Assembly: GCA_029779535.1 (NCBI GenBank)
Contig: JAKPAG010000086.1
Coordinates: 1-64,000, forward strand
Source of the DNA: Pseudomonadota bacterium
Lineage (GTDB): Bacteria > Pseudomonadota > Alphaproteobacteria > Sphingomonadales > Sphingomonadaceae
Direction: 5' to 3'
DNA: 64,000 nucleotides
Shown: positions 1 through 64,000 of the stretch, in pieces
Layout: the number at the start of each line of letters is the position of its first letter
Numbering within the stretch: the first letter of the stretch is position 1
Notes under the pieces: model-generated
Database searches by the model: none
Seen by the model: only the letters and a program-made list of their open reading frames with translations
Told to the model about the DNA's origin: nothing
Position numbers and translations under genes: made by a program

Positions 1-160
1 TTGGCCTGGCCGGCCCACTCCCCCGGCCCAACCACCCACTGGGTACCTTGAACGGGTGTTTGGGCCGGGGGAGTGGGCCGGCCAGGCCAGGAAAAGCCGG
101 ATGGCTTTTCCGCACCGCCGTGAGGCGGAAAATAACTCATTCCCGCACCGCAGCCGGAAA
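1..160. repeat. Modular palindromic repeat, locus 1
   Basis: A long palindrome has 36-nt arms at 2-37 and 54-89 with one mismatch. They surround the 16-nt asymmetric centre ACTGGGTACCTTGAAC (38-53). Next comes a hairpin with arms GGAAAAGCC and GGCTTTTCC around GGAT (90-111). It is followed by a hairpin with GCACCGCC, loop GTGA and GGCGGAAA (112-131). A degenerate GCACCG...CCGGAAA string follows near 146-160. The same three modules recur at five other loci in the first 16.5 kb. No U-tract is present, so a plain terminator is unlikely. The window edge may cut the left side. Confidence 0.85.
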
Positions 161-167
161 CAAATCC

Positions 168-635
168 CTACAACGCGACCACGCCGCCGGTGCTGCCGAA
201 CCCGCCCTCGCCGCGCGCGGTTTCGTCGAGTTCGCTCACTTCCACCCAGCCGGCCTGGACCACCGGGGCCAGCACCAGCTGGGCGATGCGGTCGCCGCGG
301 CGGATCTCGAACGGGTCAGCGCCATGGTTGATCAGGATCACCTTCAGCTCGCCGCGATAGTCGCTGTCGATCGTGCCGGGGGTGTTGGGCACGGTGATCC
401 CGTGCTTCAGCGCCAGGCCCGAGCGCGGGCGGACCTGCACTTCGAAGCCGTGCGGGATGGCCATGGCCAGGCCCGTGACCACCGCGTGGCGCGCGCCGGG
501 GGCCAAGGTTACGTCTTCGGCCGAAACCACGTCCATCCCGGCCGCGCCGCTGGTGGCATAGGCGGGCAGGTCCAGCCCCGCCCCATGCGGCAGGCGCTTA
601 ATCGGAACCGGGATTGGCGGCGGGGACGAGTGCAT
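168..635 (-). CDS. dut: Deoxyuridine 5'-triphosphate nucleotidohydrolase (dUTPase)
   Basis: Trimeric dUTPase of 155 aa, which hydrolyses dUTP to dUMP and PPi. This keeps uracil out of DNA and feeds dTMP synthesis. All five family motifs are visible in order: [36 protein letters not shown] and the C-terminal glycine-rich [10 protein letters not shown] that closes over the active site. I chose the ATG at 635 (MHSSPPPIP) because the family starts there; the reading frame stays open upstream inside coaBC. The start lies 38 bp inside the 3' end of coaBC, so the two are probably co-transcribed and translationally coupled. The length is normal for the family. Confidence 0.95.
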
Positions 636-2205
636 CGGCGATCCTTTCGACCAGGGCCAGGGCGACGTCGTCCTTTGGCATTTCCGGCAGACTTTCGACA
701 CCCTGCCCGGTGACGATATGCACGGCATTGGCATTGCCGCCCATCACGTCGCCCGACACGTCGTTGGCGACAATCCAGTCCGCCCCCTTGCGCCGGCGCT
801 TTTCCTTGGCGTGGTCGATCACCTTTTCGGTTTCGGCGGCGAAGCCCACCACCAGGCGCGGCCGCCGTTCGTGGACCGAAACCATGGCGAGGATGTCGGG
901 ATTCTCGGTCAGCCGCAGTGCCGGCGGGGCCGAGCCGCGCTTCTTCATCTTTTCCTGCGCCACGTCCATCGTGCGCCAATCGGCCACGGCGGCGACCATG
1001 ATCGCCACGTCCACCGGCAGGCTGCGCTTGACCGCCTCGGCCATTTCACGCGCGGTTTCGACGTCGATCCGCGTCACCCCGGGCGGGGTCGGCAGATGGA
1101 CCGGACCGCTGACCAGCAGCACTTCGGCCCCCAGCCGCGCGGCGGCGGCGGCAATGGCAAAGCCCTGCTTGCCCGAGCTGCGATTGGCGATGTAGCGCAC
1201 CGGATCGATCGGCTCGTGCGTCGGCCCGGCGGTGATCAGCACGCGCCTGCCCAGCAGCGGCCCATCGGCGGGCAGCGGTTCGGGATCGTCCCCGGCAAAG
1301 TCAGGCTGATCGTGCAGCGGATCATGGGCCAGTGCCTCGATCAGGGGTTCGGGCGGGGCCTGGTCCATCACCAGGTGGTTGATCGCCTCGGCATCGGTCG
1401 GCGGGGCGGCCTTGGCCTTGCCCTTCTTCGACAGCAGCGGACTGTCGAGGTTGAGGGGAATGTCCGGCTCGGCCGGGGGCAGATCCTCCTCGGCCAGGTC
1501 CGCCGGGGGCAGCAATTCGTCTTCGGCCAGCGGGTCGAAACGCGGTGTGGTCCGCTGGATCATGCTGGCGGACAGCCCGCCCAGATCCGCGCCCTGGGCC
1601 TCGATCTCGGCCAGCTCCTCGGCCAGCGGCGGCGGCGGCGGCGGCGCCAGCAGGGCGGGACTGTCCTGCCCCAGCGCGCGGCAGATCGCCTGCCACACCG
1701 CTTCGGGTTCGGGCAGGCGGCCGGGGCCGTATTCGCCGCAGGCCATCATCCCTTCATCGGGATCGAGCACCAGCACCCCGGCTTCGCGCAGGGTGGCGAC
1801 ATTGCGCTGGGTCGCGGCGTGCTGCCACATCCGCACGTTCATCGCCGGCACGGCCATGACCGGCTTGTCGGTGGCGAGCAGCAGCGTGGTCGCCAGATCG
1901 TCGGCGATCCCCGCCGCCATCCGGGCCATGAGGTCGGCCGTGGCCGGGCAGACTACCACCAGGTCGGCCTGGCGGCTGAGCTGGATGTGGCCCATCTCGA
2001 CCTCGGCCGTCAGATCCCACAGCGTGGTGTGGACCGGGCGTTCCGACAGCGCAGCCAGGGTCATCGCGGTGATGAACTTGGCGCCGCCTTCGGTCAGCAC
2101 GCAGGTCACCTCGCCCCCGCCCTTGCGGATCAGGCGCACCAGCTCGCACGACTTGTAGGCGGCAATGCCGCCGCCGACGATCAGCAGAATCCGTGGGCCG
2201 TTCAT
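598..2205 (-). CDS. coaBC: Bifunctional phosphopantothenoylcysteine decarboxylase / phosphopantothenate-cysteine ligase
   Basis: A 535-aa CoaBC (Dfp) enzyme catalysing two consecutive steps of coenzyme A synthesis. The N-terminal flavin-dependent CoaC domain shows GGGIAAYKS, the catalytic His in [16 protein letters not shown] and the substrate-clamp Cys in [11 protein letters not shown]. The C-terminal CoaB domain shows [16 protein letters not shown] and NRSSGKQG. The two are joined by an unusually long linker of about 140 residues, rich in Pro, Asp and Glu and including a run of six prolines; E. coli Dfp has almost no linker. The start at ATG 2205 fits the family alignment; a GTG at 2274 would add 23 residues, and neither has a strong Shine-Dalgarno. 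The 3' end overlaps dut. Confidence 0.94.
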
Positions 2206-2312
2206 ATGGGCCAGCTTGTGCAACGCCCCTTCCCTTCGTGCAACAGGCTTTGCTTTCGGTTTTCCCTGAGGCACAGTGCCTAAGACCGAGTTAACGGGGG
2301 GAGTTACCGATA

Positions 2313-2711
2313 ATGCGCTGGATCCTGACGGCCCTGATTTTCCTGTTCGGCCTGTTCGACCTGTTCATGGGCCTGAATTTCCTGTTCAATCCGCAGGCTA
2401 CCGCCACCGGGTTCGGCCTGGAAGCCACCGGTACGCAGGGGATGTCGACGCTGCGGGCCGATTTCGCCGCCTTCTTCGGCGTGGTCGCGATTTGCATGAT
2501 GCTGGGCGCCTGGCGCCGCAACGGCGACCTGCTGCTGGTCCCGGCCGCGCTGATGGGCACCGCGGTGACCGTGCGCGCGATCAGCCTGGCGCTGGATGGC
2601 ACCTATCCCGGCTGGCAGGTGCCGATGCTGGTCGAAGCGCTGCACGTGGCGCTGCTGGTCGCCGCCTGGCGGGTGCTGCCGCACCATAAGATCGAAGAAC
2701 TGACTTCCTGA
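2313..2711 (+). CDS. Small integral membrane protein, DUF4345-like
   Basis: A 132-aa hydrophobic protein with about four membrane segments: residues 1-25, near 48-65, 73-92 and 105-121. Its overall pattern resembles the DUF4345 family, a tentative match made by eye. No catalytic motif is visible. GGGGGAG at about 2295-2301 gives a good ribosome-binding site for ATG 2313. It is divergent from coaBC, with 107 bp between the starts. Function unknown. Confidence 0.8.
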   Translation: MRWILTALIFLFGLFDLFMGLNFLFNPQATATGFGLEATGTQGMSTLRADFAAFFGVVAICMMLGAWRRNGDLLLVPAALMGTAVTVRAISLALDGTYPGWQVPMLVEALHVALLVAAWRVLPHHKIEELTS

Positions 2712-2712
2712 T

Positions 2713-2782
2713 TTGAGACCGGCTCACGCAGGTGCGGAATGGCCATCCGGCCCTTCCTGGCAACACCGGCCCGCTCTCCCTA
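2713..2782. repeat. Modular palindromic repeat, locus 2 (truncated)
   Basis: Module order is a GCACCG-type hairpin remnant (CCGGCTCACGCAGGTGCGG, about 2719-2737). A hairpin follows with arms GGAATGGCC and GGCCCTTCC around ATCC (2736-2757, one mismatch). Last comes only the left half of the long palindrome (CAACACCGGCCCGCTC, 2761-2776). The right half and the conserved centre are missing, and the copy stops at the stop codon of the facing membrane-protein gene. It lies between two convergent genes. Confidence 0.7.
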
Positions 2783-3889
2783 CCCCTTCGCGCGGCTCCA
2801 CAATGAGCCGATCGCGCGTGGGGTGAAGGCCAGGCCGGCGAACATCGCCGGGGCCACCATCGCACCCCAGTAGAAGTTGTCGGGCCGCCCCGCGATCATG
2901 AAGGCAAGGCCGTAGCCAAGGTAGAGCAGCGTGGCGAAAGCGCCGATCTGGCGCTTCCATCCCGCCCAGCCCAGCACCGCCAGGATCACCAGCGGCCCGG
3001 CCACGTAATGCGGCAGGAAGCGCAGGTTGCTGGACAGGACCACGTTGGACAGCCAGCCCGACAGGCCGCGCAGCGCCAGCCATGACGGTCCGAGCGGATC
3101 AGTGGGCAGCACTTGCTGCGCGACCAGGTGGAGGTGCAGGGCCAGCCCGGCCAGGAACACGGCGACCAGCGCGCTCCACGCCGCGCCTTCCTTGCGGTCG
3201 CCCCGCCAGAAGGCCATCGCCGCCATCAGCATGACATAAGGCAGCGCATGTTCGCGGATTGCCACCGCCAGCGCGGCCGCCGCCAGCGCCCCGCCCCAGC
3301 GTTTGCCCGGGCGGTGCAAGCCGAATGACAGCGCCAGCAATTGCCCGGCCCACAATTCGTGCAGCACGAAGTAATAGCGGTTCAGCCCCAGCGCCGCACC
3401 GAAGAAGATCAGCGTGGTGCCCATGCGCCGCAGCCGCGGGCTGCACCCTTCATCGCCCAGGCGCTGCCACCAGGCCCAGAGGATCGCCGCCATCAGCCCG
3501 ATCGCCACCACCAGTTGCCCGGTTTCGCCCAGCAGCATGCACAGGTAGGCCAGCGTTGGCAGCCGCACGGCAAAGCCGGGACGCACCGGATAGTCGCTGC
3601 GGCGATGTTCCTGCGCAGCGACGACATAGTAATTCTCGCCCTTCGCGATGCGCAGGATCACCGTGTCGTACAGCGCCAGGTCATGGTCGCGGGGGCGTTC
3701 GGCCCCTTCGACCTTCGCCCCGGTGACATTGGCGACGAAGCCGGCGGTGCTGTAAGGCTGGTCGGCCGCCTTGATCGGCACCAACGCAGCGGCCAGCAGC
3801 AGCGCGGCCAGCGCCGCGAGCAAGAACCGCGCGGGCAGCCTGCCCCAGCTGGCGAACCTGTCGTCCGTGTCGCTCTGCCCGCCAGTCAT
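2780..3889 (-). CDS. Polytopic membrane protein of unknown function
   Basis: A 369-aa protein with an N-terminal membrane anchor (about residues 20-43), a hydrophilic stretch of about 75 residues, then seven or eight hydrophobic segments to the C-terminus. The layout, with a large first loop and multiple TMs holding Arg/His/Glu-rich connections, resembles GT-C type glycosyltransferases or mannosyltransferase-like proteins, but I see no diagnostic motif. ATG 3889 is preceded by AAGGGGG at a good distance; the TTG one codon upstream is less likely. The stop codon abuts repeat locus 2. Confidence 0.78.
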
Positions 3890-4024
3890 CAAGCCCCCTT
3901 GCGCAAGTCGTTGCCGGGCTTGTGCCTTCAGCCGGCCAGCCGCGCAAGCTGCGCATTGGGCGCGAGCCTGTTAGCTTGCGATTCAGCGGCGCTGTCCTAC
4001 ATAGGCGGGGAAAGGACCTGCCGA

Positions 4025-5965
<1,941 letters not shown>

Positions 5966-5974
5966 TCACTCTTT

Positions 5975-6008
5975 CGCGGAAACCGGGCCTCAGCCCCCGG
6001 TTTCCGCG
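5975..6008. terminator. Bidirectional hairpin between ftsH and the DUF3667 gene
   Basis: Perfect 13-bp arms at 5975-5987 (CGCGGAAACCGGG) and 5996-6008, with an 8-nt loop. The stop codon of the minus-strand DUF3667 gene sits in the loop and its last codons form the right arm. CTCTTT lies on the left side, but there is no long U-run, so it may rely on Rho or act mainly to block convergent transcription. Confidence 0.7.
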
Positions 6009-7051
6009 AGGACCAGCACGGTGAACAAGGTCAGCGCCGTCAGCGCGATCACCAGCAGCGCCGCCGTGCGCCAAAAGGCCCCGGCGCGGGTCAGCCCGTA
6101 GGTGCCGCGCAGCTGCTTGTACATGTGCAGCGGCGGCACAATGCCGACGAGCGCCGCAATGAACGGCGCACCCACCGCGTTACCAACCGCCACCACCACC
6201 GCCAGCAGCGACATGAAGCATAGCGAATAGGTGACGAAGACCGTGTGGTCGTAAAGCCGGTAGCGCCGGCTGAACGGGAACAGCAGCCACACGAAAGGCA
6301 CCGACAGCGGGATCAGCGCCCAGCTGTATTTATAGGCGTTGTTCTGCAGCTGGTAGAGCACCAGTGCCGGATTGGCCGCGAACCGTTTCAGCGCCTTGTC
6401 GATCGCCGGGATATCGCTGGACACGTTGCCATTGCCGGGGGCAGGCGAAGTGCCGGACTTCACCTCGCGCATGATGTCGAGCGCCTGCACCTGCGAGGCG
6501 ATCTCCTGGTCGAGCGCCGCCGTCGGTTGCCCCTTGGCTGCCAGCGCCGCGCGCTCGCGGTGCAGCTTGTCCAGCTGGGTTTGCGTCAGCTTGATGCCCT
6601 GCTCAAGGTTGGCCGTGCCCCCGTTGACGACCTTGGCGGGATCAAGGTCGATCCCGCCGGCCACCTGCTTGACCACCGCGAACATCAGGAACACGCAGAA
6701 CAGGAACAGCGCGATCGGGCTGACATAGGAGGCGCGCCGCCCGTCGATATATTCGCGGGTCAGCCGCCCCGGGCTGAACAGCAGGCGGGGCAGGGTGCGC
6801 CAGATCTTGCCTTCGAAGTGGAACACCCCGTGCAGCAGGTCGTGCCAGAACGCGCCCAAGGTCTTGTGGACGTGGGCCGCCTGGCCGCAACTATGGCAAT
6901 GGCTGCCGATCAGCACCGTGCCGCAGTTCAGGCAGGCGGATTCGTGGCTGTGCCCATCGCCGCCCTCGCCATGCGCGGGTTCGGCCGCGCGCGCGGCCAG
7001 CGCGCTTTGTGTAAGATCGCCAAGCACTTCGCCGCCGATGTCACCGGTCAC
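5990..7051 (-). CDS. DUF3667 domain membrane protein with N-terminal zinc ribbon
   Basis: A 353-aa protein. Residues about 41-55 carry paired cysteines (CLNCGTV...CHSCGQ) typical of the DUF3667 zinc ribbon. The family signature of an aromatic-rich amphipathic region (FWHDLLHGVFHFEGKIWRT) comes next, then a first TM near 112-132. A Gln/Lys/Glu-rich likely coiled coil follows at about 150-200, then four C-terminal TM segments. Function unknown; the family is common in sphingomonads and Bacteroidetes. The start is GTG 7051 with GGGGAGA just upstream. The C-terminus overlaps the ftsH terminator. Confidence 0.88.
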   Translation of the reverse strand: MTGDIGGEVLGDLTQSALAARAAEPAHGEGGDGHSHESACLNCGTVLIGSHCHSCGQAAHVHKTLGAFWHDLLHGVFHFEGKIWRTLPRLLFSPGRLTREYIDGRRASYVSPIALFLFCVFLMFAVVKQVAGGIDLDPAKVVNGGTANLEQGIKLTQTQLDKLHRERAALAAKGQPTAALDQEIASQVQALDIMREVKSGTSPAPGNGNVSSDIPAIDKALKRFAANPALVLYQLQNNAYKYSWALIPLSVPFVWLLFPFSRRYRLYDHTVFVTYSLCFMSLLAVVVAVGNAVGAPFIAALVGIVPPLHMYKQLRGTYGLTRAGAFWRTAALLVIALTALTLFTVLVLAETGG

Positions 7052-7140
7052 GATTGTCTCCCCAATGGCCTGTGGCGTTCATGGTCTTGCAAGCTTGCAC
7101 CGGTCAAGCCATCCTGCACCCAACCATCGGGAGAGAATGG

Positions 7141-7515
7141 ATGAAACGTGTCGCGCCTGCCCTGTGTCTTGCCCTGCTTGCCGCCAGCCCCGCCCTTGCC
7201 GCCGCCGGCGACACGAGCGTGGCCACCTTCCTGGCCAAGGCCGATGCGCTGAAAGCCAAGGGCCCGATGGCGCTGTTCTCGTCCGACATGAAAGTGTTGC
7301 AGCAGGAAGGCCAGGCCGCCGGGATGGCCTACAAGGCGCAGCTCGATGCCGAGCGCGCCCAGGGCCGCCCCAGCAGCTGCCCGCCAAAGGACGTCAAGAT
7401 CAGCAGCGACCAGGTGCTCAACCATTTGCGCACCTACCCCGCCGCGCAGCGCCCCGCCGTGACCATGCGCGCCGCCATCGGCGACATGTTCAAGCGCACC
7501 TGGCCGTGCCGGTAG
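7141..7515 (+). CDS. Secreted small protein, Rap1a/Tai-immunity-like
   Basis: A 124-aa protein with a clear Sec signal peptide (MKRVAPALCLALLAASPALAA). The C-terminal part (VLNHLRTYPAAQRPAV...AAIGDMFKRTWPC) matches the pattern of Rap1a/Tai-like proteins, which have a helix with L-R-x-x-P, an alanine-rich helix and a terminal Pro-Cys. That family includes type VI secretion immunity proteins but also many unassigned secreted proteins. No T6SS gene is in the window, so an immunity role is not implied. ATG 7141 has GGGAGAG upstream. Fold assignment is by eye and tentative. Confidence 0.72.
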   Translation: MKRVAPALCLALLAASPALAAAGDTSVATFLAKADALKAKGPMALFSSDMKVLQQEGQAAGMAYKAQLDAERAQGRPSSCPPKDVKISSDQVLNHLRTYPAAQRPAVTMRAAIGDMFKRTWPCR

Positions 7516-7535
7516 GCTGACCGGCCACGCCAACG

Positions 7536-7573
7536 AAAAGGCCCGCCTCCCCCAGGGGAAGCGGGCCTTTTTC
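7536..7573. terminator. Bidirectional rho-independent terminator
   Basis: The GGCCCGC arm (7540-7546) and the GCGGGCC arm (7561-7567) enclose a CTCCCC/GGGG inner stem. AAAA lies on the left and TTTTTC on the right. It serves both the upstream plus-strand gene and rpoZ from the other side. Confidence 0.88.
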
Positions 7574-7593
7574 AATGCGGCTGACGCCGGCGC

Positions 7594-7938
7594 TTAGCCG
7601 TCGTAGTCGCCGCCGATCGAGGTGTTGCGCACCGGCGCGGCAGCCGTGATCCGCAGCGCTTCGGCCGACTGGCTGAGCGAGCCGATGTCATCGACCTCGT
7701 CATCGTCTTCCGGCAGCACGCGCTGCAGGCTGGAAATGACCGATTCCTTGAGGTTTTCGGGCCGTACGGTCTGTTCGGCGATTTCGCGCAGGGCGACCAC
7801 CGGGTTCTTGTCGCGATCGCGGTCGATCGTCAGTTCGGCACCGCCCGAAATCTCGCGCGCACGCTGCGCGGCAAGCAGGACAAGGTCGAACCGGTTCGGG
7901 ATCTTGTCGACGCAATCTTCAACGGTAACGCGCGCCAT
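7594..7938 (-). CDS. rpoZ: DNA-directed RNA polymerase subunit omega
   Basis: A 114-aa omega subunit that helps assemble beta-prime and binds ppGpp in proteobacteria. The hallmark N-terminus [30 protein letters not shown] is present, although written here only as the family signature region (residues 1-30). The C-terminal extension is acidic. ATG 7938 is chosen over an upstream in-frame start because the family begins at [14 protein letters not shown] lies upstream. A TTGACT promoter is seen at 7979-8007. It shares a bidirectional terminator with the convergent gene. Confidence 0.96.
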
Positions 7939-7978
7939 GGGGCACTCCAGTATCAGCAAAATTTCGCAGGAAAGCGGC

Positions 7979-8007
7979 TGCTACACGCGCAGCGATTCGC
8001 AAGTCAA
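7979..8007 (-). promoter_or_regulatory. Probable sigma-70 promoter of rpoZ
   Basis: On the minus strand, TTGACT (8002-8007) is followed by a 17-bp spacer and GTAGCA (7979-7984). The -35 is consensus-like and the -10 is weak. It lies about 40 bp upstream of the rpoZ start codon. Confidence 0.5.
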
Positions 8008-8035
8008 GAAAAATTCGTTTAAACCATTGTTTTCG

Positions 8036-9547
8036 TTAGTCAAATTGAGCGTATCCGCGCGAATCGGGAGCGAGGTTGCCGAACTTGGTGAATTCGCTCT
8101 GGAACAGCAGCTGGACATTGCCGGTGGAACCGTGGCGCTGCTTGGCAATGATCACTGTGGCCTTGTTCACCACTTCAAGGTGGCGCTGCATCCAGGTGTC
8201 ATACTTGGCGATGGCATCACCGGTGCTGGTCTCGGTCGGCTCGTCGGGCTTGAGCGCGTTGTGGTAGTATTCCTCGCGGAAGATGAACCACACCATGTCC
8301 GCGTCCTGTTCGATCGAGCCGGATTCGCGCAGGTCCGACAGCTGCGGGCGCTTGTCCTCGCGGCTTTCGACCGCACGGCTGAGCTGCGACAGCGCGATCA
8401 CCGGCACCGACAGTTCCTTGGCCAGGGTCTTCAGGCCGCGGCTGATTTCCGAGATTTCGTTGACGCGGTTGTCATTGGCGCGGCCCGATCCCTGCAACAG
8501 CTGCAGGTAGTCGATCACGATCAGCCCGATGTCGTGCCGCCGCTTCAGCCGCCGCGCGCGGGTGCGCAGCGCGGCGATGGTGAGGCCGGGGGTATCGTCG
8601 ATATAGAGCGGCAGTTCGGCCAGGCGCTGGCTGGCAAACGAGATGCGCTGGAAATCCTCGCGGCTGATCGAACCGCGCCGCAGCCGTTCGCTGCTGATTT
8701 CCGCCTGTTCGGCCAGGATACGCGTGGCCAGCTGATCGGCGCTCATTTCCAGGCTGAAAAAGGCGACCGGCGCGCCGACCGACTTGGCCGGGTCCATCTT
8801 GTGAACCTGGATATCCTCCAGAAAGCGTTCGGCGCAGTTGAAGGCGATGTTGGTAGCCAGCGAGGTTTTGCCCATGGCCGGACGCCCGGCCAGGATGATC
8901 AGGTCCGAATCGTGCAAACCGCCGATCTTGGCGTTGAGATCGTCAAGCCCGGTGGTCCGGCCCGAAATGTGCCCGCCCGAATTGAGCGCCTTTTCGATCT
9001 GGGTAATCGCCACCAGGCTGGATTGCCGGAACGACACCGCCTCGCTGCCGACCGAGGCGCCTTCGGCCACCTTGTATAGCGCGGCCTCGGCTTCGGAGAT
9101 CTGCTCCATCGGCTCGACCCGCTCGCTGGTGTCGAGTGCGGATGTGACCAGGTTGCGCCCCACGCTGACCAGTTCACGCAGCAAGGCCAGGTCATAGATC
9201 TGCTCGGCCAGCTCGCGCGGGGCGAGCAGGCCCTGCCCGTCCGCTGTCAGCCGCGCGAGATAAGCCGCACCGCCCAGTTCCTTCAGCGCATCATCCGCTT
9301 CGAAATAGGGCTTGAGCGTCACCGGGGTAACCACCGCCTTGCGGTCCAGCAGTTGCAGTATCCGGGCGTAGATGCGGTTGTGGACGGGTTCGAAGAAATG
9401 CTCGGGCCGCAGCTGGGTGTGCAGTTCCTCGATCACGCGGTTGTCGATCAGCACCGCGCCCAGGAATGCGGCTTCGGCTTCCACGTTGGCGGGCAGCGCG
9501 CGGGCGGCGGTTTCGTCGGGTCGGGTAATCAGATCGGTCTCGGCCAT
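8036..9547 (-). CDS. dnaB: Replicative DNA helicase
   Basis: A 503-aa hexameric 5'-3' helicase that unwinds the fork and recruits primase. The N-terminal DnaB domain (about residues 20-130) begins PANVEAEAAFLGAVLIDN. The RecA-like C-domain shows Walker A GRPAMGKTS, FSLEMSADQLATR, Walker B IGLIVIDYLQLL, and ALSQLSRAVE with the following arginine-rich motif. ATG 9547 fits the family. It is divergent from the UPF0262 gene, with a small perfect palindrome between them. Length is normal; no intein is present. Confidence 0.97.
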   Translation of the reverse strand: MAETDLITRPDETAARALPANVEAEAAFLGAVLIDNRVIEELHTQLRPEHFFEPVHNRIYARILQLLDRKAVVTPVTLKPYFEADDALKELGGAAYLARLTADGQGLLAPRELAEQIYDLALLRELVSVGRNLVTSALDTSERVEPMEQISEAEAALYKVAEGASVGSEAVSFRQSSLVAITQIEKALNSGGHISGRTTGLDDLNAKIGGLHDSDLIILAGRPAMGKTSLATNIAFNCAERFLEDIQVHKMDPAKSVGAPVAFFSLEMSADQLATRILAEQAEISSERLRRGSISREDFQRISFASQRLAELPLYIDDTPGLTIAALRTRARRLKRRHDIGLIVIDYLQLLQGSGRANDNRVNEISEISRGLKTLAKELSVPVIALSQLSRAVESREDKRPQLSDLRESGSIEQDADMVWFIFREEYYHNALKPDEPTETSTGDAIAKYDTWMQRHLEVVNKATVIIAKQRHGSTGNVQLLFQSEFTKFGNLAPDSRGYAQFD

Positions 9548-9607
9548 AAGCGTGTTTCAATGCGCGGGGACGGCGGCCCCCGCAAGCGGCAAGCGGCGTG
9601 AAATTAC

Positions 9608-9622
9608 TCCACAGCCTGTGGA
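9608..9622. promoter_or_regulatory. Perfect 15-nt palindrome in the dnaB/UPF0262 divergent gap
   Basis: TCCACAG, C, CTGTGGA forms exact 7-bp arms with a 1-nt centre. It lies 61 bp upstream of the dnaB start and 53 bp before the UPF0262 start. The position suits an operator acting on one or both genes. It resembles but does not match a DnaA box. Confidence 0.4.
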
Positions 9623-9674
9623 AGTTCGAGAGGGCACTTGCCCGCGCATTTTGCATCTGCGAAAAGCGCCCCCC

Positions 9675-10157
9675 ATGGCGGACGCGAGGATCATCCACAT
9701 CGAGCTCGATGAAGCGACGATCCTGTGGCGCAATGCGGATATCGAACAGGAACGCCGCATCGCCATCTTCGACCTGATCGAGGAAAACCGCTTCAAGCCG
9801 CTGCGCGCCTGGGAGGCCGGGCACCAGGGCCCCTACCGCCTGCGCCTGGCGGTGGATGACGGGCGGCTGGTGCTGACCGTGGCGGACGAGAGCGAGCAGC
9901 TGCTGGAAACGCTGATCCTGGGCCTGGGCCGGTTCCGCCGCCCGATCCGCGAATACTTCGCGATCTGCGACAGCTATTACCAGGCGATCCGCAAGGCCAC
10001 CGCCAACGAGATCGAGACGATCGACATGGCCCGGCGCGGCGTGCACAACGATGCCGCCGAACTTCTGCTGGAACGTCTTGAAGGAAAAGTGGAAACCGAC
10101 TTCGCCACGGCGCGGCGGCTCTTTACCCTGATCTGCGTGCTGCATATCAGGGGGTAG
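9675..10157 (+). CDS. UPF0262 family protein
   Basis: A 160-aa cytosolic protein of the alphaproteobacterial UPF0262 family, function unknown. The family pattern is plain: an N-terminal IIHIELDE, ERRIAIFDLIEENRF, then ADESEQLLETLILGLGRFRR, DYY-like SYYQAIRKA and a helical end. ATG 9675 follows the first alignable residue. It is divergent from dnaB and followed by repeat locus 3. No membrane segment or catalytic motif is visible. Confidence 0.9.
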   Translation: MADARIIHIELDEATILWRNADIEQERRIAIFDLIEENRFKPLRAWEAGHQGPYRLRLAVDDGRLVLTVADESEQLLETLILGLGRFRRPIREYFAICDSYYQAIRKATANEIETIDMARRGVHNDAAELLLERLEGKVETDFATARRLFTLICVLHIRG

Positions 10158-10169
10158 GAGGAGGATTTC

Positions 10170-10267
10170 TTTCCGCCTCATGGCGGTGCGGGAAGGCCAT
10201 CCGGCCCTCCCTGACCTGGCCGACCCACTCCTCCGGCCAGGTCAAGCCAACTGCGGATGCAGTTGGC
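10170..10267. repeat. Modular palindromic repeat, locus 3 (short form)
   Basis: Four hairpins run in series. TTTCCGCC, TCAT, GGCGGTGC is at 10170-10189. GGAAGGCC and GGCCCTCC around ATCC is at 10191-10210, with one mismatch. A short version of the central palindrome has exact arms GACCTGGCCG and CGGCCAGGTC (10213-10243). GCCAACTGC and GCAGTTGGC around GGAT is exact at 10246-10267. The 16-nt centre found in loci 1, 4 and 5 is absent here. The element fills the gap after the UPF0262 stop. Confidence 0.8.
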
Positions 10268-10306
10268 GCATCCAACAACTAAATCAGGTCGCAAGGGTAT
10301 CCAGTG

Positions 10307-11005
10307 ATGGCACGCAAGAACAACCGCCGCCTGCGCACGCGCCTGTTTGGCGCCGCGCTGCTGCTCGCGCTGGCCGGCGGCGGCTGGGCCTGGTGGAACA
10401 TGCAGCACTGGCTGCCGCCGCGCGCCGCCTTTCCGATGCAGGGGCTGGAGGTGAGCGCCGAAGACGGCGAGATCGACTGGACGGCAGCGCGAGCAACCGG
10501 GGCGGAATTCGCCTATCTCGATGCCTCGGCCAGCGCCTTTGCCCGCGATCCGGCCTTCGTGAAGAACCTTGAGGATGCGCGCGCCGCCAAGCTGCAGGTT
10601 GGCGCGGTGCACCGCTATGACCCGTGCCAGCCGGCCGACAAGCAGGCCGCCAACTTCGTCACCGTGGTCCCGCGCGACAAGGCGATGCTGCCCCCGGCGG
10701 TCGAACTCGACATGCTGGCCGACACCTGCCCGATCAAGGTGTCCGACGCCGCGGTGCTGAGCGAGCTGACCACCTTTCTCAACCAGATCGAGACGCACAC
10801 TGGCAAGCCGGCGATGCTCAAGCTGTCGCGCGGCTTCGAGGCGCGCTATCATGTCGCCCAGGGGATCGACCGGAACCTGTGGTTGCTGCGCGACCGGTTC
10901 CAGCCGGACTATGCCGGGCGGCCGTGGACCTTGTGGACGGCCAACAGTGCGCTAAGCAGCGCGGCAGGGGCCGCGCCGATACGATGGGTGGTGGTGCAAC
11001 CATGA
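10307..11005 (+). CDS. Membrane-anchored GH25-like (lysozyme-fold) protein
   Basis: A 232-aa protein with an N-terminal TM anchor (about residues 10-31) and a periplasmic domain like GH25 muramidases. LEVSAEDGEIDW matches the DVSxxxGxIDW opening, FAYLDASAS matches the F-x-Y-I-K-A-T-E strand, and LPPAVELDM matches PPxxDxE. The three acidic positions expected to be catalytic read Glu, Glu and Asp instead of Asp, Asp and Glu, and the ATEG glutamate is missing. Activity is therefore uncertain. ATG 10307 (or GTG 10304) follows AAGGG. It ends in an ATGA overlap with cdd. Confidence 0.8.
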   Translation: MARKNNRRLRTRLFGAALLLALAGGGWAWWNMQHWLPPRAAFPMQGLEVSAEDGEIDWTAARATGAEFAYLDASASAFARDPAFVKNLEDARAAKLQVGAVHRYDPCQPADKQAANFVTVVPRDKAMLPPAVELDMLADTCPIKVSDAAVLSELTTFLNQIETHTGKPAMLKLSRGFEARYHVAQGIDRNLWLLRDRFQPDYAGRPWTLWTANSALSSAAGAAPIRWVVVQP

Positions 11006-11424
11006 CGATTGACCGGGACAGCCTGATTGCCAAGGCGCGCGCCGCGCAGGGGCAGGCCTATGCCCCCTATTCGAACTTCCACGTCGGCGCGGCGCTGCTG
11101 TTCGCCGATGGCAGCGTGGTGACCGGGGCCAATGTCGAAAACGCCAGCTACGGCCTCGCGCTCTGCGCCGAAACCAGCGCGGTCGCGGGCGCGATGAACC
11201 GCGGACTGCGCGGCGGACTGCTGGCTGTGGCAGTGATCGGCGGCCTGCAGGGCGAGGACGGCCCGGTCGTCACCCCCTGCGGCCGCTGCCGCCAGGTGCT
11301 CAATGAATTGGCCCAGCTCGGCGGCACCGACCCGGTGATCTGGTGCGTCGGCGCTGACGAGGTGCTGGAACTGCAGCTATCGGCCCTGCTGCCGCACGCG
11401 TTCGGACCGGCGAATTTGGGGTAA
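11002..11424 (+). CDS. cdd: Cytidine deaminase
   Basis: A 140-aa zinc enzyme converting cytidine and deoxycytidine to uridine forms in pyrimidine salvage. The substrate loop PYSNFHVGAAL, the first zinc motif with catalytic glutamate (CAETSAV) and the second PCGRCRQVL are all visible. The length matches the tetrameric short form. ATG 11002 overlaps the stop of the GH25-like gene (ATGA), indicating translational coupling. It is followed by repeat locus 4. Confidence 0.95.
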   Translation: MTIDRDSLIAKARAAQGQAYAPYSNFHVGAALLFADGSVVTGANVENASYGLALCAETSAVAGAMNRGLRGGLLAVAVIGGLQGEDGPVVTPCGRCRQVLNELAQLGGTDPVIWCVGADEVLELQLSALLPHAFGPANLG

Positions 11425-11444
11425 GCTGCGGGCCGGATTGAGTC

Positions 11445-11567
11445 CTTGTTTGGTGCGCTGATCGCATCCGCGATCAGCTTGCAGCACCGGCCCGCTCCCC
11501 CGGCCCGACCACCCACAGGGTACCTTGAACGGGTGGTCGGGCCGGGGGAGCGGGCCGGTGCTGCAAG
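11445..11567. repeat. Modular palindromic repeat, locus 4 (most perfect copy)
   Basis: The leader CCTTGTTTGG precedes a hairpin with arms GCTGATCGC and GCGATCAGC around ATCC (11457-11478). Exact 37-nt palindrome arms at 11478-11514 and 11531-11567 enclose the 16-nt centre ACAGGGTACCTTGAAC (11515-11530). The copy lies between convergent cdd and M14 carboxypeptidase genes. The perfect arms suggest a recent arrival or active maintenance. Confidence 0.9.
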
Positions 11568-11581
11568 GACAGCAAATCAAC

Positions 11582-12709
11582 TTACCCCTGCAACCACTCC
11601 AGCAGCGCGCCCATGCAGTCGCGGCCAAGGATCATCGAGCGTTCCGCGCTCCACCCTTGCGCGGCGCAGGGCAGATCGTCGTTGTCCTTGAACGGCATTT
11701 CCAGCGTCATCGCGGTCGCGCCGAAGCGCTCGGCCAGTTGGTTGGTCGACATGGTGAGGTTCGCCCGCCCCGGCGCCGCGACGGGGTAGCCCAGCCGGGT
11801 CTGGAAATCGGGCGTGCGCCGTTCAAGAATCGCGGCATAGCGGTCGAACCCCGCCTGCAAGCCTTCGGACCATGACGGGATGCCCTGGTAGCCGGCCAGG
11901 AACACCGCCGGGATCGCCTCGTCACCGTGGACGTCCATCGCGAAATGCACGCCGGTCTGGTCCATCGCGCTCAGGATCGCCAGCACTTCGGGGCTCTTCT
12001 GCGCGCTGGGGCTGGCCCATTCGCGGTTGAGGTTCACCCCCGCCGCATTGGTGCGCAGGTGGCCGCGCACCGATCCGTCCGGGTTGGCATTGGGCACCGC
12101 GTGGAACCGGCACAGCTGGCGCAGCTTGCGCCCCACGGGGTCGGCCGGGTCGGTCAGGCAATCGAGCGCGCCTTCCATCCACCATTCGGCCATGCTTTCG
12201 CCGGGGTGCTGGCGGGCATAGAGCCAGACATGCCGTTCGCCCTCGCCCAGGTCGAGGCAGTCGATCGTCCGCCCATCCAGCGTCAGTCCCAGCACGCGGT
12301 GTTCAACCCCTTCGGCCAGCGCGGTGGTGGCGATCAGGTCCTGGTGGCGTTCCCAGCTGTAGGGCGCGAAATAGGCGAACCACGCCTGCCCGCCCATCGG
12401 CGTGTAACGGATCGTCAGCGTCCCGCCCATTTCGGCCTTGTCATAGCTGCTGTCGGCGCGGCCCCAGAATTCGCGGTCCTCGCTCACCGCCGCGCGGTAG
12501 CCGGGCCAGCCGCCGGGATAGGCCGATGCCTCCAGCCCGGTGATCTTCAGCTTCAGCGCGCGCCCCGCCGCGCCGGTGACGCGGAAGTGGAACCACTGGA
12601 AGAAATCGCTCTGCTGGTCCTTGCGGATGGCGAGGGTGGCGGTGGTGCCCTCTATGCCCAGGACTTCGATGTTCCCGGAATCGAACGCGCAATCGATCTG
12701 GATGGTCAT
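11582..12709 (-). CDS. M14 family zinc carboxypeptidase, cytosolic carboxypeptidase-like
   Basis: A 375-aa protein. The N-terminal beta-sandwich (residues 1-125) is typical of the cytosolic carboxypeptidase subfamily. The M14 domain follows with zinc ligands His168 and Glu171 in RQHPGES and His261 in DVHGDE. Substrate-binding NLNRE (226-230) and catalytic Glu337 in MTLEMPF complete the site. There is no signal peptide, so it is probably cytosolic. The exact substrate in bacteria is not established. The start codon overlaps the stop of the upstream DUF4136 gene (ATGA on the minus strand). Confidence 0.9.
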
Positions 12710-13293
12710 TTCACCACGATAGTCTCGCCCGACAGTCCGGGGAAGTCCTTGAACAGTGCCGCGGCCAGTTTCGGCGCGGCCAGCGCGGTATCGGCCATCG
12801 GGCTGGTGGCGCGCACGGTGAACACAGCGCGCCCTTCCCACAAGGCGGCCTTGCTGGCGCGGTCGCGGATCGTCACGGCCATGGTGGTCTGCACCTGCTG
12901 CGCGCTGCGCGGGGTGAGGTTGATGCCGATCCCCACGCCCACGCCCGAACCCCAGCTGCCGGTCGATCCGCCAACCCCGACGCTGACCGGGCCGCTGCCC
13001 GCTCTGGGCTCGATCGTCATGCGCGACAGGCGCAGTTCGGCCACTTGGGCGCTGGTCCCCTGCGGCGCTGCATAGCCCAGCAGCGCCAGCTGCTGCTGCA
13101 CCGCCGCCTGGTAGGTGCGCCATTCAATCGAGGCGCCGTCCATCCCCGCCGCCGGTTCGACCGCGATGGTGCCCTTGCCCAGCATGGCCACATCCGCGGC
13201 GTGAAAGCGCGTCACCTCAACCGGGCCGACCGGGGCAACGCAGCCACCGGCGGCCAGGGCCAGCGCAAGCGCGGCATTTTTCAGGCACTTCAT
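12706..13293 (-). CDS. DUF4136-like lipoprotein
   Basis: A 195-aa protein with a lipoprotein signal peptide; the lipobox is LAAGGC at residues about 14-19. The mature part resembles DUF4136: beta-rich with [17 protein letters not shown], a glycine/serine stretch, then [12 protein letters not shown] and a C-terminal helix. ATG 13293 follows AAAGGT and gives the signal peptide. It is probably anchored to the outer membrane. It is paralogous to the next gene upstream (13360-14037) and overlaps the M14 gene. Function unknown. Confidence 0.82.
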
Positions 13294-13359
13294 CGCGGGC
13301 GACCTTTCATGGCAGTGCTCCGCCACTTGTGAATCCGATGCCGCAGCGATGCAAGCGGA

Positions 13360-14037
13360 TCAGCGCGGCGCGGGGAAGCGTTCGAACAGCGCACCGGCCA
13401 GCCGCGCGGCGATCTGACCGTCGCCCCAGCGCGGATCGCCCGCGCGGGTCAGCATGTCGGCGCGCCCTTCCCACAGCACCTTGCCGCTGGCGGTGTCCCT
13501 GATCCGCGCTTCCAGCCGGGTCGAGATCAGCGCCTTGCGCGGCTTGGTCAGGTCGACATTCAGCGCCATGCCCATCATCGAACCGTGGTTCGATATGCCC
13601 ATGGTCATTTCGCCGCTGACCGGTTTGCGCGGCGCTTCCTCGGGCACGGCCTCGCGGCGCAGCACGCGCACTTCAGCCAGCTGCCCGCCGGCGGGATCCC
13701 GCGTTGCGGTATCGTAGCCGGCGCGGGCCAGGGCATCGATCACCGCCGCTTCATAAGTGGCCAGCTCGCGCGCCTCGGTCAGCCCGCCGCCGGCCGGGGC
13801 TTCGACCACCGCGATGGCGCCCTTGCCCAGCGGCGCGCCGTCCGCGCCTTCGGCGGCGAAGGTGGCGACCTCGACCTTGCCTTCGCGCCCGGCGCCCGTG
13901 CTGGCACTGAGCCGGTCCCAGCCAGGCCGGTCCCAACCCGCGCCGCCCCAGCCTGGCTGGGCCAGCGCGGCAGTGGCCGTCATGCCCAGGGTCAGGGCGG
14001 CGGCAAGGGGGAGCAAGCGGGGCGAAGTATTGTGCAT
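13360..14037 (-). CDS. Secreted DUF4136-like protein
   Basis: A 225-aa protein with a standard signal peptide ending ALA-QPG and no lipobox cysteine, unlike its downstream paralog. After a Gly/Trp/Asp-rich spacer the same features recur: ELATYEAAVIDALARAGYD, a central AEVRVLRR strand, and SGKVLWEGRADM before a final helix ending LFERFP. ATG 14037 is preceded by TAAGG. The tandem pair with the M14 carboxypeptidase probably forms one operon. Function unknown. Confidence 0.8.
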   Translation of the reverse strand: MHNTSPRLLPLAAALTLGMTATAALAQPGWGGAGWDRPGWDRLSASTGAGREGKVEVATFAAEGADGAPLGKGAIAVVEAPAGGGLTEARELATYEAAVIDALARAGYDTATRDPAGGQLAEVRVLRREAVPEEAPRKPVSGEMTMGISNHGSMMGMALNVDLTKPRKALISTRLEARIRDTASGKVLWEGRADMLTRAGDPRWGDGQIAARLAGALFERFPAPR

Positions 14038-14170
14038 GAAACGGGCCTTATGTTGGAGACCGGCTGACTGCCTCCGCGCCGCAGTCTGCCCGCCGGCATT
14101 GCCCGGCCATGAACAAGGGCCTGCACGCGCACGAATTTGTGCGGAATTTCCACTTCCCCGCGCCACCGCG

Positions 14171-14191
14171 ATGCCGCATTAGATGCGGCAT
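14171..14191. promoter_or_regulatory. Inverted repeat overlapping the galE start codon
   Basis: ATGCCGCAT (14171-14179) and ATGCGGCAT (14183-14191) are exact 9-bp arms around TAG. The second arm contains the first two bases of the galE ATG (14190). No Shine-Dalgarno is visible upstream. The hairpin could hide the start codon or mark an operator. Confidence 0.45.
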
Positions 14192-15191
14192 GACTGACAA
14201 GCTTCCCGTACTCGTCACCGGCGGTGCCGGTTATATCGGCAGCCATGCCGTGCTCGCGCTCAAGGATGCGGGCTGGCCGGTGGCGGTGATCGACAACCTA
14301 GTCACCGGCTTTCGCTGGGCCGTGCCTGATGACGTGCCCTTCTATGAAGGGGACATCGAGGACGCGGACCTGCTTGCCCGGATCTTCGCCGAACAGGGCA
14401 CCCGCGCGGTGATGCATTTCGCGGGCTCGGTGGTGGTGCCCGAATCCGTGGTTGATCCGCTGAAATACTATCACAACAACACCGCCAAGACCCGCAGCCT
14501 GATCGCGTCGGTGGTGGCGGCGGGCGTGCCGCATTTCATCTTCAGCTCCACCGCCGCGACTTATGGTATTCCCGATGTCCCCGCGGTGACAGAGGACACA
14601 CCGCAAGTGCCGATCAATCCCTACGGCATGTCCAAGCTGATGACCGAATACATGCTGCGCGATTCGGCGGCGGCGCACCCGATCAACTTCTGCGCGCTGC
14701 GCTATTTCAACGTCGCCGGGGCCGATCCGCAGGGCCGCACCGGGCAATCGACCGCCGGGGCGACCCACCTGATCAAGGTCGCGGTCGAAGCCGCGCTGGG
14801 CAAGCGTGACAGCGTGGGCGTATTCGGCACCGATTTCGCCACGCCCGACGGCACCGGGGTGCGCGATTACATCCACGTCAGCGACCTGGCCGCCGCCCAC
14901 GTTCTGGCGCTGGAGGCGCTGATCGCCGATCCAGCGCGCTCGCTGACGATGAACTGCGGCTATGGCCGGGGCTATTCGGTGCTCGAAGTGCTGGACGCGG
15001 TCGACCGCGTGACCAACACGGCGATCAAGCGCGTGATGAGCCCGCGCCGCGCCGGCGACCCCGATTCGCTGATTTCCGACAACGCCCGAATCAAGGCCAC
15101 CCTGCCGTGGGTGCCGCAATATGCCGATCTCGACACGATCGTGACCCACGCGCTGCAATGGGAACGCAAGCTGAGCGAGCGGGTGGGGTAG
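14190..15191 (+). CDS. galE: UDP-glucose 4-epimerase
   Basis: A 333-aa extended SDR enzyme that interconverts UDP-glucose and UDP-galactose for cell-surface sugars. The NAD-binding GGAGYIGSH is at the N-terminus. The catalytic Ser/Thr is in SSTAATYG, the Tyr/Lys pair in NPYGMSKLM, and the family signature GVRDYIHVSDLAAAH is present. ATG 14190 is where the family alignment begins; the reading frame is open further upstream but not conserved. The start sits in an inverted repeat and lacks a Shine-Dalgarno. It is followed by repeat locus 5. Confidence 0.95.
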   Translation: MTDKLPVLVTGGAGYIGSHAVLALKDAGWPVAVIDNLVTGFRWAVPDDVPFYEGDIEDADLLARIFAEQGTRAVMHFAGSVVVPESVVDPLKYYHNNTAKTRSLIASVVAAGVPHFIFSSTAATYGIPDVPAVTEDTPQVPINPYGMSKLMTEYMLRDSAAAHPINFCALRYFNVAGADPQGRTGQSTAGATHLIKVAVEAALGKRDSVGVFGTDFATPDGTGVRDYIHVSDLAAAHVLALEALIADPARSLTMNCGYGRGYSVLEVLDAVDRVTNTAIKRVMSPRRAGDPDSLISDNARIKATLPWVPQYADLDTIVTHALQWERKLSERVG

Positions 15192-15204
15192 GTTTCTCTC
15201 TGGT

Positions 15205-15403
15205 TGCCGCCGGTGCGGACAAGGCATCCGCCTTGTCCGCGCAACACCGGCCCGCTCCCCCGGCCCAACCACCCACAGGGTACCTTGAACGGGTGGTTGG
15301 GCCGGGGGAGCGGGCCGGTGATGCAAAGCCCTTCGCGGATGCGATCAGCGCACCAAACAAGGAAACTTCCGCATAGCTTTCCCGCACCGGCTTCAGCCGG
15401 AAA
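15205..15403. repeat. Modular palindromic repeat, locus 5
   Basis: The 299-bp gap between galE and rpmJ is mostly repeat. A hairpin with exact arms GCGGACAAGGC and GCCTTGTCCGC around ATCC is at 15215-15240. Palindrome arms of 34 nt (15241-15274 and 15291-15324, one mismatch) enclose ACAGGGTACCTTGAAC. A decayed GGAT hairpin follows at 15328-15349, running into the inverted leader CCAAACAAGG. A GCACCGGC, TTCA, GCCGGAAA hairpin is at 15384-15403. The leader is inverted relative to locus 4 while the centre is not. Confidence 0.88.
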
Positions 15404-15416
15404 CAGGACTCAGTTA

Positions 15417-15445
15417 TTGACTTGGCCGCGAGTCACCCCTAACGG
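15417..15445 (+). promoter_or_regulatory. Promoter of rpmJ
   Basis: TTGACT (15417-15422), a 17-bp spacer and TAACGG (15440-15445), continuing CCCG. The same elements and spacing precede rpmH and, with one change each, rpsT. The leader holds a small hairpin, GCGGC-ATTCA-GCCGC (15463-15477). Confidence 0.75.
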
Positions 15446-15490
15446 CCCGATCTCAATTTTCAGCGGCATTCAGCCGCACCCGAGGACATC

Positions 15491-15616
15491 ATGAAGATTC
15501 GCAACAGCCTCAAGTCGCTCAAGGACCGCCACCGGGACAACCGCGTGATCCGTCGTCGTGGCCGGACCTATGTGATCAACAAGACCAACCGTCGCTTCAA
15601 GGCGCGCCAGGGCTAA
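15491..15616 (+). CDS. rpmJ: 50S ribosomal protein L36
   Basis: A 41-aa basic protein starting [17 protein letters not shown] and ending RRFKARQG. It is the longer, zinc-ligand-free type of L36 common in alphaproteobacteria: the usual cysteines are absent. It is too short for routine ORF detection. ATG 15491 is preceded by CGAGGAC. It has its own promoter at 15417-15445 and its own terminator, so it is a single-gene transcript. Confidence 0.95.
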
Positions 15617-15656
15617 GGCTGCTGGGGGCCGCCGCAGGGCGGACCGGTTGAACCAA

Positions 15657-15700
15657 AACGGCCCGCCTCCGGTTCCGGGGTGCGGGCCGAAGCCATTTTT
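15657..15700 (+). terminator. Rho-independent terminator after rpmJ
   Basis: CGGCCCGC and GCGGGCCG arms enclose an inner CTCCGGTTCCGGGG segment, then AAGCCATTTTT. It lies between rpmJ and the HAD hydrolase gene. Confidence 0.82.
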
Positions 15701-15718
15701 GCGGCGGGAAACGGGCGC

Positions 15719-16321
15719 ATGATCGAAGCGGTGGTATTCGATGTCGGCAACGTGCTGGTGCGCTGGGACCGGCGCCTGCCCTTCGTGAATCACTTCACCG
15801 ATGCGGCCGAATTCGATCACTTCATGGACGAGGTGATCCCGCTGTCGTGGCATGCCGAACATGACGCCGGACGCCCGGCGGCGGACCTCGTCGCCGAACG
15901 CAGCGCACTGTTCCCGCACTATGCCCAGTTGATCCATGACTGGTTCGCCCGGTTCAACGAATCGATTCCCGGCCCCGTCCCCGGCAGCCCCGAGTTGGTC
16001 GAGGAACTGCACGCGCGCGGTGTGCCGCTTTACGCGATCACCAATTTCGGCGCCGATACCTGGGCTGGCTTTCGCCCCACCTTCCCGCTGGCCGAACGCT
16101 TCCGCGACATAGTAGTGTCGGGCGTGGAGCAACTGGCCAAGCCAGACCCGGCAATCTACGCGCTGGCAGAGGCGCGCTTCGGCCACGCGCCCGAAGCGAT
16201 GCTGTTCATCGACGATAGCCTGCCCAACGTGGAAAGCGCGCGCGCCTGCGGCTGGCACGCGCATCACTTCAGCGATGCGATGGGGCTCAAAGCGGAGCTG
16301 CGCGAGCGCGGGCTGATCTGA
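15719..16321 (+). CDS. HAD-superfamily hydrolase, subfamily IA
   Basis: A 200-aa phosphatase or dehalogenase-like hydrolase. Motif I is VVFDVGNVLVRW with the nucleophile Asp at its start. The Thr/Asn motif II is ITNFG, the motif III Lys is in AKPDPAIY, and the acidic motif IV is FIDDSLPNVESA. The alpha-helical cap lies at about residues 17-85. The substrate cannot be told from sequence. ATG 15719 fits the fold's first strand. It is followed by repeat locus 6. Confidence 0.9.
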   Translation: MIEAVVFDVGNVLVRWDRRLPFVNHFTDAAEFDHFMDEVIPLSWHAEHDAGRPAADLVAERSALFPHYAQLIHDWFARFNESIPGPVPGSPELVEELHARGVPLYAITNFGADTWAGFRPTFPLAERFRDIVVSGVEQLAKPDPAIYALAEARFGHAPEAMLFIDDSLPNVESARACGWHAHHFSDAMGLKAELRERGLI

Positions 16322-16442
16322 ATCCCTTGTTTGGGGCGCTGATCGCCTCGGCGATCAGCTTGGCCTGGCCGGCCCGCTCCCCCGGCAGAGTCTCTTTCCG
16401 GCTGACGCCGGTGTTGCAAAGCCCATCGCGGATGCGAAGGGC
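16322..16442. repeat. Modular palindromic repeat, locus 6 (partial)
   Basis: The leader CCTTGTTTGG precedes GCTGATCGC and GCGATCAGC around CTCG (16338-16359), a loop change from ATCC. Only the left half of the long palindrome remains (about 16360-16385). A TTTCCGGC, TGAC, GCCGGTGT hairpin follows at about 16396-16414. GCCCATCGC and GCGAAGGGC around GGAT (16421-16442, one mismatch) ends the copy. The conserved centre is missing. It occupies the HAD/CC_3452 convergent gap. Confidence 0.8.
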
Positions 16443-16449
16443 GCACCCG

Positions 16450-16482
16450 GCAAAAAAGAGCCCCCGTCCTTGCGGGCGGGGG
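16450..16482 (-). terminator. Rho-independent terminator of the CC_3452 gene
   Basis: On the minus strand, GCCCCCG (75-81 side) pairs with CGGGGGC (58-64 side) and is followed by CTCTTTTTT. Positions are 16458-16464 and 16475-16481, with the U-tract at 16450-16455. Confidence 0.82.
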
Positions 16483-16525
16483 CCTTCTTGAGGGTGGGGG
16501 CTGTAAGGAGTGCCTGGGTATTGCG

Positions 16526-16873
16526 TCAGGCGGCCGCGTTGCAGCGCGCGAGCTTGTCGGCGCTCAATTCGCCCTTCGGGGTGGCGAACTTGGTGACCTG
16601 GCCGAATTCCTTGGCAACCCGGGCGCAGGTGTTGACCGGCGACGAACCGTCGCTGCGGCCGGTGCACTGATCGCCGGTGCAGTTCCACAGCGCGCCGTTG
16701 ACGACCTTGCGCACCGGGGCGTCGAGGCCCTTGGCGAGCACGGCCGAATAGGAAGCGCTGGACTGCGCCTGGGCCGGCGCGGCGGTGAGCGAGAAGCTGG
16801 CGACGGTGCCGACCACGGCAAGGGCGCCAACGAACAGATTGCGAGCAAGCGGCCGCTGGAAAGTGCGGATCAT
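16526..16873 (-). CDS. CC_3452 family secreted protein
   Basis: A 115-aa protein with a signal peptide to about residue 36 (TAAPAQA). The mature part carries the family pattern GALWNCTGDQCTG...NTCARVAKEFG and ends KLARCNAAA, with four cysteines likely forming two disulfides. It is named after a Caulobacter protein of unknown function. ATG 16873 is preceded by AAGGGGAA. It has its own terminator and is divergent from the HxlR regulator gene. Confidence 0.86.
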   Translation of the reverse strand: MIRTFQRPLARNLFVGALAVVGTVASFSLTAAPAQAQSSASYSAVLAKGLDAPVRKVVNGALWNCTGDQCTGRSDGSSPVNTCARVAKEFGQVTKFATPKGELSADKLARCNAAA

Positions 16874-16991
16874 GGTAATTCCCCTTATGTCTGGCACGCA
16901 GGGATCAAGCCGTTCCTGGGAGGGAGGGATGCCGATTTGCGTTGCGAAAGGCTACCTAATGCGCTAGTCGATCAGTTGCAAGATGAAACGA

Positions 16992-17037
16992 TGCAGTGCA
17001 GCAAAGATTTTTTTGTCACACGCAAAGCGGCTTTGCG
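16992..17037. promoter_or_regulatory. Regulatory elements in the CC_3452/HxlR divergent gap
   Basis: TGCAGTGCAGCA (16992-17003) is identical over 12 nt to one arm of the phasin operator at 53310-53321. CGCAAAG, CGG, CTTTGCG (17021-17037) is an exact 7-3-7 palindrome about 32 bp before the HxlR start, placed as an autoregulatory operator would be. The rest of the 195-bp gap shows nothing else. Confidence 0.4.
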
Positions 17038-17068
17038 CTAGGCTCGTTTCAGGCATGGGGAATTGAAC

Positions 17069-17581
17069 ATGGGCAAATTGCACGAACCGCTGGACAGCCA
17101 GAATTGCGGGCTGCCCGCCGCGCTTGAAGTCATGGGTGAACGCTGGAGTTTCATGATCCTGCGCGCCGCGTTCAACGGCCTGCACCATTTCGAGGAATTC
17201 CTGGGCGTGCTGGGCATTGCCCGCAACATCCTGTCGAACCGTCTGGCGCGGCTGGTCGAACACGGCATCATGAAGCGCGAGCCGTTGCCCGACGATCGCC
17301 GCAAGATCGAATACCGCCTGACCGAAAAGGGTCTGGACCTGCTCCCGGCCATGCTGGCGCTGCGCCAGTGGGGTGAAAAGTATGGCTGCGGCGTCCCCGG
17401 CAACCCCGTGCTGTGCGACGAACGCGACGGGTTGCCAATCGCGCAGATCGGGATCCACGCCCACGATGGCCGCCTGCTTGGCCCCAAGGAGTTGGAATGG
17501 CGCGATGCCGCCGATGTCGGCAAGCCGCGCGAGCGGTCTGATGACCCAGTAGTGCGCCCGTTGCTTAACGTGCTGCTCTGA
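17069..17581 (+). CDS. HxlR family transcriptional regulator
   Basis: A 170-aa winged-helix regulator. The HxlR signature is clear: conserved N-terminal Cys in SQNCGLPAALEVMGERWSFMILR, FEEFLGVLGIARNILSNRLARLVEHGIM as the recognition region, and the wing PDDRRKIEYRLTEKG. The C-terminal 60 residues form the dimerisation extension. ATG 17069 is preceded by GGGGAA; a TTG two codons upstream is less likely. The signal sensed is unknown. It probably acts on its own divergent promoter region. Confidence 0.92.
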   Translation: MGKLHEPLDSQNCGLPAALEVMGERWSFMILRAAFNGLHHFEEFLGVLGIARNILSNRLARLVEHGIMKREPLPDDRRKIEYRLTEKGLDLLPAMLALRQWGEKYGCGVPGNPVLCDERDGLPIAQIGIHAHDGRLLGPKELEWRDAADVGKPRERSDDPVVRPLLNVLL

Positions 17582-17645
17582 ATCCAGGACGGCGGTCTGA
17601 TTTTCAGCCCTTGCCCTGACCGGCAAGGCTGCGCATAGCGCCGCA

Positions 17646-17951
17646 ATGCCTGCTGATTCCCCCGAACGCACCTGCCTTGAAGCCATTGCCACGCGCAAGC
17701 TGATCCGCGCCGATTACAACGGCGCCGAACTGCGGCTTGCCCCGCACCTGCTGTTCATGCGCCATGGCGAGCCGTTCATCGGCGCGTTCAACCCCGGCAA
17801 GGCCTGGCGCAGCGAGGAGGAACGCCGCCTCGGCTATTTCAAGCTGGCCGGCCTGCACAACCTGGCACTGACCGACGAGGGGTTCGAGCCGCTGGAGGGC
17901 GCCGACACCAGCCCCCCGCGAGAGGATGACGAGCTGCTGTTCGCGATCTAG
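17646..17951 (+). CDS. Small standalone WYL-domain-like protein
   Basis: A 101-aa protein. The stretch AIATRKLIRADYNGAELRLAPHLLFMRHGEPFIGAF...YFKLAGLHNLALTDEGFEP, at residues about 13-82, follows the strand pattern of WYL domains, but there is no HTH. WYL domains bind nucleotides or nucleic acids and usually sit in regulators. The assignment is by pattern and tentative. ATG 17646 lies 64 bp after the HxlR gene on the same strand. It is convergent with comM. Confidence 0.72.
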   Translation: MPADSPERTCLEAIATRKLIRADYNGAELRLAPHLLFMRHGEPFIGAFNPGKAWRSEEERRLGYFKLAGLHNLALTDEGFEPLEGADTSPPREDDELLFAI

Positions 17952-17971
17952 GGTCCTGGCCCCAGGCTCGC

Positions 17972-19480
17972 TCAATTGCGGGGGGCGACGCGGCGATAGC
18001 TCAGCGCCTCGGCCACGTGGATCCGCCCCACGCCCGCGCTGCCCGACAGGTCGGCAATGGTCCGGGCCACGCGCAGCATCCGGGTATAGCCGCGCGCCGA
18101 CAGGCGCATCGCTTCGGCCGCCTGCATCAGCAGCTTGCGGCCCGGCTCGTCCGGGGTGGCGTAGCGTTCCAGCAGGTCGCCGTCCAGTTCCGCATTGCTG
18201 CGCCGCCCTGTTCCTTCAAGCCGCGCCACCTGTACCCGGCGAGCGATGGCGACACGTGCGGCCACTTCGGCGCTGCCTTCGGCCGGGGGCGGCAGGGCAA
18301 GATCGGCGGCGCTGACCGGGTCAACCTCGACATGCAGGTCGATCCGGTCGAGCAGCGGGCCGGACACCTTGCCCTGGTAATCGGCGGCGCAGCGCGGGGC
18401 GCGGCTGCACCCCAGCGCCGGATCGCCGAGGTAGCCGCAGCGGCACGGGTTCATCGCCGCCACCAGCTGGACCCGCGCCGGATAGGTGACGTGGGCATTG
18501 GCCCGCGCGACATCGACCACCCCGGTTTCGAGCGGCTGGCGCAGCGAATCGAGCACCGCGCGCTGGAATTCAGGCAGTTCATCCAGGAACAGCACGCCAA
18601 GGTGTGCCATGCTGACTTCGCCCGGACGCACCCGCAGCCCGCCCCCGGTCAAGGCCGCCATCGACGCGGAATGATGCGGCGAGCGGAACGGCCGGGTGCG
18701 GCTGATCCGCCCTTCCTCCAGCGTGCCCGCGACCGAGGCGACCATCGACACTTCCAGTGCCTCGGCCGGGGTCAGTTCGGGCAGGATGCCGGGCAGGCAG
18801 CTGGCCAGCAGGCTTTTCCCGGCGCCGGGCGGCCCGATCATCAACAGATTGTGCCCCCCGGCGGCGGCGATTTCCAGCGCGCGCTTGGCCGTTTCCTGGC
18901 CCTTGACCTGGCGCAGGTCCGGGCCGTGGTCAGGCTCTGCCGCCACGCCCGGCGCGGGCGGCGGCAGTTGCTGCACACCCTTCAGGTGGTTGAGCAGGCT
19001 GATGATGTCGGGCGCGGCCAGCACGGGCACGCCGCTCGCCCAGCTGGCCTCGCTGCCTTGCGCTGCGGGGCAGATCAGCCCCTTGTCGATCCCGCTGGCG
19101 TGGAGCGCGGCCAGCAGCACGCCCGGCGTCGGCACGATCCGCCCGTCCAGCGCCAGTTCGCCCACGGCGACGAAATCGCCCAACTGCTCTGCATCGGTCA
19201 CCCCCATCGCCGCCAGCAGCGCCAGCGCGATCGGCAGGTCATAGTGCGAGCCTTCCTTGGGCAGGTCGGCCGGGGACAGGTTGATGGTGATTCGCTTGGG
19301 CGGCAATGCCAGCCCCATCGAGGCGAGCGCAGCGTGGACCCGTTCGCGGCTTTCGTTGACCGCCTTGTCCGGCAGGCCGACCAGGTTGAAACGCGGCATG
19401 CCCGGCGCGATCTGGCACTGCACTTCGACGCTGCGCGCCTCAAGCCCCAGGTAAGCCACCGTCTGAACCAGTGCAACCAA
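17972..19480 (-). CDS. comM: YifB/ComM family Mg-chelatase-like AAA ATPase
   Basis: A 502-aa protein. ComM in naturally competent species is a branch-migration helicase acting during transformation. The N-terminal subdomain has EVQCQIAPGMPRFNLVGLPDKAVNESRERV. Walker A is GPPGAGKSLLA, Walker B is VLFLDELPEF, and the Mg-chelatase signature RPFRSPHHSAS is present. A four-Cys segment (CRCGYLGDPALGC, then another Cys) follows. The start is TTG 19480, preceded by GTGGGGGT, giving MVALVQTVAYLGLEA as in the family; an upstream ATG would add 29 unrelated residues. Confidence 0.93.
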   Translation of the reverse strand: MVALVQTVAYLGLEARSVEVQCQIAPGMPRFNLVGLPDKAVNESRERVHAALASMGLALPPKRITINLSPADLPKEGSHYDLPIALALLAAMGVTDAEQLGDFVAVGELALDGRIVPTPGVLLAALHASGIDKGLICPAAQGSEASWASGVPVLAAPDIISLLNHLKGVQQLPPPAPGVAAEPDHGPDLRQVKGQETAKRALEIAAAGGHNLLMIGPPGAGKSLLASCLPGILPELTPAEALEVSMVASVAGTLEEGRISRTRPFRSPHHSASMAALTGGGLRVRPGEVSMAHLGVLFLDELPEFQRAVLDSLRQPLETGVVDVARANAHVTYPARVQLVAAMNPCRCGYLGDPALGCSRAPRCAADYQGKVSGPLLDRIDLHVEVDPVSAADLALPPPAEGSAEVAARVAIARRVQVARLEGTGRRSNAELDGDLLERYATPDEPGRKLLMQAAEAMRLSARGYTRMLRVARTIADLSGSAGVGRIHVAEALSYRRVAPRN

Positions 19481-19626
19481 GCAAACCCCCACGGATAAAT
19501 ACCTATTGCCGGTGATGGCCCAGCACCCGCCGCAAGTCGAGAGGGACTGCGGCCATTGCGGCGGCAACCTGTTCTTAACTGTTTGCCTTGGGATTCGCGC
19601 AAGCGGCCGGGCGCGATAAGCTGGCC

Positions 19627-20301
19627 ATGCGCAAGCTGATCGCCCTGTTCCTGTCGCTGCTGGCCCTGGCCGCCACCCCCGCCATGGCTGGCGAACGGGT
19701 AAGCGTGACGGTCGAGGAGACGGTCTTCGTCAGCGAGGGCGGTTCGGAACGGTTCGTTGCCAGCATGCCGGCGGCGGTGCCGCAGGGGATAGCGCAGTTC
19801 GGCCCGTTCCGCGTGCTCGATGCCGGCCGCGCCGCGCTGGTTGATGTTACCGATGCGCGCAGTCCGGCGCAGTTCGCCGCGCTGCTCAAGGCCTTTCCCG
19901 GCGTCTCGCTGATCGAGATGATCGATTGCCCTGGTACCGAGGACGACCGCGCCAACCTGGCCCTGGGCCGGATGATCCGCGCGCGCGGCATTGCCACCCA
20001 CGTGCCGCAGGGCGGCTCGGTCCGTTCGGGCGGGGTGGAACTGTTCCTGGCCGGCGTGCGCCGGATTGCCGATCCGGGCAGCGAATTCGCGGTGCACAGC
20101 TGGGCCGACGAGGATGGCCGCGAAGCCCGCGACTATCCCGAAAGCGCCCCCGAGAACCGCGCCTACCTTGATTATTACGCCGAAATGGGGATGAGCGCGG
20201 ACCAGGCCCGTGCGTTCTATGCCATGACCAATTCAGTGCCGTTCGAAAGCGCCCTGTGGCTGGGCGCGACCGACATGGCGCGGTGGGTGCCGCTGGACTG
20301 A
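19627..20301 (+). CDS. Secreted ClpP/crotonase-fold protein (COG3904-like)
   Basis: A 224-aa protein with a signal peptide cleaved after AMA (about residue 20). The mature part resembles COG3904 periplasmic ClpP-like proteins: LALGRMIRARGIATHVP, then SGGVELFLAGVRR holding a candidate nucleophilic Ser, then EFAVHSW with a candidate His. The usual C-A-S-A-C context of the nucleophile is replaced by R-S-G-G. ATG 19627 gives the signal peptide. Protease activity is not proven for the group. It is divergent from comM. Confidence 0.78.
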   Translation: MRKLIALFLSLLALAATPAMAGERVSVTVEETVFVSEGGSERFVASMPAAVPQGIAQFGPFRVLDAGRAALVDVTDARSPAQFAALLKAFPGVSLIEMIDCPGTEDDRANLALGRMIRARGIATHVPQGGSVRSGGVELFLAGVRRIADPGSEFAVHSWADEDGREARDYPESAPENRAYLDYYAEMGMSADQARAFYAMTNSVPFESALWLGATDMARWVPLD

Positions 20302-20323
20302 TCCGGCCTGCCCCGCGAATCCC

Positions 20324-20352
20324 TTGACTCGGTCCATAGCCTCCGTTAACGG
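20324..20352 (+). promoter_or_regulatory. Promoter of the rpmH operon
   Basis: TTGACT (20324-20329), a 17-bp spacer and TAACGG (20347-20352), continuing CCCG. It is identical in all these elements to the rpmJ promoter. The leader contains GCTGACG and CGTCAGC around GTTTTT (20370-20389). Confidence 0.78.
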
Positions 20353-20418
20353 CCCGCCACTCTATTCCTGCTGACGGTTTTTCGTCAGCCCATCAGTTCT
20401 GATTCGAAGGTCTTTGCA

Positions 20419-20553
20419 ATGAAGCGCACTTTCCAGCCCAGCCGCCTCGTCCGCGCCCGCCGCCACGGTTTCCGTGCCCGCACGGCCACTGTTGGCGGTC
20501 GCAAGGTTCTGCGCGCGCGCCGCGCCCGCGGTCGCAAGAAGCTCAGCGCCTGA
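20419..20553 (+). CDS. rpmH: 50S ribosomal protein L34
   Basis: A 44-aa highly basic protein, [18 protein letters not shown] and ending RGRKKLSA, matching L34 along its whole length. It is the first gene of the conserved rpmH-rnpA-yidD-yidC-yihA cluster. ATG 20419 follows CGAAGG at a suitable distance. Confidence 0.98.
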
Positions 20554-20567
20554 GCGACACACCGAAG

Positions 20568-20930
20568 ATGTCCGTCCTTGTGCGGCGGGCTGACTTCCTA
20601 GCAGCAAACCGGGGCTTGCGGGTAGCACGTCCCGGTTTCGTGTTGCTGGTGAACCCCAACGGCGCCGATGACCTGCGCTGGGGCATTACCGTCACCAAGA
20701 AGATCGGCGGCGCGGTGGTCCGTAACCGGATGAAGCGCCGGTTCCGCGCCCTGCTGCGCGATGCCCTGCCCGGCGCGGGGCTGCCCGGCCACGATCACGT
20801 GCTGATCGGCCGCGAAGGCGGGGTCGAACGCGATTTCGCCCTCCTGCGCCAGGAACTGTCCGCCGCGCTCGCCCGCGCCGCCGCCGGCAAGGGCGATCCG
20901 CCCCGCCGCCGTAAGCCGCCCAGCAAATGA
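20568..20930 (+). CDS. rnpA: Ribonuclease P protein component
   Basis: A 120-aa basic protein that binds the RNase P RNA and helps process tRNA 5' ends. The family RNR motif is seen in [14 protein letters not shown], with the preceding GITVTKKIG strand. The C-terminal tail (about residues 105-120) is Lys/Arg/Pro-rich and not part of the conserved fold. It starts 14 bp after rpmH and overlaps yidD by 4 bp (ATGA). Confidence 0.96.
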
Positions 20931-21136
20931 AGCGCGTGCTGATCCTGATTGCGCGCGGCTGGCAGCTTGGCCCCTCGCGCATTCTCCCGCCCTCGTGCCG
21001 CTATGCCCCGTCGTGCTCCCAATATGCGATCGAGGCCTTGGAAAAGCATGGCGCGATCAAGGGTGGATGGCTGGCGCTTAAGCGGCTATTGCGCTGCCAC
21101 CCATGGGGGGGACACGGCTATGACCCGGTGCCTTGA
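20927..21136 (+). CDS. yidD: Membrane protein insertion efficiency factor YidD
   Basis: A 69-aa protein that assists YidC-dependent membrane insertion. The family core [23 protein letters not shown], at residues about 24-46, and [17 protein letters not shown] are present, with the conserved cysteines. The ATGA overlap with rnpA indicates coupling. Its stop codon lies inside the -35 box of the yidC promoter. Confidence 0.96.
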
Positions 21137-21161
21137 CGGTCCGGTGTCTTGACCTTGTAAT
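21133..21161 (+). promoter_or_regulatory. Probable promoter of yidC
   Basis: TTGACG (21133-21138), a 17-bp spacer and TGTAAT (21156-21161). It sits in the 72-bp gap before yidC, giving the insertase a start independent of the rpmH transcript. Confidence 0.65.
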
Positions 21162-21208
21162 ACACACCCCCATCTAACGATCTTACGCAAGAAAACAGGA
21201 AGTGCCTC

Positions 21209-22975
21209 GTGGATAGCCAGAACCAGCGCAACATGATCCTGGCGGTGTTGCTGACCGCGCTTATCCTGTTCGGCTGGGACGCGGGGATGCGCTATCTCTA
21301 TCCCAACGCCGACAAGGCCAAGCCTGCCGCCATTTCCAGCGCCAGCCCGGCGCCCGAAGCCAGCACCAAGCCGACCCGCGAAGGCGGCCTGACCAGCGCG
21401 GCTGACCAGGCGCTTGAGGCGCGCGACCTGCAAACCGCGCTGAACCCCGCCACCCGCGTGCCGATCCAGGCGCCGGGCTTGGCGGGCTCGATCAATTTGG
21501 CCGGCGGCGTGGTCGACGATCTCGTCACCAACCGCCACACCGCCAGCGTCGATGCGGCCAGCGGCCCGCAGCGGATCTATTCGCCCGCCGGCACGCCCGC
21601 GCAGCAGTTTGCCCAGTTCGGCTGGGTCGGCCAGAACGTCGCGCTGCCCACTGCCGGGACCATGTGGACCGCCCCCGCCGGCGCGAAGCTGACCCCGCAG
21701 ACCCCCGTGACGCTGAGCTGGAACAACGGCGCGGGCCTGAACTTCACGCTGACCTATGCAATCGACGCGGACTACATGATCACCGTCAGCCAGGCGGTCA
21801 GTAACGCCGGCCAGGCGCCGGTGGCAGTCCAGCCCTTCGCGCTGATCAATCGCACCAACAAGACCGCCAGCGTCGACATCTGGAACCTTCATTCCGGCCC
21901 GTTCGGCGCCTTCGACGGCAAGGTCGCCTTTGCCCCCAACTACAAGGAAGTGGCCGAAACCGGCCAGTTCGTGCCCGAAGGCAAGGCCGACTGGGTGGGC
22001 TTCACCGACATCTACTGGATGAGCGCGCTGATCCCCGACCGGAATGATGCCAGCAGCACTTTCCGCGCCGTCAGCCCCGGCATTTTCCGCGCCGACCTGC
22101 TCTACCCCGTGGTTTCGATCGCACCGGGCAAGCAGTGGGTGCGCCAGACCCGCCTGTTCGCCGGGGCCAAGGAAAGCGCCGTGCTGGACCGCTACGAGGA
22201 CAGCGGCATCACCCATTTCGGCCTGACGATCGACTGGGGCTGGTTCCGCTGGTTCGAAAAGCCGATCCTGCTGCTGCTCAAGTCGCTGTTTTCCGCCGTG
22301 GGCAATTTCGGCGTGGCGATCATGCTGCTGACCGTGATCGTGCGCGGGATCATGTTCCCGCTGGCCCAGCGCCAGTTCGCCAGCATGGCGGCGATGAAGG
22401 CGATCCAGCCCAAGATGAAGGCCTTGCAGGAACGCTACAAGGACGACCGCGCCAAGCAGCAGGAAGAAATCATGGCGCTCTACAAGAAGGAAGGCGTCAA
22501 CCCGCTGGCCGGGTGTCTGCCGATCTTCCTGCAGATCCCGGTGTTCTTCGCGCTGTACAAGGTGCTGACCCTGGCGATCGAAATGCGCCATCAGCCCTTC
22601 GTGCTGTGGATCAAGGACCTGTCCGCGCCCGATCCGCTGCATGTGCTGAACCTGTTCGGGCTGTTGCCCTTCACCCCGCCCGCCTTCCTGGCGATCGGCG
22701 TGCTGGCCGTGCTGCTGGGCATCACCATGTGGCTGCAGTTCAAGCTGAACCCGGCCCAGATGGACCCGATGCAGCAACAGGTCTTCGCGATCATGCCGTG
22801 GATGATGATGTTCATCATGGCGCCCTTCGCCGCCGGGCTGCTGCTCTACTGGATCACTTCGAACCTTCTGGCGATCGCGCAGCAGGCCTATCTCTATTCG
22901 CGCCATCCGCAATTGGCGGCCCAGGCCGAAAAGGACGCGGTCGATGCCAAGCGGGCGCAGGAACGGAGCAAGTAG
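21209..22975 (+). CDS. yidC: Membrane protein insertase YidC
   Basis: A 588-aa inner-membrane insertase of the YidC/Oxa1/Alb3 family. It has an N-terminal TM (residues about 8-25) and a large periplasmic beta-sandwich domain to about 340. Five conserved C-terminal segments include [25 protein letters not shown], the hydrophilic-groove region with [25 protein letters not shown] and the final [12 protein letters not shown]. The start is GTG 21209 with AGGAAG upstream. The coiled cytoplasmic helix pair ([12 protein letters not shown]) is visible. It is followed at once by yihA. Confidence 0.96.
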   Translation: [588 protein letters not shown]

Positions 22976-22976
22976 G

Positions 22977-23609
22977 ATGGATCCTGATACCGCCGAACAG
23001 GCGCGCCGCCTGTTCGCGGGGCGGATCGATTTCCTTAAAAGCGCGCCCGCGCTCAAGTTCCTGCCCGATCCCGATGTGCCCGAGATCGCCTTTGCCGGCC
23101 GTTCCAACGTCGGCAAAAGCTCGCTGCTCAACGCGCTGACCGGGCGCAAGTCGCTGGCCCGCGCCTCGGTCACCCCGGGACGGACGCAGGAGCTGAACTT
23201 CTTCGACGTGGGCGATCCCACCGTGATGCGGCTGGTCGACATGCCGGGCTATGGCTATGCCAAGGCCCCGATCAAGGTGGTCGAACAGTGGAAGCGCCTG
23301 GTGCGCGATTACCTGCGCGGGCGGGCGGTACTGAAGCGCACCCTGGTGCTGATCGACAGCCGCCACGGCGTGAAGGACGTCGACCGCGAGATGATGAAGC
23401 TGCTCGACGAAAGCGCAGTCGGCTACCGGCTGGTGCTGACCAAGGCTGACAAGATCAAGGCGAGCGAGCTGGAAGCGGTCCACGCCGCGACCATGGCCGA
23501 AGCGCGCAAGCATTCCGCCGCCTTTCCCGAAGTGGCGATCACCAGTTCGGAAAAGGGCATGGGCATCGCGGAACTGCGCACCGCCGTGCTGGAAGATTCA
23601 GGGATCTGA
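22977..23609 (+). CDS. yihA: Ribosome biogenesis GTP-binding protein YihA/YsxC
   Basis: A 210-aa essential GTPase acting in 50S assembly (EngB). G1 is GRSNVGKSS, G2 is TPGRTQ, G3 is VDMPGYGYA, G4 is LTKADK and G5 is ITSSEKG. ATG 22977 begins one base after the yidC stop; upstream in-frame sequence lies within yidC. Translational coupling to yidC is likely. Confidence 0.96.
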   Translation: MDPDTAEQARRLFAGRIDFLKSAPALKFLPDPDVPEIAFAGRSNVGKSSLLNALTGRKSLARASVTPGRTQELNFFDVGDPTVMRLVDMPGYGYAKAPIKVVEQWKRLVRDYLRGRAVLKRTLVLIDSRHGVKDVDREMMKLLDESAVGYRLVLTKADKIKASELEAVHAATMAEARKHSAAFPEVAITSSEKGMGIAELRTAVLEDSGI

Positions 23610-23614
23610 CCATC

Positions 23615-24259
23615 ATGCACGAGCATATCGAGGAGGCCGATCTCGAACGTGTGATCCCGGCCTTCTATGCGCGTGTCCGCCAGGATCCGCTGATCGGCCC
23701 GGTGTTCGACGCCGCGATCGACGATTGGGACCACCACCTGGGCAAACTCGTGGCGTTCTGGTCATCGGTGATGCGCTCGACCGGGCGGTACAAGGGCAGC
23801 CCGATGGCCGCCCATGCCCGGCACCGCGCGGTGCTGACGCGCGAGATGTTCGCCCGCTGGCTGGCGCTGTGGGGCGAAGTGACAAGCGAACTGCTCTCAA
23901 GCGAAGGTGCGGCGGCCATGCAGGCCAAGGCCGCGACGATTGCCGAAAGCCTGCAACTCGGTCTGTTCTTCCGCCTTGCGCCCGGCGCGCCGCCCCAGCC
24001 CTACCGGGTCACCGCCGAATGGGACGAGACAAGCCTGCCGCAGGCGCTGCGCCAGCGCCACAACACCAAGGCGGGCACCTGGGGCCTGCTGCGGGTGATC
24101 GCCGGCAGCGCCGACCTGGTGTTCGAGGAACCGCCGGCGCGCATCACGGTGACCCCCGGCCAACCGGCGGAAATCCCGCCGCAGGCCTGGCACCACGTCG
24201 AACTGACCGGCCCGGTGCGGCTGCGGGTCGAATTCTACCGCGAACAGCCGCTGGGCTGA
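23615..24259 (+). CDS. Group III truncated haemoglobin fused to a DUF1971 domain
   Basis: A 214-aa two-domain protein. Residues about 5-118 match group III truncated globins: VIPAFYARVRQDPLIGPVF, then DWDHHLGKLVAFWSSVMRSTGRYKG, then PMAAHARH holding the candidate proximal His, then RWLALWGEV. Residues about 130-212 match DUF1971, the cupin-like domain found near TehB tellurite-resistance proteins: SLPQALRQRHNTKAGTWGLL, then PPQAWHHVEL and VEFYRE. The fusion suggests haem-linked sensing or redox chemistry, which is inference. ATG 23615 lies 5 bp after yihA. Confidence 0.88.
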   Translation: MHEHIEEADLERVIPAFYARVRQDPLIGPVFDAAIDDWDHHLGKLVAFWSSVMRSTGRYKGSPMAAHARHRAVLTREMFARWLALWGEVTSELLSSEGAAAMQAKAATIAESLQLGLFFRLAPGAPPQPYRVTAEWDETSLPQALRQRHNTKAGTWGLLRVIAGSADLVFEEPPARITVTPGQPAEIPPQAWHHVELTGPVRLRVEFYREQPLG

Positions 24260-24263
24260 TTCG

Positions 24264-24683
24264 CTACTTGGCGAACAGCTGGTCCAGGCTGGCGAAGGCC
24301 TTCATCTCGATCGCGTTGCCGCTGGGATCGCGGAAGAACATGGTGGCCTGTTCGCCCACTTCCCCCTTGAAGCGGACGTAAGGCTCGATCTCGAACTTCA
24401 CGCCCGCGGCCCGCAGCCGGTCGGCCAGCGCATGCCAATCGGCCAGCGTCAGGACGATGCCGAAATGCGGCACCGGCACGCCGTGACCATCGACATGATT
24501 GTTGCCGGCGTCCGCCGCCGCTTGGCCCGTGCAGTGCGCGACGATCTGGTGGCCGTAGAAATCGAAGTCGATCCACTGGTCGCTGCTGCGCCCTTCGGCG
24601 CAGCCCATCACGCTGCCCCAGAACGCGCGCGCTTCGGCCAGGTCGCGGACGGGAAAGGCGAGGTGGAAGGGACGCAGGCTCAT
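24264..24683 (-). CDS. VOC family protein (glyoxalase/dioxygenase fold)
   Basis: A 139-aa vicinal-oxygen-chelate protein. FHLAFPVRDLAEARAFW opens the first beta-alpha-beta-beta-beta unit and supplies a possible metal ligand His. PVPHFGIVLTLADWHALADRL opens the second unit, and FFRDPSGNAIEMK carries the typical Glu ligand. The substrate is unknown. ATG 24683 is preceded by GGAG. It is convergent with the globin-DUF1971 gene, 4 bp apart. Confidence 0.88.
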   Translation of the reverse strand: MSLRPFHLAFPVRDLAEARAFWGSVMGCAEGRSSDQWIDFDFYGHQIVAHCTGQAAADAGNNHVDGHGVPVPHFGIVLTLADWHALADRLRAAGVKFEIEPYVRFKGEVGEQATMFFRDPSGNAIEMKAFASLDQLFAK

Positions 24684-24740
24684 GGCGGGGGCTCCGTTCA
24701 GACTCGACAGCACTTGACTGAATGGCTAGCCCGCTAGGCC

Positions 24741-25409
24741 ATGAAGCTGATCCTCGGCAACAAGAACTATTCCAGCTGGTCGCTACGCGGCTGGCTGGCG
24801 TGCAAGCAGTCCGGCCTGCCGTTCGAGGAGATCATGGTCCCGCTGTTCGGCGAAGACTGGGACGAGCGCAAGAAGAACCACGAGGAAATCGCCCCCTCCA
24901 GCGGCAAGGTGCCGGTGCTGTGGGATGGCGACGCGGTGGTGTGGGACAGCCTGGCGATCATTGAATACCTCGCCGACAAGGTCGGGCGCGACCGGTTCTG
25001 GCCCAAGGCCGACGATGCCCGCGCCATGGCCCGTTCAATGGTCGCGGAAATGCACAGCTCGTACCTCGCGCTGCGCAGCGAATGCCCGATGAACATGCGC
25101 GCCGAGGTTGAAGGCGTCGAACTGAGCGCCGCCGCCCGCGCCGACGTGGTGCGCATCCTGACCCTGTGGGCCGAGGCGCGCGCCCGGTTCGGCCAGGGCG
25201 GACCGTTCCTGTTCGGCACCTACAGCGCGGCCGACATCATCTACGCCCCGGTGGTCAGCCGCTTCATGACCTATGGCATCGGCGTGCCGGGCTTCGCGCT
25301 GGCCTACATGGAAGCGGTGTGGGACCACGAATGGCTGCAATCCTGGCTCCACGCCGCCGAAGCCGAGGACTGGACCATCGAGCAGTACGAGACGCCGGTC
25401 CGCAAGTAG
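24741..25409 (+). CDS. Glutathione S-transferase family protein
   Basis: A 222-aa GST. The N-terminal thioredoxin-like domain shows NYSSWSLRGWL with a Ser at the catalytic position, cis-Pro in GKVPVLW, and the glutathione-binding DSLAIIEYLAD. The helical C-domain follows to residue 222. The sequence pattern is that of proteobacterial GSTs annotated as stress-related; the substrate is not predictable. ATG 24741 starts the domain directly, and no clear Shine-Dalgarno is visible. Confidence 0.9.
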   Translation: MKLILGNKNYSSWSLRGWLACKQSGLPFEEIMVPLFGEDWDERKKNHEEIAPSSGKVPVLWDGDAVVWDSLAIIEYLADKVGRDRFWPKADDARAMARSMVAEMHSSYLALRSECPMNMRAEVEGVELSAAARADVVRILTLWAEARARFGQGGPFLFGTYSAADIIYAPVVSRFMTYGIGVPGFALAYMEAVWDHEWLQSWLHAAEAEDWTIEQYETPVRK

Positions 25410-25441
25410 GCGTTTGCGCTGCTCTCGCGGCAACAAAGCAG

Positions 25442-25897
25442 TCAGGTGGCTCGGTAAGCCGTGCCGTCCTTGTGGCGGTAAAGGCCGTCAGTGCCCCAGG
25501 TCATGTCGATATCCGAATAGACCCCGCCCAGCACCTGCCCGGCGCTGACGCACAGGAACGCGCAGTCCTCGGCGCTTTCGTTGATCAGGTGATGGCCATT
25601 CTCCACCCCTGCCGGCCAGGCGCAGATGTCGCCGGGGCGCAGCACGGTGCGGCCCTCGTCCTCGACCAGCACTGCCTCGCCGCGCAGCATCACCAGCAAT
25701 TCGTCCTCGGCGTGGTGCCAGTGGCGCTGGCTTGACCAGGCGCCGGGCTTCAGCTCGATATAGCCCGCCCCCAGGTGCGCCAGCCCCAGCGCCGCGCCGA
25801 TCCGGCGCGATGCGCGCCCGGCCACGGCGCGATCGAACGGCGCGGGATAGGTGGTGCTGGTCTTGAGCGGGATCTGGCTGAGGTCGATCCTGGGCAT
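25442..25897 (-). CDS. Cupin domain protein
   Basis: A 151-aa single-domain cupin. Metal-binding motif 1 reads QRHWHHAEDELLVMLRGEA (His-x-His and Glu), and motif 2 includes LRPGDICAWPAGVENGHHLIN. The C-terminal YRHKDGTAY is typical of this small group. It may bind a metal and a small acid or sugar; function unknown. ATG 25897 is preceded by GGAG. It is divergent from dapE with 55 bp between starts. Confidence 0.88.
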   Translation of the reverse strand: MPRIDLSQIPLKTSTTYPAPFDRAVAGRASRRIGAALGLAHLGAGYIELKPGAWSSQRHWHHAEDELLVMLRGEAVLVEDEGRTVLRPGDICAWPAGVENGHHLINESAEDCAFLCVSAGQVLGGVYSDIDMTWGTDGLYRHKDGTAYRAT

Positions 25898-25952
25898 GGG
25901 CTTGTCTCCGGCTTGTCTTGGCCGGGCATAGCCCATATGCCGGGTGTCAGTC

Positions 25953-27080
25953 ATGACTTCCGTTCTTGCCCTTGCCGAAGCGCTGATCGCCTGTCCCAGC
26001 GTCACCCCCGCCGCGGGGCTGGTGTTCGATTGCCTGGAAGGGCAGCTGCGCCCGCTGGGCTTCGAAGTGCACCGCTTTTCCGCCGGGGAGGCGCCGGACG
26101 GCCCGGTCGAGAACCTGTTCGCGATCCGGCGCGGCCCTGCGGGCAGCCGCCACTTCGCCTTTGCCGGGCACGTCGATGTCGTCCCGCCAGGCGAAGGCTG
26201 GGCCAGCGCGCCCTTCGCGCCCGAAGTGAGGGGCGAGTTGCTCTATGGCCGGGGCGCGGTGGACATGAAGGGCGCGATCGCCGCGATGGTCGCGGCTTGC
26301 GCCAAGGTGCCGCAGCAGGCCGGCACGATAAGCCTGATCATCACCGGGGACGAGGAAGGCCCGGCGCGCTTCGGCACGCTGGCCCTGATCGACCACATGC
26401 GCGAACTGGGCGAATTGCCCGACCTGTGCCTGGTGGGCGAGCCGACCAGCGTCAACCGCCTGGGCGACATGATGAAGATCGGCCGGCGCGGTTCGGTCAA
26501 CATCTGGCTCGAGGTCGAGGGCAAGGAAGGCCATGTCGCCTATCCGCACCTGGCGGACAATCCGATCACCCGGCTGGTCGCCATGCTGGCCGAACTGGAC
26601 GCGCTTGTGCTGGACGAAGGGACCGAATGGTTCCAGCCGAGCAACCTGGAAGCGACCGACATCACGGTTGGCAATCCCGCCACCAACGTGATCCCCAGCC
26701 GGGCCGCCGCTCGCATCTCGATCCGTTTCAACGCGCTCCACACCGGGCAGCAGTTGGCCGAGCGGGTCAGCGCGATTGCGCAGAAGCACGGCGGCACTGC
26801 CCGCCCGGTGATCTCGGGCGAAGCGTTCCTGACCCCGCCGGGCGATTTTTCCGCAATGATCGCCCGCGCGGTCGAAGCGGAAACCGGCCTGACGCCCGAG
26901 GCCAGCACCACCGGCGGGACCAGCGATGCCCGGTTCCTGAAGGACCTGTGCCCAGTGATCGAATTCGGCCTGTGCAACGCCACCATGCACAAGCGCGACG
27001 AGGCCGTGGCCATTCCCGAACTCGAGGCGCTGGCGCGGATCTATGCCCGCGTCGCGCGGGATGCCCTGGCACAAGGTTGA
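25953..27080 (+). CDS. dapE: Succinyl-diaminopimelate desuccinylase
   Basis: A 375-aa M20 family zinc amidohydrolase in lysine and meso-diaminopimelate synthesis, cleaving N-succinyl-LL-DAP. Metal and catalytic residues are seen in FAGHVDVVPPG, YGRGAVDMKG, TGDEEGPA and near the end in EFGLCNATMHK. Family signatures TDITVGNPATNVIP and GGTSDARFLKD are present. The length is as in E. coli. ATG 25953 is chosen over a GTG three codons upstream. dapB, another enzyme of the pathway, is 2.6 kb away on the other strand. Confidence 0.95.
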   Translation: MTSVLALAEALIACPSVTPAAGLVFDCLEGQLRPLGFEVHRFSAGEAPDGPVENLFAIRRGPAGSRHFAFAGHVDVVPPGEGWASAPFAPEVRGELLYGRGAVDMKGAIAAMVAACAKVPQQAGTISLIITGDEEGPARFGTLALIDHMRELGELPDLCLVGEPTSVNRLGDMMKIGRRGSVNIWLEVEGKEGHVAYPHLADNPITRLVAMLAELDALVLDEGTEWFQPSNLEATDITVGNPATNVIPSRAAARISIRFNALHTGQQLAERVSAIAQKHGGTARPVISGEAFLTPPGDFSAMIARAVEAETGLTPEASTTGGTSDARFLKDLCPVIEFGLCNATMHKRDEAVAIPELEALARIYARVARDALAQG

Positions 27081-27190
27081 ACCTGGGCTTCTGGCCCTCC
27101 ACCAAAATCGACAGGCGTTGGCCGGGGCGGCAACATTGCCCGCCGTCCATCGCGCTGTTACCACAGGCGCAAATCGGCAAGGGGAGCAGC

Positions 27191-28552
27191 ATGACCACCA
27201 CCACCACCCAGCGGCGTTCGGCCTTCGGCCTGCTGCTGCACGTGCTGACCGAACACCTGACCAAGGCGATCATGGCCGGCATGGTGCTGGGCATCTTCGT
27301 GGGCTACCTGGTCAACCAGGGCGCGCTGGCCGGGGTGATGGACACCGAACACTGGACCCGCACGTTCCAGATGCTGTCCACCATCTTCCTCAACCTGATC
27401 AAGATGCTGGTCGCGCCGCTGGTGCTGGCCACGATCATTTCGGGCCTGGCGCACATGGGCGATAGCGCGGCGGTGGGGCGGATCGGCTTTCGCGCGATCG
27501 TATGGTTCATCCTGGCCAGCTTCATTTCGATCACTCTGGGGCTGGTCATGGTCAACTTCTTCCAGCCGGGCGTGGGCGTCGACCTGACCGCCAAGGCCCA
27601 GGCCATTGGCGAGGTCAAGAAGCTCGACCTGTTCGAATTCATCGAACACGTGTTCCCCAAGAACATCATCGCCGCGATGGGCGAAAACAACGTGCTGCAG
27701 ATCCTGGTCTTCGCGCTGTTTGCCGGGATCGGGCTGACCGCGATCGGTGAAAAGGGCGCGCCGCTGGTGCGCGGAGCCGAAGCGCTGGGCGACCTGATGC
27801 TGCAGGTCACCGGCTATGTCATGCGTTTTGCCCCCTTCGCGGTGTTCGGCGCGCTGGCCAAGGTTGTGGCCGAAAACGGGCTGGGCATCCTGGGCACCTA
27901 TGCCCAGCTGCTGCTCGAATTCTACCTCTCGCTGGGTCTGCTGTGGTCGCTCCTGCTGGGGGTCGGCTTCCTGTTCCTGGGGACGCGGGCCTTCACCCTG
28001 GTACGCTATGTGCGTGAGCCGGTGATGATCGCCTTTTCGACCGCCAGCAGCGAAGCGGCCATGCCCAAGCTGTTCGAACAGCTTGACCGGTTCGGCGTGC
28101 CGCGCCGCATTTCGGGGCTGATGATCCCGCTGGGCTATTCGTTCAACCTCGACGGGTCGATGATGTACGCCAGCTTCGCGACGATCTTCATCGCGCAGGC
28201 CTATGGCATCCACCTTGAATGGTCGACGCAGATCCTGATCCTCCTGACCCTGATGGTCAGTTCCAAGGGCATCGCCGCCGTGCCGCGCGCCAGCCTGGTG
28301 GTGATCGCGGCGACGCTCGCGATGTTCGACTTGCCGGTCGAAGGGATCGCGCTGGTGCTGGCGATCGACCAGTTCCTCGACATGGGCCGCACCGCCACCA
28401 ACGTGCTGGGCAACGCGGTGGCGACCAGCGTCATCACCAAGTGGGAAGGCATGCTGCAGGTCCCGCTCGATCCTGACCAGGGCGAGCCCGAAGCCCCGAC
28501 GCAGACCCCGGACCACGGCAAGAAGGGCCTGCACCTCGACGGCGGCAAGTAA
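27191..28552 (+). CDS. Dicarboxylate/amino acid:cation symporter (DAACS family)
   Basis: A 453-aa inner-membrane transporter of the GltP/DctA family, with eight TM helices and two re-entrant hairpins. Diagnostic features are NLIKMLVAPLVLATIISGLAHMG, the first hairpin in FSTASSEAAMPKLFEQL, NLDGSMMY, and the second hairpin SSKGIAAVPRASLVV before LDMGRTATNVLGN. It likely imports succinate, fumarate, malate or glutamate. ATG 27191 has GGGGAGC upstream. The 110-bp gap to dapE shows no regulatory element I can name. Confidence 0.93.
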   Translation: MTTTTTQRRSAFGLLLHVLTEHLTKAIMAGMVLGIFVGYLVNQGALAGVMDTEHWTRTFQMLSTIFLNLIKMLVAPLVLATIISGLAHMGDSAAVGRIGFRAIVWFILASFISITLGLVMVNFFQPGVGVDLTAKAQAIGEVKKLDLFEFIEHVFPKNIIAAMGENNVLQILVFALFAGIGLTAIGEKGAPLVRGAEALGDLMLQVTGYVMRFAPFAVFGALAKVVAENGLGILGTYAQLLLEFYLSLGLLWSLLLGVGFLFLGTRAFTLVRYVREPVMIAFSTASSEAAMPKLFEQLDRFGVPRRISGLMIPLGYSFNLDGSMMYASFATIFIAQAYGIHLEWSTQILILLTLMVSSKGIAAVPRASLVVIAATLAMFDLPVEGIALVLAIDQFLDMGRTATNVLGNAVATSVITKWEGMLQVPLDPDQGEPEAPTQTPDHGKKGLHLDGGK

Positions 28553-28555
28553 GTC

Positions 28556-29203
28556 CTAATTGCCCTTGGGCGGCTCGCTCTTTGGCTTGTAGGCGCACAG
28601 GTCCGCCACCGGGCAGCGCCAGCATTCGGGCCGGCGCGCCTTGCAGATGTAGCGGCCGTGCAGGATCAGCCAGTGATGCGCCCCCACCCGGAACGGCTGG
28701 GGGACCTTCTTTTCAAGGGCCTTCTCGACCGCCAGCACCGTCTTGCCCTTGGCCAGGCCAGTGCGGTTGCCGACCCGGAAGATGTGGGTATCAACCGCGA
28801 AGGTTTCCGCCCCGAAGGCGCAGTTCATCACCACGTTGGCGGTCTTTCGGCCGACGCCCGGCAGGGTGGTCAGCACGTCGCGGTCGGCCGGAACCTCGCC
28901 GCCATGCTCGCGCACCAGGATTTCCGACAGGGCGATCACGTTCTTCGCCTTGGCGTTGAACAGGCCGATGGTCTTGATGTGCTGCTTCAGGCCTTCTTCG
29001 CCCAGGTCCAGCATCTGCTGGGGGGTCTTGACCGTCTCGAACAGCGCGCGGGTGGCCTTGTTCACCCCCACATCGGTCGCCTGGGCCGAAAGCACCACCG
29101 CAACCAGCAGTTGATAGGTGTTGCCGAATTCCAGCTCGGTCTGGGGCGAAGGGTTATCTTCGGCCAGTCGGCGGAAGAATTCGAAAATGGCCTCGCGCTT
29201 CAT
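28556..29203 (-). CDS. nth: Endonuclease III
   Basis: A 215-aa DNA glycosylase/AP lyase removing oxidised pyrimidines. The helix-hairpin-helix LPGVGRKTANVV carries the catalytic Lys and VDTHIFRV the catalytic Asp. The [4Fe-4S] loop C-x6-C-x2-C-x5-C reads CKARRPECWRCPVADLC. ATG 29203 begins as the family does and overlaps the stop of the upstream gene (ATGA). It is convergent with the symporter, 3 bp apart. Confidence 0.96.
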   Translation of the reverse strand: MKREAIFEFFRRLAEDNPSPQTELEFGNTYQLLVAVVLSAQATDVGVNKATRALFETVKTPQQMLDLGEEGLKQHIKTIGLFNAKAKNVIALSEILVREHGGEVPADRDVLTTLPGVGRKTANVVMNCAFGAETFAVDTHIFRVGNRTGLAKGKTVLAVEKALEKKVPQPFRVGAHHWLILHGRYICKARRPECWRCPVADLCAYKPKSEPPKGN

Positions 29204-29724
29204 CGCAGCCACCGGGTCATCGCCGGAAAGGGCGCGCGCGCCCACTCGGCCGCGCGGCGTGGTTCGGCGCTCATCCCCCAGGCGGACAGCAGCGGCACGC
29301 CCGGCCCCATCGGCCCGGCAAAGGCCTCCAGCAGCGCTTGCGAGCCGCCGCGATAGCCGGCGGGGTGGAACACCACCTCCAGCGGCAAGCCGCAGTGCGT
29401 CGCGGCGGCGACCGACCAGGCGATCGCGGCCATTTCCTCGCCCGGTTCCACCTCGATCGCGCTGGCCCCGGTGCGCCGCTCTGCATCGATCACCGCAAGG
29501 TGCCCGGCCTCGTGCAGCAGGTCGCCGGGATGGGCGTCGCGCATCGGATCGATCCGCACCGCGCCCTGGTGAACATCGATCCCGGGCAGGAACATGTCGC
29601 CCTCGACCGGCTCGATCCGCAGCGCGATGCCGATCTCCTGCAGGAAGCCGCAGATCACCTGGGCCGCTGCCAGCCCGCCCGGCTCAAGCCAGCGGCACTG
29701 CGCGACCTGGTCCGGCGTGATCAC
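29200..29724 (-). CDS. Uncharacterised protein with HExxH zinc-peptidase motif
   Basis: A 174-aa protein I cannot assign to a named family. HEAGH at residues 71-75 with Glu96/Glu97 about 22 residues later is the arrangement of gluzincin-type zinc sites. DLLHEAGHLAVID resembles the active helix of small metallopeptidases. There is no signal peptide or TM segment. The start GTG 29724 overlaps the dapB stop (GTGA), and its own stop overlaps the nth start (ATGA), so the three genes are translationally coupled. A cytosolic peptidase or structural zinc protein is possible. Confidence 0.8.
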   Translation of the reverse strand: MITPDQVAQCRWLEPGGLAAAQVICGFLQEIGIALRIEPVEGDMFLPGIDVHQGAVRIDPMRDAHPGDLLHEAGHLAVIDAERRTGASAIEVEPGEEMAAIAWSVAAATHCGLPLEVVFHPAGYRGGSQALLEAFAGPMGPGVPLLSAWGMSAEPRRAAEWARAPFPAMTRWLR

Positions 29725-30449
29725 AGGTCGAGCACCTGCGGCATGGTATAGCGGCCTGCCGGGCGGTCCAGCAGCCACTGCGCCGCGCGGATCGCGCCCT
29801 TGGCAAAGATGCGGCGGTTTTCCGCAAGGTGCGACAGCGCCAGACGCTCGTCATCGCCCAGGAACAGGACCGTGTGATCGCCCGCCACGCTGCCGCCGCG
29901 CAGCGCGGCAAAGCCGATGTCGCCCGGCCGCCGCGCCCCGGTGATCCCATCGCGTCCGCGCGCGCTGACCTCGGCAAGATCGACCTGCCGGCCTTCGGCC
30001 GCGGCCTGCCCCAGCAGCAAGGCGGTCCCCGAAGGTGCGTCGACCTTCATGCGGTGATGGGTTTCGCTGATCTCGACGTCCCAGTCCTCACCCAGCCGGG
30101 CGGCCGCCTCGCGCACCAGGTGGGCGAGCAGGGTAACGCCCAGTGACGTGTTCCCGGTCTGCAGCACGGCGATGTGGTCCGCCGCCTGGTCGATCAGCCA
30201 GTGGTGGCGTTCTTCCAGCCCGGTGGTTCCGACGACCAGGCCCGCGCCGGCCGCCATCGCGGCGTCAAGGTTGGCTTCAAGGGCGTGCGGGCTGGAAAAG
30301 TCGACCAGCACGTCCGACGCCTTGGCCAGCGCGGCCACGTCGTCGCCCTTGTCCACGCCGCCGGCGTGGGTCTCGCCCGCCGCGGCGATCGCTTCGACCA
30401 GCGCCTGCCCCATGCGTCCCGCGCTGCCGATGATCCCGATTCTCGCCAT
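29721..30449 (-). CDS. dapB: 4-hydroxy-tetrahydrodipicolinate reductase
   Basis: A 242-aa enzyme of lysine/diaminopimelate synthesis. The nucleotide-binding IGIIGSAGRMGQ is at the start. LVDFSSP and VVGTTGL follow. The active-site signature EISETHHRMKVDAPSGTAL is present with the catalytic His/Lys. The start is ATG 30449 because AGGGGA lies six bases upstream; an ATG two codons earlier directly abuts that site. It is divergent from the sirtuin gene with only 26 bp between start codons. Confidence 0.96.
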   Translation of the reverse strand: MARIGIIGSAGRMGQALVEAIAAAGETHAGGVDKGDDVAALAKASDVLVDFSSPHALEANLDAAMAAGAGLVVGTTGLEERHHWLIDQAADHIAVLQTGNTSLGVTLLAHLVREAAARLGEDWDVEISETHHRMKVDAPSGTALLLGQAAAEGRQVDLAEVSARGRDGITGARRPGDIGFAALRGGSVAGDHTVLFLGDDERLALSHLAENRRIFAKGAIRAAQWLLDRPAGRYTMPQVLDL

Positions 30450-30475
30450 TGCCATTCCCCTACAGGGCATGCTTC

Positions 30476-31186
30476 ATGGCCGTGATGAGGGAAATCCGCA
30501 ACATCGTGATCCTGACCGGCGCGGGGATTTCCGCCGAAAGCGGGATCGATACCTTCCGCGGCGCCGGCGGCTTGTGGGAAAACCACCGGGTCGAAGATGT
30601 CGCCACGCCCGAAGCCTTCGCCCGCGATCCCCAGCTGGTGCTGCGTTTCTATGACATGCGCCGCGAAGCGATCCAGACCAGGCAGCCCAATGCCGCCCAC
30701 ACCGCGCTGGCGCGGCTCGATGCCGAGTGGCCGGGGGACCTGCTGATCGTCACGCAGAACGTCGATGACCTGCACGAACGCGGCGGCGCGCGGCGCGTGC
30801 TGCACATGCACGGCGAACACCTCAAGGCATGGTGCACCCGGTGCGACAGTCGCCATGCCTGGTCCGACCCGTTGGTCGACCGCCCGCCCTGCCCCAAGTG
30901 CGGGGCGCGCAGCCTGCGCCCGGACGTGGTCTGGTTCGGCGAAGTGCCCTATCACATGGACCGCATCTACCGCGCGCTGCGCGAGGCAGACCTGTTCGTC
31001 TCGATCGGCACCTCGGGCGCGGTCTATCCAGCGGCGGGCTTTGTCCAGAACGCGCGCGAACTGGGCGCACGGACGCTGGAGCTGAACCTCGAACCCTCGC
31101 AAGGTTCGCGCCTGTTTCATGAAAGCCGGCTTGGCCCGGCGAGCGAGCTGGTCCCCGCCTGGGTGGACGAGTTACTGGCCGGCTGA
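30476..31186 (+). CDS. cobB: NAD-dependent protein deacylase, sirtuin class III
   Basis: A 236-aa Sir2-family enzyme. The NAD-binding GAGISAESGIDTFRG is at residues about 15-29, TQNVDDLH at 93-100 and the catalytic His112 in HMHGE. Zinc ligands are Cys120, Cys123, Cys139 and Cys142. Tyr59 and Arg62 in FYDMRRE form the Y-x-x-R pair that in class III sirtuins (CobB, SIRT5) binds acidic acyl groups, so desuccinylase activity is likely. ATG 30476 with AGGGC upstream is preferred over ATG 30485. The 3' end overlaps the convergent ThiF-like gene by 15 bp. Confidence 0.93.
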   Translation: MAVMREIRNIVILTGAGISAESGIDTFRGAGGLWENHRVEDVATPEAFARDPQLVLRFYDMRREAIQTRQPNAAHTALARLDAEWPGDLLIVTQNVDDLHERGGARRVLHMHGEHLKAWCTRCDSRHAWSDPLVDRPPCPKCGARSLRPDVVWFGEVPYHMDRIYRALREADLFVSIGTSGAVYPAAGFVQNARELGARTLELNLEPSQGSRLFHESRLGPASELVPAWVDELLAG

Positions 31187-31948
31187 ACAGCCCCGGCATT
31201 CCGGGTCGCGCGCGATGTTCATGGTCCGCAGGCTCGGCACCAGCCCTTCCAGCAGGTGCAGCTTGCCCCACTGCGGATCGCCCAGCGCGGTCTTGCCATC
31301 AAGGATCACGCGGATCGCCTGCATCGCGGCAAAGGCGCCGACCATGCCGACCATCGCCCCCAGCACACCGTCCGCCGCGCAGGTATCGCAGTCCTCCGCA
31401 TCGAAGGCATCGCCCACGAAACAGCGATAGCAGCTGTGTCCGGCGAGGTGCCCGGCAAAGTTCGCCACCTGCCCCTGGAACCGCCCGATTGCCGCCGTGG
31501 TCAAGGGCACCCCAAGGCGCACGCAGGTATCGGACACCAGCAAGCGAGTCGCGAAATTGTCACACCCGTCTAGTACCACGGTGGCACCTCCGAGGACCTG
31601 CGCGGCGTCGACACCCCCCCCAATACGCCCGGCGACCGCGCAGGCTTCGAGGGCAGGATCGAACCGCCCCACCCACTCCGCCGCCGCATGTGCCTTGGAC
31701 CGGCCAATGTCGGCCGGGGTAAACACCGTCTGGCGCTGCAGGTTGCTCGCCTCGATCACGTCATCGTCGATCAGCGTCAGCCGCCCCACGCCAGCCGCCG
31801 CCAGGTATTGCAGCGCGGGCGAGCCGATCCCGCCGCAGCCGACCAGCACGACATGCGCCTCGCCGAGCGCGATCTGCCCCGCCCCGCCCACTTCGGGCAG
31901 GACGATGTGGCGGGCAAAGCGGTCGAGGCGGTCGGGCGGCAGCATCAT
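31172..31948 (-). CDS. ThiF/MoeB/HesA family adenylyltransferase
   Basis: A 258-aa E1-like enzyme that adenylates the C-terminal Gly-Gly of a sulfur carrier such as MoaD or ThiS. RFARHIVLPEVGGAGQ, the nucleotide loop VGCGGIGSPALQYLA, IDDDVIEASNLQRQ and DGCDNFATR are all diagnostic. Zinc cysteines are the pairs CYRC and CRGC. No rhodanese domain follows. The partner is not in the window, so MoeB versus ThiF cannot be decided; mobA and formate dehydrogenase nearby make a molybdopterin role plausible. ATG 31948 has AGGGGAT upstream. Confidence 0.92.
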   Translation of the reverse strand: MMLPPDRLDRFARHIVLPEVGGAGQIALGEAHVVLVGCGGIGSPALQYLAAAGVGRLTLIDDDVIEASNLQRQTVFTPADIGRSKAHAAAEWVGRFDPALEACAVAGRIGGGVDAAQVLGGATVVLDGCDNFATRLLVSDTCVRLGVPLTTAAIGRFQGQVANFAGHLAGHSCYRCFVGDAFDAEDCDTCAADGVLGAMVGMVGAFAAMQAIRVILDGKTALGDPQWGKLHLLEGLVPSLRTMNIARDPECRGCSAGQ

Positions 31949-32046
31949 GGCCAATCCCCTAGCCGTATGCGCTCCCCTGCGCAAAAGGTAGTGACAAGCA
32001 ACCCATCGCTGCGCAGAGTAGGGCCAAACACAATGCGGAGAGATTC

Positions 32047-32820
32047 ATGGGTGACCTGACAGGCCGGATCGCGCTGGTGACCGGCGCCTCGCGCGGGATC
32101 GGCGCGGCGACGGCGCGGGCGCTGGCGGCGGCCGGCGCGAAAGTGGCGGTGACCGACCTCAAGGCGCCAGAGGACCTCGCGGCGGAAATCGGCGGCTGGG
32201 CGCGCGCCCAGGACGTGACGAGCGAGGCGGACTGGGCCGCGACGATGGACTGGCTGCGGGCCGAGGCCGGCGGGCTCGACATCCTGGTCAACAACGCCGG
32301 GCTGTTCCTGATGAAGCCCTTGCTGGAAACCTCGCTGGCGGAATGGCAGCGGCTCCACGCGGTCAACGTCGAAGGGGTGTTCCTCGGCACCAAGGCCGCG
32401 ATCCCGCTGCTGGCCGAACGCGCGGCGAAGTGGGCCGGCGGCACCGCGATCATCAACCTGTCGTCGATGGCCGGGCTGGTCGGATCGGCGGGAGCGGCCT
32501 GCTACAACGCGTCGAAAGGCGCGGTGCGATTGTTCACCAAGGGGGTGGCGCTGGAACTGGCCTCGTCCGGAATTCGGGTCAATTCGGTCCACCCCGGGGT
32601 CATCGAGACCAACATGGGCCAGGAGGTGATCGACGCGATTTCCACCTTGGGCGGGATCGGCGCGAACGAGGCGCGCAACAGCGCGGCGGCGCTTCACCCG
32701 CTGGGCCACATGGGCCAGCCGCAGAACGTGGCAGATGCCATCGTGTTCCTGGCCAGCGACAAGGCAGCCTTCATGACCGGCAGCGAAGTGGTGGTCGATG
32801 GCGGGGTGACCGCCGGCTGA
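32047..32820 (+). CDS. SDR family oxidoreductase
   Basis: A 257-aa classical short-chain dehydrogenase. The cofactor loop TGASRGIG is at residues 13-20, NNAG at about 87-90, the catalytic Ser in NLSSMAG and Tyr/Lys in CYNASKG. The C-terminal FMTGSEVVVDGGVTAG is typical. An acidic residue after the second strand (TDLKAP) favours NAD. The substrate is unknown. ATG 32047 has GGAGAG upstream. It is likely co-transcribed with the following acyl-CoA synthetase. Confidence 0.93.
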   Translation: MGDLTGRIALVTGASRGIGAATARALAAAGAKVAVTDLKAPEDLAAEIGGWARAQDVTSEADWAATMDWLRAEAGGLDILVNNAGLFLMKPLLETSLAEWQRLHAVNVEGVFLGTKAAIPLLAERAAKWAGGTAIINLSSMAGLVGSAGAACYNASKGAVRLFTKGVALELASSGIRVNSVHPGVIETNMGQEVIDAISTLGGIGANEARNSAAALHPLGHMGQPQNVADAIVFLASDKAAFMTGSEVVVDGGVTAG

Positions 32821-32890
32821 TCATCTCTTGCGCGGGGCGGCCCGCGCTGCTCCACTCAACTGCAACCACAACACCACGACGGGACCATAG

Positions 32891-34582
32891 ATGCATTACG
32901 CACAGCTGCGCCAGGCGCGCGAGGAACTGACCGGGCCGGGCGGCCAATTCGAGATCGTCGAGCAGGAGGTGCTGGGCCATAAGCTGCGCTGCTTCAGGAA
33001 CGCGCCGCCCAGCGTGCGCGAATTCTGGCTGTCCACCGCCGCCTATGGCGACCGCACCTACCTGATCTATGAAGGCGAACGGCTGACTTATGCCCAGGCC
33101 CATGCCCAGGCGGGCTCGCTGGCCGCCTGGCTGGCGGAACAAGGCGTCCAGCCGGGTGACCGGGTGGCGATTGCCATGCGCAACTATCCCGAATGGCTGG
33201 TGGCCTACTGGTCCTGCGTCAGCTGCGGGATTGCCGTGGTCGGCATGAACGCCTGGTGGACCGCCGAGGAAATGGAATACGCGCTCAAGGATTCGCAGCC
33301 CAAGGTGCTGATCTGCGATGCCGAACGCCTGGCCCGCTTCCGCGAGATCGAGGCGAACGTGCCGCCAGTCAAGCTGGTCGGCGTCCGGCTGGACGATTAC
33401 CCCGCCGATGTCACGCCGTGGAGCGTGGTGGCCAGCCATCCCGGCGAAATGCCGCAGGTCACGGTCGATCCCGATGCCGATGCCTGCATCTTCTACACCA
33501 GCGGCACCACCGGCTTTCCCAAGGGGGCGCAGCTGACCCACCGGGGCTGCATCGCCAACCTGATGAACATGCTGTTCGCCGGGGCATCCAGCGCGCTGGC
33601 GATGGAACGCGCGGTGGGCGAAGTCCCGCCCGAAGTGCCCCCGGTGCCGGTGGTGCTGCTGACAACCCCGCTGTTCCACGTCACCGCCAACAATTGCGGC
33701 GCCTACCTCACCAGCGCGGCCGGAGGCACGATCGTGCTGATGTACCGCTGGGACGCTGGCGAAGCGCTGAAACTGATCGAGCGGGAGAAGATCTCCTCGG
33801 TCAGCGGCGTACCGGTGATGAGCCGCGAGCTGATCAACCACCCCGATTTCGCCACGACCGACACCTCCAGCCTGACCGGCCTGTCGGGCGGCGGGGCGCA
33901 GGTCCCGCCCGACCTGGTGCTGAAGATCGAGGAAGCCGTAGCCACGGCCCGGCCGACCACCGGCTATGGCATGACCGAAACCTGCGGGATCATCACGTCG
34001 GTCAGCGGCGATTTCTTCGTCGACCGTCCGGATACCGCCGGCCCTTACATGCCCAGCTTCGAAGCCAAGATTGTCGACGACGATGGCAACGAGCTGCCGC
34101 TGGGCGAAGTGGGCGAACTGTGGGTCAAGGGCAGCCCGGTGATAAAGGGCTACCTCAACCGCCCCGATGCCAGCGCCCAGACCATCACCGATGGCTGGCT
34201 GCACACCGGCGACGTGGCGCGGATGGACGAGGACAAGTTCATCTACATCGTCGACCGCAAGAAGGACCTGGTGATCCGCGGCGGCGAGAACATCAGCTGC
34301 ACCGAAGTGGAAGCCTGCGTCTATCGCCACCCGGCGGTCGCCGAATGCTGCGTGTTCGGCGTGCCCGACCAGCGCCTGGGCGAGGAAATCGGCGTGGCCG
34401 TGGTGCTCAAGCCCGGCGCTAGCTGCACTGAGGCCGAATTGCAGCAGCACTGCCTTGACCACATGAGCAAGCACAAGGTGCCGCGCTATGTCTGGTTCGA
34501 GGCCGAGGCCCTGCCCCGCAACGCCAGCGGCAAGTTCCTGCGCCGCGAGCTGCGCGACCGGCTGAGCGCCACTGTGGCTTAG
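32891..34582 (+). CDS. Class I adenylate-forming enzyme, probable acyl-CoA synthetase
   Basis: A 563-aa ANL-superfamily ligase activating a carboxylic acid via acyl-AMP to acyl-CoA. The P-loop-like FYTSGTTGFPKGA is at about residues 200-212, then TGYGMTETCG, DGWLHTGDVARMDED, the hinge VDRKKDLVIRGGENIS and the catalytic Lys in NASGKFLRRELRD. Large aromatic or branched substrates are possible given a downstream FadL-type porin. ATG 32891 starts MHYAQLRQAREEL. The substrate cannot be fixed from sequence. Confidence 0.92.
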   Translation: MHYAQLRQAREELTGPGGQFEIVEQEVLGHKLRCFRNAPPSVREFWLSTAAYGDRTYLIYEGERLTYAQAHAQAGSLAAWLAEQGVQPGDRVAIAMRNYPEWLVAYWSCVSCGIAVVGMNAWWTAEEMEYALKDSQPKVLICDAERLARFREIEANVPPVKLVGVRLDDYPADVTPWSVVASHPGEMPQVTVDPDADACIFYTSGTTGFPKGAQLTHRGCIANLMNMLFAGASSALAMERAVGEVPPEVPPVPVVLLTTPLFHVTANNCGAYLTSAAGGTIVLMYRWDAGEALKLIEREKISSVSGVPVMSRELINHPDFATTDTSSLTGLSGGGAQVPPDLVLKIEEAVATARPTTGYGMTETCGIITSVSGDFFVDRPDTAGPYMPSFEAKIVDDDGNELPLGEVGELWVKGSPVIKGYLNRPDASAQTITDGWLHTGDVARMDEDKFIYIVDRKKDLVIRGGENISCTEVEACVYRHPAVAECCVFGVPDQRLGEEIGVAVVLKPGASCTEAELQQHCLDHMSKHKVPRYVWFEAEALPRNASGKFLRRELRDRLSATVA

Positions 34583-34588
34583 CAGCTC

Positions 34589-34620
34589 GCGCGGCGGCAA
34601 AGCTGCGTTTGGCCGCCGCC
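34589..34620 (+). terminator. Hairpin after the acyl-CoA synthetase gene
   Basis: GGCGGCAAA and TTTGGCCGCC arms (one bulged G) enclose GCTGCG, seven bases after the stop codon. There is no clean U-run, although TTGTTTGTTTG follows a few bases later. Confidence 0.45.
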
Positions 34621-34717
34621 AAGGACTTGTTTGTTTGCTTGCCGGGCAAACCGGTTAGTGCCCCGTGAACATGAGTGGACGCTAATGTCCGCCGCCAGTT
34701 CACGGGGAACAGACCAG

Positions 34718-36019
34718 ATGACCGACACTTTCCGGCCGCGTGGCCGCCACGCCTTCCGGCCCGTTACGATCCTGCCGTTGCTGGCGCTGGGCCTGGCGAT
34801 GTCGTCCCCGGCCCATGCCACCGACGGCTATTTCCTCAACGGCACCGGGGCCAAGGCCAAGGGTGCCGGCGGGGTCGAGATTGCCCTGCCGCAGGACGGC
34901 CTGGCAATCGCGGTCAACCCGGCCACCGTGACCGAGGTCGGCCACCGTCTCGACGTTGGTTTCGAAGTGTTCGTGCCGCGCCGCGGCGCGCGGATCAGTG
35001 GCAATACTGCCGGGCTGAACGGCGACTATTCGGGCAACGGCGCGAATCCCTTCGTCCTGCCCGAATTCGCCTATGTCCGCCCGCTGTCCGACCGCGTCGC
35101 GGTGGGCCTGGCGATCAGCGGCAACGGCGGGATGAACACCCGCTACAAGGTCAATCCCTTTGCCAGCTTCGGCGCCACCGGCCCGGCCGGGGTCAACCTG
35201 CAGCAGATCATGATCTCGCCCACGATCGGGGTGAAACTGGCCAAGGGGCATTCGCTCGGCCTGTCGCCGACCGTCGTGGTGCAGGGCTTCGAAATGCTGG
35301 GCGTGCAGCCCTTTGCCGGCTATTCGCAGGAACCGGCCAATTTCACCAACCGCGGCACCGACTGGTCCGTCGGCGCGGGCTTTCGCGTGGGCTACCTCGG
35401 CTCGCTCGGCGACGGTGTGAAGATCGGCGCCTTCTACCAGTCGAAGGTCTGGACCGGGCGGTTCAAGAAGTACGCCGGCCTATACGCCGATCACGGCGGG
35501 TTCGACGTGCCGGCCGCCTGGGGCGCAGGCATTTCGGTGAAGCCCACCCCGGCGCTGACGCTGGGCGCGGACTACAAGCGGATCGAATATTCGAAGGTCG
35601 CCTCGGTCGGCAATCCGGTTGGGCTATTGTTCCAGGGCAAGCCGTTCGGCGCGGCGGGCGGTCCCGGCTTTGGCTGGCGCGATGTTGACGTGTGGAAGGT
35701 GGGCGCGGTCTACCAGGCTCGTCCGGGGCTGACGCTGCGCGCCGGCTATGGCCGCTCGGACAACCCGGTGCCGTCGTCGCAGACGCTTCTCAACATTCTG
35801 GCGCCGGGCGTGGTGCGCGGCCACATCACCGGCGGCGCCAGCGTCGACCTGTCGTCGCGCGCGGAACTGACCGGCTATGTCATGCACGCCCCCCGGCAGA
35901 CCGTGCGCGGGGCCGGATCGATCCCGCCGGGCATGCCGCCGGCCGGGTTCGGTGGCGGCGAAGCCGACATCCACCTGTCCGAAACGGCAGTCGGCCTGTC
36001 GTTCGGCCTGAAGCTCTAG
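34718..36019 (+). CDS. Outer membrane transport protein, OMPP1/FadL/TodX family
   Basis: A 433-aa outer-membrane beta-barrel for hydrophobic substrates. It has a signal peptide ending SSPAHA and a mature N-terminus TDGYFLNGTGAKAKGAGG, the FadL hatch signature (NG-x-GAK-x-x-G-x-GG). ALPQDGLAIAVNPAT follows, then alternating beta-strand sequence, ending VGLSFGLKL. ATG 34718 is preceded by GGGGA and gives the signal peptide; upstream in-frame starts do not. Fatty acids or aromatic hydrocarbons are possible ligands. Confidence 0.92.
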   Translation: MTDTFRPRGRHAFRPVTILPLLALGLAMSSPAHATDGYFLNGTGAKAKGAGGVEIALPQDGLAIAVNPATVTEVGHRLDVGFEVFVPRRGARISGNTAGLNGDYSGNGANPFVLPEFAYVRPLSDRVAVGLAISGNGGMNTRYKVNPFASFGATGPAGVNLQQIMISPTIGVKLAKGHSLGLSPTVVVQGFEMLGVQPFAGYSQEPANFTNRGTDWSVGAGFRVGYLGSLGDGVKIGAFYQSKVWTGRFKKYAGLYADHGGFDVPAAWGAGISVKPTPALTLGADYKRIEYSKVASVGNPVGLLFQGKPFGAAGGPGFGWRDVDVWKVGAVYQARPGLTLRAGYGRSDNPVPSSQTLLNILAPGVVRGHITGGASVDLSSRAELTGYVMHAPRQTVRGAGSIPPGMPPAGFGGGEADIHLSETAVGLSFGLKL

Positions 36020-36029
36020 GCAGCGGCGC

Positions 36030-36449
36030 GTGCTGGATCCGTTCCTGGCACCGCTGGCCGGCGGCGTGCTGATCGGCCTGGCTTCGGGCGGGCTGTACCT
36101 GCTGGCGGGCGAAATTGCCGGGATCACCGGGATCGCCCGCTCCGCCCTGATCGGCCCAGCGCGCGGCTGGCAGGCGGCGTTCATCGCCGGTCTGCTGGCG
36201 GCCGGGCTGGCCGCGGCATGGGCCAAGGGGCCGGCACTGGTGGCCGGGATCGAACAGACGTCGCTGCCGGTGATGGTGCTGGCCGGGCTGCTGGTTGGCC
36301 TGGGCACCGACATCGGCAATGGCTGCACCAGCGGGCACGGGGTCTGCGGCCTGTCACGGCTTTCGCGCCGTTCGCTGGCTGCGGTCGCGGTGTTCATGGC
36401 GGCCGCCGCAACCACGGTCTATCTTGTCCGTCACGCAGGCGTGCTGTGA
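36030..36449 (+). CDS. YeeE/YedE family membrane protein, first half
   Basis: A 139-aa protein with four hydrophobic segments. The YeeE/YedE signature GNGCTSGHGVCGLSRLS, at residues about 98-114, carries conserved cysteines used in thiosulfate or sulfur-compound transport by the family. The start is a GTG at 36030, 10 bp after the FadL gene. Its stop overlaps the start of the second half (GTGA). The two halves together correspond to one full-length YeeE/YedE transporter. Confidence 0.9.
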   Translation: MLDPFLAPLAGGVLIGLASGGLYLLAGEIAGITGIARSALIGPARGWQAAFIAGLLAAGLAAAWAKGPALVAGIEQTSLPVMVLAGLLVGLGTDIGNGCTSGHGVCGLSRLSRRSLAAVAVFMAAAATTVYLVRHAGVL

Positions 36450-36862
36450 AGATCGCGATCGGGTTCATCGCCGGGCTGACCTTCGGCCTTGGCCTCGCGC
36501 TATCGGGCATGACCAGCCCTGACCGGGTGCTGGGCTTTCTCGACATTGCCGGGGCCTGGGATCCCAGCCTGGCCTTCGTCATGGGCGGGGCGGTGCTGAC
36601 CGCGCTGCCGTTGTTTGCGCTGGCCCGCCGCCGGACAACACCGCTGGCCGGCGCGGCGTTCGACCAGCCGCCGACCACCCTGATCGACCGCCGGCTGATC
36701 AGCGGGGCGGTGCTGTTCGGGATCGGCTGGGGCCTGGCGGGGATCTGCCCGGGGCCGGCGCTGGTCGATCTGGCCATTGCGCCGGGGCAGACCCTGGCCT
36801 TCGTCAGCGCCATGATCGCCGGCCTGCTCGCTTCGGCCTGGTGGCGCCGCCGCGCCGGTTAA
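36446..36862 (+). CDS. YeeE/YedE family membrane protein, second half (DUF6691-like)
   Basis: A 138-aa protein, GTG start. FIAGLTFGLGLALSGMTSPDRVLGFLDI and GIGWGLAGICPGPALVDLA match the second repeat of YeeE/YedE, with the conserved Cys in ICPGPA. Four TM segments are apparent. The GTGA overlap with the first half indicates coupled translation and probable hetero-oligomer formation. Sulfur-compound uptake is inferred from family knowledge. It is convergent with the P-type ATPase gene. Confidence 0.9.
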   Translation: MKIAIGFIAGLTFGLGLALSGMTSPDRVLGFLDIAGAWDPSLAFVMGGAVLTALPLFALARRRTTPLAGAAFDQPPTTLIDRRLISGAVLFGIGWGLAGICPGPALVDLAIAPGQTLAFVSAMIAGLLASAWWRRRAG

Positions 36863-36869
36863 GCGGGGC

Positions 36870-36887
36870 CTAGGGTCCTGACCCTAG
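36870..36887. terminator. Perfect hairpin between convergent genes
   Basis: CTAGGGTC and GACCCTAG are exact 8-bp arms around CT. The TAG stop of the minus-strand ATPase gene lies inside the right arm. There is no U-tract; it is probably a weak or Rho-assisted terminator. Confidence 0.45.
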
Positions 36888-39442
36888 CGGGTGAAGGCAG
36901 ATCGAAACCGGGGCTTGGCCAGTCGCAGCACCGCGTAAAGCAGCGCTGCGGCCAGCCCTGCCGCCCCCAGCGCCCGCGCATCCAGCACCGGCAGGCCGAA
37001 CAGTGCGGCAACCGGCGGGACCAGGAACAGGCCCGCGCAGAGCAAGCCAACCACGCCCAGGATCACCGCCAGCGCCGCATTGCGCCCGGCCCGGCCCGCA
37101 CCCCGCCCGGCCGCGAACGAACGATTGGCAAATATCAGCACCACCAGCGCCGCGACCAGCGCGGCAAAGGTGGTGGCGCGGGCCAGATCGGCACCCATGC
37201 CGGACAGGTTGGCCGCAACTGCCAGTCCTGTCAGCAAGGCCAGCGCCGCCCCGCCCTGCAGCAGCGACCAGCCCAGCAGCGCAGGCGAAACCAGCGCGCT
37301 GTCCGGATCGCGTGGCGGCCGGCGCATCAGGTCGTCCTCCTCGGCCTCGGCCTCGAAGGCCAGGGTGCAGACCGGGTCGATCACCAGTTCGAGCAGCGCG
37401 ATCTGCACCGGCCCCAGGATCAGGGGCCAGCCGGTCAGCAGCGGCAGCAAGGCCAGGCCCGCAATCGGCACGTGGACCGCGATGATAAAGCCGATCGCCT
37501 TGCGCACGTTGTCATAGATCCGCCGCCCCAGCCGCAGCGCCGCAACGATCGATCCGAAATCGTCGTCCAGCAGCACGATCCCCGCCGCCTCGCGCGCCAC
37601 GTCGGTGCCGCGCTGGCCCATCGCCACCCCGATGTGCGCGGCCTTGAGCGAGGGGGCGTCGTTGACCCCGTCGCCAATCATCGCCACCACTTCGCCCGCC
37701 GCCTTGAGCGCGCGGACGATCCGCAGCTTGTGTTCGGGCATGGCGCGGGCGAACACCGCCACCGCGCCGACCCGGCGGGCAAGTTCGTCATCGTCGATCC
37801 GCGCCAGTTCCTCGCCGGTCATCACTTCCCCGGCAGCGATCCCGGCCTGCGCGGCAATCGCGGCGGCGGTGGCCGGATAGTCCCCCGTGATCATCACCAC
37901 GCGCAGGCCCGCTTGCTGCAAGGCATCCACCGCGGGGGGCACGCTGGGCCGTACCGGATCGGCCAGCCCAACCAGCCCGACGAAGGCAAAGGCGAAGTGG
38001 CGCTGGCTTTCGGGCAAGGCGGCTTCGCCCCAGCGCGCCTCGGCCACGCCCAGCACCCGCAGGCCGCGCTCGGCCATGGCTGCGACCTGCGCTTCCATCG
38101 CGGCGCGCTGATCATCCGGCAGGGAGCACAATTCGGCAATCGCCTCGGGTGCGCCTTTGGCTGCGATCAGCCGGGCGGCCTCGCCATTGGTGCCCCAGAC
38201 CTGCGAGATCGCGAGCAGATCGGGGCGCAGCTCGTAATGGCGGTGCAAGGCCCAGCCATCCTGGTGGTGGGCATCCAGCGCGGCGGCAGGATGCGCCTTC
38301 GCCAGGCCATGGAAAGCAAGTTCCATCGGATCGCTGGGCTCGCGCGGGCAGGCCAGGATGCCCCGGCTGGCCAGGGTGCGGAACGCTTCGGGAAAGGACA
38401 CGCCGGCCACCGGCTCGAAGCTTTGCCCGCCGGGCAGGCGCAGTTCGGCAATTTCCATCCGGTTCTGCGTCAAGGTGCCGGTCTTGTCGGTGCACAGCAC
38501 GCTGGCCGCGCCCAGCGTTTCGATCGCCGCACCGCGCCGGGCCAGCACCCGCGCCCCGGCCATGCGCAGCGCGCCCATGGTCATGAACAGCGCCAGCACG
38601 ATCGGCAGTTCTTCGGGCAGCATCGACATGGCCAGCGCGATCCCGACCAGCGCGCCGTCCAGCCAGCCGCCGCGCAGCAGGGCAAACAGCGTGCCGGCCA
38701 GCACGCTGACCCCCAGGCCGATCACGGCGAACCAGCGCACCAGCCGCCGGGTCTGCACCACAAGCCGGGGTGGTTCGTTTTCCAGCCGGGCCAGCGACAG
38801 GCCGATTTCCCCGATTCGCGTCGCCGCGCCGGTCGCCGCGACCTGCATCAGGCCGCTGCCGCGCACCGCCATGGTGCCCGCCCAGGCATAGGACAGCCCC
38901 TCGCCCCCCGGCAGAGGCGCAGTGGACGGCATCGGGCCATGAAGCACGGTCTTGCCCACCGGCACCGATTCTCCGGTCAGCAGCGCTTCGTCGATGCTTA
39001 GTCCTTGTCCTTCGAGTAGCCAGCCATCGGCGGTCAGCCGCGCGCCTTCGCCCATCACCAGCAGGTCGCCGCGCACCACCTCGCGCGAGGGGATCACCAC
39101 CCGCTCGCCCTCGCGGATCACGGCGGCGTGGGGCATGGCGAACTCGCGCAAGGCCTCGATCGCGCGCTCGCTGCGCAGTTCCTGCACCACCGCGATTCCG
39201 GTGGTCAGTCCGGCAAAGACCATCAGGACCACGGCGTCGCGCGGTTCGCCCAGCACCAGGTAGATCACCCCTGCGGCAAGCAGCAGCAGCAGCATCGGCT
39301 CGCTCAGCACGTCGAGCACGATCGCGCCCAGCGCCAGGCGGCGACCGGCGGGTAGCTCGTTCGGCCCGTCCTGGGCCAGCCGCAGCGCGGCTTCGGCATG
39401 GGACAGGCCGGTGGGCCGGGCAGCAGCGGCGGGATCGGACAT
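36884..39442 (-). CDS. Cation-translocating P-type ATPase (P2-like)
   Basis: An 852-aa membrane pump. The actuator-domain TGES, ion-site helix MLPEELPIVLALFMTMGALRMA, phosphorylation site CTDKTGTLTQ and hinge GDGVNDAPSL are visible. Four C-terminal TM pairs follow. It lacks the N-terminal CPx motif of heavy-metal ATPases, so Ca2+, Mn2+ or another divalent or monovalent cation is more likely than Cu or Cd. ATG 39442 begins MSDPAAAARP. It is divergent from the ars operon across a 91-bp AT-rich gap. Confidence 0.92.
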   Translation of the reverse strand: MSDPAAAARPTGLSHAEAALRLAQDGPNELPAGRRLALGAIVLDVLSEPMLLLLLAAGVIYLVLGEPRDAVVLMVFAGLTTGIAVVQELRSERAIEALREFAMPHAAVIREGERVVIPSREVVRGDLLVMGEGARLTADGWLLEGQGLSIDEALLTGESVPVGKTVLHGPMPSTAPLPGGEGLSYAWAGTMAVRGSGLMQVAATGAATRIGEIGLSLARLENEPPRLVVQTRRLVRWFAVIGLGVSVLAGTLFALLRGGWLDGALVGIALAMSMLPEELPIVLALFMTMGALRMAGARVLARRGAAIETLGAASVLCTDKTGTLTQNRMEIAELRLPGGQSFEPVAGVSFPEAFRTLASRGILACPREPSDPMELAFHGLAKAHPAAALDAHHQDGWALHRHYELRPDLLAISQVWGTNGEAARLIAAKGAPEAIAELCSLPDDQRAAMEAQVAAMAERGLRVLGVAEARWGEAALPESQRHFAFAFVGLVGLADPVRPSVPPAVDALQQAGLRVVMITGDYPATAAAIAAQAGIAAGEVMTGEELARIDDDELARRVGAVAVFARAMPEHKLRIVRALKAAGEVVAMIGDGVNDAPSLKAAHIGVAMGQRGTDVAREAAGIVLLDDDFGSIVAALRLGRRIYDNVRKAIGFIIAVHVPIAGLALLPLLTGWPLILGPVQIALLELVIDPVCTLAFEAEAEEDDLMRRPPRDPDSALVSPALLGWSLLQGGAALALLTGLAVAANLSGMGADLARATTFAALVAALVVLIFANRSFAAGRGAGRAGRNAALAVILGVVGLLCAGLFLVPPVAALFGLPVLDARALGAAGLAAALLYAVLRLAKPRFRSAFTR

Positions 39443-39490
39443 GCCGGGCAGTCTGGAAGCAATGGCCCGCAGAGGCAAGCTGCAGCCCGC

Positions 39491-39527
39491 TTGACAGCAT
39501 TGCAAACGTCGATATTTTGATATTTCT
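39491..39527 (+). promoter_or_regulatory. ars operon promoter with probable ArsR operator
   Basis: TTGACA (39491-39496) is followed 16 bp later by TATTTT (39513-39518). The direct repeat GATATTTTGATATTT (39511-39525) overlaps the -10. It is the most AT-rich stretch in the area. The position suits ArsR repression released by arsenite. Confidence 0.6.
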
Positions 39528-39533
39528 AGAATT

Positions 39534-39893
39534 ATGGAATCGAAAGCAATGGACCCTCAACCTGCCATCCGCGCGCTGGGCGCCCTGGCCCAGGAGCACC
39601 GCCTGGCCGCCTTCCGCCTGCTGGTCCAGGCCGGCCCCGATGGGCTGCCCGCCGGAACGCTGGCCGAACGCATCGGCGTGCCCCCTTCGTCGATGAGCTT
39701 TCACCTGGCCCAGCTGGCAAATGCCGGGCTGGTCAGCCAGCGCCGACAAAGCCGCTCGATCATCTATGCGGCCGACTATGCCGCGATGAACGGACTGATG
39801 GCCTACCTGACCGAAAACTGCTGCGCGGGCGTGCCCTGCACCACCGGCGCGGCCTGCAATCCTGCCCTCGCACCTGCAAAGGATGTCGCATGA
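39534..39893 (+). CDS. arsR: ArsR family arsenic-responsive repressor
   Basis: A 119-aa winged-helix repressor. LAAFRLLVQAGPDGLPAGTLAERIGVPPSSMSFHLAQLANAGLVSQRR is the ArsR DNA-binding region, given here as its recognition segment around residues 26-72. The C-terminal NCCAGVPC...AC supplies the cysteines expected to bind As(III), in a C-terminal arrangement unlike the classic CVCDL site. The start is ATG 39534; ATG 39549 is possible. It overlaps arsI by 4 bp (ATGA). Confidence 0.93.
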   Translation: MESKAMDPQPAIRALGALAQEHRLAAFRLLVQAGPDGLPAGTLAERIGVPPSSMSFHLAQLANAGLVSQRRQSRSIIYAADYAAMNGLMAYLTENCCAGVPCTTGAACNPALAPAKDVA

Positions 39894-40363
39894 AGCGCTT
39901 TCACGTTCACGTCGGGGTCGCCGACCTCGAAGCCTCGATCGCGTTCTATTCGGGCCTGTTCGACACCGCGCCCAGCGTGACCAAGCCCGACTATGCCAAG
40001 TGGATGCTTGACGATCCGCGCATCAACTTTGCCATTTCGCAGAAGTGCGGCGCGGCCAAGGGGATCGAGCACCTTGGCCTGCAGGTCGAGGACGCGGACG
40101 AGCTGGCCGAAGTCTACGGCCGACTCAAGACCGCAAGCGGCCCCGTGCTGGAGGAAGGCGCGACGACCTGCTGCTATGCCAGGTCGGAAAAGAGCTGGAT
40201 CGCCGACCCTGACGGGGTGGTCTGGGAAGCCTTCCTGACCATGGGCGAAAGCACCGTCTATGGCGACAGCCCGGACTTTGCCGGGCTGTCATCCGACCAA
40301 GCTGCCGCCAATGCCTGCTGCGCGCCGCAGGTTGCCGCGCCCGCTTCCACCGGCTGCTGCTGA
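39890..40363 (+). CDS. arsI: ArsI/CadI family C-As lyase-like metalloenzyme
   Basis: A 157-aa VOC-fold protein. ArsI cleaves the C-As bond of trivalent methyl- and aryl-arsenicals using Fe(II). The metal ligands FHVHVGVADLEAS, IEHLGLQV and WIADPDGVVWEAF are visible. The vicinal cysteine pair that binds As(III) is in TTCCYARSEKSW. The C-terminal tail is Cys-rich (NACC, GCC). The ATGA overlap with arsR places it in the ars operon and supports an arsenical rather than cadmium role. Confidence 0.92.
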   Translation: MKRFHVHVGVADLEASIAFYSGLFDTAPSVTKPDYAKWMLDDPRINFAISQKCGAAKGIEHLGLQVEDADELAEVYGRLKTASGPVLEEGATTCCYARSEKSWIADPDGVVWEAFLTMGESTVYGDSPDFAGLSSDQAAANACCAPQVAAPASTGCC

Positions 40364-40370
40364 GCCCGAG

Positions 40371-40877
40371 ATGAGCGCACGTCCCTGCAGCGTGCTGGTG
40401 CTGTGTACCGGCAATTCCGCACGTTCGATCCTGGGCGAGGCGATTCTCGCGCGGACCGGCGCGGGCCGGATCGTGGCCCACAGCGCGGGCAGCAAGCCCC
40501 GGGGCGAGCCGCACCCGGCGGCGCTGCGCCTGCTGGCGCGCAAGGGGATCGATCCCGCGCAGTTCCGCTCCAAAAGCTGGAACGAGTTCACCGCCCCCGG
40601 CGCGCCGCCGATTGACTTGGCCATTACCGTCTGCGGCAATGCCGCCGGAGAATCCTGCCCGGTGTTCATGGGTGCACCGCTCAAGGCGCACTGGGGCCTG
40701 CCCGACCCGGCCGAGGTTCAAGGCAGCGACGCCGAGGTCGATGCCGCGTTCGAACAGACCTGGCGCTGGCTCGACCTGTGCGTCCAGGCCCTGCTGGCCC
40801 TGCCGTTCGAAACAATGGAGCGGGCCGAGCTGTCCGCCGCCCTGGCCCGCATCGGCCAGCTGGAAGGAGCCGCCTGA
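40371..40877 (+). CDS. arsC: Arsenate reductase, LMW-phosphatase (ArsC) type
   Basis: A 168-aa enzyme reducing As(V) to As(III). The anion-binding loop C-x5-R reads CTGNSARS near residue 12, and the family pair of Cys in [13 protein letters not shown] carries the resolving disulfide. HWGLPDPA is the Asp-Pro motif. A C-terminal helix of about 30 residues extends beyond the minimal fold. ATG 40371 lies 7 bp after arsI. The product arsenite is the substrate of the next gene's pump. Confidence 0.94.
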
Positions 40878-41938
40878 TGACCGCCGCCCCCCATGCTGAC
40901 CGCCCGCGCCTTGGCTTCCTAGACCGCTATCTGACCGTGTGGATCTTTGCCGCTATGGCCCTGGGCATTGCCCTGGGTGCGCTGGCCCCGGCGGTGCCGA
41001 CCGCGCTGGGGGCGATGTCGGTGGGATCGACCAGCGTGCCGATCGCCATCGGCTTGATCCTGATGATGTTCCCGCCGCTCGCCAAGGTGCGGTACGAGGA
41101 ACTGGGCGCGGTGTTTCGCGACCGGCGCGTGCTGCTGCTGTCGTTCGTGCTGTGCTGGATCATCGCGCCGGCGCTGATGTTCGCGCTGGCTGCGCTGCTG
41201 CTGCCGGACCAGCCGGAATACTTCACCGGCCTGATCCTGATCGGGATCGCCCCGTGCATCGCCATGGTGCTGGTGTGGAACCAGCTGGCCGGGGGCAGCG
41301 CCGAATATGTCACCGGCCTGGTCGCGTTCAATTCGCTGTTCCAGATCGTGTTCTACGTGCCCTACGCCTGGTTCTACCTGACCGTGCTGCCGCCGCTGTT
41401 CGGGCTTGAAGCGCACGTCGTGGACATCGATTTCGCCACCATTGCCCAGGCTGTGCTGACCTATCTCGGCGTGCCGTTCCTGGCCGGCTTCGTGGTGCGC
41501 CGCACGCTGATCCGGGCGCGCGGTGCAGCCTGGTACGAAAACCGCTTCATCCCCGCGATCAGCCCGCTGACGCTGCTGGCGCTGCTGTTCACCATCGTCG
41601 CCATGTTCAGCCTCAAGGGCGGGACGATCCTGGCCCTGCCCGGCGATGCGCTGCGCATTGCCCTGCCGCTGGTGGTGTTCTTCGCGGCGATGTTCGTGCT
41701 GGCCTTTGCCTGCGGGCGGGCGATCGGCGCGGGCTATGCGCGCACGGCGGCGCTGTCGTTCAGCGCGGCATCGAACAATTTCGAACTGGCCATCGCTGTC
41801 GCCATCGCCGCCTTCGGCCTGGCATCGCCGGTCGCCTTCGCGGCAGTGATCGGCCCGCTGGTCGAAGTGCCGGTGTTGATCGCGCTGGTCAATCTGGCCT
41901 TGTGGTTCAAACGGGAATGGTTCAGCCAGAACGCCTGA
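40877..41938 (+). CDS. arsB: Arsenite efflux transporter Acr3
   Basis: A 353-aa ten-TM arsenite exporter of the Acr3 (BART superfamily) type, not the ArsB antiporter type. The conserved Cys is in [13 protein letters not shown], with [18 protein letters not shown] and the C-terminal [18 protein letters not shown]. It starts on the last base of the arsC stop (TGATG), so translation is coupled. It completes the detoxification route of arsC reduction and efflux. Confidence 0.95.
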
Positions 41939-41957
41939 TCGGAGTCTTGGCAAGGCC

Positions 41958-42404
41958 TTGAAACACTCGTTCGATTCCCGCTTCGGCAAGCTGCACGCCC
42001 TGCACGTGGCGGGACTGACGCGCCATCTGGTGGCCTGCCGGGCAGCGTTGGACGGGGACCTGGAGCTGTTTCTGGTCCTGTCGATCATTGGCGAGCGCAG
42101 CTTTTCGGCCCGCAATGCGCCCGCCAGGATGACCGAGGAGGCGTTTCGCGCCAGCCCGGTCAGCACGGTCAGGCCCGTGGCGATCAACCTGCAGTCGATC
42201 GCGGATTACAGCGGCATTCCGCGTGAAACCGTGCGGCGCAAGGTGGCGACGCTGGTCGCGCGGGGCTGGGTCGAGCGCGACGCCCAGGGGTTGCTGGCGA
42301 TAACCGACCTGGCCAAGGACAGCCTGGACGGCCTGACCGACAGTTCAGTGCGCTACCTGCGCGAGTTGCTGGCTGCGCTGGAGGAAGGTTCTCCGACAAG
42401 CTGA
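41958..42404 (+). CDS. HTH-domain protein downstream of acr3
   Basis: A 148-aa protein, TTG start at 41958. Residues about 78-110 (INLQSIADYSGIPRETVRRKVATLVARGWV) form a winged HTH of the Crp or MarR kind. There is no effector domain that I recognise; the N-terminal 70 residues are helical. It lies 19 bp after acr3 and could be the last gene of the ars operon or unrelated. SD CAAGGC is weak. Function unknown. Confidence 0.75.
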   Translation: MKHSFDSRFGKLHALHVAGLTRHLVACRAALDGDLELFLVLSIIGERSFSARNAPARMTEEAFRASPVSTVRPVAINLQSIADYSGIPRETVRRKVATLVARGWVERDAQGLLAITDLAKDSLDGLTDSSVRYLRELLAALEEGSPTS

Positions 42405-42526
42405 GCGACTCTTGCCGCCCATTTTGGGCGGCGCGGCGCGCACTGGCGACCAATCCCGGATTATTCCAGCCAGCAAGGCGCGCCGATATCACCAGACCGG
42501 CGTCGCCCCTGTTGGGAGATGCCGGA

Positions 42527-43765
42527 ATGACCAGACCGCTTGCCACGCTCGACGTGTTTTCGCCCGATGCCTACCTCGACGAGGCCGAGGTTGCCCGGCG
42601 CTGCCGGGAACTGCGCGCCATCGGCCCGGTGCTGTGGGTGGAACAGGAACCCTATCGCCCGTTCTGGGCCGTACTGCGGCGCGACGAGATCATGGCGGTG
42701 GAGCGTGACAGCAAGACCTGGCTGGCAGCCCCGCGCCAGACCCTGATCCCGCGCGACATCGAGGACGCGATCATCGCCCAGTGGGGCGTGCGGACCGGGC
42801 CGGTGCGCAGTCTGCTCGACATGGACGGGGCCGATCACCGCGATCACCGCGCGCTGACCCAAAGCTGGTTCAACTCGCGCTTTCTCGACACCCTGCGCGA
42901 GCGCATGACCGTGCTGGCGCGCGAATTTGTCGACAAGCTGGCGGCGCTGGGCGGCGAATGCGATTTCATCGAGGAAATCGCGGTGCCCTATCCGCTGATC
43001 ATGATCACCTCGATCCTCGGCCTGCCCGATAGCGAAGCGCCCCTGGTCCTGCGGCTGACCCAGGAACTGTTCGGCGCGCAGGACCCGGACCGCCAGCGCA
43101 GCGGCCAGTACGGGCAGGACGTGGCGATGGAGTTCTTCCAGTATCTCGGCGCGGTCGTGGCGGATCGCCGCCGCCAACCTGCCGAGGACCTGATGTCGGT
43201 GGTGGCCAATGCCCGGCTGCACGATGCGCCGCTGTCGGACATCGACACGCTGTCTTATGGCATGCTGCTGGCCGCCGCCGGGCACGATACGACCAGTTCC
43301 TCGGTGGGCGTCGGCATGATGCAGCTGGCGCTTCACCCCGACCAGTTCGCGCAGCTGCAGGCCGATCCGGCGCTGATCCCGTCCGCCGCGCAGGAAATGT
43401 TCCGCTGGGCCACGCCGGTGCGCCATTTCATGCGCACCGCCGCCACCGACACCCAGCTCGGCGGGCAGGCGATCGCCGCGGGGGAAAGCGTCTGCCTGGT
43501 CTATCTTTCGGGCAACCGCGACGAGACCGCCTTTCCCGATGCCGACCAGTTCCGCGTGGACCGCAGCCCCAACCGCCACGTCGCCTTCGGCTATGGCGCG
43601 CATCACTGCCTGGGGCGGATCCTGGCGGAAATGGAAGTCGAAGCGCTGTTCCGCGAAATCGCCGCACGGGTCGAGCATATCAAGCTGGCCGGACCAGCGG
43701 AATGGGTCAAGACCAACCACACCGGCGGCCTCAAGCGCCTGCCAATCCGCTACCGCATGCACTGA
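42527..43765 (+). CDS. Cytochrome P450
   Basis: A 412-aa soluble bacterial P450. The I-helix oxygen-activation motif AGHDTTS is at about 251-257, ExxR is Glu290 to Arg293, and the haem loop FGYGAHHCLG has Cys361. There is no fused reductase and no ferredoxin gene nearby, so redox partners are elsewhere. The sequence type resembles CYPs acting on terpenoids or steroids, but the substrate cannot be named. ATG 42527 has GGGAG upstream. Confidence 0.93.
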   Translation: MTRPLATLDVFSPDAYLDEAEVARRCRELRAIGPVLWVEQEPYRPFWAVLRRDEIMAVERDSKTWLAAPRQTLIPRDIEDAIIAQWGVRTGPVRSLLDMDGADHRDHRALTQSWFNSRFLDTLRERMTVLAREFVDKLAALGGECDFIEEIAVPYPLIMITSILGLPDSEAPLVLRLTQELFGAQDPDRQRSGQYGQDVAMEFFQYLGAVVADRRRQPAEDLMSVVANARLHDAPLSDIDTLSYGMLLAAAGHDTTSSSVGVGMMQLALHPDQFAQLQADPALIPSAAQEMFRWATPVRHFMRTAATDTQLGGQAIAAGESVCLVYLSGNRDETAFPDADQFRVDRSPNRHVAFGYGAHHCLGRILAEMEVEALFREIAARVEHIKLAGPAEWVKTNHTGGLKRLPIRYRMH

Positions 43766-43860
43766 ACTGCGCTGGCCCGGATCAGCCGGGCGCCCTGTGG
43801 ACAAGGCTGTGCACGGGTCGGTAAACGGGCCGCGCATAACTGGTGGGCAGGCGGTGGAGC

Positions 43861-43882
43861 GGGCGGGGACAAGCCCCCGCCC
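43861..43882. terminator. Hairpin between convergent P450 and dnaA genes
   Basis: GGGCGGGG and CCCCGCCC are exact 8-bp arms around ACAAGC, four bases before the dnaA stop. The gap also holds TGTGGACAA (43796-43804), one DnaA-box-like 9-mer. Confidence 0.6.
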
Positions 43883-43886
43883 CGGC

Positions 43887-45314
43887 TCAGCTTTCCAGCT
43901 GGCGCAGCAGGCTGCGCACGTCACCGTCCATGTCCGCGTCGCGGGCGCGCAGGTCCTCGATCAGGCGGACGGCGTGGATCACGGTCGAATGGTCGCGCCC
44001 GCCGAACTTGCGGCCGATTTCGGGGTAGCTGCGCGGGGTCAGCACCTTGGCCAGGTACATCGCCACCTGGCGCGGGCGCACCACCGCGCGGGCGCGTCGC
44101 TTGCTGGCCATTTCGGTCCGGTCAACGCGGTAGAACTGGCAGACCGTGCGCTGAATCTCGTCAATGGTGATCCGGCGGCGGTTGGCCGACAGGATGTCGG
44201 TCAGCTGTTCTTCGGCCAGTTGCAGCGACACCGCCTGCCCGGTCAGCTGGGCATAGGCGATCAGCTTGTTCAGGCCGCCAACCAGTTCGCGCACGTTGCG
44301 GTTGATCGTCCGGGCGAGGAATTCGACCACGTCCGCCGGCACATGGGTGGGCGAGAACCGCGCCAGCCGGTGTTCGAGGATCGCGCGGCGCAGCTCGATA
44401 TCGGCGGGCTGGATATCAGCAACCAGGCCCATCGACAGGCGGCTGAGCAGGCGCTGTTCCACCCCATCGAGCGCCTGGGGCGCACGGTCGGCGGCGAACA
44501 CCAGCCGCTTGCCTTCGGCCAGCAGGGCATCGATCGTGTAGAGCAACTCTTCCTGCGCGCTTGCCTTGCCGATGATGAACTGGATGTCATCAACCAGCAG
44601 CAGGTCGAACCCGCGCAGCCGCGCCTTGAATTCGATCGTCTGGTTCTGGCGCAGCGCCTGGACGAATTCGACCATGAAGCGTTCGGCCGAGCAGTAGAAG
44701 ATCCGCGCCCGCGGATGGGCCACCAGATAGGCATGGCCGATCGCGTGGAGCAGGTGGGTCTTGCCCTGCCCGGTCGCCGCCTTGAGATAGAGCGGCGCGA
44801 ATTGCGGGGTTTCGGTGGCCGCCATGCGCTGTGCCGCATTGCTGGCCAGCACGTTGGCCGCACCGGTAACGAAGCTCTGGAAGGTCAGCGACGGATCGAG
44901 GCCGATCGAAGCCTGGCCCAGCGTGCCGAGTTCGGCCATGCCCAACCCCAGCGCATCGCCCGGCTGGCTGCCCGAGGCGCCATCGTTGGCCGCACGCCGG
45001 CCGCGATCATCCCCGCCCAGGCGCAGGCCGGGCAGCGCACGCCGCCCGGGCAGCACCGAGATGCGCACCTGACGAACGTCGGGCCTGGCGATCTTCCACG
45101 CCAGCGAAAGCCGATCGGCAAACCGGTCCGTCACCCAGTTGGCGGCGAACTCGGTCGGCAGATAGAGATCGAGCGTGCCCGTATCCTTGCAGATGCCGCC
45201 CAGCTGGATCGGCTTGATCCACTGGCTGTGCAGCTGCTGCCCAAGGTCCTTGCGCAGGCCCTGGCTAATGTCTGCCCAATCCGCTGCGAGATCGAGCGCT
45301 TCCTGTTCGTCCAT
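43887..45314 (-). CDS. dnaA: Chromosomal replication initiator protein DnaA
   Basis: A 475-aa initiator. It has domain I (residues about 1-80) and a variable linker. Domain III has Walker A ATGQGKTHLL, Walker B LLLVDDIQFI and the box VII Arg region RRAILEHRL. Domain IV carries the DnaA signature RPRQVAMYLAKVLTPRSYPEIGRKFGGRDHSTVIHA, residues about 414-449 being the duplex-DNA-binding helix. ATG 45314 is preferred to the adjacent ATG 45317, since GCGAG lies at a better distance. The family's Walker A usually reads GGxGLGKT; here it is AATGQGKT. The 506-bp upstream region is rich in repeats and GANTC. Confidence 0.95.
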   Translation of the reverse strand: MDEQEALDLAADWADISQGLRKDLGQQLHSQWIKPIQLGGICKDTGTLDLYLPTEFAANWVTDRFADRLSLAWKIARPDVRQVRISVLPGRRALPGLRLGGDDRGRRAANDGASGSQPGDALGLGMAELGTLGQASIGLDPSLTFQSFVTGAANVLASNAAQRMAATETPQFAPLYLKAATGQGKTHLLHAIGHAYLVAHPRARIFYCSAERFMVEFVQALRQNQTIEFKARLRGFDLLLVDDIQFIIGKASAQEELLYTIDALLAEGKRLVFAADRAPQALDGVEQRLLSRLSMGLVADIQPADIELRRAILEHRLARFSPTHVPADVVEFLARTINRNVRELVGGLNKLIAYAQLTGQAVSLQLAEEQLTDILSANRRRITIDEIQRTVCQFYRVDRTEMASKRRARAVVRPRQVAMYLAKVLTPRSYPEIGRKFGGRDHSTVIHAVRLIEDLRARDADMDGDVRSLLRQLES

Positions 45315-45737
45315 CATGCGCTCGCGTTCAGTCCTGTTGCTGGCAGACGCACTACCGCGCTGTCCGCCCGTTCCCGTACCAGTCACCCGGTCCGCCCCCG
45401 AATCCAAAAACCACACCCACCCATGCCGAGCCTTGCGGCCCGGGCACAGCACCAGCCAACCCCCGAAAGCGGCCGGACGACATATCGAATCTGTTCAGTA
45501 ATGCCCGGGCTGAAAGCGCCTCGGGCAATTCCGGTTTTATGAAGCAGTGACCGCCGAGGGCAAGGCGCGGATTGCAAATAAACTGAAATAAATGCCCTTG
45601 ACTCAATGTGCTTGCGGAGAATCCCTCGCTTATGACTAATCACTTGTTAGTCATGGATTTTTTCCAAACACCCTGCACGAATCGTGCAATTCCACCGGGT
45701 TAGTGCGACGCAGCATTCCGGTTGCGCCGCACAACGG
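45315..45737. promoter_or_regulatory. Regulatory region upstream of dnaA
   Basis: There is no convincing gene in this stretch. It contains five GANTC sites (45400, 45487, 45600, 45619, 45679), the CcrM methylation target in alphaproteobacteria. An exact inverted repeat ATGACTAA / TTAGTCAT (45632-45639 and 45647-45654) and an exact palindrome TGCACGA-A-TCGTGCA (45674-45688) are also present. An AT-rich tract lies at about 45570-45600. No TTATNCACA box is present, so it does not look like oriC. Confidence 0.6.
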
Positions 45738-45766
45738 AAAAGGCCGGCGGAAGCTCCACCGGCCTT
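45738..45766 (-). terminator. Rho-independent terminator of rpsT
   Basis: AAGGCCGG and CCGGCCTT arms enclose CGGAAGCTCCA. On the minus strand the stem is followed by TTTTCC. Confidence 0.82.
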
Positions 45767-45820
45767 GTTCGGATTTCGTTCTCCGAGAAAGCCCCTAGCG
45801 GACCTTCCCCGATTCGCGAA

Positions 45821-46081
45821 TCAGAGCGCGGAGACGCGCTTGGTCAGCCGCGACAGCTTGCGCGAAGCGGTGTTCTTGTGCAGCACGCCGCGCGCCACGC
45901 CGCGCGCCAATTCGGGCTGCGCAGCCTTCAGCGCTTCAGCGGCCGCAGCCTTGTCACCGCCAGCCAGGGCAGCTTCGACCTTCTTCACGAAGGTGCGGAT
46001 GCGGCCGAGGCGGTTGCCGTTGATTTCGGCGCGGCGTTCGTTGCGACGGATGCGCTTGCGGGCTTGCGGCGTATTGGCCAT
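45821..46081 (-). CDS. rpsT: 30S ribosomal protein S20
   Basis: An 86-aa basic helical protein of the 30S subunit. It matches S20 throughout: [19 protein letters not shown] at the start, [11 protein letters not shown] and [25 protein letters not shown] lies six bases upstream of ATG 46081. The transcript has a leader of about 90 nt holding the hairpin GGCTGC-GGCGAT-GCAGCC (46097-46114); S20 is known to autoregulate in E. coli. Its promoter lies at 46179-46207. Confidence 0.97.
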
Positions 46082-46178
46082 TTTCGTCCTTCGTTCGGCT
46101 GCGGCGATGCAGCCCTATCAGTTGAATCTCGTGCATATGGCGGAGAATCGACCGAGGCCGTCCCCGCAGGAAGCGCGG

Positions 46179-46207
46179 CCCTTACCCACGCCTGCCCGAA
46201 TCGTCAA
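46179..46207 (-). promoter_or_regulatory. Promoter of rpsT
   Basis: On the minus strand TTGACG (46202-46207), a 17-bp spacer and TAAGGG (46179-46184), continuing CCGC. The layout is the same as in the rpmJ and rpmH promoters. It lies between the mutM stop and rpsT. Confidence 0.75.
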
Positions 46208-46216
46208 GCACTCGTG

Positions 46217-47032
46217 CTATTTCTGGCACCTCGCGCAGAACCAGGTGCTGCGCCCGCCCTGCACCAGTCGCTGGACCGGCGCCCCGCACGCGCTGCACGG
46301 CTGCCCCGTCCGGTCATAGACATCGAACTGCTTCGAGAAGTAGCCCAGTTGGCCATCGGGCTGGGCATAGTCGCGCAGGGTCGATCCCCCCGCCTCGATC
46401 GCTTCGCCCAGCACCTCCCTGATCGCTGGCACCAGCCGCGCCAGCGCCGCTGCCGATACCCGCCCGGCCGCCTTGCGCGGATCGATCCCGGCACGGAACA
46501 GCCCCTCGCAGACATAGATGTTGCCCAGCCCCGCGACGATCCGCTGGTCGAGCAGCATCAGCTTGATCGCCGCGCTGCGTCCCGCCAGCGCGGACTTGAG
46601 ATGCGCGGCCGTCAAAGCCTCGCCCAGCGGTTCGGGGCCCATCGCCGCGAACCGGGGCCAGGTTTCCAGTTCCGCGCTGTCGACCAGGTCGACCGAGCCG
46701 AACCGGCGCGGATCGCACAGCGACAGGCGGTGACCGGCATCGGTTTCCAGCACCAGGTGGTCATGCGCGCCCAGGTCCTCGGGCTCGATTCGCCAGCGCC
46801 CCGACATGCCGAGGTGAAACACCATGGTCTGCCCGCGATCGAGGTGGACCAGGCCATACTTGGCACGCCGGCCCAGACCGCTGACCGTGGCGCCGGTCAG
46901 CACCTGGACCAGCCCATCAGGAAACGGCCGGCGCAGATCGGCGCGGCGCTGCTGCACCCGCGCGATCCGCGCGCCGTCCAGATATCGCGCCAGCCCGCGC
47001 ACGGTTGTTTCGACTTCGGGTAGCTCTGGCAT
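46217..47032 (-). CDS. mutM: Formamidopyrimidine-DNA glycosylase
   Basis: A 271-aa Fpg enzyme excising 8-oxoguanine and formamidopyrimidines, with AP-lyase activity. The N-terminal catalytic PELPEVETT, the catalytic Lys and H2TH region, and the zinc finger CSACGAPVQRLVQGGRSTWFC (residues about 247-267) are present; the family's C-terminal CARCQK follows. ATG 47032 gives the catalytic proline at position 2. In many alphaproteobacteria it stands beside ubiE-ubiB, as here, divergently. Confidence 0.96.
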   Translation of the reverse strand: MPELPEVETTVRGLARYLDGARIARVQQRRADLRRPFPDGLVQVLTGATVSGLGRRAKYGLVHLDRGQTMVFHLGMSGRWRIEPEDLGAHDHLVLETDAGHRLSLCDPRRFGSVDLVDSAELETWPRFAAMGPEPLGEALTAAHLKSALAGRSAAIKLMLLDQRIVAGLGNIYVCEGLFRAGIDPRKAAGRVSAAALARLVPAIREVLGEAIEAGGSTLRDYAQPDGQLGYFSKQFDVYDRTGQPCSACGAPVQRLVQGGRSTWFCARCQK

Positions 47033-47154
47033 GGCGGTGGAAGTAGGGCGGCACTTGCGGCTTGTCCATGCGGCAGCAACCATGGTTTCGAATTGCAACC
47101 GAAATCGGCCGGGGCTAGCAAGGCGACAAGCAACACATCCCCGGGAGAACCGCC

Positions 47155-47676
47155 ATGTCCGCCTACCAGTCCACCGTCCCCGCGTTCATCGCCATGCTGA
47201 CCAACATGCGCACCTGGCTGGACAAGGCCGCCGCGCAAAAGAGCGAGGCCGAGCTGATCGAGGCCCGGCTGGCGCCGGACATGTTCCCGCTGGCCCGGCA
47301 ATACCAGATCGCGTCCGACGCGGCCAAGGGCACGGGCGCCCGGCTGACCGGGGTGGAAGCGCCGGCCATGCCCGATACCGAAGCCAGCTTTGCCGAACTC
47401 AAGGCGCGCTGCGACAAGACCATCGCCTATCTCCAGTCGATTGATCCGGCCGCTTACGATGCCGGGATCGGCCGCGAAGTGGTGATCACCTTCCCCAACG
47501 GCGCGGGTATGCGCTTCGATGGGCACACCTTCCTGACAGGGTTTGCCGTGCCGAATTTCTATTTCCACGCGATGGCCGCCTATTCGATCCTGCGCGCCCA
47601 GGGGGTGGAGATCGGCAAGCAGGATTTCCTCGCCCACCTGGCCCCCTGCATGTTCCCGCCGCCAACCGCGAACTGA
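47155..47676 (+). CDS. DUF1993 family protein
   Basis: A 173-aa cytosolic protein of the DUF1993 family, which has a DinB-like four-helix shape. The pattern PAFIAMLTNMRTWLDKA, MFPLARQYQIASDAAKG, SFAELKARCDKTIAYLQ and FYFHAMAAYSILRAQGVEIGK is typical. Function unknown. ATG 47155 has GGGAG upstream. It precedes ubiE by 58 bp on the same strand. Confidence 0.88.
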   Translation: MSAYQSTVPAFIAMLTNMRTWLDKAAAQKSEAELIEARLAPDMFPLARQYQIASDAAKGTGARLTGVEAPAMPDTEASFAELKARCDKTIAYLQSIDPAAYDAGIGREVVITFPNGAGMRFDGHTFLTGFAVPNFYFHAMAAYSILRAQGVEIGKQDFLAHLAPCMFPPPTAN

Positions 47677-47734
47677 TCCGCGCCGCGCACGGAATTGCTG
47701 GCACCTGCGCCCGCTTGCGGCTAAGGCGCGCGGC

Positions 47735-48466
47735 ATGAGCGAACAGGTATCCTTCGGCTACGAACAGGTCTCTCCCGAGGAGAAGACCGAGCGCGTCGGC
47801 GCGGTCTTCTCCAGCGTGGCGAAGAAGTATGACGTGATGAACGACGCCATGTCGGCGGGCATGCACCGCCTGTGGAAGGACAAGTTCGTGCGGCGGGTAA
47901 AGCCGCAGCCGGGCGAACAGATCCTCGACATGGCGGGCGGCACCGGCGACATCGCCTTCCGCATGGCGGCGAAGGGCGCGCAGATCACCGTCAGCGACAT
48001 CAACCAGGACATGCTGGACGTCGGCATCGAACGGGCGATGGAGCGCGGCCTCGACAGCCTGGTCTGGTCGCGCCAGAACGCCGAGGAGCTGAGCTTTCCG
48101 AGCCGGTTCTTCGATGCCTACACCATCGCTTTCGGCATCCGCAACGTCACCCGGATCGATCAGGCCCTGGCCGAAGCCTACCGCGTGCTCAAGCATGGCG
48201 GGCGGTTCTATTGCCTGGAATTCTCGACCACCGAATGGCCTGGCTTCAAGGAAGTCTATGACTTCTATTCGCACCAGCTGGTGCCCAGGATCGGCCAGGC
48301 GATTGCCGGGGACGCCGAAAGCTATCGCTACCTGATCGAATCGATCCGCCGCTTTCCGACCATGCCGGAATTCGAGACGATGATCCGCCAGGCCGGCTTC
48401 GTGAACACCCGGGTCGAGCCGATCCTGGGCGGGCTGGTCGCGATCCATTCGGGGTGGAAGATCTGA
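47735..48466 (+). CDS. ubiE: Ubiquinone/menaquinone biosynthesis C-methyltransferase UbiE
   Basis: A 243-aa SAM-dependent methyltransferase acting in ubiquinone synthesis. The family signatures YDVMNDAMSAGMHRLWK and LDMAGGTGDIAFRMA (SAM-binding) are visible, as is the second signature YTIAFGIRNVTR. ATG 47735 follows TAAGG at eight bases. It is immediately followed by ubiB, whose GTG start lies one base after the stop. Confidence 0.96.
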   Translation: MSEQVSFGYEQVSPEEKTERVGAVFSSVAKKYDVMNDAMSAGMHRLWKDKFVRRVKPQPGEQILDMAGGTGDIAFRMAAKGAQITVSDINQDMLDVGIERAMERGLDSLVWSRQNAEELSFPSRFFDAYTIAFGIRNVTRIDQALAEAYRVLKHGGRFYCLEFSTTEWPGFKEVYDFYSHQLVPRIGQAIAGDAESYRYLIESIRRFPTMPEFETMIRQAGFVNTRVEPILGGLVAIHSGWKI

Positions 48467-48467
48467 A

Positions 48468-50018
48468 GTGACGCGTCCGCTGACGCATATCGTGCGGCTT
48501 CTGGGCTGGGGCCGCACCCTGGCGCGGCATGGCGCGCTGCGCGGGATCGAGCGCGATCCCAACACGCCGCCGCCGGTCCGCCGCCTGGCGCGCCTCGCCC
48601 GGTTCGGCACGTTCCAGCCGCGCCTGCCGGACTATGCCGGGGCCTTCCAGGACATCGGCCCGGCGGCGATCAAGCTGGGCCAGACGCTGGCCACCCGCCC
48701 CGACATCGTCGGCGAGGAAGCGGCCGGCAACCTGCTGCTGCTGCAGGACAGCCTGCCGCCCGTGCCCTTCGCCGCGATCCGCCGCGAGATCGAGGCAAGC
48801 TTTGCCAAGCCGGTCGAGGCGCTGTTCGCCAGCATCGAGGAAGTGCCGGTCGGCGCGGCCTCGATCGCGCAGGTCCACCGCGCGGTGACCACCGACGGCC
48901 GCACCGTCGCGGTAAAAGTGCTGCGTCCCGGCATCCGGGAAAAGTTCGCCCGCGACATCCAGACCTATGAATGGGCCGCCGCCCATCTCGAGGCGCTGGG
49001 CGGCGAGCCGGCGCGGCTGCGCCCGCGGCTGGTCATCGCCAATTTCAAGCGCTGGACCCTGCGCGAGCTGGACCTGCGGCGCGAGGCGGCCTCCGCATCG
49101 GAACTGGCCGAAAAGATGCAGGCCGAAGCCGGCTACCGGGTGCCGGGGATCGATTGGGACCGCACCAACGGCCGGGTGATGACGGTCGACTGGATCGACG
49201 GGATCAAGATCAGCGAGACCGAGACCTTGCGCGCTGCCGGGCACGATCTGCCCGCGCTGGCCCGGCACCTGGTGCTGACTTTCCTGAAGCAGGCGATCAG
49301 CCTGGGTTACTTCCATGCCGACATGCACCAGGGCAACCTGTTCGTGCAGGCCGACGGGACCATCGCCGCGATCGATTTCGGCATCATGGGCCGGATCGAC
49401 CGGCGGGCGCGGCTGTGGCTGGCGGAGATCCTCTATGGCCTGACCACCGGCAATTACCGCCGCGTGGCCGAAATCCATTTCGAGGCCCAATACGTTCCCA
49501 GCTATCACTCGGTCGATGAATTCGCGACCGCACTGCGCGCCGTGGGCGAGCCGACGCGCGGCCGCCCGGTGAGCGAGCTGTCGGTCGGGCAGATGCTCGA
49601 TTCGCTGTTCGCGATCACCCGCGAATTCGACATGCAGACCCAGCCGCACCTGCTGCTGCTGCAAAAGACCATGGTCATGGTCGAAGGGCTGGCTACCCAG
49701 CTCGACCCGCAGATCAATATGTGGGACGTTGCCTCGCCCTTCGTGCGCGACTGGATCCGGGACGAGTTGGGCCCTGAAGCCGCGATTGCCGATCGGCTGC
49801 GCAAGGACGCTGAAACCCTGCTGCGGCTGCCCGACCTGGTCCGCCGGATCGAGGAAAAGTTCCCGCCCAAGGGCGGTGCGCCCGAGCCACCGCCGCTGCC
49901 GGAAGTGGAACTGCTGTGGGACCGGCGGGACACGCGCCAGGGCTGGGGCGGCTACCTGGTCGCCGCGCTGGCGGGCGGAGCCGTGCTGTGGGGCGCGCAG
50001 GCGCTGGGCTGGCTCTAG
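48468..50018 (+). CDS. ubiB: UbiB/ADCK-family protein kinase-like protein of ubiquinone biosynthesis
   Basis: A 516-aa atypical kinase/ATPase required for ubiquinone biosynthesis. The KxGQ motif is in IKLGQTLATRPD, the Ala-rich nucleotide loop in GAASIAQVHRA, the ATP Lys in VAVKVLRPG, the catalytic HADMHQGNLF and metal-binding IDFGIMG. A C-terminal TM hairpin (residues about 493-515) anchors it. The start is GTG 48468, one base after ubiE, so they are coupled. The conserved partners coaBC and dut are not next to it here. Confidence 0.94.
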   Translation: MTRPLTHIVRLLGWGRTLARHGALRGIERDPNTPPPVRRLARLARFGTFQPRLPDYAGAFQDIGPAAIKLGQTLATRPDIVGEEAAGNLLLLQDSLPPVPFAAIRREIEASFAKPVEALFASIEEVPVGAASIAQVHRAVTTDGRTVAVKVLRPGIREKFARDIQTYEWAAAHLEALGGEPARLRPRLVIANFKRWTLRELDLRREAASASELAEKMQAEAGYRVPGIDWDRTNGRVMTVDWIDGIKISETETLRAAGHDLPALARHLVLTFLKQAISLGYFHADMHQGNLFVQADGTIAAIDFGIMGRIDRRARLWLAEILYGLTTGNYRRVAEIHFEAQYVPSYHSVDEFATALRAVGEPTRGRPVSELSVGQMLDSLFAITREFDMQTQPHLLLLQKTMVMVEGLATQLDPQINMWDVASPFVRDWIRDELGPEAAIADRLRKDAETLLRLPDLVRRIEEKFPPKGGAPEPPPLPEVELLWDRRDTRQGWGGYLVAALAGGAVLWGAQALGWL

Positions 50019-50022
50019 GCCG

Positions 50023-50301
50023 ATGGACCTTGACGCGCTGATCCTGCATTTCTTTGGCACCGAGGATCCGGCACAGCTGACCGAATCCGAATTCGAGCGC
50101 GCGCTCGAACGCCTGAAGATCGCCTTCGGAGTGGAACGCGAGCCGGGCCGCAAGTTCGCGCTGTGGACGCTGCTGGACGCGCTGGGGATTGCCCCTCTAC
50201 CGGCCGAAGCCTTTGCCAAGGAGCCGATGCTCAAGGCAGCGGCGGAAGACTATCTCAGGGCCGCGTTCCGGATGGAGCGTTACGGAGAGGACGATGCCTG
50301 A
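50023..50301 (+). CDS. Conserved small protein of unknown function
   Basis: A 92-aa acidic, helical protein starting MDLDALILHFFGTEDPAQLTESEFERAL. There is no signal peptide, TM segment or motif I recognise. It starts four bases after ubiB and overlaps the LMW phosphatase start by 8 bp, so it is almost certainly translated as part of the operon. Codon use and composition match the neighbours. Confidence 0.82.
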   Translation: MDLDALILHFFGTEDPAQLTESEFERALERLKIAFGVEREPGRKFALWTLLDALGIAPLPAEAFAKEPMLKAAAEDYLRAAFRMERYGEDDA

Positions 50302-50758
50302 CGGCGCGGTGCTGTTCGTCTGCCTTGGCAACATCTGCCGCTCGCCGATGGCCGAAGGCGCGCTGCGCGCCGAAGCGGCACGCGCTGGCCTTGACCTGCG
50401 GATCGATTCGGCCGGGACTGCTGACTACCATGTCGGCGAAGCGCCCGATGCCCGGGCGGTTCGCACCGCGCGGCGGCACGGGGTGGACATTTCCGGCCTT
50501 CGCGGCCGCCAGGCCCGCGCGCAGGACTTTCACGATTTCACCCACATCTTCGCGCTCGATCACAGCAACCTCAAGGGCTTGCAGCGCATTGCCCCGGCCG
50601 CGCACGGCGCGCATCTGGGCCTGCTGCTTGACCTGGTGCCGGGGCGCGAAGGACAGGCCGTGGCCGATCCGTGGTACGGCGAGGAAGCCGGGTTCGAGCA
50701 GACCTGGGCGGAAGTGACCGCCGCCGCCCGCGCGCTGGTGCACCAGTTGCAGCGATGA
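50294..50758 (+). CDS. Low-molecular-weight protein-tyrosine phosphatase
   Basis: A 154-aa LMW-PTP. The P-loop C-x5-R-S reads CLGNICRSP at residues about 10-18, and the general acid is in VADPWYG. Unlike the arsC gene at 40371 it lacks the extra redox cysteines, so it is a tyrosine phosphatase. Targets are unknown; many act on polysaccharide export kinases. ATG 50294 overlaps the previous gene by 8 bp; ATGA overlap with the next. Confidence 0.94.
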   Translation: MPDGAVLFVCLGNICRSPMAEGALRAEAARAGLDLRIDSAGTADYHVGEAPDARAVRTARRHGVDISGLRGRQARAQDFHDFTHIFALDHSNLKGLQRIAPAAHGAHLGLLLDLVPGREGQAVADPWYGEEAGFEQTWAEVTAAARALVHQLQR

Positions 50759-51225
50759 GCCAGGAAAGCGTCCTTGCCTGGCTGGCGCATCACGCCCCGG
50801 ACCTCGCGCTGATCGATCATGCGCGCAGCACCGCCACGGTTGCGGAAGCCGCAGAAGTGCTGGGAGTGGAACCTGGCCGGATCGCCAAGACCCTGGCCTT
50901 CCGCGTGGGTGACCAGCCGTACCTGCTGGTTGCGCGCGGCGACGCGCGGCTCGACAATGCGCGGTGCAAGGCCGCGCTGGGCGGCCGCCCGCGCATGTTG
51001 GACCCGGACGAAACCCTGGCGCTGACCGGCCACGGCGTGGGCGGGGTCTGCCCGTTCGGCCTGGCAAACCCGGTGCCGATCGCGGCCGATCGTTCGCTGC
51101 TGGCCTACCCCACGGTCTTTCCCGCTGCCGGATCGCGCACCAGTTCGGTCGAGATCGAACCGCTGCGCTTGGTTGCGCTGACCGGCGCGCAATGGGTTGA
51201 AATCTGCAAGATCCCCGAAGGGTGA
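50755..51225 (+). CDS. YbaK/EbsC family aminoacyl-tRNA deacylase
   Basis: A 156-aa trans-editing domain protein. The catalytic Lys is in RIAKTLAFRV, the glycine motif in GHGVGGVCPFGL, and DRSLL and TVFPAAGSRTSSVEI follow. This family hydrolyses mischarged tRNAs such as Cys-tRNA(Pro) or Ala-tRNA(Pro). The exact tRNA is not clear from sequence. It overlaps both neighbours by 4 bp (ATGA and GTGA). Confidence 0.93.
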   Translation: MSQESVLAWLAHHAPDLALIDHARSTATVAEAAEVLGVEPGRIAKTLAFRVGDQPYLLVARGDARLDNARCKAALGGRPRMLDPDETLALTGHGVGGVCPFGLANPVPIAADRSLLAYPTVFPAAGSRTSSVEIEPLRLVALTGAQWVEICKIPEG

Positions 51226-51962
51226 GCGCACTGCCCCTGGCCTATTTTCATGGCATGCCCGGCGGGCCGGGCGAATGGGCCGTGAACGCACCGCCCGCCC
51301 TGCGCGGCAGCGCTTGGCTGGCTGACCGGAACGACCTGGCCGAAACGGTCGAGGCGATTGCGGCGCGGCTCGCTGCGGCCTTTCCCGGCGGCGTGCGGCT
51401 GATCGGCTTTTCGGCCGGGGCCTTTGCCGCACTACGCACGGCCGCCCTGCTGGGCGACAAGGCCGCCGCGCTGGACCTGGTATCCCCGGCGGCGCCGTTG
51501 CAACTGGGCACGTTCCTGCCGGCCATGGCCGGGGGGCCGATCTTCCGCATGGCGGCGCAGCGGCCGGGCCTGTTCTCGCTGATGGCACGCGCCCAGGGCT
51601 GGCTGGCGCGGCATTGCCCCGACTTCCTGCTGGGGCGATTGTTGGCCACCGCCCAGGGCGGCGATGCCGATCTGGCGCGCGATCCCGGCTTTCGCGAAGG
51701 TATGGCGGCGGCGGTGCGCGATGGCCTCGGCCGCGACCCGCGCGGCTTTGAGCGCGAAGTGCTGGCCTATGTGGCCGACTGGCGCGAGGTGCTGGGCCAG
51801 GTCAGCGGCGAAGTGACGATCTGGCAGGGCGACCAGGACAACTGGACCCCGCCGGCGATGGGCCGGGCGCTGCATGCGGCCATGCCGGGATCACGGCTGG
51901 AACTGCTGCCGGGCGCGTCGCACTATTCGGCATTGCGCGCCGCATTGGCGCGGATCGACTAG
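51222..51962 (+). CDS. Alpha/beta hydrolase
   Basis: A 246-aa alpha/beta-hydrolase. The oxyanion strand YFHGMPGGPGEW, the nucleophile elbow GFSAG, the acid in WQGDQDNWTPP and the His in GASHYSALR complete the triad. There is no signal peptide, so it is cytosolic. The start GTG 51222 overlaps the ybaK-like gene (GTGA). It ends the ubiE-ubiB run, convergent with clpS one base apart. The substrate is unknown. Confidence 0.92.
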   Translation: MSALPLAYFHGMPGGPGEWAVNAPPALRGSAWLADRNDLAETVEAIAARLAAAFPGGVRLIGFSAGAFAALRTAALLGDKAAALDLVSPAAPLQLGTFLPAMAGGPIFRMAAQRPGLFSLMARAQGWLARHCPDFLLGRLLATAQGGDADLARDPGFREGMAAAVRDGLGRDPRGFEREVLAYVADWREVLGQVSGEVTIWQGDQDNWTPPAMGRALHAAMPGSRLELLPGASHYSALRAALARID

Positions 51963-51963
51963 G

Positions 51964-52338
51964 TCAGGCCTTTTCCAGCGTGCATTGCAGCGGGTGCTGG
52001 TTCTGCCGGGCATAGTCCATCACCTGGTTCACCTTGGTTTCGGCAATCTCGTAAGGGAAGATCCCGCAAACCCCCACGCCCTTCTGATGAACGTGCAGCA
52101 TCACCCGCGTCGCCTGTTCCAGGTCCATGTGGAAGAAGCGCTTGAGACACATCACCACGAATTCCATCGGGGTGTAATCGTCGTTCAGCATCAGCACCTT
52201 GAACTGACTGGGCTTTTTCGGCTTGGCGCGGGTCTTGGTGGCGATGCCAACCTGGTTCTGCCCGCCGGAGTCGCCCTCGCGCCCGCCATCCTCGGCAGCG
52301 CGGAAAATGTTGTCGGCAAGGTTCTGATCAACTGGCAT
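51964..52338 (-). CDS. clpS: ATP-dependent Clp protease adapter ClpS
   Basis: A 124-aa N-recognin that brings N-degron substrates to ClpAP. The core [24 protein letters not shown] has the substrate-pocket Asn-Asp-Asp, followed by [28 protein letters not shown] 52338 begins MPVDQNLAD; about 45 residues of flexible N-terminus precede the core, longer than in E. coli. clpA is not within the window. Confidence 0.95.
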
Positions 52339-52394
52339 CGGCGCAAAATATCGTATCGAGGGGTGATAAGACAAGCGTTTGCCTGACAAGGATT

Positions 52395-52440
52395 GCAAAA
52401 AGCCGAACGGGCCGGGCAGCCATGTGGCTACCCGGCCCGG
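52395..52440 (-). terminator. Rho-independent terminator of the phasin gene
   Basis: CGGGCCGGG and CCCGGCCCG are exact 9-bp arms around an AGCCA/TGGCT inner stem (52408-52439). On the minus strand TTTTTGC follows after CGGC. The rest of the 164-bp gap upstream of clpS shows nothing notable. Confidence 0.82.
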
Positions 52441-52502
52441 ATGGGGACCCGCGGGCCCGGCGTGGAGAGGAGGCGCCGGTTCCCGCGAGGAGCGGCCCGC
52501 CC

Positions 52503-53213
52503 TTAGGCGGCCTGCTTGACCTTTTCGACAGCCAGGCTGACGCGGGTCGAAACCGGCGCGAAAGCGTCGTTCGCCAGCTTGACCATGGCTTCCGAATGCT
52601 TCGAACCCGACGCCACGGCAGCATCGAAGTTGCGGCGCAGGATTTCACCCTGCAGCTTGAAGAAGTCAGCCGGGCTCTTCACCGCGGCCAGTTCCTTGAC
52701 GTCGGCCTGGACGGTTTCGATGGCGGTCTTGGCTTCGGCGACATAGTCCTTGCCGAGCGACTGCAGGCCGGCGGCCAGCACCTTGCCCGATTCGACCAGG
52801 GCTTCGATGTTGCCCTTGTTGAATTCGCCGGCATCGGCAAACAGGGCAGTGCCCTTTTCATAGGCGGCCTTGGCGCGGTCCTGCGCTTCGGTGAAGGCTT
52901 CCTTCGCCTTGGCGGTGAATTCTTCGGCGACGTTCTGGGTCTTGGCCATGATGGTGTCCTTGATCTGCGAGATGGGGGTGGTCTTGGCCGCGGCCTGCTT
53001 GGCGGCGGGCTTCACGCTCTTCTTGATAGCGGGCTTCTTCGCCGCGGGCTTGGCATCCCTGGGCGCAGCAGCGCGCTTGGCGGCGACCACGGCCTTCTTC
53101 GCCGGCGCAGCCTTCTGCTTGACGGGGGTCAGGTCAGCTTCGACCGCGGCGGTCTTTTCCGCCACGACTTCGGCCAGGGCCTGGTCCATCTTCGTTTCGG
53201 TGGCTTCAGCCAT
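52503..53213 (-). CDS. phaP: Phasin family protein with Ala/Lys/Pro-rich N-terminus
   Basis: A 236-aa PHA-granule protein. Residues about 1-90 are rich in Ala, Lys and Pro ([16 protein letters not shown] and similar), like the DNA-binding half of PhaF-type phasins; about 105-236 form the phasin domain ([23 protein letters not shown] and following amphipathic helices). ATG 53213 is preferred. Upstream lies a PhaR-like operator. The gene sits directly downstream of phaC with its own promoter and terminator. Confidence 0.92.
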
Positions 53214-53258
53214 CGCACGTTCCTTCGCACGATCCGCACCGACCATCGGCACGGTTCA

Positions 53259-53321
53259 TGTTGCAGTGCACAAAATAGATATTGCACGTGCGAAGTCAAG
53301 GCAATTTTGTGCAGTGCAGCA
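53259..53321 (-). promoter_or_regulatory. Phasin promoter flanked by PhaR-like inverted boxes
   Basis: TTGACT (minus strand, 53294-53299), a 17-bp spacer and ATTTTG (53271-53276). Two 18-nt arms, TGTTGCAGTGCACAAAAT (53259-53276) and ATTTTGTGCAGTGCAGCA (53304-53321), match 16 of 18 as inverted repeats and bracket the promoter. The TGC-rich core resembles known PhaR sites. Confidence 0.65.
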
Positions 53322-53353
53322 TAAACCGCACATGGCACACTTTTTTCAAGGCC

Positions 53354-55252
53354 TTACCGCGATTTAACGTAAGTCCCCGGCGCATCTTCCAGCACCGTAT
53401 CGCCCTTGCCCCCGGGCCTGCGCTTACCCTTGACCGGCACTTCGGCCTGGTACTGCCGGCGCAGCCAGCCCAGCCAGTGCGGCCACCAACTGCCCGGCGT
53501 TTCGGACGCGCCCTGGACAAAGTCATCAAACGTTTCGGCCGGACCTTCGTTGGTCCAGTACTGGTATTTCTTGGCGCTGGGCGGGTTAACCACCCCGGCG
53601 ATGTGGCCCGATCCGGCCAGCAGGAAGGTCCACGGCCCGCGCAGGTGCCGGGTCAGGCGCCAGACGCTGGCGGCCGGCGCGATGTGATCCTCGCGCCCGG
53701 CCTGGACATAGGCCGGGGTTTCGATCCGCGTCAGGTCGATCGGGGTGCCATCGGCGCTGAGCGCATCGGGCACCACCAGCTTGTTGTCGCGGTAGAGATC
53801 CTTGAGATACGACATGTGCCACTTGGCCGGCAGGTTGGTGACGTCGCCGTTCCAGTGCAGCAGGTCGAACGCGGGGTAATCCTCGCCCAGCAGGTAGTTC
53901 TTGACCACGTAGTTCCAGATCAGGTCGTTGCCGCGCAGCAGGTTGAAGGTTGCCGCCATGTAGCGCCCGTCAAGATAGCCGGTCTGCGCCGACAGCTTGG
54001 CCAGGGCATCAAGCTGCTGATCGTCGATGAACACCTTGAGTTCGCCCGACTTTTCGAAATCAACCTGGGCAGTGAAGAAGGTCGCGCTCTTGACCTTGTC
54101 CGCCTCGCCCCGCCGGGCCAGCACCGCCAGGGTGGCGGCCAGCGTGGTCCCCGCCACGCAATAGCCGATGGTATGGACGCTCTTCACGCCCAGCCGCTCG
54201 CGCACGGTGTCGATCGCATCGATCTGGGCGCGGATGTAATCGTCCCAGACCACGTCCTTCATGCTTTCGTCAGCCGATTTCCACGACACGACGAACACGG
54301 TGATGCCCTGTTCCACCGCCCAGCGGATGAAGCTTTTTTCCGGGCTGAGGTCGAGGATGTAGAAGCGGTTGATCCACGGTGGGAAGATCACCAGCGGCAC
54401 TTCCAGCACGCTTTCGGTGGTCGGGCTGTATTGCACCAGCTGATACAGCGGCGTCTGCTTGACCACCTTGCCAGGGGTCGACGCGATGTTTTCGCCCAGG
54501 CGGAAGGCCGCGGGATCGACATGGGTCAGCTGCCCGCGGCGCATGTCAGCCAGCAGGTGCTCCATCCCCTTGACCAGGTTTTCGCCGCGCGTGGCCATGG
54601 TCTTTTCCACAACCAGCGGGTTGGTCATCGGGAAATGGGCGGGGCTCAGCGCCTCGACCAGGGTGCGGGCCGCGAACTTCAGCTGTTCGGTCCGCGCCGG
54701 ATCGCCGGTTTCGGCATTTTCCGCCATGGCCATGATCTGCTCGGCCAGCAGCAGGTAGGTCTGGTGAACCAGCGCATAGAAGGGCTGGTCGCGCCACTTG
54801 GAATCGGCGAAGCGGCGGTCCTTGCGCGGCAGCTCCACCCCGCCCGCGCCCTTTTCATGCGCGCGCGGGCCGATGCCATACTGGCCCAGCACCCCTTCCC
54901 ACAGCGCCATGCTTTCTTCCCACATGCGCTTCTGCGTTTCGGGCGAGGACAGCGGCAACGCTTTCAGCCAGCTCTGCATGATCCCGGTGAAATTGCCCGG
55001 ATCGGCCAGCAGCAGCGAGGGCAGCTTGCCCGCCGCCTGGCTCGCCTGTTCGCGCTGGAAATCCAGCCACAGCGCCTGCAGGCGCTGGGCCACGCTGGCC
55101 CACTGGGCCAGGTCGCCCACGGCCTCGTCCTCACCCGCGGCGGCGGTGGCCGGGGCAAGCTGGCCAAACATCTGCTGCGCCAGTTCCGCCTGTTGCTGGA
55201 ACAGGCCAGTGAACATTCCGGCAAGATCGGCTGGATTGGACTTGTCAGTCAT
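53354..55252 (-). CDS. phaC: Class I poly(R)-hydroxyalkanoic acid synthase
   Basis: A 632-aa PHA synthase polymerising (R)-3-hydroxyacyl-CoA into storage polyester. The lipase-like box GYCVAGT has the nucleophile Cys365; Asp522 in GREDHIAP and His550 in SGHIAG complete the triad. The N-terminal region of about 180 residues matches class I enzymes, and no PhaE or PhaR subunit gene is present nearby. ATG 55252. phaA and phaB are not in the window. Confidence 0.95.
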   Translation of the reverse strand: MTDKSNPADLAGMFTGLFQQQAELAQQMFGQLAPATAAAGEDEAVGDLAQWASVAQRLQALWLDFQREQASQAAGKLPSLLLADPGNFTGIMQSWLKALPLSSPETQKRMWEESMALWEGVLGQYGIGPRAHEKGAGGVELPRKDRRFADSKWRDQPFYALVHQTYLLLAEQIMAMAENAETGDPARTEQLKFAARTLVEALSPAHFPMTNPLVVEKTMATRGENLVKGMEHLLADMRRGQLTHVDPAAFRLGENIASTPGKVVKQTPLYQLVQYSPTTESVLEVPLVIFPPWINRFYILDLSPEKSFIRWAVEQGITVFVVSWKSADESMKDVVWDDYIRAQIDAIDTVRERLGVKSVHTIGYCVAGTTLAATLAVLARRGEADKVKSATFFTAQVDFEKSGELKVFIDDQQLDALAKLSAQTGYLDGRYMAATFNLLRGNDLIWNYVVKNYLLGEDYPAFDLLHWNGDVTNLPAKWHMSYLKDLYRDNKLVVPDALSADGTPIDLTRIETPAYVQAGREDHIAPAASVWRLTRHLRGPWTFLLAGSGHIAGVVNPPSAKKYQYWTNEGPAETFDDFVQGASETPGSWWPHWLGWLRRQYQAEVPVKGKRRPGGKGDTVLEDAPGTYVKSR

Positions 55253-55336
55253 GCAGGACTCCGTTCCGGCAAGCGACTAGCGCCGGCATATTGCAGATTC
55301 GGGTCCTCTCATCCCCTAACCCGGTGTCTAACGCGA

Positions 55337-55813
55337 TCAGCGGGCCTTGCAAACCGCCTTGCCCTTGGGCGCATAGATTGTGTGGAAGCTGGGCATGTTG
55401 TCGGACCGTTCTCCGAAATCGTAGCCCTTGCCCAGGTAGAGCTCGAGCTGCTTGCCGCCCTGGTCCTGTTCGTAGTCGAAGTAGTAGATTACCACGTTCT
55501 TCTGGTCCCTGCCCCATTTGCCGTGGCCGCGCAGGGCATCGTCGGCATTGGCGCGCTTGGCCAGGAAGCGGAACAGCACCGGGCCGCACTGGCCATTGGC
55601 ACCAACGCTGACCCCGCAGAAATCGTTGCCGCAGGGCGCAATGTCGACCGTGCGATAATCGCGCCCACGGGCGGAAAAGGACCGGTCGCTGTCGCTGGAC
55701 ACCCAGCGTCCGTAATAGGGGCTGGTCGCGGCCGGGCCGGCCTGGGCGGCACTGCCGATGATGGCGGCGGCGGCAATCGACATCACGGCCAGGCGGTGGG
55801 ATAAGGACTTCAT
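55337..55813 (-). CDS. Secreted DUF2147-like protein
   Basis: A 158-aa protein with a signal peptide (cleavage after AQA, about residue 25). The mature domain pattern YYGRWVSSD..., VDIAPCGNDFCGVSV, and KNVVIYYFDYEQDQGGKQLELYLGKGYDFG, seen at residues about 34-135, resembles DUF2147 lipocalin-like proteins. Two Cys pairs are present. ATG 55813 has GGAGGAA upstream. Its start codon overlaps that of the divergent DUF2306 gene. Function unknown. Confidence 0.78.
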   Translation of the reverse strand: MKSLSHRLAVMSIAAAAIIGSAAQAGPAATSPYYGRWVSSDSDRSFSARGRDYRTVDIAPCGNDFCGVSVGANGQCGPVLFRFLAKRANADDALRGHGKWGRDQKNVVIYYFDYEQDQGGKQLELYLGKGYDFGERSDNMPSFHTIYAPKGKAVCKAR

Positions 55814-55826
55814 GTCTTCCTCCAGT
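55803..55826. other. Overlapping divergent start codons sharing CATG
   Basis: CATG at 55811-55814 provides ATG for the minus-strand DUF2147-like gene (55813-55811) and ATG for the plus-strand DUF2306 gene (55812-55814). Each has a good ribosome-binding site: TAAGGA upstream on plus, GGAGGAA upstream on minus. Each leader must therefore lie inside the other gene's coding region. Confidence 0.75.
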
Positions 55827-56465
55827 TCAGGGCCGACACCGGGTAGCGCGATTCCTGCGCGGCTGTTGCGCGGCGCGATCCTAGCAGCATTGGCGGCCTT
55901 TGTAATAGCCACTGCATACAAGGCGTTGCGCGCGCCGCTGGTGATCGACGAGTTTCCCGAGGAACTGCTGATCAAGGCCGAATTGCTGCCGGTGATCTTC
56001 CCGGTCCACATGGTGACAGGCGGGCTCGCCCTGCTGCTGGTTCCCGCCGCGCTGCTGCTGAGCGGGCAGCCGCGCTGGCACCGCCCGGTGGCGCGGCTGG
56101 CGGCGCTGGACGTGCTGCTCGCGGGGCTGACCGCCTTTCCGGTGGCGCTGATCGAACCGGTGACCCTGGGATCGGCGCTGGGCTTTACCGCGCAGGGCGC
56201 GGTCTGGCTGGTGCTGCTGGCGCTGGGCATCTGGCACATCCGCCATGGCCGGCGCGAGGCGCACCGCGCCTGTATGCTGCTGATGACCGCGGCAACCAGC
56301 GGCGCGATCTTTTTCCGGGTCTACCTGGCGCTGTTCGCGATCTATGGCTCGTACCGGAACTATCCGCAGTTCTACGCAGTGGATGCCTGGCTGGCCTGGG
56401 GCCTGCCGACGCTGCTGACCGCGCTGTTCCTGCAACGCACTGGTGGCTTTCCGCGCAAAGCCTGA
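55812..56465 (+). CDS. DUF2306 family membrane protein
   Basis: A 217-aa protein with six hydrophobic segments. The DUF2306 pattern is present: HMVTGGLALLLVPAALLL, HRPVARLAALDVLLAGL, TAQGAVWLVLLALGIWHIRHGRREAHRACML with conserved His, then FRVYLALFAIYG and AVDAWLAWGLPTLL. Conserved histidines suggest haem or proton-related chemistry in the family, but no function is established. ATG 55812 gives the best ribosome-binding site. Confidence 0.88.
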   Translation: MSSSSSGPTPGSAIPARLLRGAILAALAAFVIATAYKALRAPLVIDEFPEELLIKAELLPVIFPVHMVTGGLALLLVPAALLLSGQPRWHRPVARLAALDVLLAGLTAFPVALIEPVTLGSALGFTAQGAVWLVLLALGIWHIRHGRREAHRACMLLMTAATSGAIFFRVYLALFAIYGSYRNYPQFYAVDAWLAWGLPTLLTALFLQRTGGFPRKA

Positions 56466-56512
56466 TAAGGACCAGCCAGCGCCGCATGTGGCGCGCAATC
56501 TGGAAAGGTCCA

Positions 56513-57712
56513 ATGTCCGAGGAATTCTACCGCATCAAGCGACTGCCGCCCTATGTCATCGCCGAAGTCAACGGCATGCGGGCAGCAGCACGTGCGGCAG
56601 GCAAGGACATCATCGACCTGGGCATGGGCAACCCCGACCTGCCCCCGCCAAGCCACGTGATCGACAAGCTGTGCGAAGTGGCGCAAAAGCCTGATGCCCA
56701 TGGCTATTCCGCCTCGTCGGGCATCCCCGGCATCCGCAAGGCCCAGGCCAACTACTACGGCCGCCGCTTCGGAGTCGATCTCGATCCCGAGACCGAAGTG
56801 GTGATGACCATGGGCTCGAAGGAAGGGCTGGCCAGCCTGGCGACCGCGATCACCGCGCCGGGCGATGTGGTGCTGGCGCCCAACCCCAGCTACCCGATCC
56901 ACACCTTTGGCTTCATCATTGCGGGCGCAACGATCCGTTCGGTGCCGACCACGCCCGACGAAGCCTACTTCGCCGCGCTGGACCGGGCCATGGCCTTCAC
57001 CGTGCCGCGCCCGTCGATCCTGATCGTCAACTATCCTTCGAACCCGACCGCCGAAACGGTCGACCTGGCGTTCTACGAACGGCTGGTCGCGTGGGCGAAG
57101 GAAAACAAGGTCTGGGTGCTGTCCGACCTCGCCTATTCCGAGCTCTATTTCGACGGCAACCCGACCCCTTCGATCCTGCAGGTGCCCGGGGCCAAGGATG
57201 TCGCGGTGGAATTCACCTCGATGTCCAAGACCTTCTCGATGGCCGGCTGGCGAGTCGGCTTCGCGGTCGGCAACCAGCGGCTGATCGCCGCGCTGAAGCG
57301 GGTCAAGAGCTACCTCGATTACGGCGCCTTCACCCCGATCCAGGCAGCGGCCTGCGCCGCACTCAACGGTCCGCAGGACATCGTTGAGGCCAATCGCACG
57401 CTCTACCAGAAGCGCCGCGACGTGCTGGTGGAAAGCTTCGGCCGCGCCGGGTGGGACATTCCCAGCCCCAAGGCCTCGATGTTCGCCTGGGCACCGCTGC
57501 CCCCGGCGCTCAAGGAAATGGGCAGCCTGGAATTTTCCAAGCAGCTGCTGACCCACGCGGAAGTCGCGGTCGCCCCGGGCGTCGGCTATGGCGAGGAAGG
57601 CGAAGGCTATGTCCGCATCGCCATGGTCGAAAACGAGCAGCGCCTACGCCAGGCCGCCCGCAACGTGAAGCGTTATCTCGCCAGCATGGGAGTCAACAGC
57701 TCGGCCGCCTAG
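56513..57712 (+). CDS. alaC: PLP-dependent aminotransferase AlaC-like
   Basis: A 399-aa fold-type I aminotransferase. The N-terminal RIKRLPPYVIAEVN and DLGMGNPDLPPP mark the AlaC/LL-DAP aminotransferase-like subgroup. The PLP Lys is in SMSKTFSMAGWRVGF, and NYPSNPTAE binds the cofactor ring. It probably interconverts alanine and pyruvate with glutamate. ATG 56513 follows AAAGG; an in-frame upstream start would add nine residues unlike the family. Confidence 0.93.
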   Translation: MSEEFYRIKRLPPYVIAEVNGMRAAARAAGKDIIDLGMGNPDLPPPSHVIDKLCEVAQKPDAHGYSASSGIPGIRKAQANYYGRRFGVDLDPETEVVMTMGSKEGLASLATAITAPGDVVLAPNPSYPIHTFGFIIAGATIRSVPTTPDEAYFAALDRAMAFTVPRPSILIVNYPSNPTAETVDLAFYERLVAWAKENKVWVLSDLAYSELYFDGNPTPSILQVPGAKDVAVEFTSMSKTFSMAGWRVGFAVGNQRLIAALKRVKSYLDYGAFTPIQAAACAALNGPQDIVEANRTLYQKRRDVLVESFGRAGWDIPSPKASMFAWAPLPPALKEMGSLEFSKQLLTHAEVAVAPGVGYGEEGEGYVRIAMVENEQRLRQAARNVKRYLASMGVNSSAA

Positions 57713-57830
57713 GCTGGGCGGTGACCGGGATCACAGCGCCAACCGCCTCACCGTGGCAGCAACTCTGCTTGCACCGTTCGGGAAACTGTGCAGCCTGTTG
57801 ATCCAACTGTGAAAAGTGCAAGGGGGCACG

Positions 57831-58586
57831 TTGCGGCGGTTTGAATGGTTGGCGGCGGGGCCAATCCCCGGTGCCTGGGACCTGCGCCGGCTGGGCTGGC
57901 GGCTGACCGAGCGGGCCCACGGCGCGGGCGACGATGAACTGCACCCCTTGCTGGCCATGCCCCACGGCCTGGCCTTTGCCGAATGGCTGACGCTGACCGC
58001 GACCGCCCCGCGCCGCCGCGCGCGCATCCTGATGCTGGGCGTTGGCTGCAGCGAGGAGCGCGCGCGGCTGCTGCGGCTGGGCTTTGGCGATGCCCTGCCC
58101 CCCGGCGCCCAGCTTGAGGAGGTCGAGGCGCGCGCGCTGCAACGGATCGAACGCGCCGGGGCGCTGCCGCGCTATCGCCAGCTCGGAGCGCTGCGGCTCG
58201 ACCTGCTGGCGCGCGACGGGATGCTGGCTGGCCGGGGGCTGGCGCTGCACCCGCGCGAATTCGCGCTGCTGTGGCGGCTGAGCGACGAGCCGGGCACCCC
58301 GGTCAGCGCCGAAGTGCTGCTGCGCGACGTATGGCGCCTGTCCTTCCGGCCCGAAACCAACAGCCTCGCCGTGCACATCAGCCGCCTGCGCGCCAAGCTG
58401 CGCGTTGCGGGGCTGGACGGGCTGATCGAAACCCTGCCCGATGGCGCCTACCGCCTGGCCCAGCCCCGCGCGCTGCCGCTGCCCCCGGCCGGCGGCAAAT
58501 TGGCGCTGGACGGCTACCTGCGTTTGGGCGAGGAAAGCAGCGAAGCAAAGCATCAGCAGGGAGCAGGAACCGATCATGCGGTATGA
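57831..58586 (+). CDS. Winged-helix regulator with degenerate receiver-like N-terminus
   Basis: A 251-aa protein. Residues about 65-105 (ARILMLGVGCSEERARLLRLGFGDAL, then EVEARALQRIER) match the second half of a response-regulator receiver, but the phospho-acceptor Asp region is missing. The OmpR-type winged helix follows at about 135-215, with LHPREFALLWRL and NSLAVHISRLRAKL. A phosphorylation-independent regulator is inferred. The start TTG 57831 has AAGGGGG upstream; GTG 57816 is the alternative. It overlaps the crotonase gene by 11 bp. Confidence 0.82.
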   Translation: MRRFEWLAAGPIPGAWDLRRLGWRLTERAHGAGDDELHPLLAMPHGLAFAEWLTLTATAPRRRARILMLGVGCSEERARLLRLGFGDALPPGAQLEEVEARALQRIERAGALPRYRQLGALRLDLLARDGMLAGRGLALHPREFALLWRLSDEPGTPVSAEVLLRDVWRLSFRPETNSLAVHISRLRAKLRVAGLDGLIETLPDGAYRLAQPRALPLPPAGGKLALDGYLRLGEESSEAKHQQGAGTDHAV

Positions 58587-59388
58587 GATGAAGCCGGCCG
58601 GCCGCGTCGAAATCACGATGGAGGACAACGGCGTTGCCCAGGTGCGGTTGATCCGCGCCGACAAGATGAACGCGCTCGATCCCGACATGTTTGCCGCCCT
58701 GCTCGACGCGGGCCGCGCGCTGCACGAGATGCGCGGGCTGCGCTGCGTGGTGCTGGCCGGCGAAGGGCGCAGCTTCTGCGCCGGGCTCGACATGGGCAGC
58801 ATGGCCAACACCGCCCGGCATGACCGCGTACCGCTGACCGACCGGACCCACGGCAATTCCAACCATGCCCAGCAGGTCGCGATGCAGTGGCGCAAGCTGC
58901 CGGTCCCGGTCATCGCGGCGGTCCACGGCGTCTGCTTTGGCGGCGGGCTGCAAGTGGCCAGCGGCGCGGACATCCGCGTGGTCGATCCCGCGGCGCGCAT
59001 GGCGGTGATGGAAATGAAGTGGGGGCTGGTGCCCGACATGGCCGGCTATGCCCTGTGGCGCGGCACGGTGCGCGACGATACCCTGCGCGAACTGACCTAT
59101 ACCAACCGCGAATTCAACGGCCAGCAGGCCCTGGAATACGGCTTCGCGACCATCGTCGATGCCAATCCGGTCGCCCGCGCAACCGCGATCGCGGCCGAAA
59201 TCGCCAACCGCAACCCCCAGGCCCAGCGCGCCGCCAAGCGCCTGTTCAATGCCTATCTCCACGCCTCGATCGATGAAATCCTGATGGCCGAAAGCGTCGA
59301 GCAGCAGGCCCTGATCGGCTCGAAGAACCAGGTCGAGGCGGTGATGAGCCAGATGGAAAAGCGCCCCGCGACTTTCGTCGACCCCTGA
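58576..59388 (+). CDS. Crotonase/enoyl-CoA hydratase family protein
   Basis: A 270-aa crotonase-fold enzyme. The first oxyanion strand is SFCAGLDMGSM and the second is VHGVCFGGGLQVASGADIRV. The usual catalytic Glu pair near the second helix is not clearly both present (VVDPAARMAVMEMKWGLVPDMAG has candidates), so the exact reaction (hydratase, isomerase or other) is uncertain. ATG 58576 has AGGAA upstream. Translation is likely coupled to the upstream regulator. Confidence 0.9.
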   Translation: MRYEMKPAGRVEITMEDNGVAQVRLIRADKMNALDPDMFAALLDAGRALHEMRGLRCVVLAGEGRSFCAGLDMGSMANTARHDRVPLTDRTHGNSNHAQQVAMQWRKLPVPVIAAVHGVCFGGGLQVASGADIRVVDPAARMAVMEMKWGLVPDMAGYALWRGTVRDDTLRELTYTNREFNGQQALEYGFATIVDANPVARATAIAAEIANRNPQAQRAAKRLFNAYLHASIDEILMAESVEQQALIGSKNQVEAVMSQMEKRPATFVDP

Positions 59389-59399
59389 GGCGCGGGGGT

Positions 59400-60518
59400 T
59401 CAGAACACCTGCGCGAACGCCGCGTCCAGCCGCTTGAGGCTGGCCGGCACGTCGAGCAGCTTGTCGAGCCCGAACAGCCCGATGCGGAAGCTTTTGTAGT
59501 CCGGCCCTTCGTCCACCATCAGCGGCACCCCGGCGGCCACTTGCAGGCCCAGCGCGGCAAACTTCTTGCCGTTCTGGATCTCGGGATCGTCGGTAAAGCT
59601 CACCACCACGCCCGGCGCGGTGAAGCCTTCGGCCGCGACCGAGCGCACCCCGCGCGCCGCCAGCATGGCGCGCACCGCATTGCCCTGTTCCCACTGCGCG
59701 GCGCGCAGCGTTTCGAACCCGGCGGCGCGGGTGTCCTGCATCGCGCGGTGGAAGGCGCGCAGGGCGTCGGTCGGCATGGTCGCGTGATAGGCGTGGCCGC
59801 CGTTCAGGTAGGCTTCCATGATCGCCAGCCACTTGCCAAGATCGACCGCAAAGCTGGTCGATTGCGCGGCGCGCACGCGCTCCAGCGCCGCATCGTTCAG
59901 CATGACGAGGCCGGCGCAGGGCTGCGACGACCAGCCCTTTTGCGGGGCGGAGAGCAGCACGTCGACGCCGGTGGCGGCCATGTCCACCCAGACGCAGCCC
60001 GAGGCGATGCAATCGAGCACGAACAGCCCGCCGTGTTCATGCACCGCATCGGCAATCGCGCGCAGGTAAGCGTCGGGCAGGATCATGCCCGATGCCGTTT
60101 CGACATGCGGGGCAAAGACCACATCGGGCCGTTCCGCGCGGATCCGTTCGACCGCCTGGTCCAGCGGGAACGGCGCGAAGGATCCGTCGGCCTGCCGCTG
60201 CGCCTTCAGCACGATTTCCTCGGCCGGGATGCGGCCCATCTCGAAGATCTGGCTCCAGCGGTAGGAGAAGAACCCGTTGCGGATCACCAGCGCCTTCCTG
60301 CCGGTGGCAAGCTGCCGCGCGACGGCCTCCATCCCGTAGGTGCCGCCGCCCGGCACCACCACTGCGCGCGCCGCGCCATAGACTTCGCACAGGCCCGCGT
60401 GAATTTCGCGCATTACCTGCTGGAAGGCCAGGCTCATGTGGTTGAGCGAACGGTCGGTGAAGACCACCGAATATTCGAGCAGGCCGGTGGGATCGATCTC
60501 GGGACGCAGGCCGGGCAT
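59400..60518 (-). CDS. Class V PLP-dependent aminotransferase
   Basis: A 372-aa aminotransferase of the alanine-glyoxylate/serine-pyruvate type. PGGGTYGMEAVARQLATG is the cofactor-phosphate region, and the PLP Lys is in LLSAPQKGWSSQPCAG. LDCIASGCVWVDMAATGVD carries the Asp for the pyridine nitrogen. ATG 60518 has AAGGAT upstream. It follows fdsD on the same strand with a 20-bp gap, so it may belong to the formate operon; serine/glyoxylate metabolism would fit one-carbon chemistry, which is inference. Confidence 0.9.
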   Translation of the reverse strand: MPGLRPEIDPTGLLEYSVVFTDRSLNHMSLAFQQVMREIHAGLCEVYGAARAVVVPGGGTYGMEAVARQLATGRKALVIRNGFFSYRWSQIFEMGRIPAEEIVLKAQRQADGSFAPFPLDQAVERIRAERPDVVFAPHVETASGMILPDAYLRAIADAVHEHGGLFVLDCIASGCVWVDMAATGVDVLLSAPQKGWSSQPCAGLVMLNDAALERVRAAQSTSFAVDLGKWLAIMEAYLNGGHAYHATMPTDALRAFHRAMQDTRAAGFETLRAAQWEQGNAVRAMLAARGVRSVAAEGFTAPGVVVSFTDDPEIQNGKKFAALGLQVAAGVPLMVDEGPDYKSFRIGLFGLDKLLDVPASLKRLDAAFAQVF

Positions 60519-60538
60519 GGGGTGATCCTTGTCTAAAG

Positions 60539-60742
60539 TCAGCCGCGCGATAGCCGCTCCACCGCGGCGCGGGCAATGGGCGATAGCGCCGCGTGGTCAT
60601 CGGCCAGGATCGCGGCTTTCATGCGCGGGTCCCAGTAGTCGCGGATGTGCTGAAACGTCCCCTCGATCGCTTGCGCCTCGCCCTGCGGGGCAAGGTTGCG
60701 GGCGATCTGGTCGGCCATATAGCGCAGTCGGGTGACGTCCAT
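60539..60742 (-). CDS. fdsD: Formate dehydrogenase subunit delta
   Basis: A 67-aa small subunit of the NAD-dependent molybdenum formate dehydrogenase. The family pattern RYMADQIARNLAP...AIEGTFQHIRDYWDPRMKAAILA is seen at residues about 6-46. ATG 60742 starts MDVTRLRYMADQ, five bases after the fdsA stop. The position and length match fdsD in other alphaproteobacteria. Confidence 0.93.
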   Translation of the reverse strand: MDVTRLRYMADQIARNLAPQGEAQAIEGTFQHIRDYWDPRMKAAILADDHAALSPIARAAVERLSRG

Positions 60743-60747
60743 CCGCG

Positions 60748-63591
60748 TTACTCCGCCGCGACCCGGCTGATCCGCCGGCTCTTTTCGGACCAGCTGGCGT
60801 AGCTTTCCTGCCATTCGCTCGGGCCGTTGCTGGGCAGCACCTGCACCGCGGTCACCTTGTATTCCGGGCAGTTGGTGGCCCAGTCCGAATATTCGGTGGT
60901 CACCACGTTGGCCTGCGTCGCGGGGTGGTGGAAGGTGGTATAGACCACCCCCGGCGCAACCCGATCGGTCACGGTCACGCGCAGCGTCGTCTCGCCGGTG
61001 CGGCTGGCTAGCCGGGCCCAGTCACCATCCTTGAGGCCGCGGTTCTCCGCGTCGCTCGGGTGCATTTCGAGCAGGTCCTCGGGATGCCAGACGGTGTTGG
61101 CGGTGCGCCGGGTCTGCGCGCCGACATTGTATTGCGAAAGAATCCGCCCGGTGGTCAGCAGCAGCGGATAGCGCGGTCCGGTCCGCTCATCGGTCGGGAC
61201 ATAGTCCGTCACCATGAACTTGCCCTTGCCTCGCACGAAGCCGTCGACGTGCATGATCGGGCTGCCGTCGGGATGTGCCGCATTCACCGGCCATTGCAGC
61301 GAACCTTCGGCGTCGAGCCGGGCGTGGCTGACTCCGGCGAAGGTCGGGGTCAGGCGCGCGACCTCGTCCATGATCTGGGCGCTGTCGGCGTAATTCCAGT
61401 CGAGCCCCATCGCGCGCGCCAATGCTTGCGTCACTTCCCAGTCCTCGAGCCCGTTGGCGGGTTCCATCACCTTGCGCACCATCTGGATGCGGCGTTCGGC
61501 ATTGGTGAAGGTGCCAGTCTTTTCGAGGAAAGTGCTGCCCGGCAGGAACACGTGCGCGTAGTTGGCCGTCTCGTTGAGGAACAGGTCATGGACGATGACC
61601 AGGTCCATTGCCTTGAGCCCGGCAGCGACGTGGTGGGTGTTGGGATCGCTCTGGAGGATATCCTCGCCCTGCACATAGAGCGCGCGGAACGAGCCATCGA
61701 GCGCGGCGTCGAGCATGTTCGGAATGCGCAGGCCCGGCTCGGGATCGAGGCTGACCTGCCAATCCGCTTCGAAGCTTCCGCGCACCTCGGGGCCGGCGAT
61801 GTGGCGATAGCCGGGCAATTCGTGCGGAAAGCTGCCCATGTCGCACGAGCCTTGCACGTTATTCTGCCCGCGCAGCGGGTTCACCCCCACGCCGCTCCGT
61901 CCGATGTTGCCGGTGACCATCGCCAGATTGGCAATGCTCATCACGGTCGAGCTGCCCTGGCTGTGCTCGGTGACACCGAGGCCGTAGTAGATCGCCCCGT
62001 TTCCACCCGTGGCGTAGAGCCGCGCGGCGGCGCGCAGTTCGCTGGCAGGCACGCGGGTGACCGGTTCGAGCACTTCGGGGCTGTGCCGCTCCTGCGCGAC
62101 AAAAGCGGACCAGTCCTGATACTCGTCCCAGTCGCAGCGCTCACGGATGAACGCTTCGTCGGCCAAGCCTTCGGTCACGATCACGTGGGCCATCGCGGTC
62201 AGCACCGCGACGTTGGTGCCCGGTTGCAGCGCCAAATGGTGCGCGGCCTCGATGTGCGGCGACTTGACCAGATCGATCCGGCGTGGGTCGATCACGATCA
62301 GCTTCGCACCCTGCCGCAGCCGCCGCTTGAGCCGGCTGGCGAAGACGGGGTGGCCGTCGGTGGGGTTGGCGCCGATCACCATCACCACGTCGGCGTGCAT
62401 CACGCTGTCGAAATCCTGCGTGCCCGCGCTGGTGCCGAAGGTCTTGGACAGGCCGTAACCGGTCGGCGAATGGCACACGCGCGCGCAGGTATCGACGTTG
62501 TTGCTGCCGAACCCGGCGCGCACCAGCTTCTGCACCAGCCACACTTCCTCGTTGGTGCAGCGGCTGGAGGTAATCCCGCCCAGCGCCCGCGCGCCGTACT
62601 GCGCCTTGATGCTGTTGAGCTTGCCGGCGGTATAGCTGAGCGCTTCCTCCCAGCTCACTTCGCGCCAGGGCTGGTCCACGCTTTCGCGGATCATCGGCTT
62701 GGTGATGCGGTCCTGGTGGTTGGCATAACCCCAGGCGAAACGGCCCTTGACGCAGGAGTGGCCGCGGTTGGCCTTGCCGTCCTTCCACGGCACCATGCGG
62801 ACCAGCTGTTCGCCCTTCATTTCGGCGCGGAAAGTGCAGCCGACCCCGCAATAGGCGCAGGTGGTGACGACCGCGCGCTCGGGCTTGCCGATCTCCTTGA
62901 CCGCCTTTTCCTGCAGGGTCGCGGTCGGGCAGGCCGCGACGCAGGCCCCGCAGCTGACGCATTCGCTCGACAGGAAATCGTCGGCGGCCTGTCCGGCGGA
63001 GACCTTGCTGACAAAGCCGCGCCCGTCAATCGTCAGGGCCAGCGTGCCCTGCACCTCGTCGCAGGCGCGCACGCAGCGCGAACAGGCGATGCACTTGCTG
63101 GGATCGAAGTCGAAATAGGGGTTCGACGTATCGACCGGCAGGCCCAGATGATTTGCCCCGTCGAAGCCATAGCGCACGTCGCGCAGGCCCACTTCGGCGG
63201 CAGTGTCCTGCAATTCGCAATCGCCCGAGGCGCTGCAGGTCAGGCAATCGAGCGGGTGATCGGAAATGTAGAGTTCCATCACCGAGCGGCGCAGTTTGGC
63301 CAGCTTCGGGGTCTGGGTATGGACCACCATGCCCGGTTCAACCGGAGTGGTGCAGCTGGCCGGGGTGCCGCGCCGTCCCTCGATCTCGACCAGGCACATC
63401 CGGCACGAACCAAAGGCGGCGACGCTGTCAGTCGCGCAGAGGCTGGGGATCGAGCCGCCGCATTGCCCGGCGGCGCGCATCACACTGGTCCCGGCGGGGA
63501 CGGTCACGGCGCGGCCGTCGATCGTCAGGGTGACCGGGGTGTCCGAGCAGACTTCGGGCGTGCCGAAATCGGCCTGCCGTTCATAGCCCAT
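60748..63591 (-). CDS. fdsA: Formate dehydrogenase subunit alpha
   Basis: A 947-aa molybdopterin subunit of the soluble NAD+-reducing formate dehydrogenase. It begins with a 2Fe-2S ferredoxin domain (cysteines in GSCRMCLVEIEG and earlier), a further cysteine cluster in CLTCSASGDCELQ, and two 4Fe-4S sites in CIACSRCVRACDE and CVSCGACVAACP. CAYCGVGC is the Mo-domain cluster. The Mo-ligand Cys is in ARVCHSPTGYG, so there is no selenocysteine. ATG 63591 has GGAG upstream. It overlaps mobA by 11 bp; fdsB and fdsG are not in the window. Confidence 0.96.
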   Translation of the reverse strand: MGYERQADFGTPEVCSDTPVTLTIDGRAVTVPAGTSVMRAAGQCGGSIPSLCATDSVAAFGSCRMCLVEIEGRRGTPASCTTPVEPGMVVHTQTPKLAKLRRSVMELYISDHPLDCLTCSASGDCELQDTAAEVGLRDVRYGFDGANHLGLPVDTSNPYFDFDPSKCIACSRCVRACDEVQGTLALTIDGRGFVSKVSAGQAADDFLSSECVSCGACVAACPTATLQEKAVKEIGKPERAVVTTCAYCGVGCTFRAEMKGEQLVRMVPWKDGKANRGHSCVKGRFAWGYANHQDRITKPMIRESVDQPWREVSWEEALSYTAGKLNSIKAQYGARALGGITSSRCTNEEVWLVQKLVRAGFGSNNVDTCARVCHSPTGYGLSKTFGTSAGTQDFDSVMHADVVMVIGANPTDGHPVFASRLKRRLRQGAKLIVIDPRRIDLVKSPHIEAAHHLALQPGTNVAVLTAMAHVIVTEGLADEAFIRERCDWDEYQDWSAFVAQERHSPEVLEPVTRVPASELRAAARLYATGGNGAIYYGLGVTEHSQGSSTVMSIANLAMVTGNIGRSGVGVNPLRGQNNVQGSCDMGSFPHELPGYRHIAGPEVRGSFEADWQVSLDPEPGLRIPNMLDAALDGSFRALYVQGEDILQSDPNTHHVAAGLKAMDLVIVHDLFLNETANYAHVFLPGSTFLEKTGTFTNAERRIQMVRKVMEPANGLEDWEVTQALARAMGLDWNYADSAQIMDEVARLTPTFAGVSHARLDAEGSLQWPVNAAHPDGSPIMHVDGFVRGKGKFMVTDYVPTDERTGPRYPLLLTTGRILSQYNVGAQTRRTANTVWHPEDLLEMHPSDAENRGLKDGDWARLASRTGETTLRVTVTDRVAPGVVYTTFHHPATQANVVTTEYSDWATNCPEYKVTAVQVLPSNGPSEWQESYASWSEKSRRISRVAAE

Positions 63592-64000
63592 GGCGCTTCT
63601 CCAGTTCCGCCAGATCTGCTGGCGTGTTGATATTGGCAGGATCGCGCGGCAGCTGCACGGCTCTTGCGCCCAGCCGTTCGGCCAGCGCGCGCAAGGAGTG
63701 CTTGCCGGATCCGTTCAGGATCGCTTCGACATCGCCCAGCGCGCTGGCGGGCCAGCGGCCGATGACCGGTTGCGATGCGGCATAGGCCGGCGCGGGGCCG
63801 AGCAGCGCGGGCAGGTCACCCGGCAAGTCGGCGCAATCGACCCCCAGGGTCAGGACTTCGCCGCAGCCGTTGTGCCCGGCGTGGCGCAGCGCGGCGGCGA
63901 TCCCGCCCAGCGGGCCCATGCCTGGACGCGGCCAATCGGCAAGGGTTTGCACGGCGGCATCGGCGCGCCCGACCACCACCACCGCATCGCACCAGCGCGA
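63581..64000 (-). CDS. mobA: Molybdenum cofactor guanylyltransferase (partial)
   Basis: The 3' end of a gene that runs off the window's right edge; 139 codons before the stop are visible and the frame is open to base 64000. CDAVVVVGR, PLGGIAAALRHA, LTLGVDCADLPGDLP and NINTPADLAELE fit MobA, which attaches GMP to molybdopterin to make the guanine dinucleotide cofactor used by FdsA. It overlaps fdsA by 11 bp, so the cofactor enzyme and apoenzyme are co-expressed. Confidence 0.88.
   Translation of the reverse strand, partial: SRWCDAVVVVGRADAAVQTLADWPRPGMGPLGGIAAALRHAGHNGCGEVLTLGVDCADLPGDLPALLGPAPAYAASQPVIGRWPASALGDVEAILNGSGKHSLRALAERLGARAVQLPRDPANINTPADLAELEKRHGL

Follow-up and report, generated by a model that had tools for sequence, protein, structure and literature searches.

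What are the intergenic hairpins that lie between positions 90 and 16442 of this contig, and why do their stems differ when their loops agree? A first-pass annotation of the window (the whole stretch of DNA analyzed, 64,000 nucleotides) had reported seven separate, isolated hairpins with a fixed ATCC loop and unrelated, covarying stems. All seven are present where they were placed, with 0 or 1 mismatch per 9 pairs, and two related hairpins, at 15328-15349 and 16338-16359, had been overlooked. Across the 256 possible four-base loops, the window holds 78 hairpins of at least 8 bp with at most 1 mismatch, an average of 0.3 per loop, whereas ATCC and GGAT together account for 8; the eighth (56775), outside the reported seven, falls inside two open frames (394 and 408 amino acids). 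A model search of the assembly returned at least 64 NTCC end hairpins (E value of ≤0.01), which is far above chance and not the rate expected from base composition.

The hairpins are terminal arms of a three-hairpin repeat

The window hairpins are not free-standing units but the terminal arms of one dispersed three-hairpin palindromic repeat. A foot (GGTGC) and a 9-bp hairpin with an NTCC loop come first, followed by a central hairpin whose arms measure ~33 bp (CCCGCTCCCCC...CCACCC) and by the mirror image. The end stems vary, in contrast to the conserved loop, foot, and central hairpin. The loop is thus near-fixed, as had been claimed, but it reads NTCC (124/134 context-defined hairpins) rather than ATCC, and it is inverted in a single one of the 134. 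Geometry is near-constant, with a 9-bp stem in nearly every copy and a 4-nt loop; among 88 distinct 22-mers, the first and last stem pairs are nearly invariant (81/88 and 86/88). Of 40 central spacers, 19 could be scored for orientation, 12 in one direction and 7 in the other.

Six copies lie in the window. The contig begins inside copy A, whose left hairpin is therefore absent from this assembly piece; positions 1 to 89 hold the left linker end, the central palindrome (10-81; BLAST match C46:10-81), and the right linker. They are followed by the right end hairpin on the minus strand (90-111; GGAAAAGCC-ATCC-GGCTTTTCC, read from outside to center) and a foot hairpin, CCGCC/GGCGG, at ~115-128. 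Copy B (2718-2779, plus strand) is a left half only, consisting of the foot, a hairpin at 2736-2757 (GGAATGGCC/GGCCCTTCC, 1 mismatch), the linker, and the start of the central arm, and it terminates at the stop codon of a convergent open frame. Copy C (10165-10290) has a shortened center: a foot hairpin and a hairpin at 10190-10211 (1 mismatch) precede a short palindrome, TGACCTGGCCG...CGGCCAGGTCA, and an inverted hairpin at 10246-10267 (GCCAACTGC). Copy D (11440-11567, plus strand) comprises the terminus GAGTCCTTGTTTGGTGC (11440-11456), a hairpin at 11457-11478 (GCTGATCGC), the full central palindrome (11485-11560), and a truncated right hairpin.

Copy E (15192-15372) is complete, with both feet, both hairpins, and the central palindrome (15245-15320), and has a fold z-score of -11.2. 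Its left hairpin (15217-15238; GGACAAGGC) is lengthened by an outer GC pair; its right hairpin (15328-15349; GCCCTTCGC/GCGATCAGC) has 3 mismatches, its arms coming from two stem types, and is followed by the right foot GCACCAAACAAGG. Beyond copy E, a remnant foot hairpin of another copy extends to 15411 and ends in GACTC. Copy F (16320-16447) consists of two joined fragments, the first with the terminus GAATCCCTTGTTTGGGGC, a perfect hairpin at 16338-16359 with the loop CTCG, and the start of the center, and the second with a foot hairpin and an inverted hairpin at 16421-16442 (1 mismatch). It directly precedes a GC-rich hairpin that is kept at the orthologous site.

End stems covary and change stepwise

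We gathered 146 copies by context, without requiring pairing, and the reported covariation held up in this set: 104 of the 146 pair at 9/9 and a further 25 at 8/9, and four inner stem positions show all four base pair types. The 88 distinct 22-mers average 8.59 pairs, compared to 4.52 after re-pairing of arms. For 98 hairpins from outside the window's own genome (75 distinct), paired cells amounted to 98.5% (57.6% when shuffled) and covariation to 0.905 (0.170 when shuffled). The stems are not unrelated, as had been thought, but form stepwise families: for 37 of the 48 distinct stems, another stem lies a single base pair change away (12.3 in column shuffles). The central arms change together as well; position +16 is A or G in a ratio of 73:74 and is mismatched in 5/147. 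At least one mismatch was found in 12/66 complete copies and in 20/67 core-only and solitary copies (P = 0.16; 16 partnered coreless copies were left out).

The repeat is patchily distributed and differs between relatives

Within the genus (likely Novosphingobium), 20 of 41 genomes hold at least one NTCC hairpin, and the central palindrome turned up in 28 of the 61 genomes covered, the window's own genome being counted in both figures. In other Alphaproteobacteria the central palindrome is patchy and mostly stands without NTCC end hairpins. The phage collection gave no match to the repeat; two plasmid records matched, the best place in each covering about two-thirds of the query. In keeping with the first-pass annotation, which knew of no named sphingomonad element with this pattern, we found no name for the repeat in the literature searched; a full-text search with 12-base pieces of the central arm led to 6 papers, all apparently on eukaryote or human-virus subjects.

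Five window sites could be tested, and each is without a copy in at least one relative. Among relatives with both flanks aligned, the copy B site is empty in 3/3 and the copy C site in 6/6, and the NTCC hairpin of copy D is absent in 5/5, with other DNA there in 4. Since relatives lack copies at these sites, the repeat has been gained and lost, probably through movement. One copy in the same assembly (C89:15074) reads as an insertion of one copy into an older one when set beside its orthologue in genome G034.

Where orthologous sites are occupied in sister species, the stems differ from one another, yet each is intact. Two pairs are changed in both arms between GGGAAGGCC and GGAAAAGCC at one site and between GCCCTTCGC and GCCCCTGGC at another (L080 and L082); between GCAATCCGC and ACAATCCGC (L079 and L149), pair 1 is changed on both sides and a C-A mismatch at pair 6 is kept. 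The G034 site orthologous to copy F likewise holds a copy with another stem (GCCAACTGC). Between L107 and L244, at 94% identity, one-arm changes remain uncorrected; therefore, correction is not immediate. Some orthologous sites are occupied in several species with flanks ~73 to 94% identical when aligned, a pattern also consistent with a host function that retains them or with repeated insertions into one place.

A candidate mobile element addressed by hairpin shape

Covariation in a stem commonly counts as proof of a functional RNA. We put at about even the chance that the repeat is a nonautonomous mobile element, with ends that would be recognized by hairpin shape, TCC loop, and GGTGC foot and with stem arms that change in concert, template switching being the probable cause. 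The repeat would be moved by a trans-acting enzyme that reads a folded single strand or cruciform and not the letters of the stem. Its location behind stop codons would reflect tolerance, the choice of target, or a slight advantage of a hairpin at the mRNA 3′ end. Changes in one arm would be copied into the other during replication, as homogenization of inverted-repeat arms, and copies that lose the geometry would stop spreading. Co-change in the central arms and a spacer in both orientations are expected from template switching, for which arm homogenization with spacer inversion (available text of PMC8604942) and multibase compensatory change (available text of PMC8794818) have been described. 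No transposase was linked to the repeat, which speaks against a mobile element, as does the fact that no target duplication was detected with the repeat ends known only approximately. Switching of a whole hairpin would also invert the loop, yet 1 of 134 loops is inverted.

More tentatively, the repeat may represent a class of mobile DNA, a generalization that we regard as possible but doubtful: the ends would be addressed by hairpin geometry and TCC loop alone while the stems drift, and a putative structure-reading enzyme would move such self-correcting palindromes, which in sphingomonads would overlie an older Alphaproteobacteria-wide central palindrome. The family, without a name in the literature searched, points to a putative enzyme that may read hairpin shape. 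It also provides a natural set of many copies in many species, with stems that change in both arms against an almost constant loop, length, and spacing, and with such a data set, selection on structure and copying by template switching become separable by direct test. The first-pass annotation had offered these two as alternatives; they probably act together. The host genus is used in biotechnology.

Less likely alternatives: selection on RNA and mutational self-correction

It is rather unlikely that selection on RNA accounts for the hairpins, as bidirectional 3′-end structures that terminate transcription or shield the mRNA of the gene on either side. Placement suits such a role. Of 50 gene 3′ ends that face a complete copy, 36 are no more than 31 nt from the hairpin (median, 21 nt), and of 32 copies with both neighbors called, 15 are convergent and 3 divergent, compared to 13/63 each for adjacent pairs in the window. 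Occupancy of orthologous sites at ~73 to 94% flank identity points the same way. Against a terminator, the consensus has only two T residues after the stem and no T-run, and relatives are without copies at window sites. G-U is the usual intermediate when an RNA pair changes, and over 783 cells, read from outside to center, we counted 3 G-U, 11 A-C, and 19 other mismatches; this rarity is weak evidence because a G-U on one strand is an A-C on the other. A known RNA family was rejected, with no Rfam match at gathering score in the window (21 of 32 subthreshold matches in positions 1 to 17000 are microRNA models), and binding by CsrA, for which the opposite strand would present a GGA loop, was set aside, with 0 matches to PF02599 in the assembly.

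Pure mutational self-correction, in which template switching homogenizes any short palindrome and the outer hairpins have neither recognition nor function, seems quite improbable. The process itself is documented (PMC8794818 and PMC8604942, as far as their available text goes), and it would account for co-change in central arms and outer stems alike and for a central spacer in either orientation. The nearly always 9-bp stem, with first and last pairs kept in 81 and 86 of 88, and the rarely inverted loop speak against self-correction alone, because neutral correction would allow both stem length and loop to drift.

Relation to known intergenic repeats

That the repeat belongs to the REPIN/REP elements mobilized by a RAYT (Y1 HUH) transposase is very unlikely. 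It does share their general form, being palindromic, extragenic, multicopy, and an inverted pair, with 3 of 40 copies inside a frame (simple gene filter). According to the available text of PMC3116915, REPINs are, like this repeat, small, palindromic, intergenic, and nonautonomous, with paired inverted hairpins, and compensatory changes are reported in the hairpin of their middle part; however, REPINs keep their two REP ends and vary in the middle, whereas this repeat varies in its end stems and keeps loop, foot, and central hairpin. RAYT-like genes, assigned by frame length and score among the matches listed, occur in at least 9/18 genomes of the class with the central palindrome and at least 33/367 without it (Fisher's exact test, P = 2 × 10⁻⁵), which made RAYT attractive as the mobilizer. 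Yet PF01797 (Y1_Tnp) has 0 matches in the window's assembly (99.98% complete) and is absent from four copy-rich relatives (G005, G009, G013, and G024). In other genomes, the NTCC hairpin was found at 0 of 11 RAYT-like loci examined (flanks of 420 nt, or 54 and 378 nt at contig ends), and 8 of the 11 share another inverted word of 13 to 28 nt between their flanks, e.g., AGATTACGGTGACAGTGCAC. RAYT was rejected on its absence here and these NTCC-free flanks elsewhere, which largely refute it for this repeat. Among 20 Y1 loci, the full central palindrome lies within 1.2 kb at 2, and single-arm matches only at 3 more; at L301, one of the 11 RAYT-like loci, a central palindrome is ~0.4 kb away.

Like MITEs (NEMIS, ERIC, and RUP), the repeat is short, dispersed, and inverted and is absent at orthologous sites of relatives; unlike them, it has terminal stems without fixed sequence, no detected target duplication, and no known partner insertion sequence. 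When 37 complete copies were examined for target duplications, no offset exceeded shuffled pairings, with repeat ends known only approximately and not fixed by close empty-site comparison.

A sphingomonad form of Caulobacter CIR or Rhizobium RIME repeats is also highly improbable, as judged from descriptions of those elements. RIME and AB,C elements of rhizobia are mosaic intergenic palindromes in dozens of copies, a likeness to this repeat. They are mentioned in PMC2573895 and PMC2245857, whose available text does not describe stem-variable, loop-fixed ends. CIRs of Caulobacter and Brucella are likewise inverted repeats from alphaproteobacterial intergenic regions and carry CcrM (GANTC) sites, but the available text of PMC2229807 gives them two arms, a linker, and GANTC at the terminal loop, compared to three hairpins, NTCC end loops, and GANTC at the outer end here. 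The 40 central stretches inspected contain no GANTC; in the present repeat, 28/122 have it starting precisely 17 nt beyond the outer edge of the hairpin (~0.2 expected), a fixed placement that favors the CIR comparison.

Hairpins are parts of a longer palindromic repeat

The seven intergenic ATCC-loop hairpins of the first-pass annotation were present when the sequence was reread, and with their flanks read in one orientation, they proved to be parts of a longer repeat. From the outside to the center, this repeat consists of a terminus, a stem of 9 bp capped by a 4-nt loop, a linker, a GC-rich arm ending in CCACCC, and a spacer of ~16 nt (often around GGTACC), followed by the mirror image. One type of terminus has a consensus near GAGTCCTTGTTTGGTGC, and the other is a small foot hairpin (e.g., CCGGC/GCCGG) ending in GGTGC; the linkers are of TTGCAACACCRG or TTGGCCTGGCCGG types. 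Copy E (positions 15192 to 15372) is the sole complete copy in the window; copy A is cut by the contig start, and copies B, C, D, and F are truncated, shortened, or joined. The DNA fold of copy E has a z-score of −11.2; the left and central hairpins form in the predicted structure, but the right one, whose arms belong to two types, is unpaired as a unit. No name for the repeat was found in the literature searched, mostly outside subscription journals, including PMC2229807, PMC3733652, PMC2573895, PMC2245857, PMC3116915, PMC12306157, PMC8794818, and PMC8604942.

Variant forms also occur. In mini copies on three contigs of our assembly (L285 on C4, L286 on C63, and L288 on C61), the long central hairpin is gone, and only a short palindrome resembling GGCCTGGCCAGGCC connects the two end hairpins. 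In a locus of Alphaproteobacteria MAG Dive96 (L132), extra matching bases (TTTGGGAAGTCCTGAAGC and its complement) lengthen the central palindrome outward, and this extension stands in place of separate end hairpins.

Abundance and distribution

ATCC or GGAT loops account for 8 of the 78 strong 4-loop hairpins in the window across 256 loops, which is more than chance. A covariance search with an end hairpin model (R1) trained solely on copies from the genome holding the window gave matches in that assembly and across the genus. The assembly contains at least 74 matches at an E value of ≤10 and at least 64 at ≤0.01 with stricter filters; these counts include the training sequences and are lower bounds, since scoring was limited to 150 first-look candidates in each genome. 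Matches occur in 20 of 41 genomes of the genus, our own included, the next richest being G034 (at least 17) and G009 and G024 (at least 13 each). Contigs C16, C27, C28, C33, C46, C63, C67, C70, and C75 of our assembly end within or near repeat copies, so copies may be undercounted.

The fetched loci contain 198 distinct perfect 9-bp/4-loop hairpins, 22 of them in N runs. The loop is NTCC in 124 of the remaining 176, which have 48 different stems among these 124; because loci were fetched around the repeat, this reflects loop preference and not genome frequency. A scan of the genome collection returned at least 111 stretches, and by title, among the 80 listed, the testable core halves with an NTCC hairpin beside them number 35 of 56 for Novosphingobium, 8 of 22 for unnamed sphingomonads, 0 of 9 for Sphingomonas palustris (7 have other hairpins), and 2 of 32 under other titles, some of which may be sphingomonads. 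The central palindrome was found in at least 18 of 385 genomes of the class, our own included, spanning 12 families (best 2 candidates scored per genome).

Stems covary and change mostly stepwise

The proposed covariation was borne out by a search that required the foot, 22 free bases, the linker, and the central arm without demanding pairing. The 146 candidates had 0 (104), 1 (25), 2 (4), 3 (1), or ≥5 (12) mismatches, and the 88 distinct 22-mers with ≤3 mismatches averaged 8.59 of 9 pairs, compared to 4.52 with arms re-paired; all four Watson-Crick types occur at stem pairs 3 to 6. A model-aligned set of 98 hairpins (75 distinct rows) from 97 chosen loci in other genomes, a few of which overlap, had 98.5% of cells paired and a covariation of 0.905, versus 0.170 when shuffled; the alignment was fitted to structure, and since the genomes are related and not independent, covariation figures are not p-values. 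Sliding this alignment by 1 to 3 columns always left pairing at ≤50%. Central arms also co-change (147 cores).

There are two main stem types, GC.....GC and GG.....CC, and 34 of 40 complete copies have one of each (shuffled mean, 19.6). A neighbor one pair away exists for 37 of 48 stems, versus 12.3 in column shuffles, indicating that stem change is mostly stepwise. Orthologous sites give a direct view of such change: G034 has stem GGGAAGGCC versus our GGAAAAGCC with an identical partner hairpin, L080 has GCCCTTCGC versus GCCCCTGGC in L082, and the arms are GCAATCCGC/GCGAATTGC in L079 versus ACAATCCGC/GCGAATTGT in L149. The stem is unchanged between L151 and L164, L147 and L158 differ in one arm only, and the closest pair (L107/L244, 94% identity) has one uncorrected mismatch in each left stem and an identical right stem. 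Stems and feet are wholly different at L023/L262 and L018/L235, which may represent separate insertions. Spacer orientation relative to the two end types is split 12 to 7 among 19 scorable of 40 copies; the loop is not inverted like the spacer (124 NTCC, 1 GGAN, and 9 others; n = 134). We read these stem, spacer, and loop patterns as copying between arms, with the loop and the length being kept.

In L238 (position 1631) and L194 (position 1280), the copies are orthologous and follow the same gene, yet their central spacers have opposite orientations, a footprint of inversion between palindrome arms.

Gain, loss, and gene context

Orthologous sites were compared for copies B to F, copy A lying at the contig end. 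With both flanks aligned, the site is empty in 3 of 3 relatives for copy B and 6 of 6 for copy C. The copy D site is without an NTCC hairpin in 5 of 5 relatives, 4 of which have other DNA there. The copy E site could be compared in three relatives, of which two lack the copy and the third holds a different fragment; in G034, this region is rearranged. At the copy F site, G034 has a copy with another stem, G024 has a fragment, and G004 has none. No target duplication was found. A site at C89:15074 in our assembly reads as a nested insertion. Next to copy F is a GC-rich terminator-like hairpin (16450 to 16490); three relatives have an equivalent hairpin at their orthologous sites, while the repeat beside it differs.

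Gene context was scored for 40 complete copies from our genome and others; the gene calls came from a simple filter on codon composition. Facing gene ends lie ≤31 nt from the hairpin in 36 of 50 cases (median, 21), and 28 of the 40 copies have such an end; 3 were called inside a frame. For 32 copies with both neighbors called, the genes are convergent in 15, same-direction in 14, and divergent in 3, against a window baseline of 13, 37, and 13 for 63 adjacent pairs. This placement fits either a 3′-end role or tolerated landing places.

Candidate mobilizers

Y1_Tnp, the domain family of RAYTs (the Y1 transposases of REP/REPIN repeats), has no match in our assembly and is present in 16 of 35 other genomes checked. 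All five RAYT-like proteins tested matched REP_Tyr_transpos just under the cutoff. NTCC hairpins were found in the flanks of 0 of 11 RAYT-like loci, and 8 of the 11 have a different inverted word common to both flanks. In L295 (from G034), L296, L301, L305, and L308, both flanks of the RAYT-like gene carry the inverted repeat ATTACGGTGACAGTGCAC or near variants, probably the REP family of those genes themselves.

A full central palindrome lies within 1.2 kb of 2 of 20 Y1 loci (L295 and L301), and single arm matches occur at three more (L307, L312, and L314); we take the palindromes near Y1 loci as proximity in copy-rich genomes. Although not adjacent to the central palindrome in the loci examined, RAYT-like genes are co-enriched with it in the class sample, occurring in 9 of 18 genomes with the palindrome versus 33 of 367 without.
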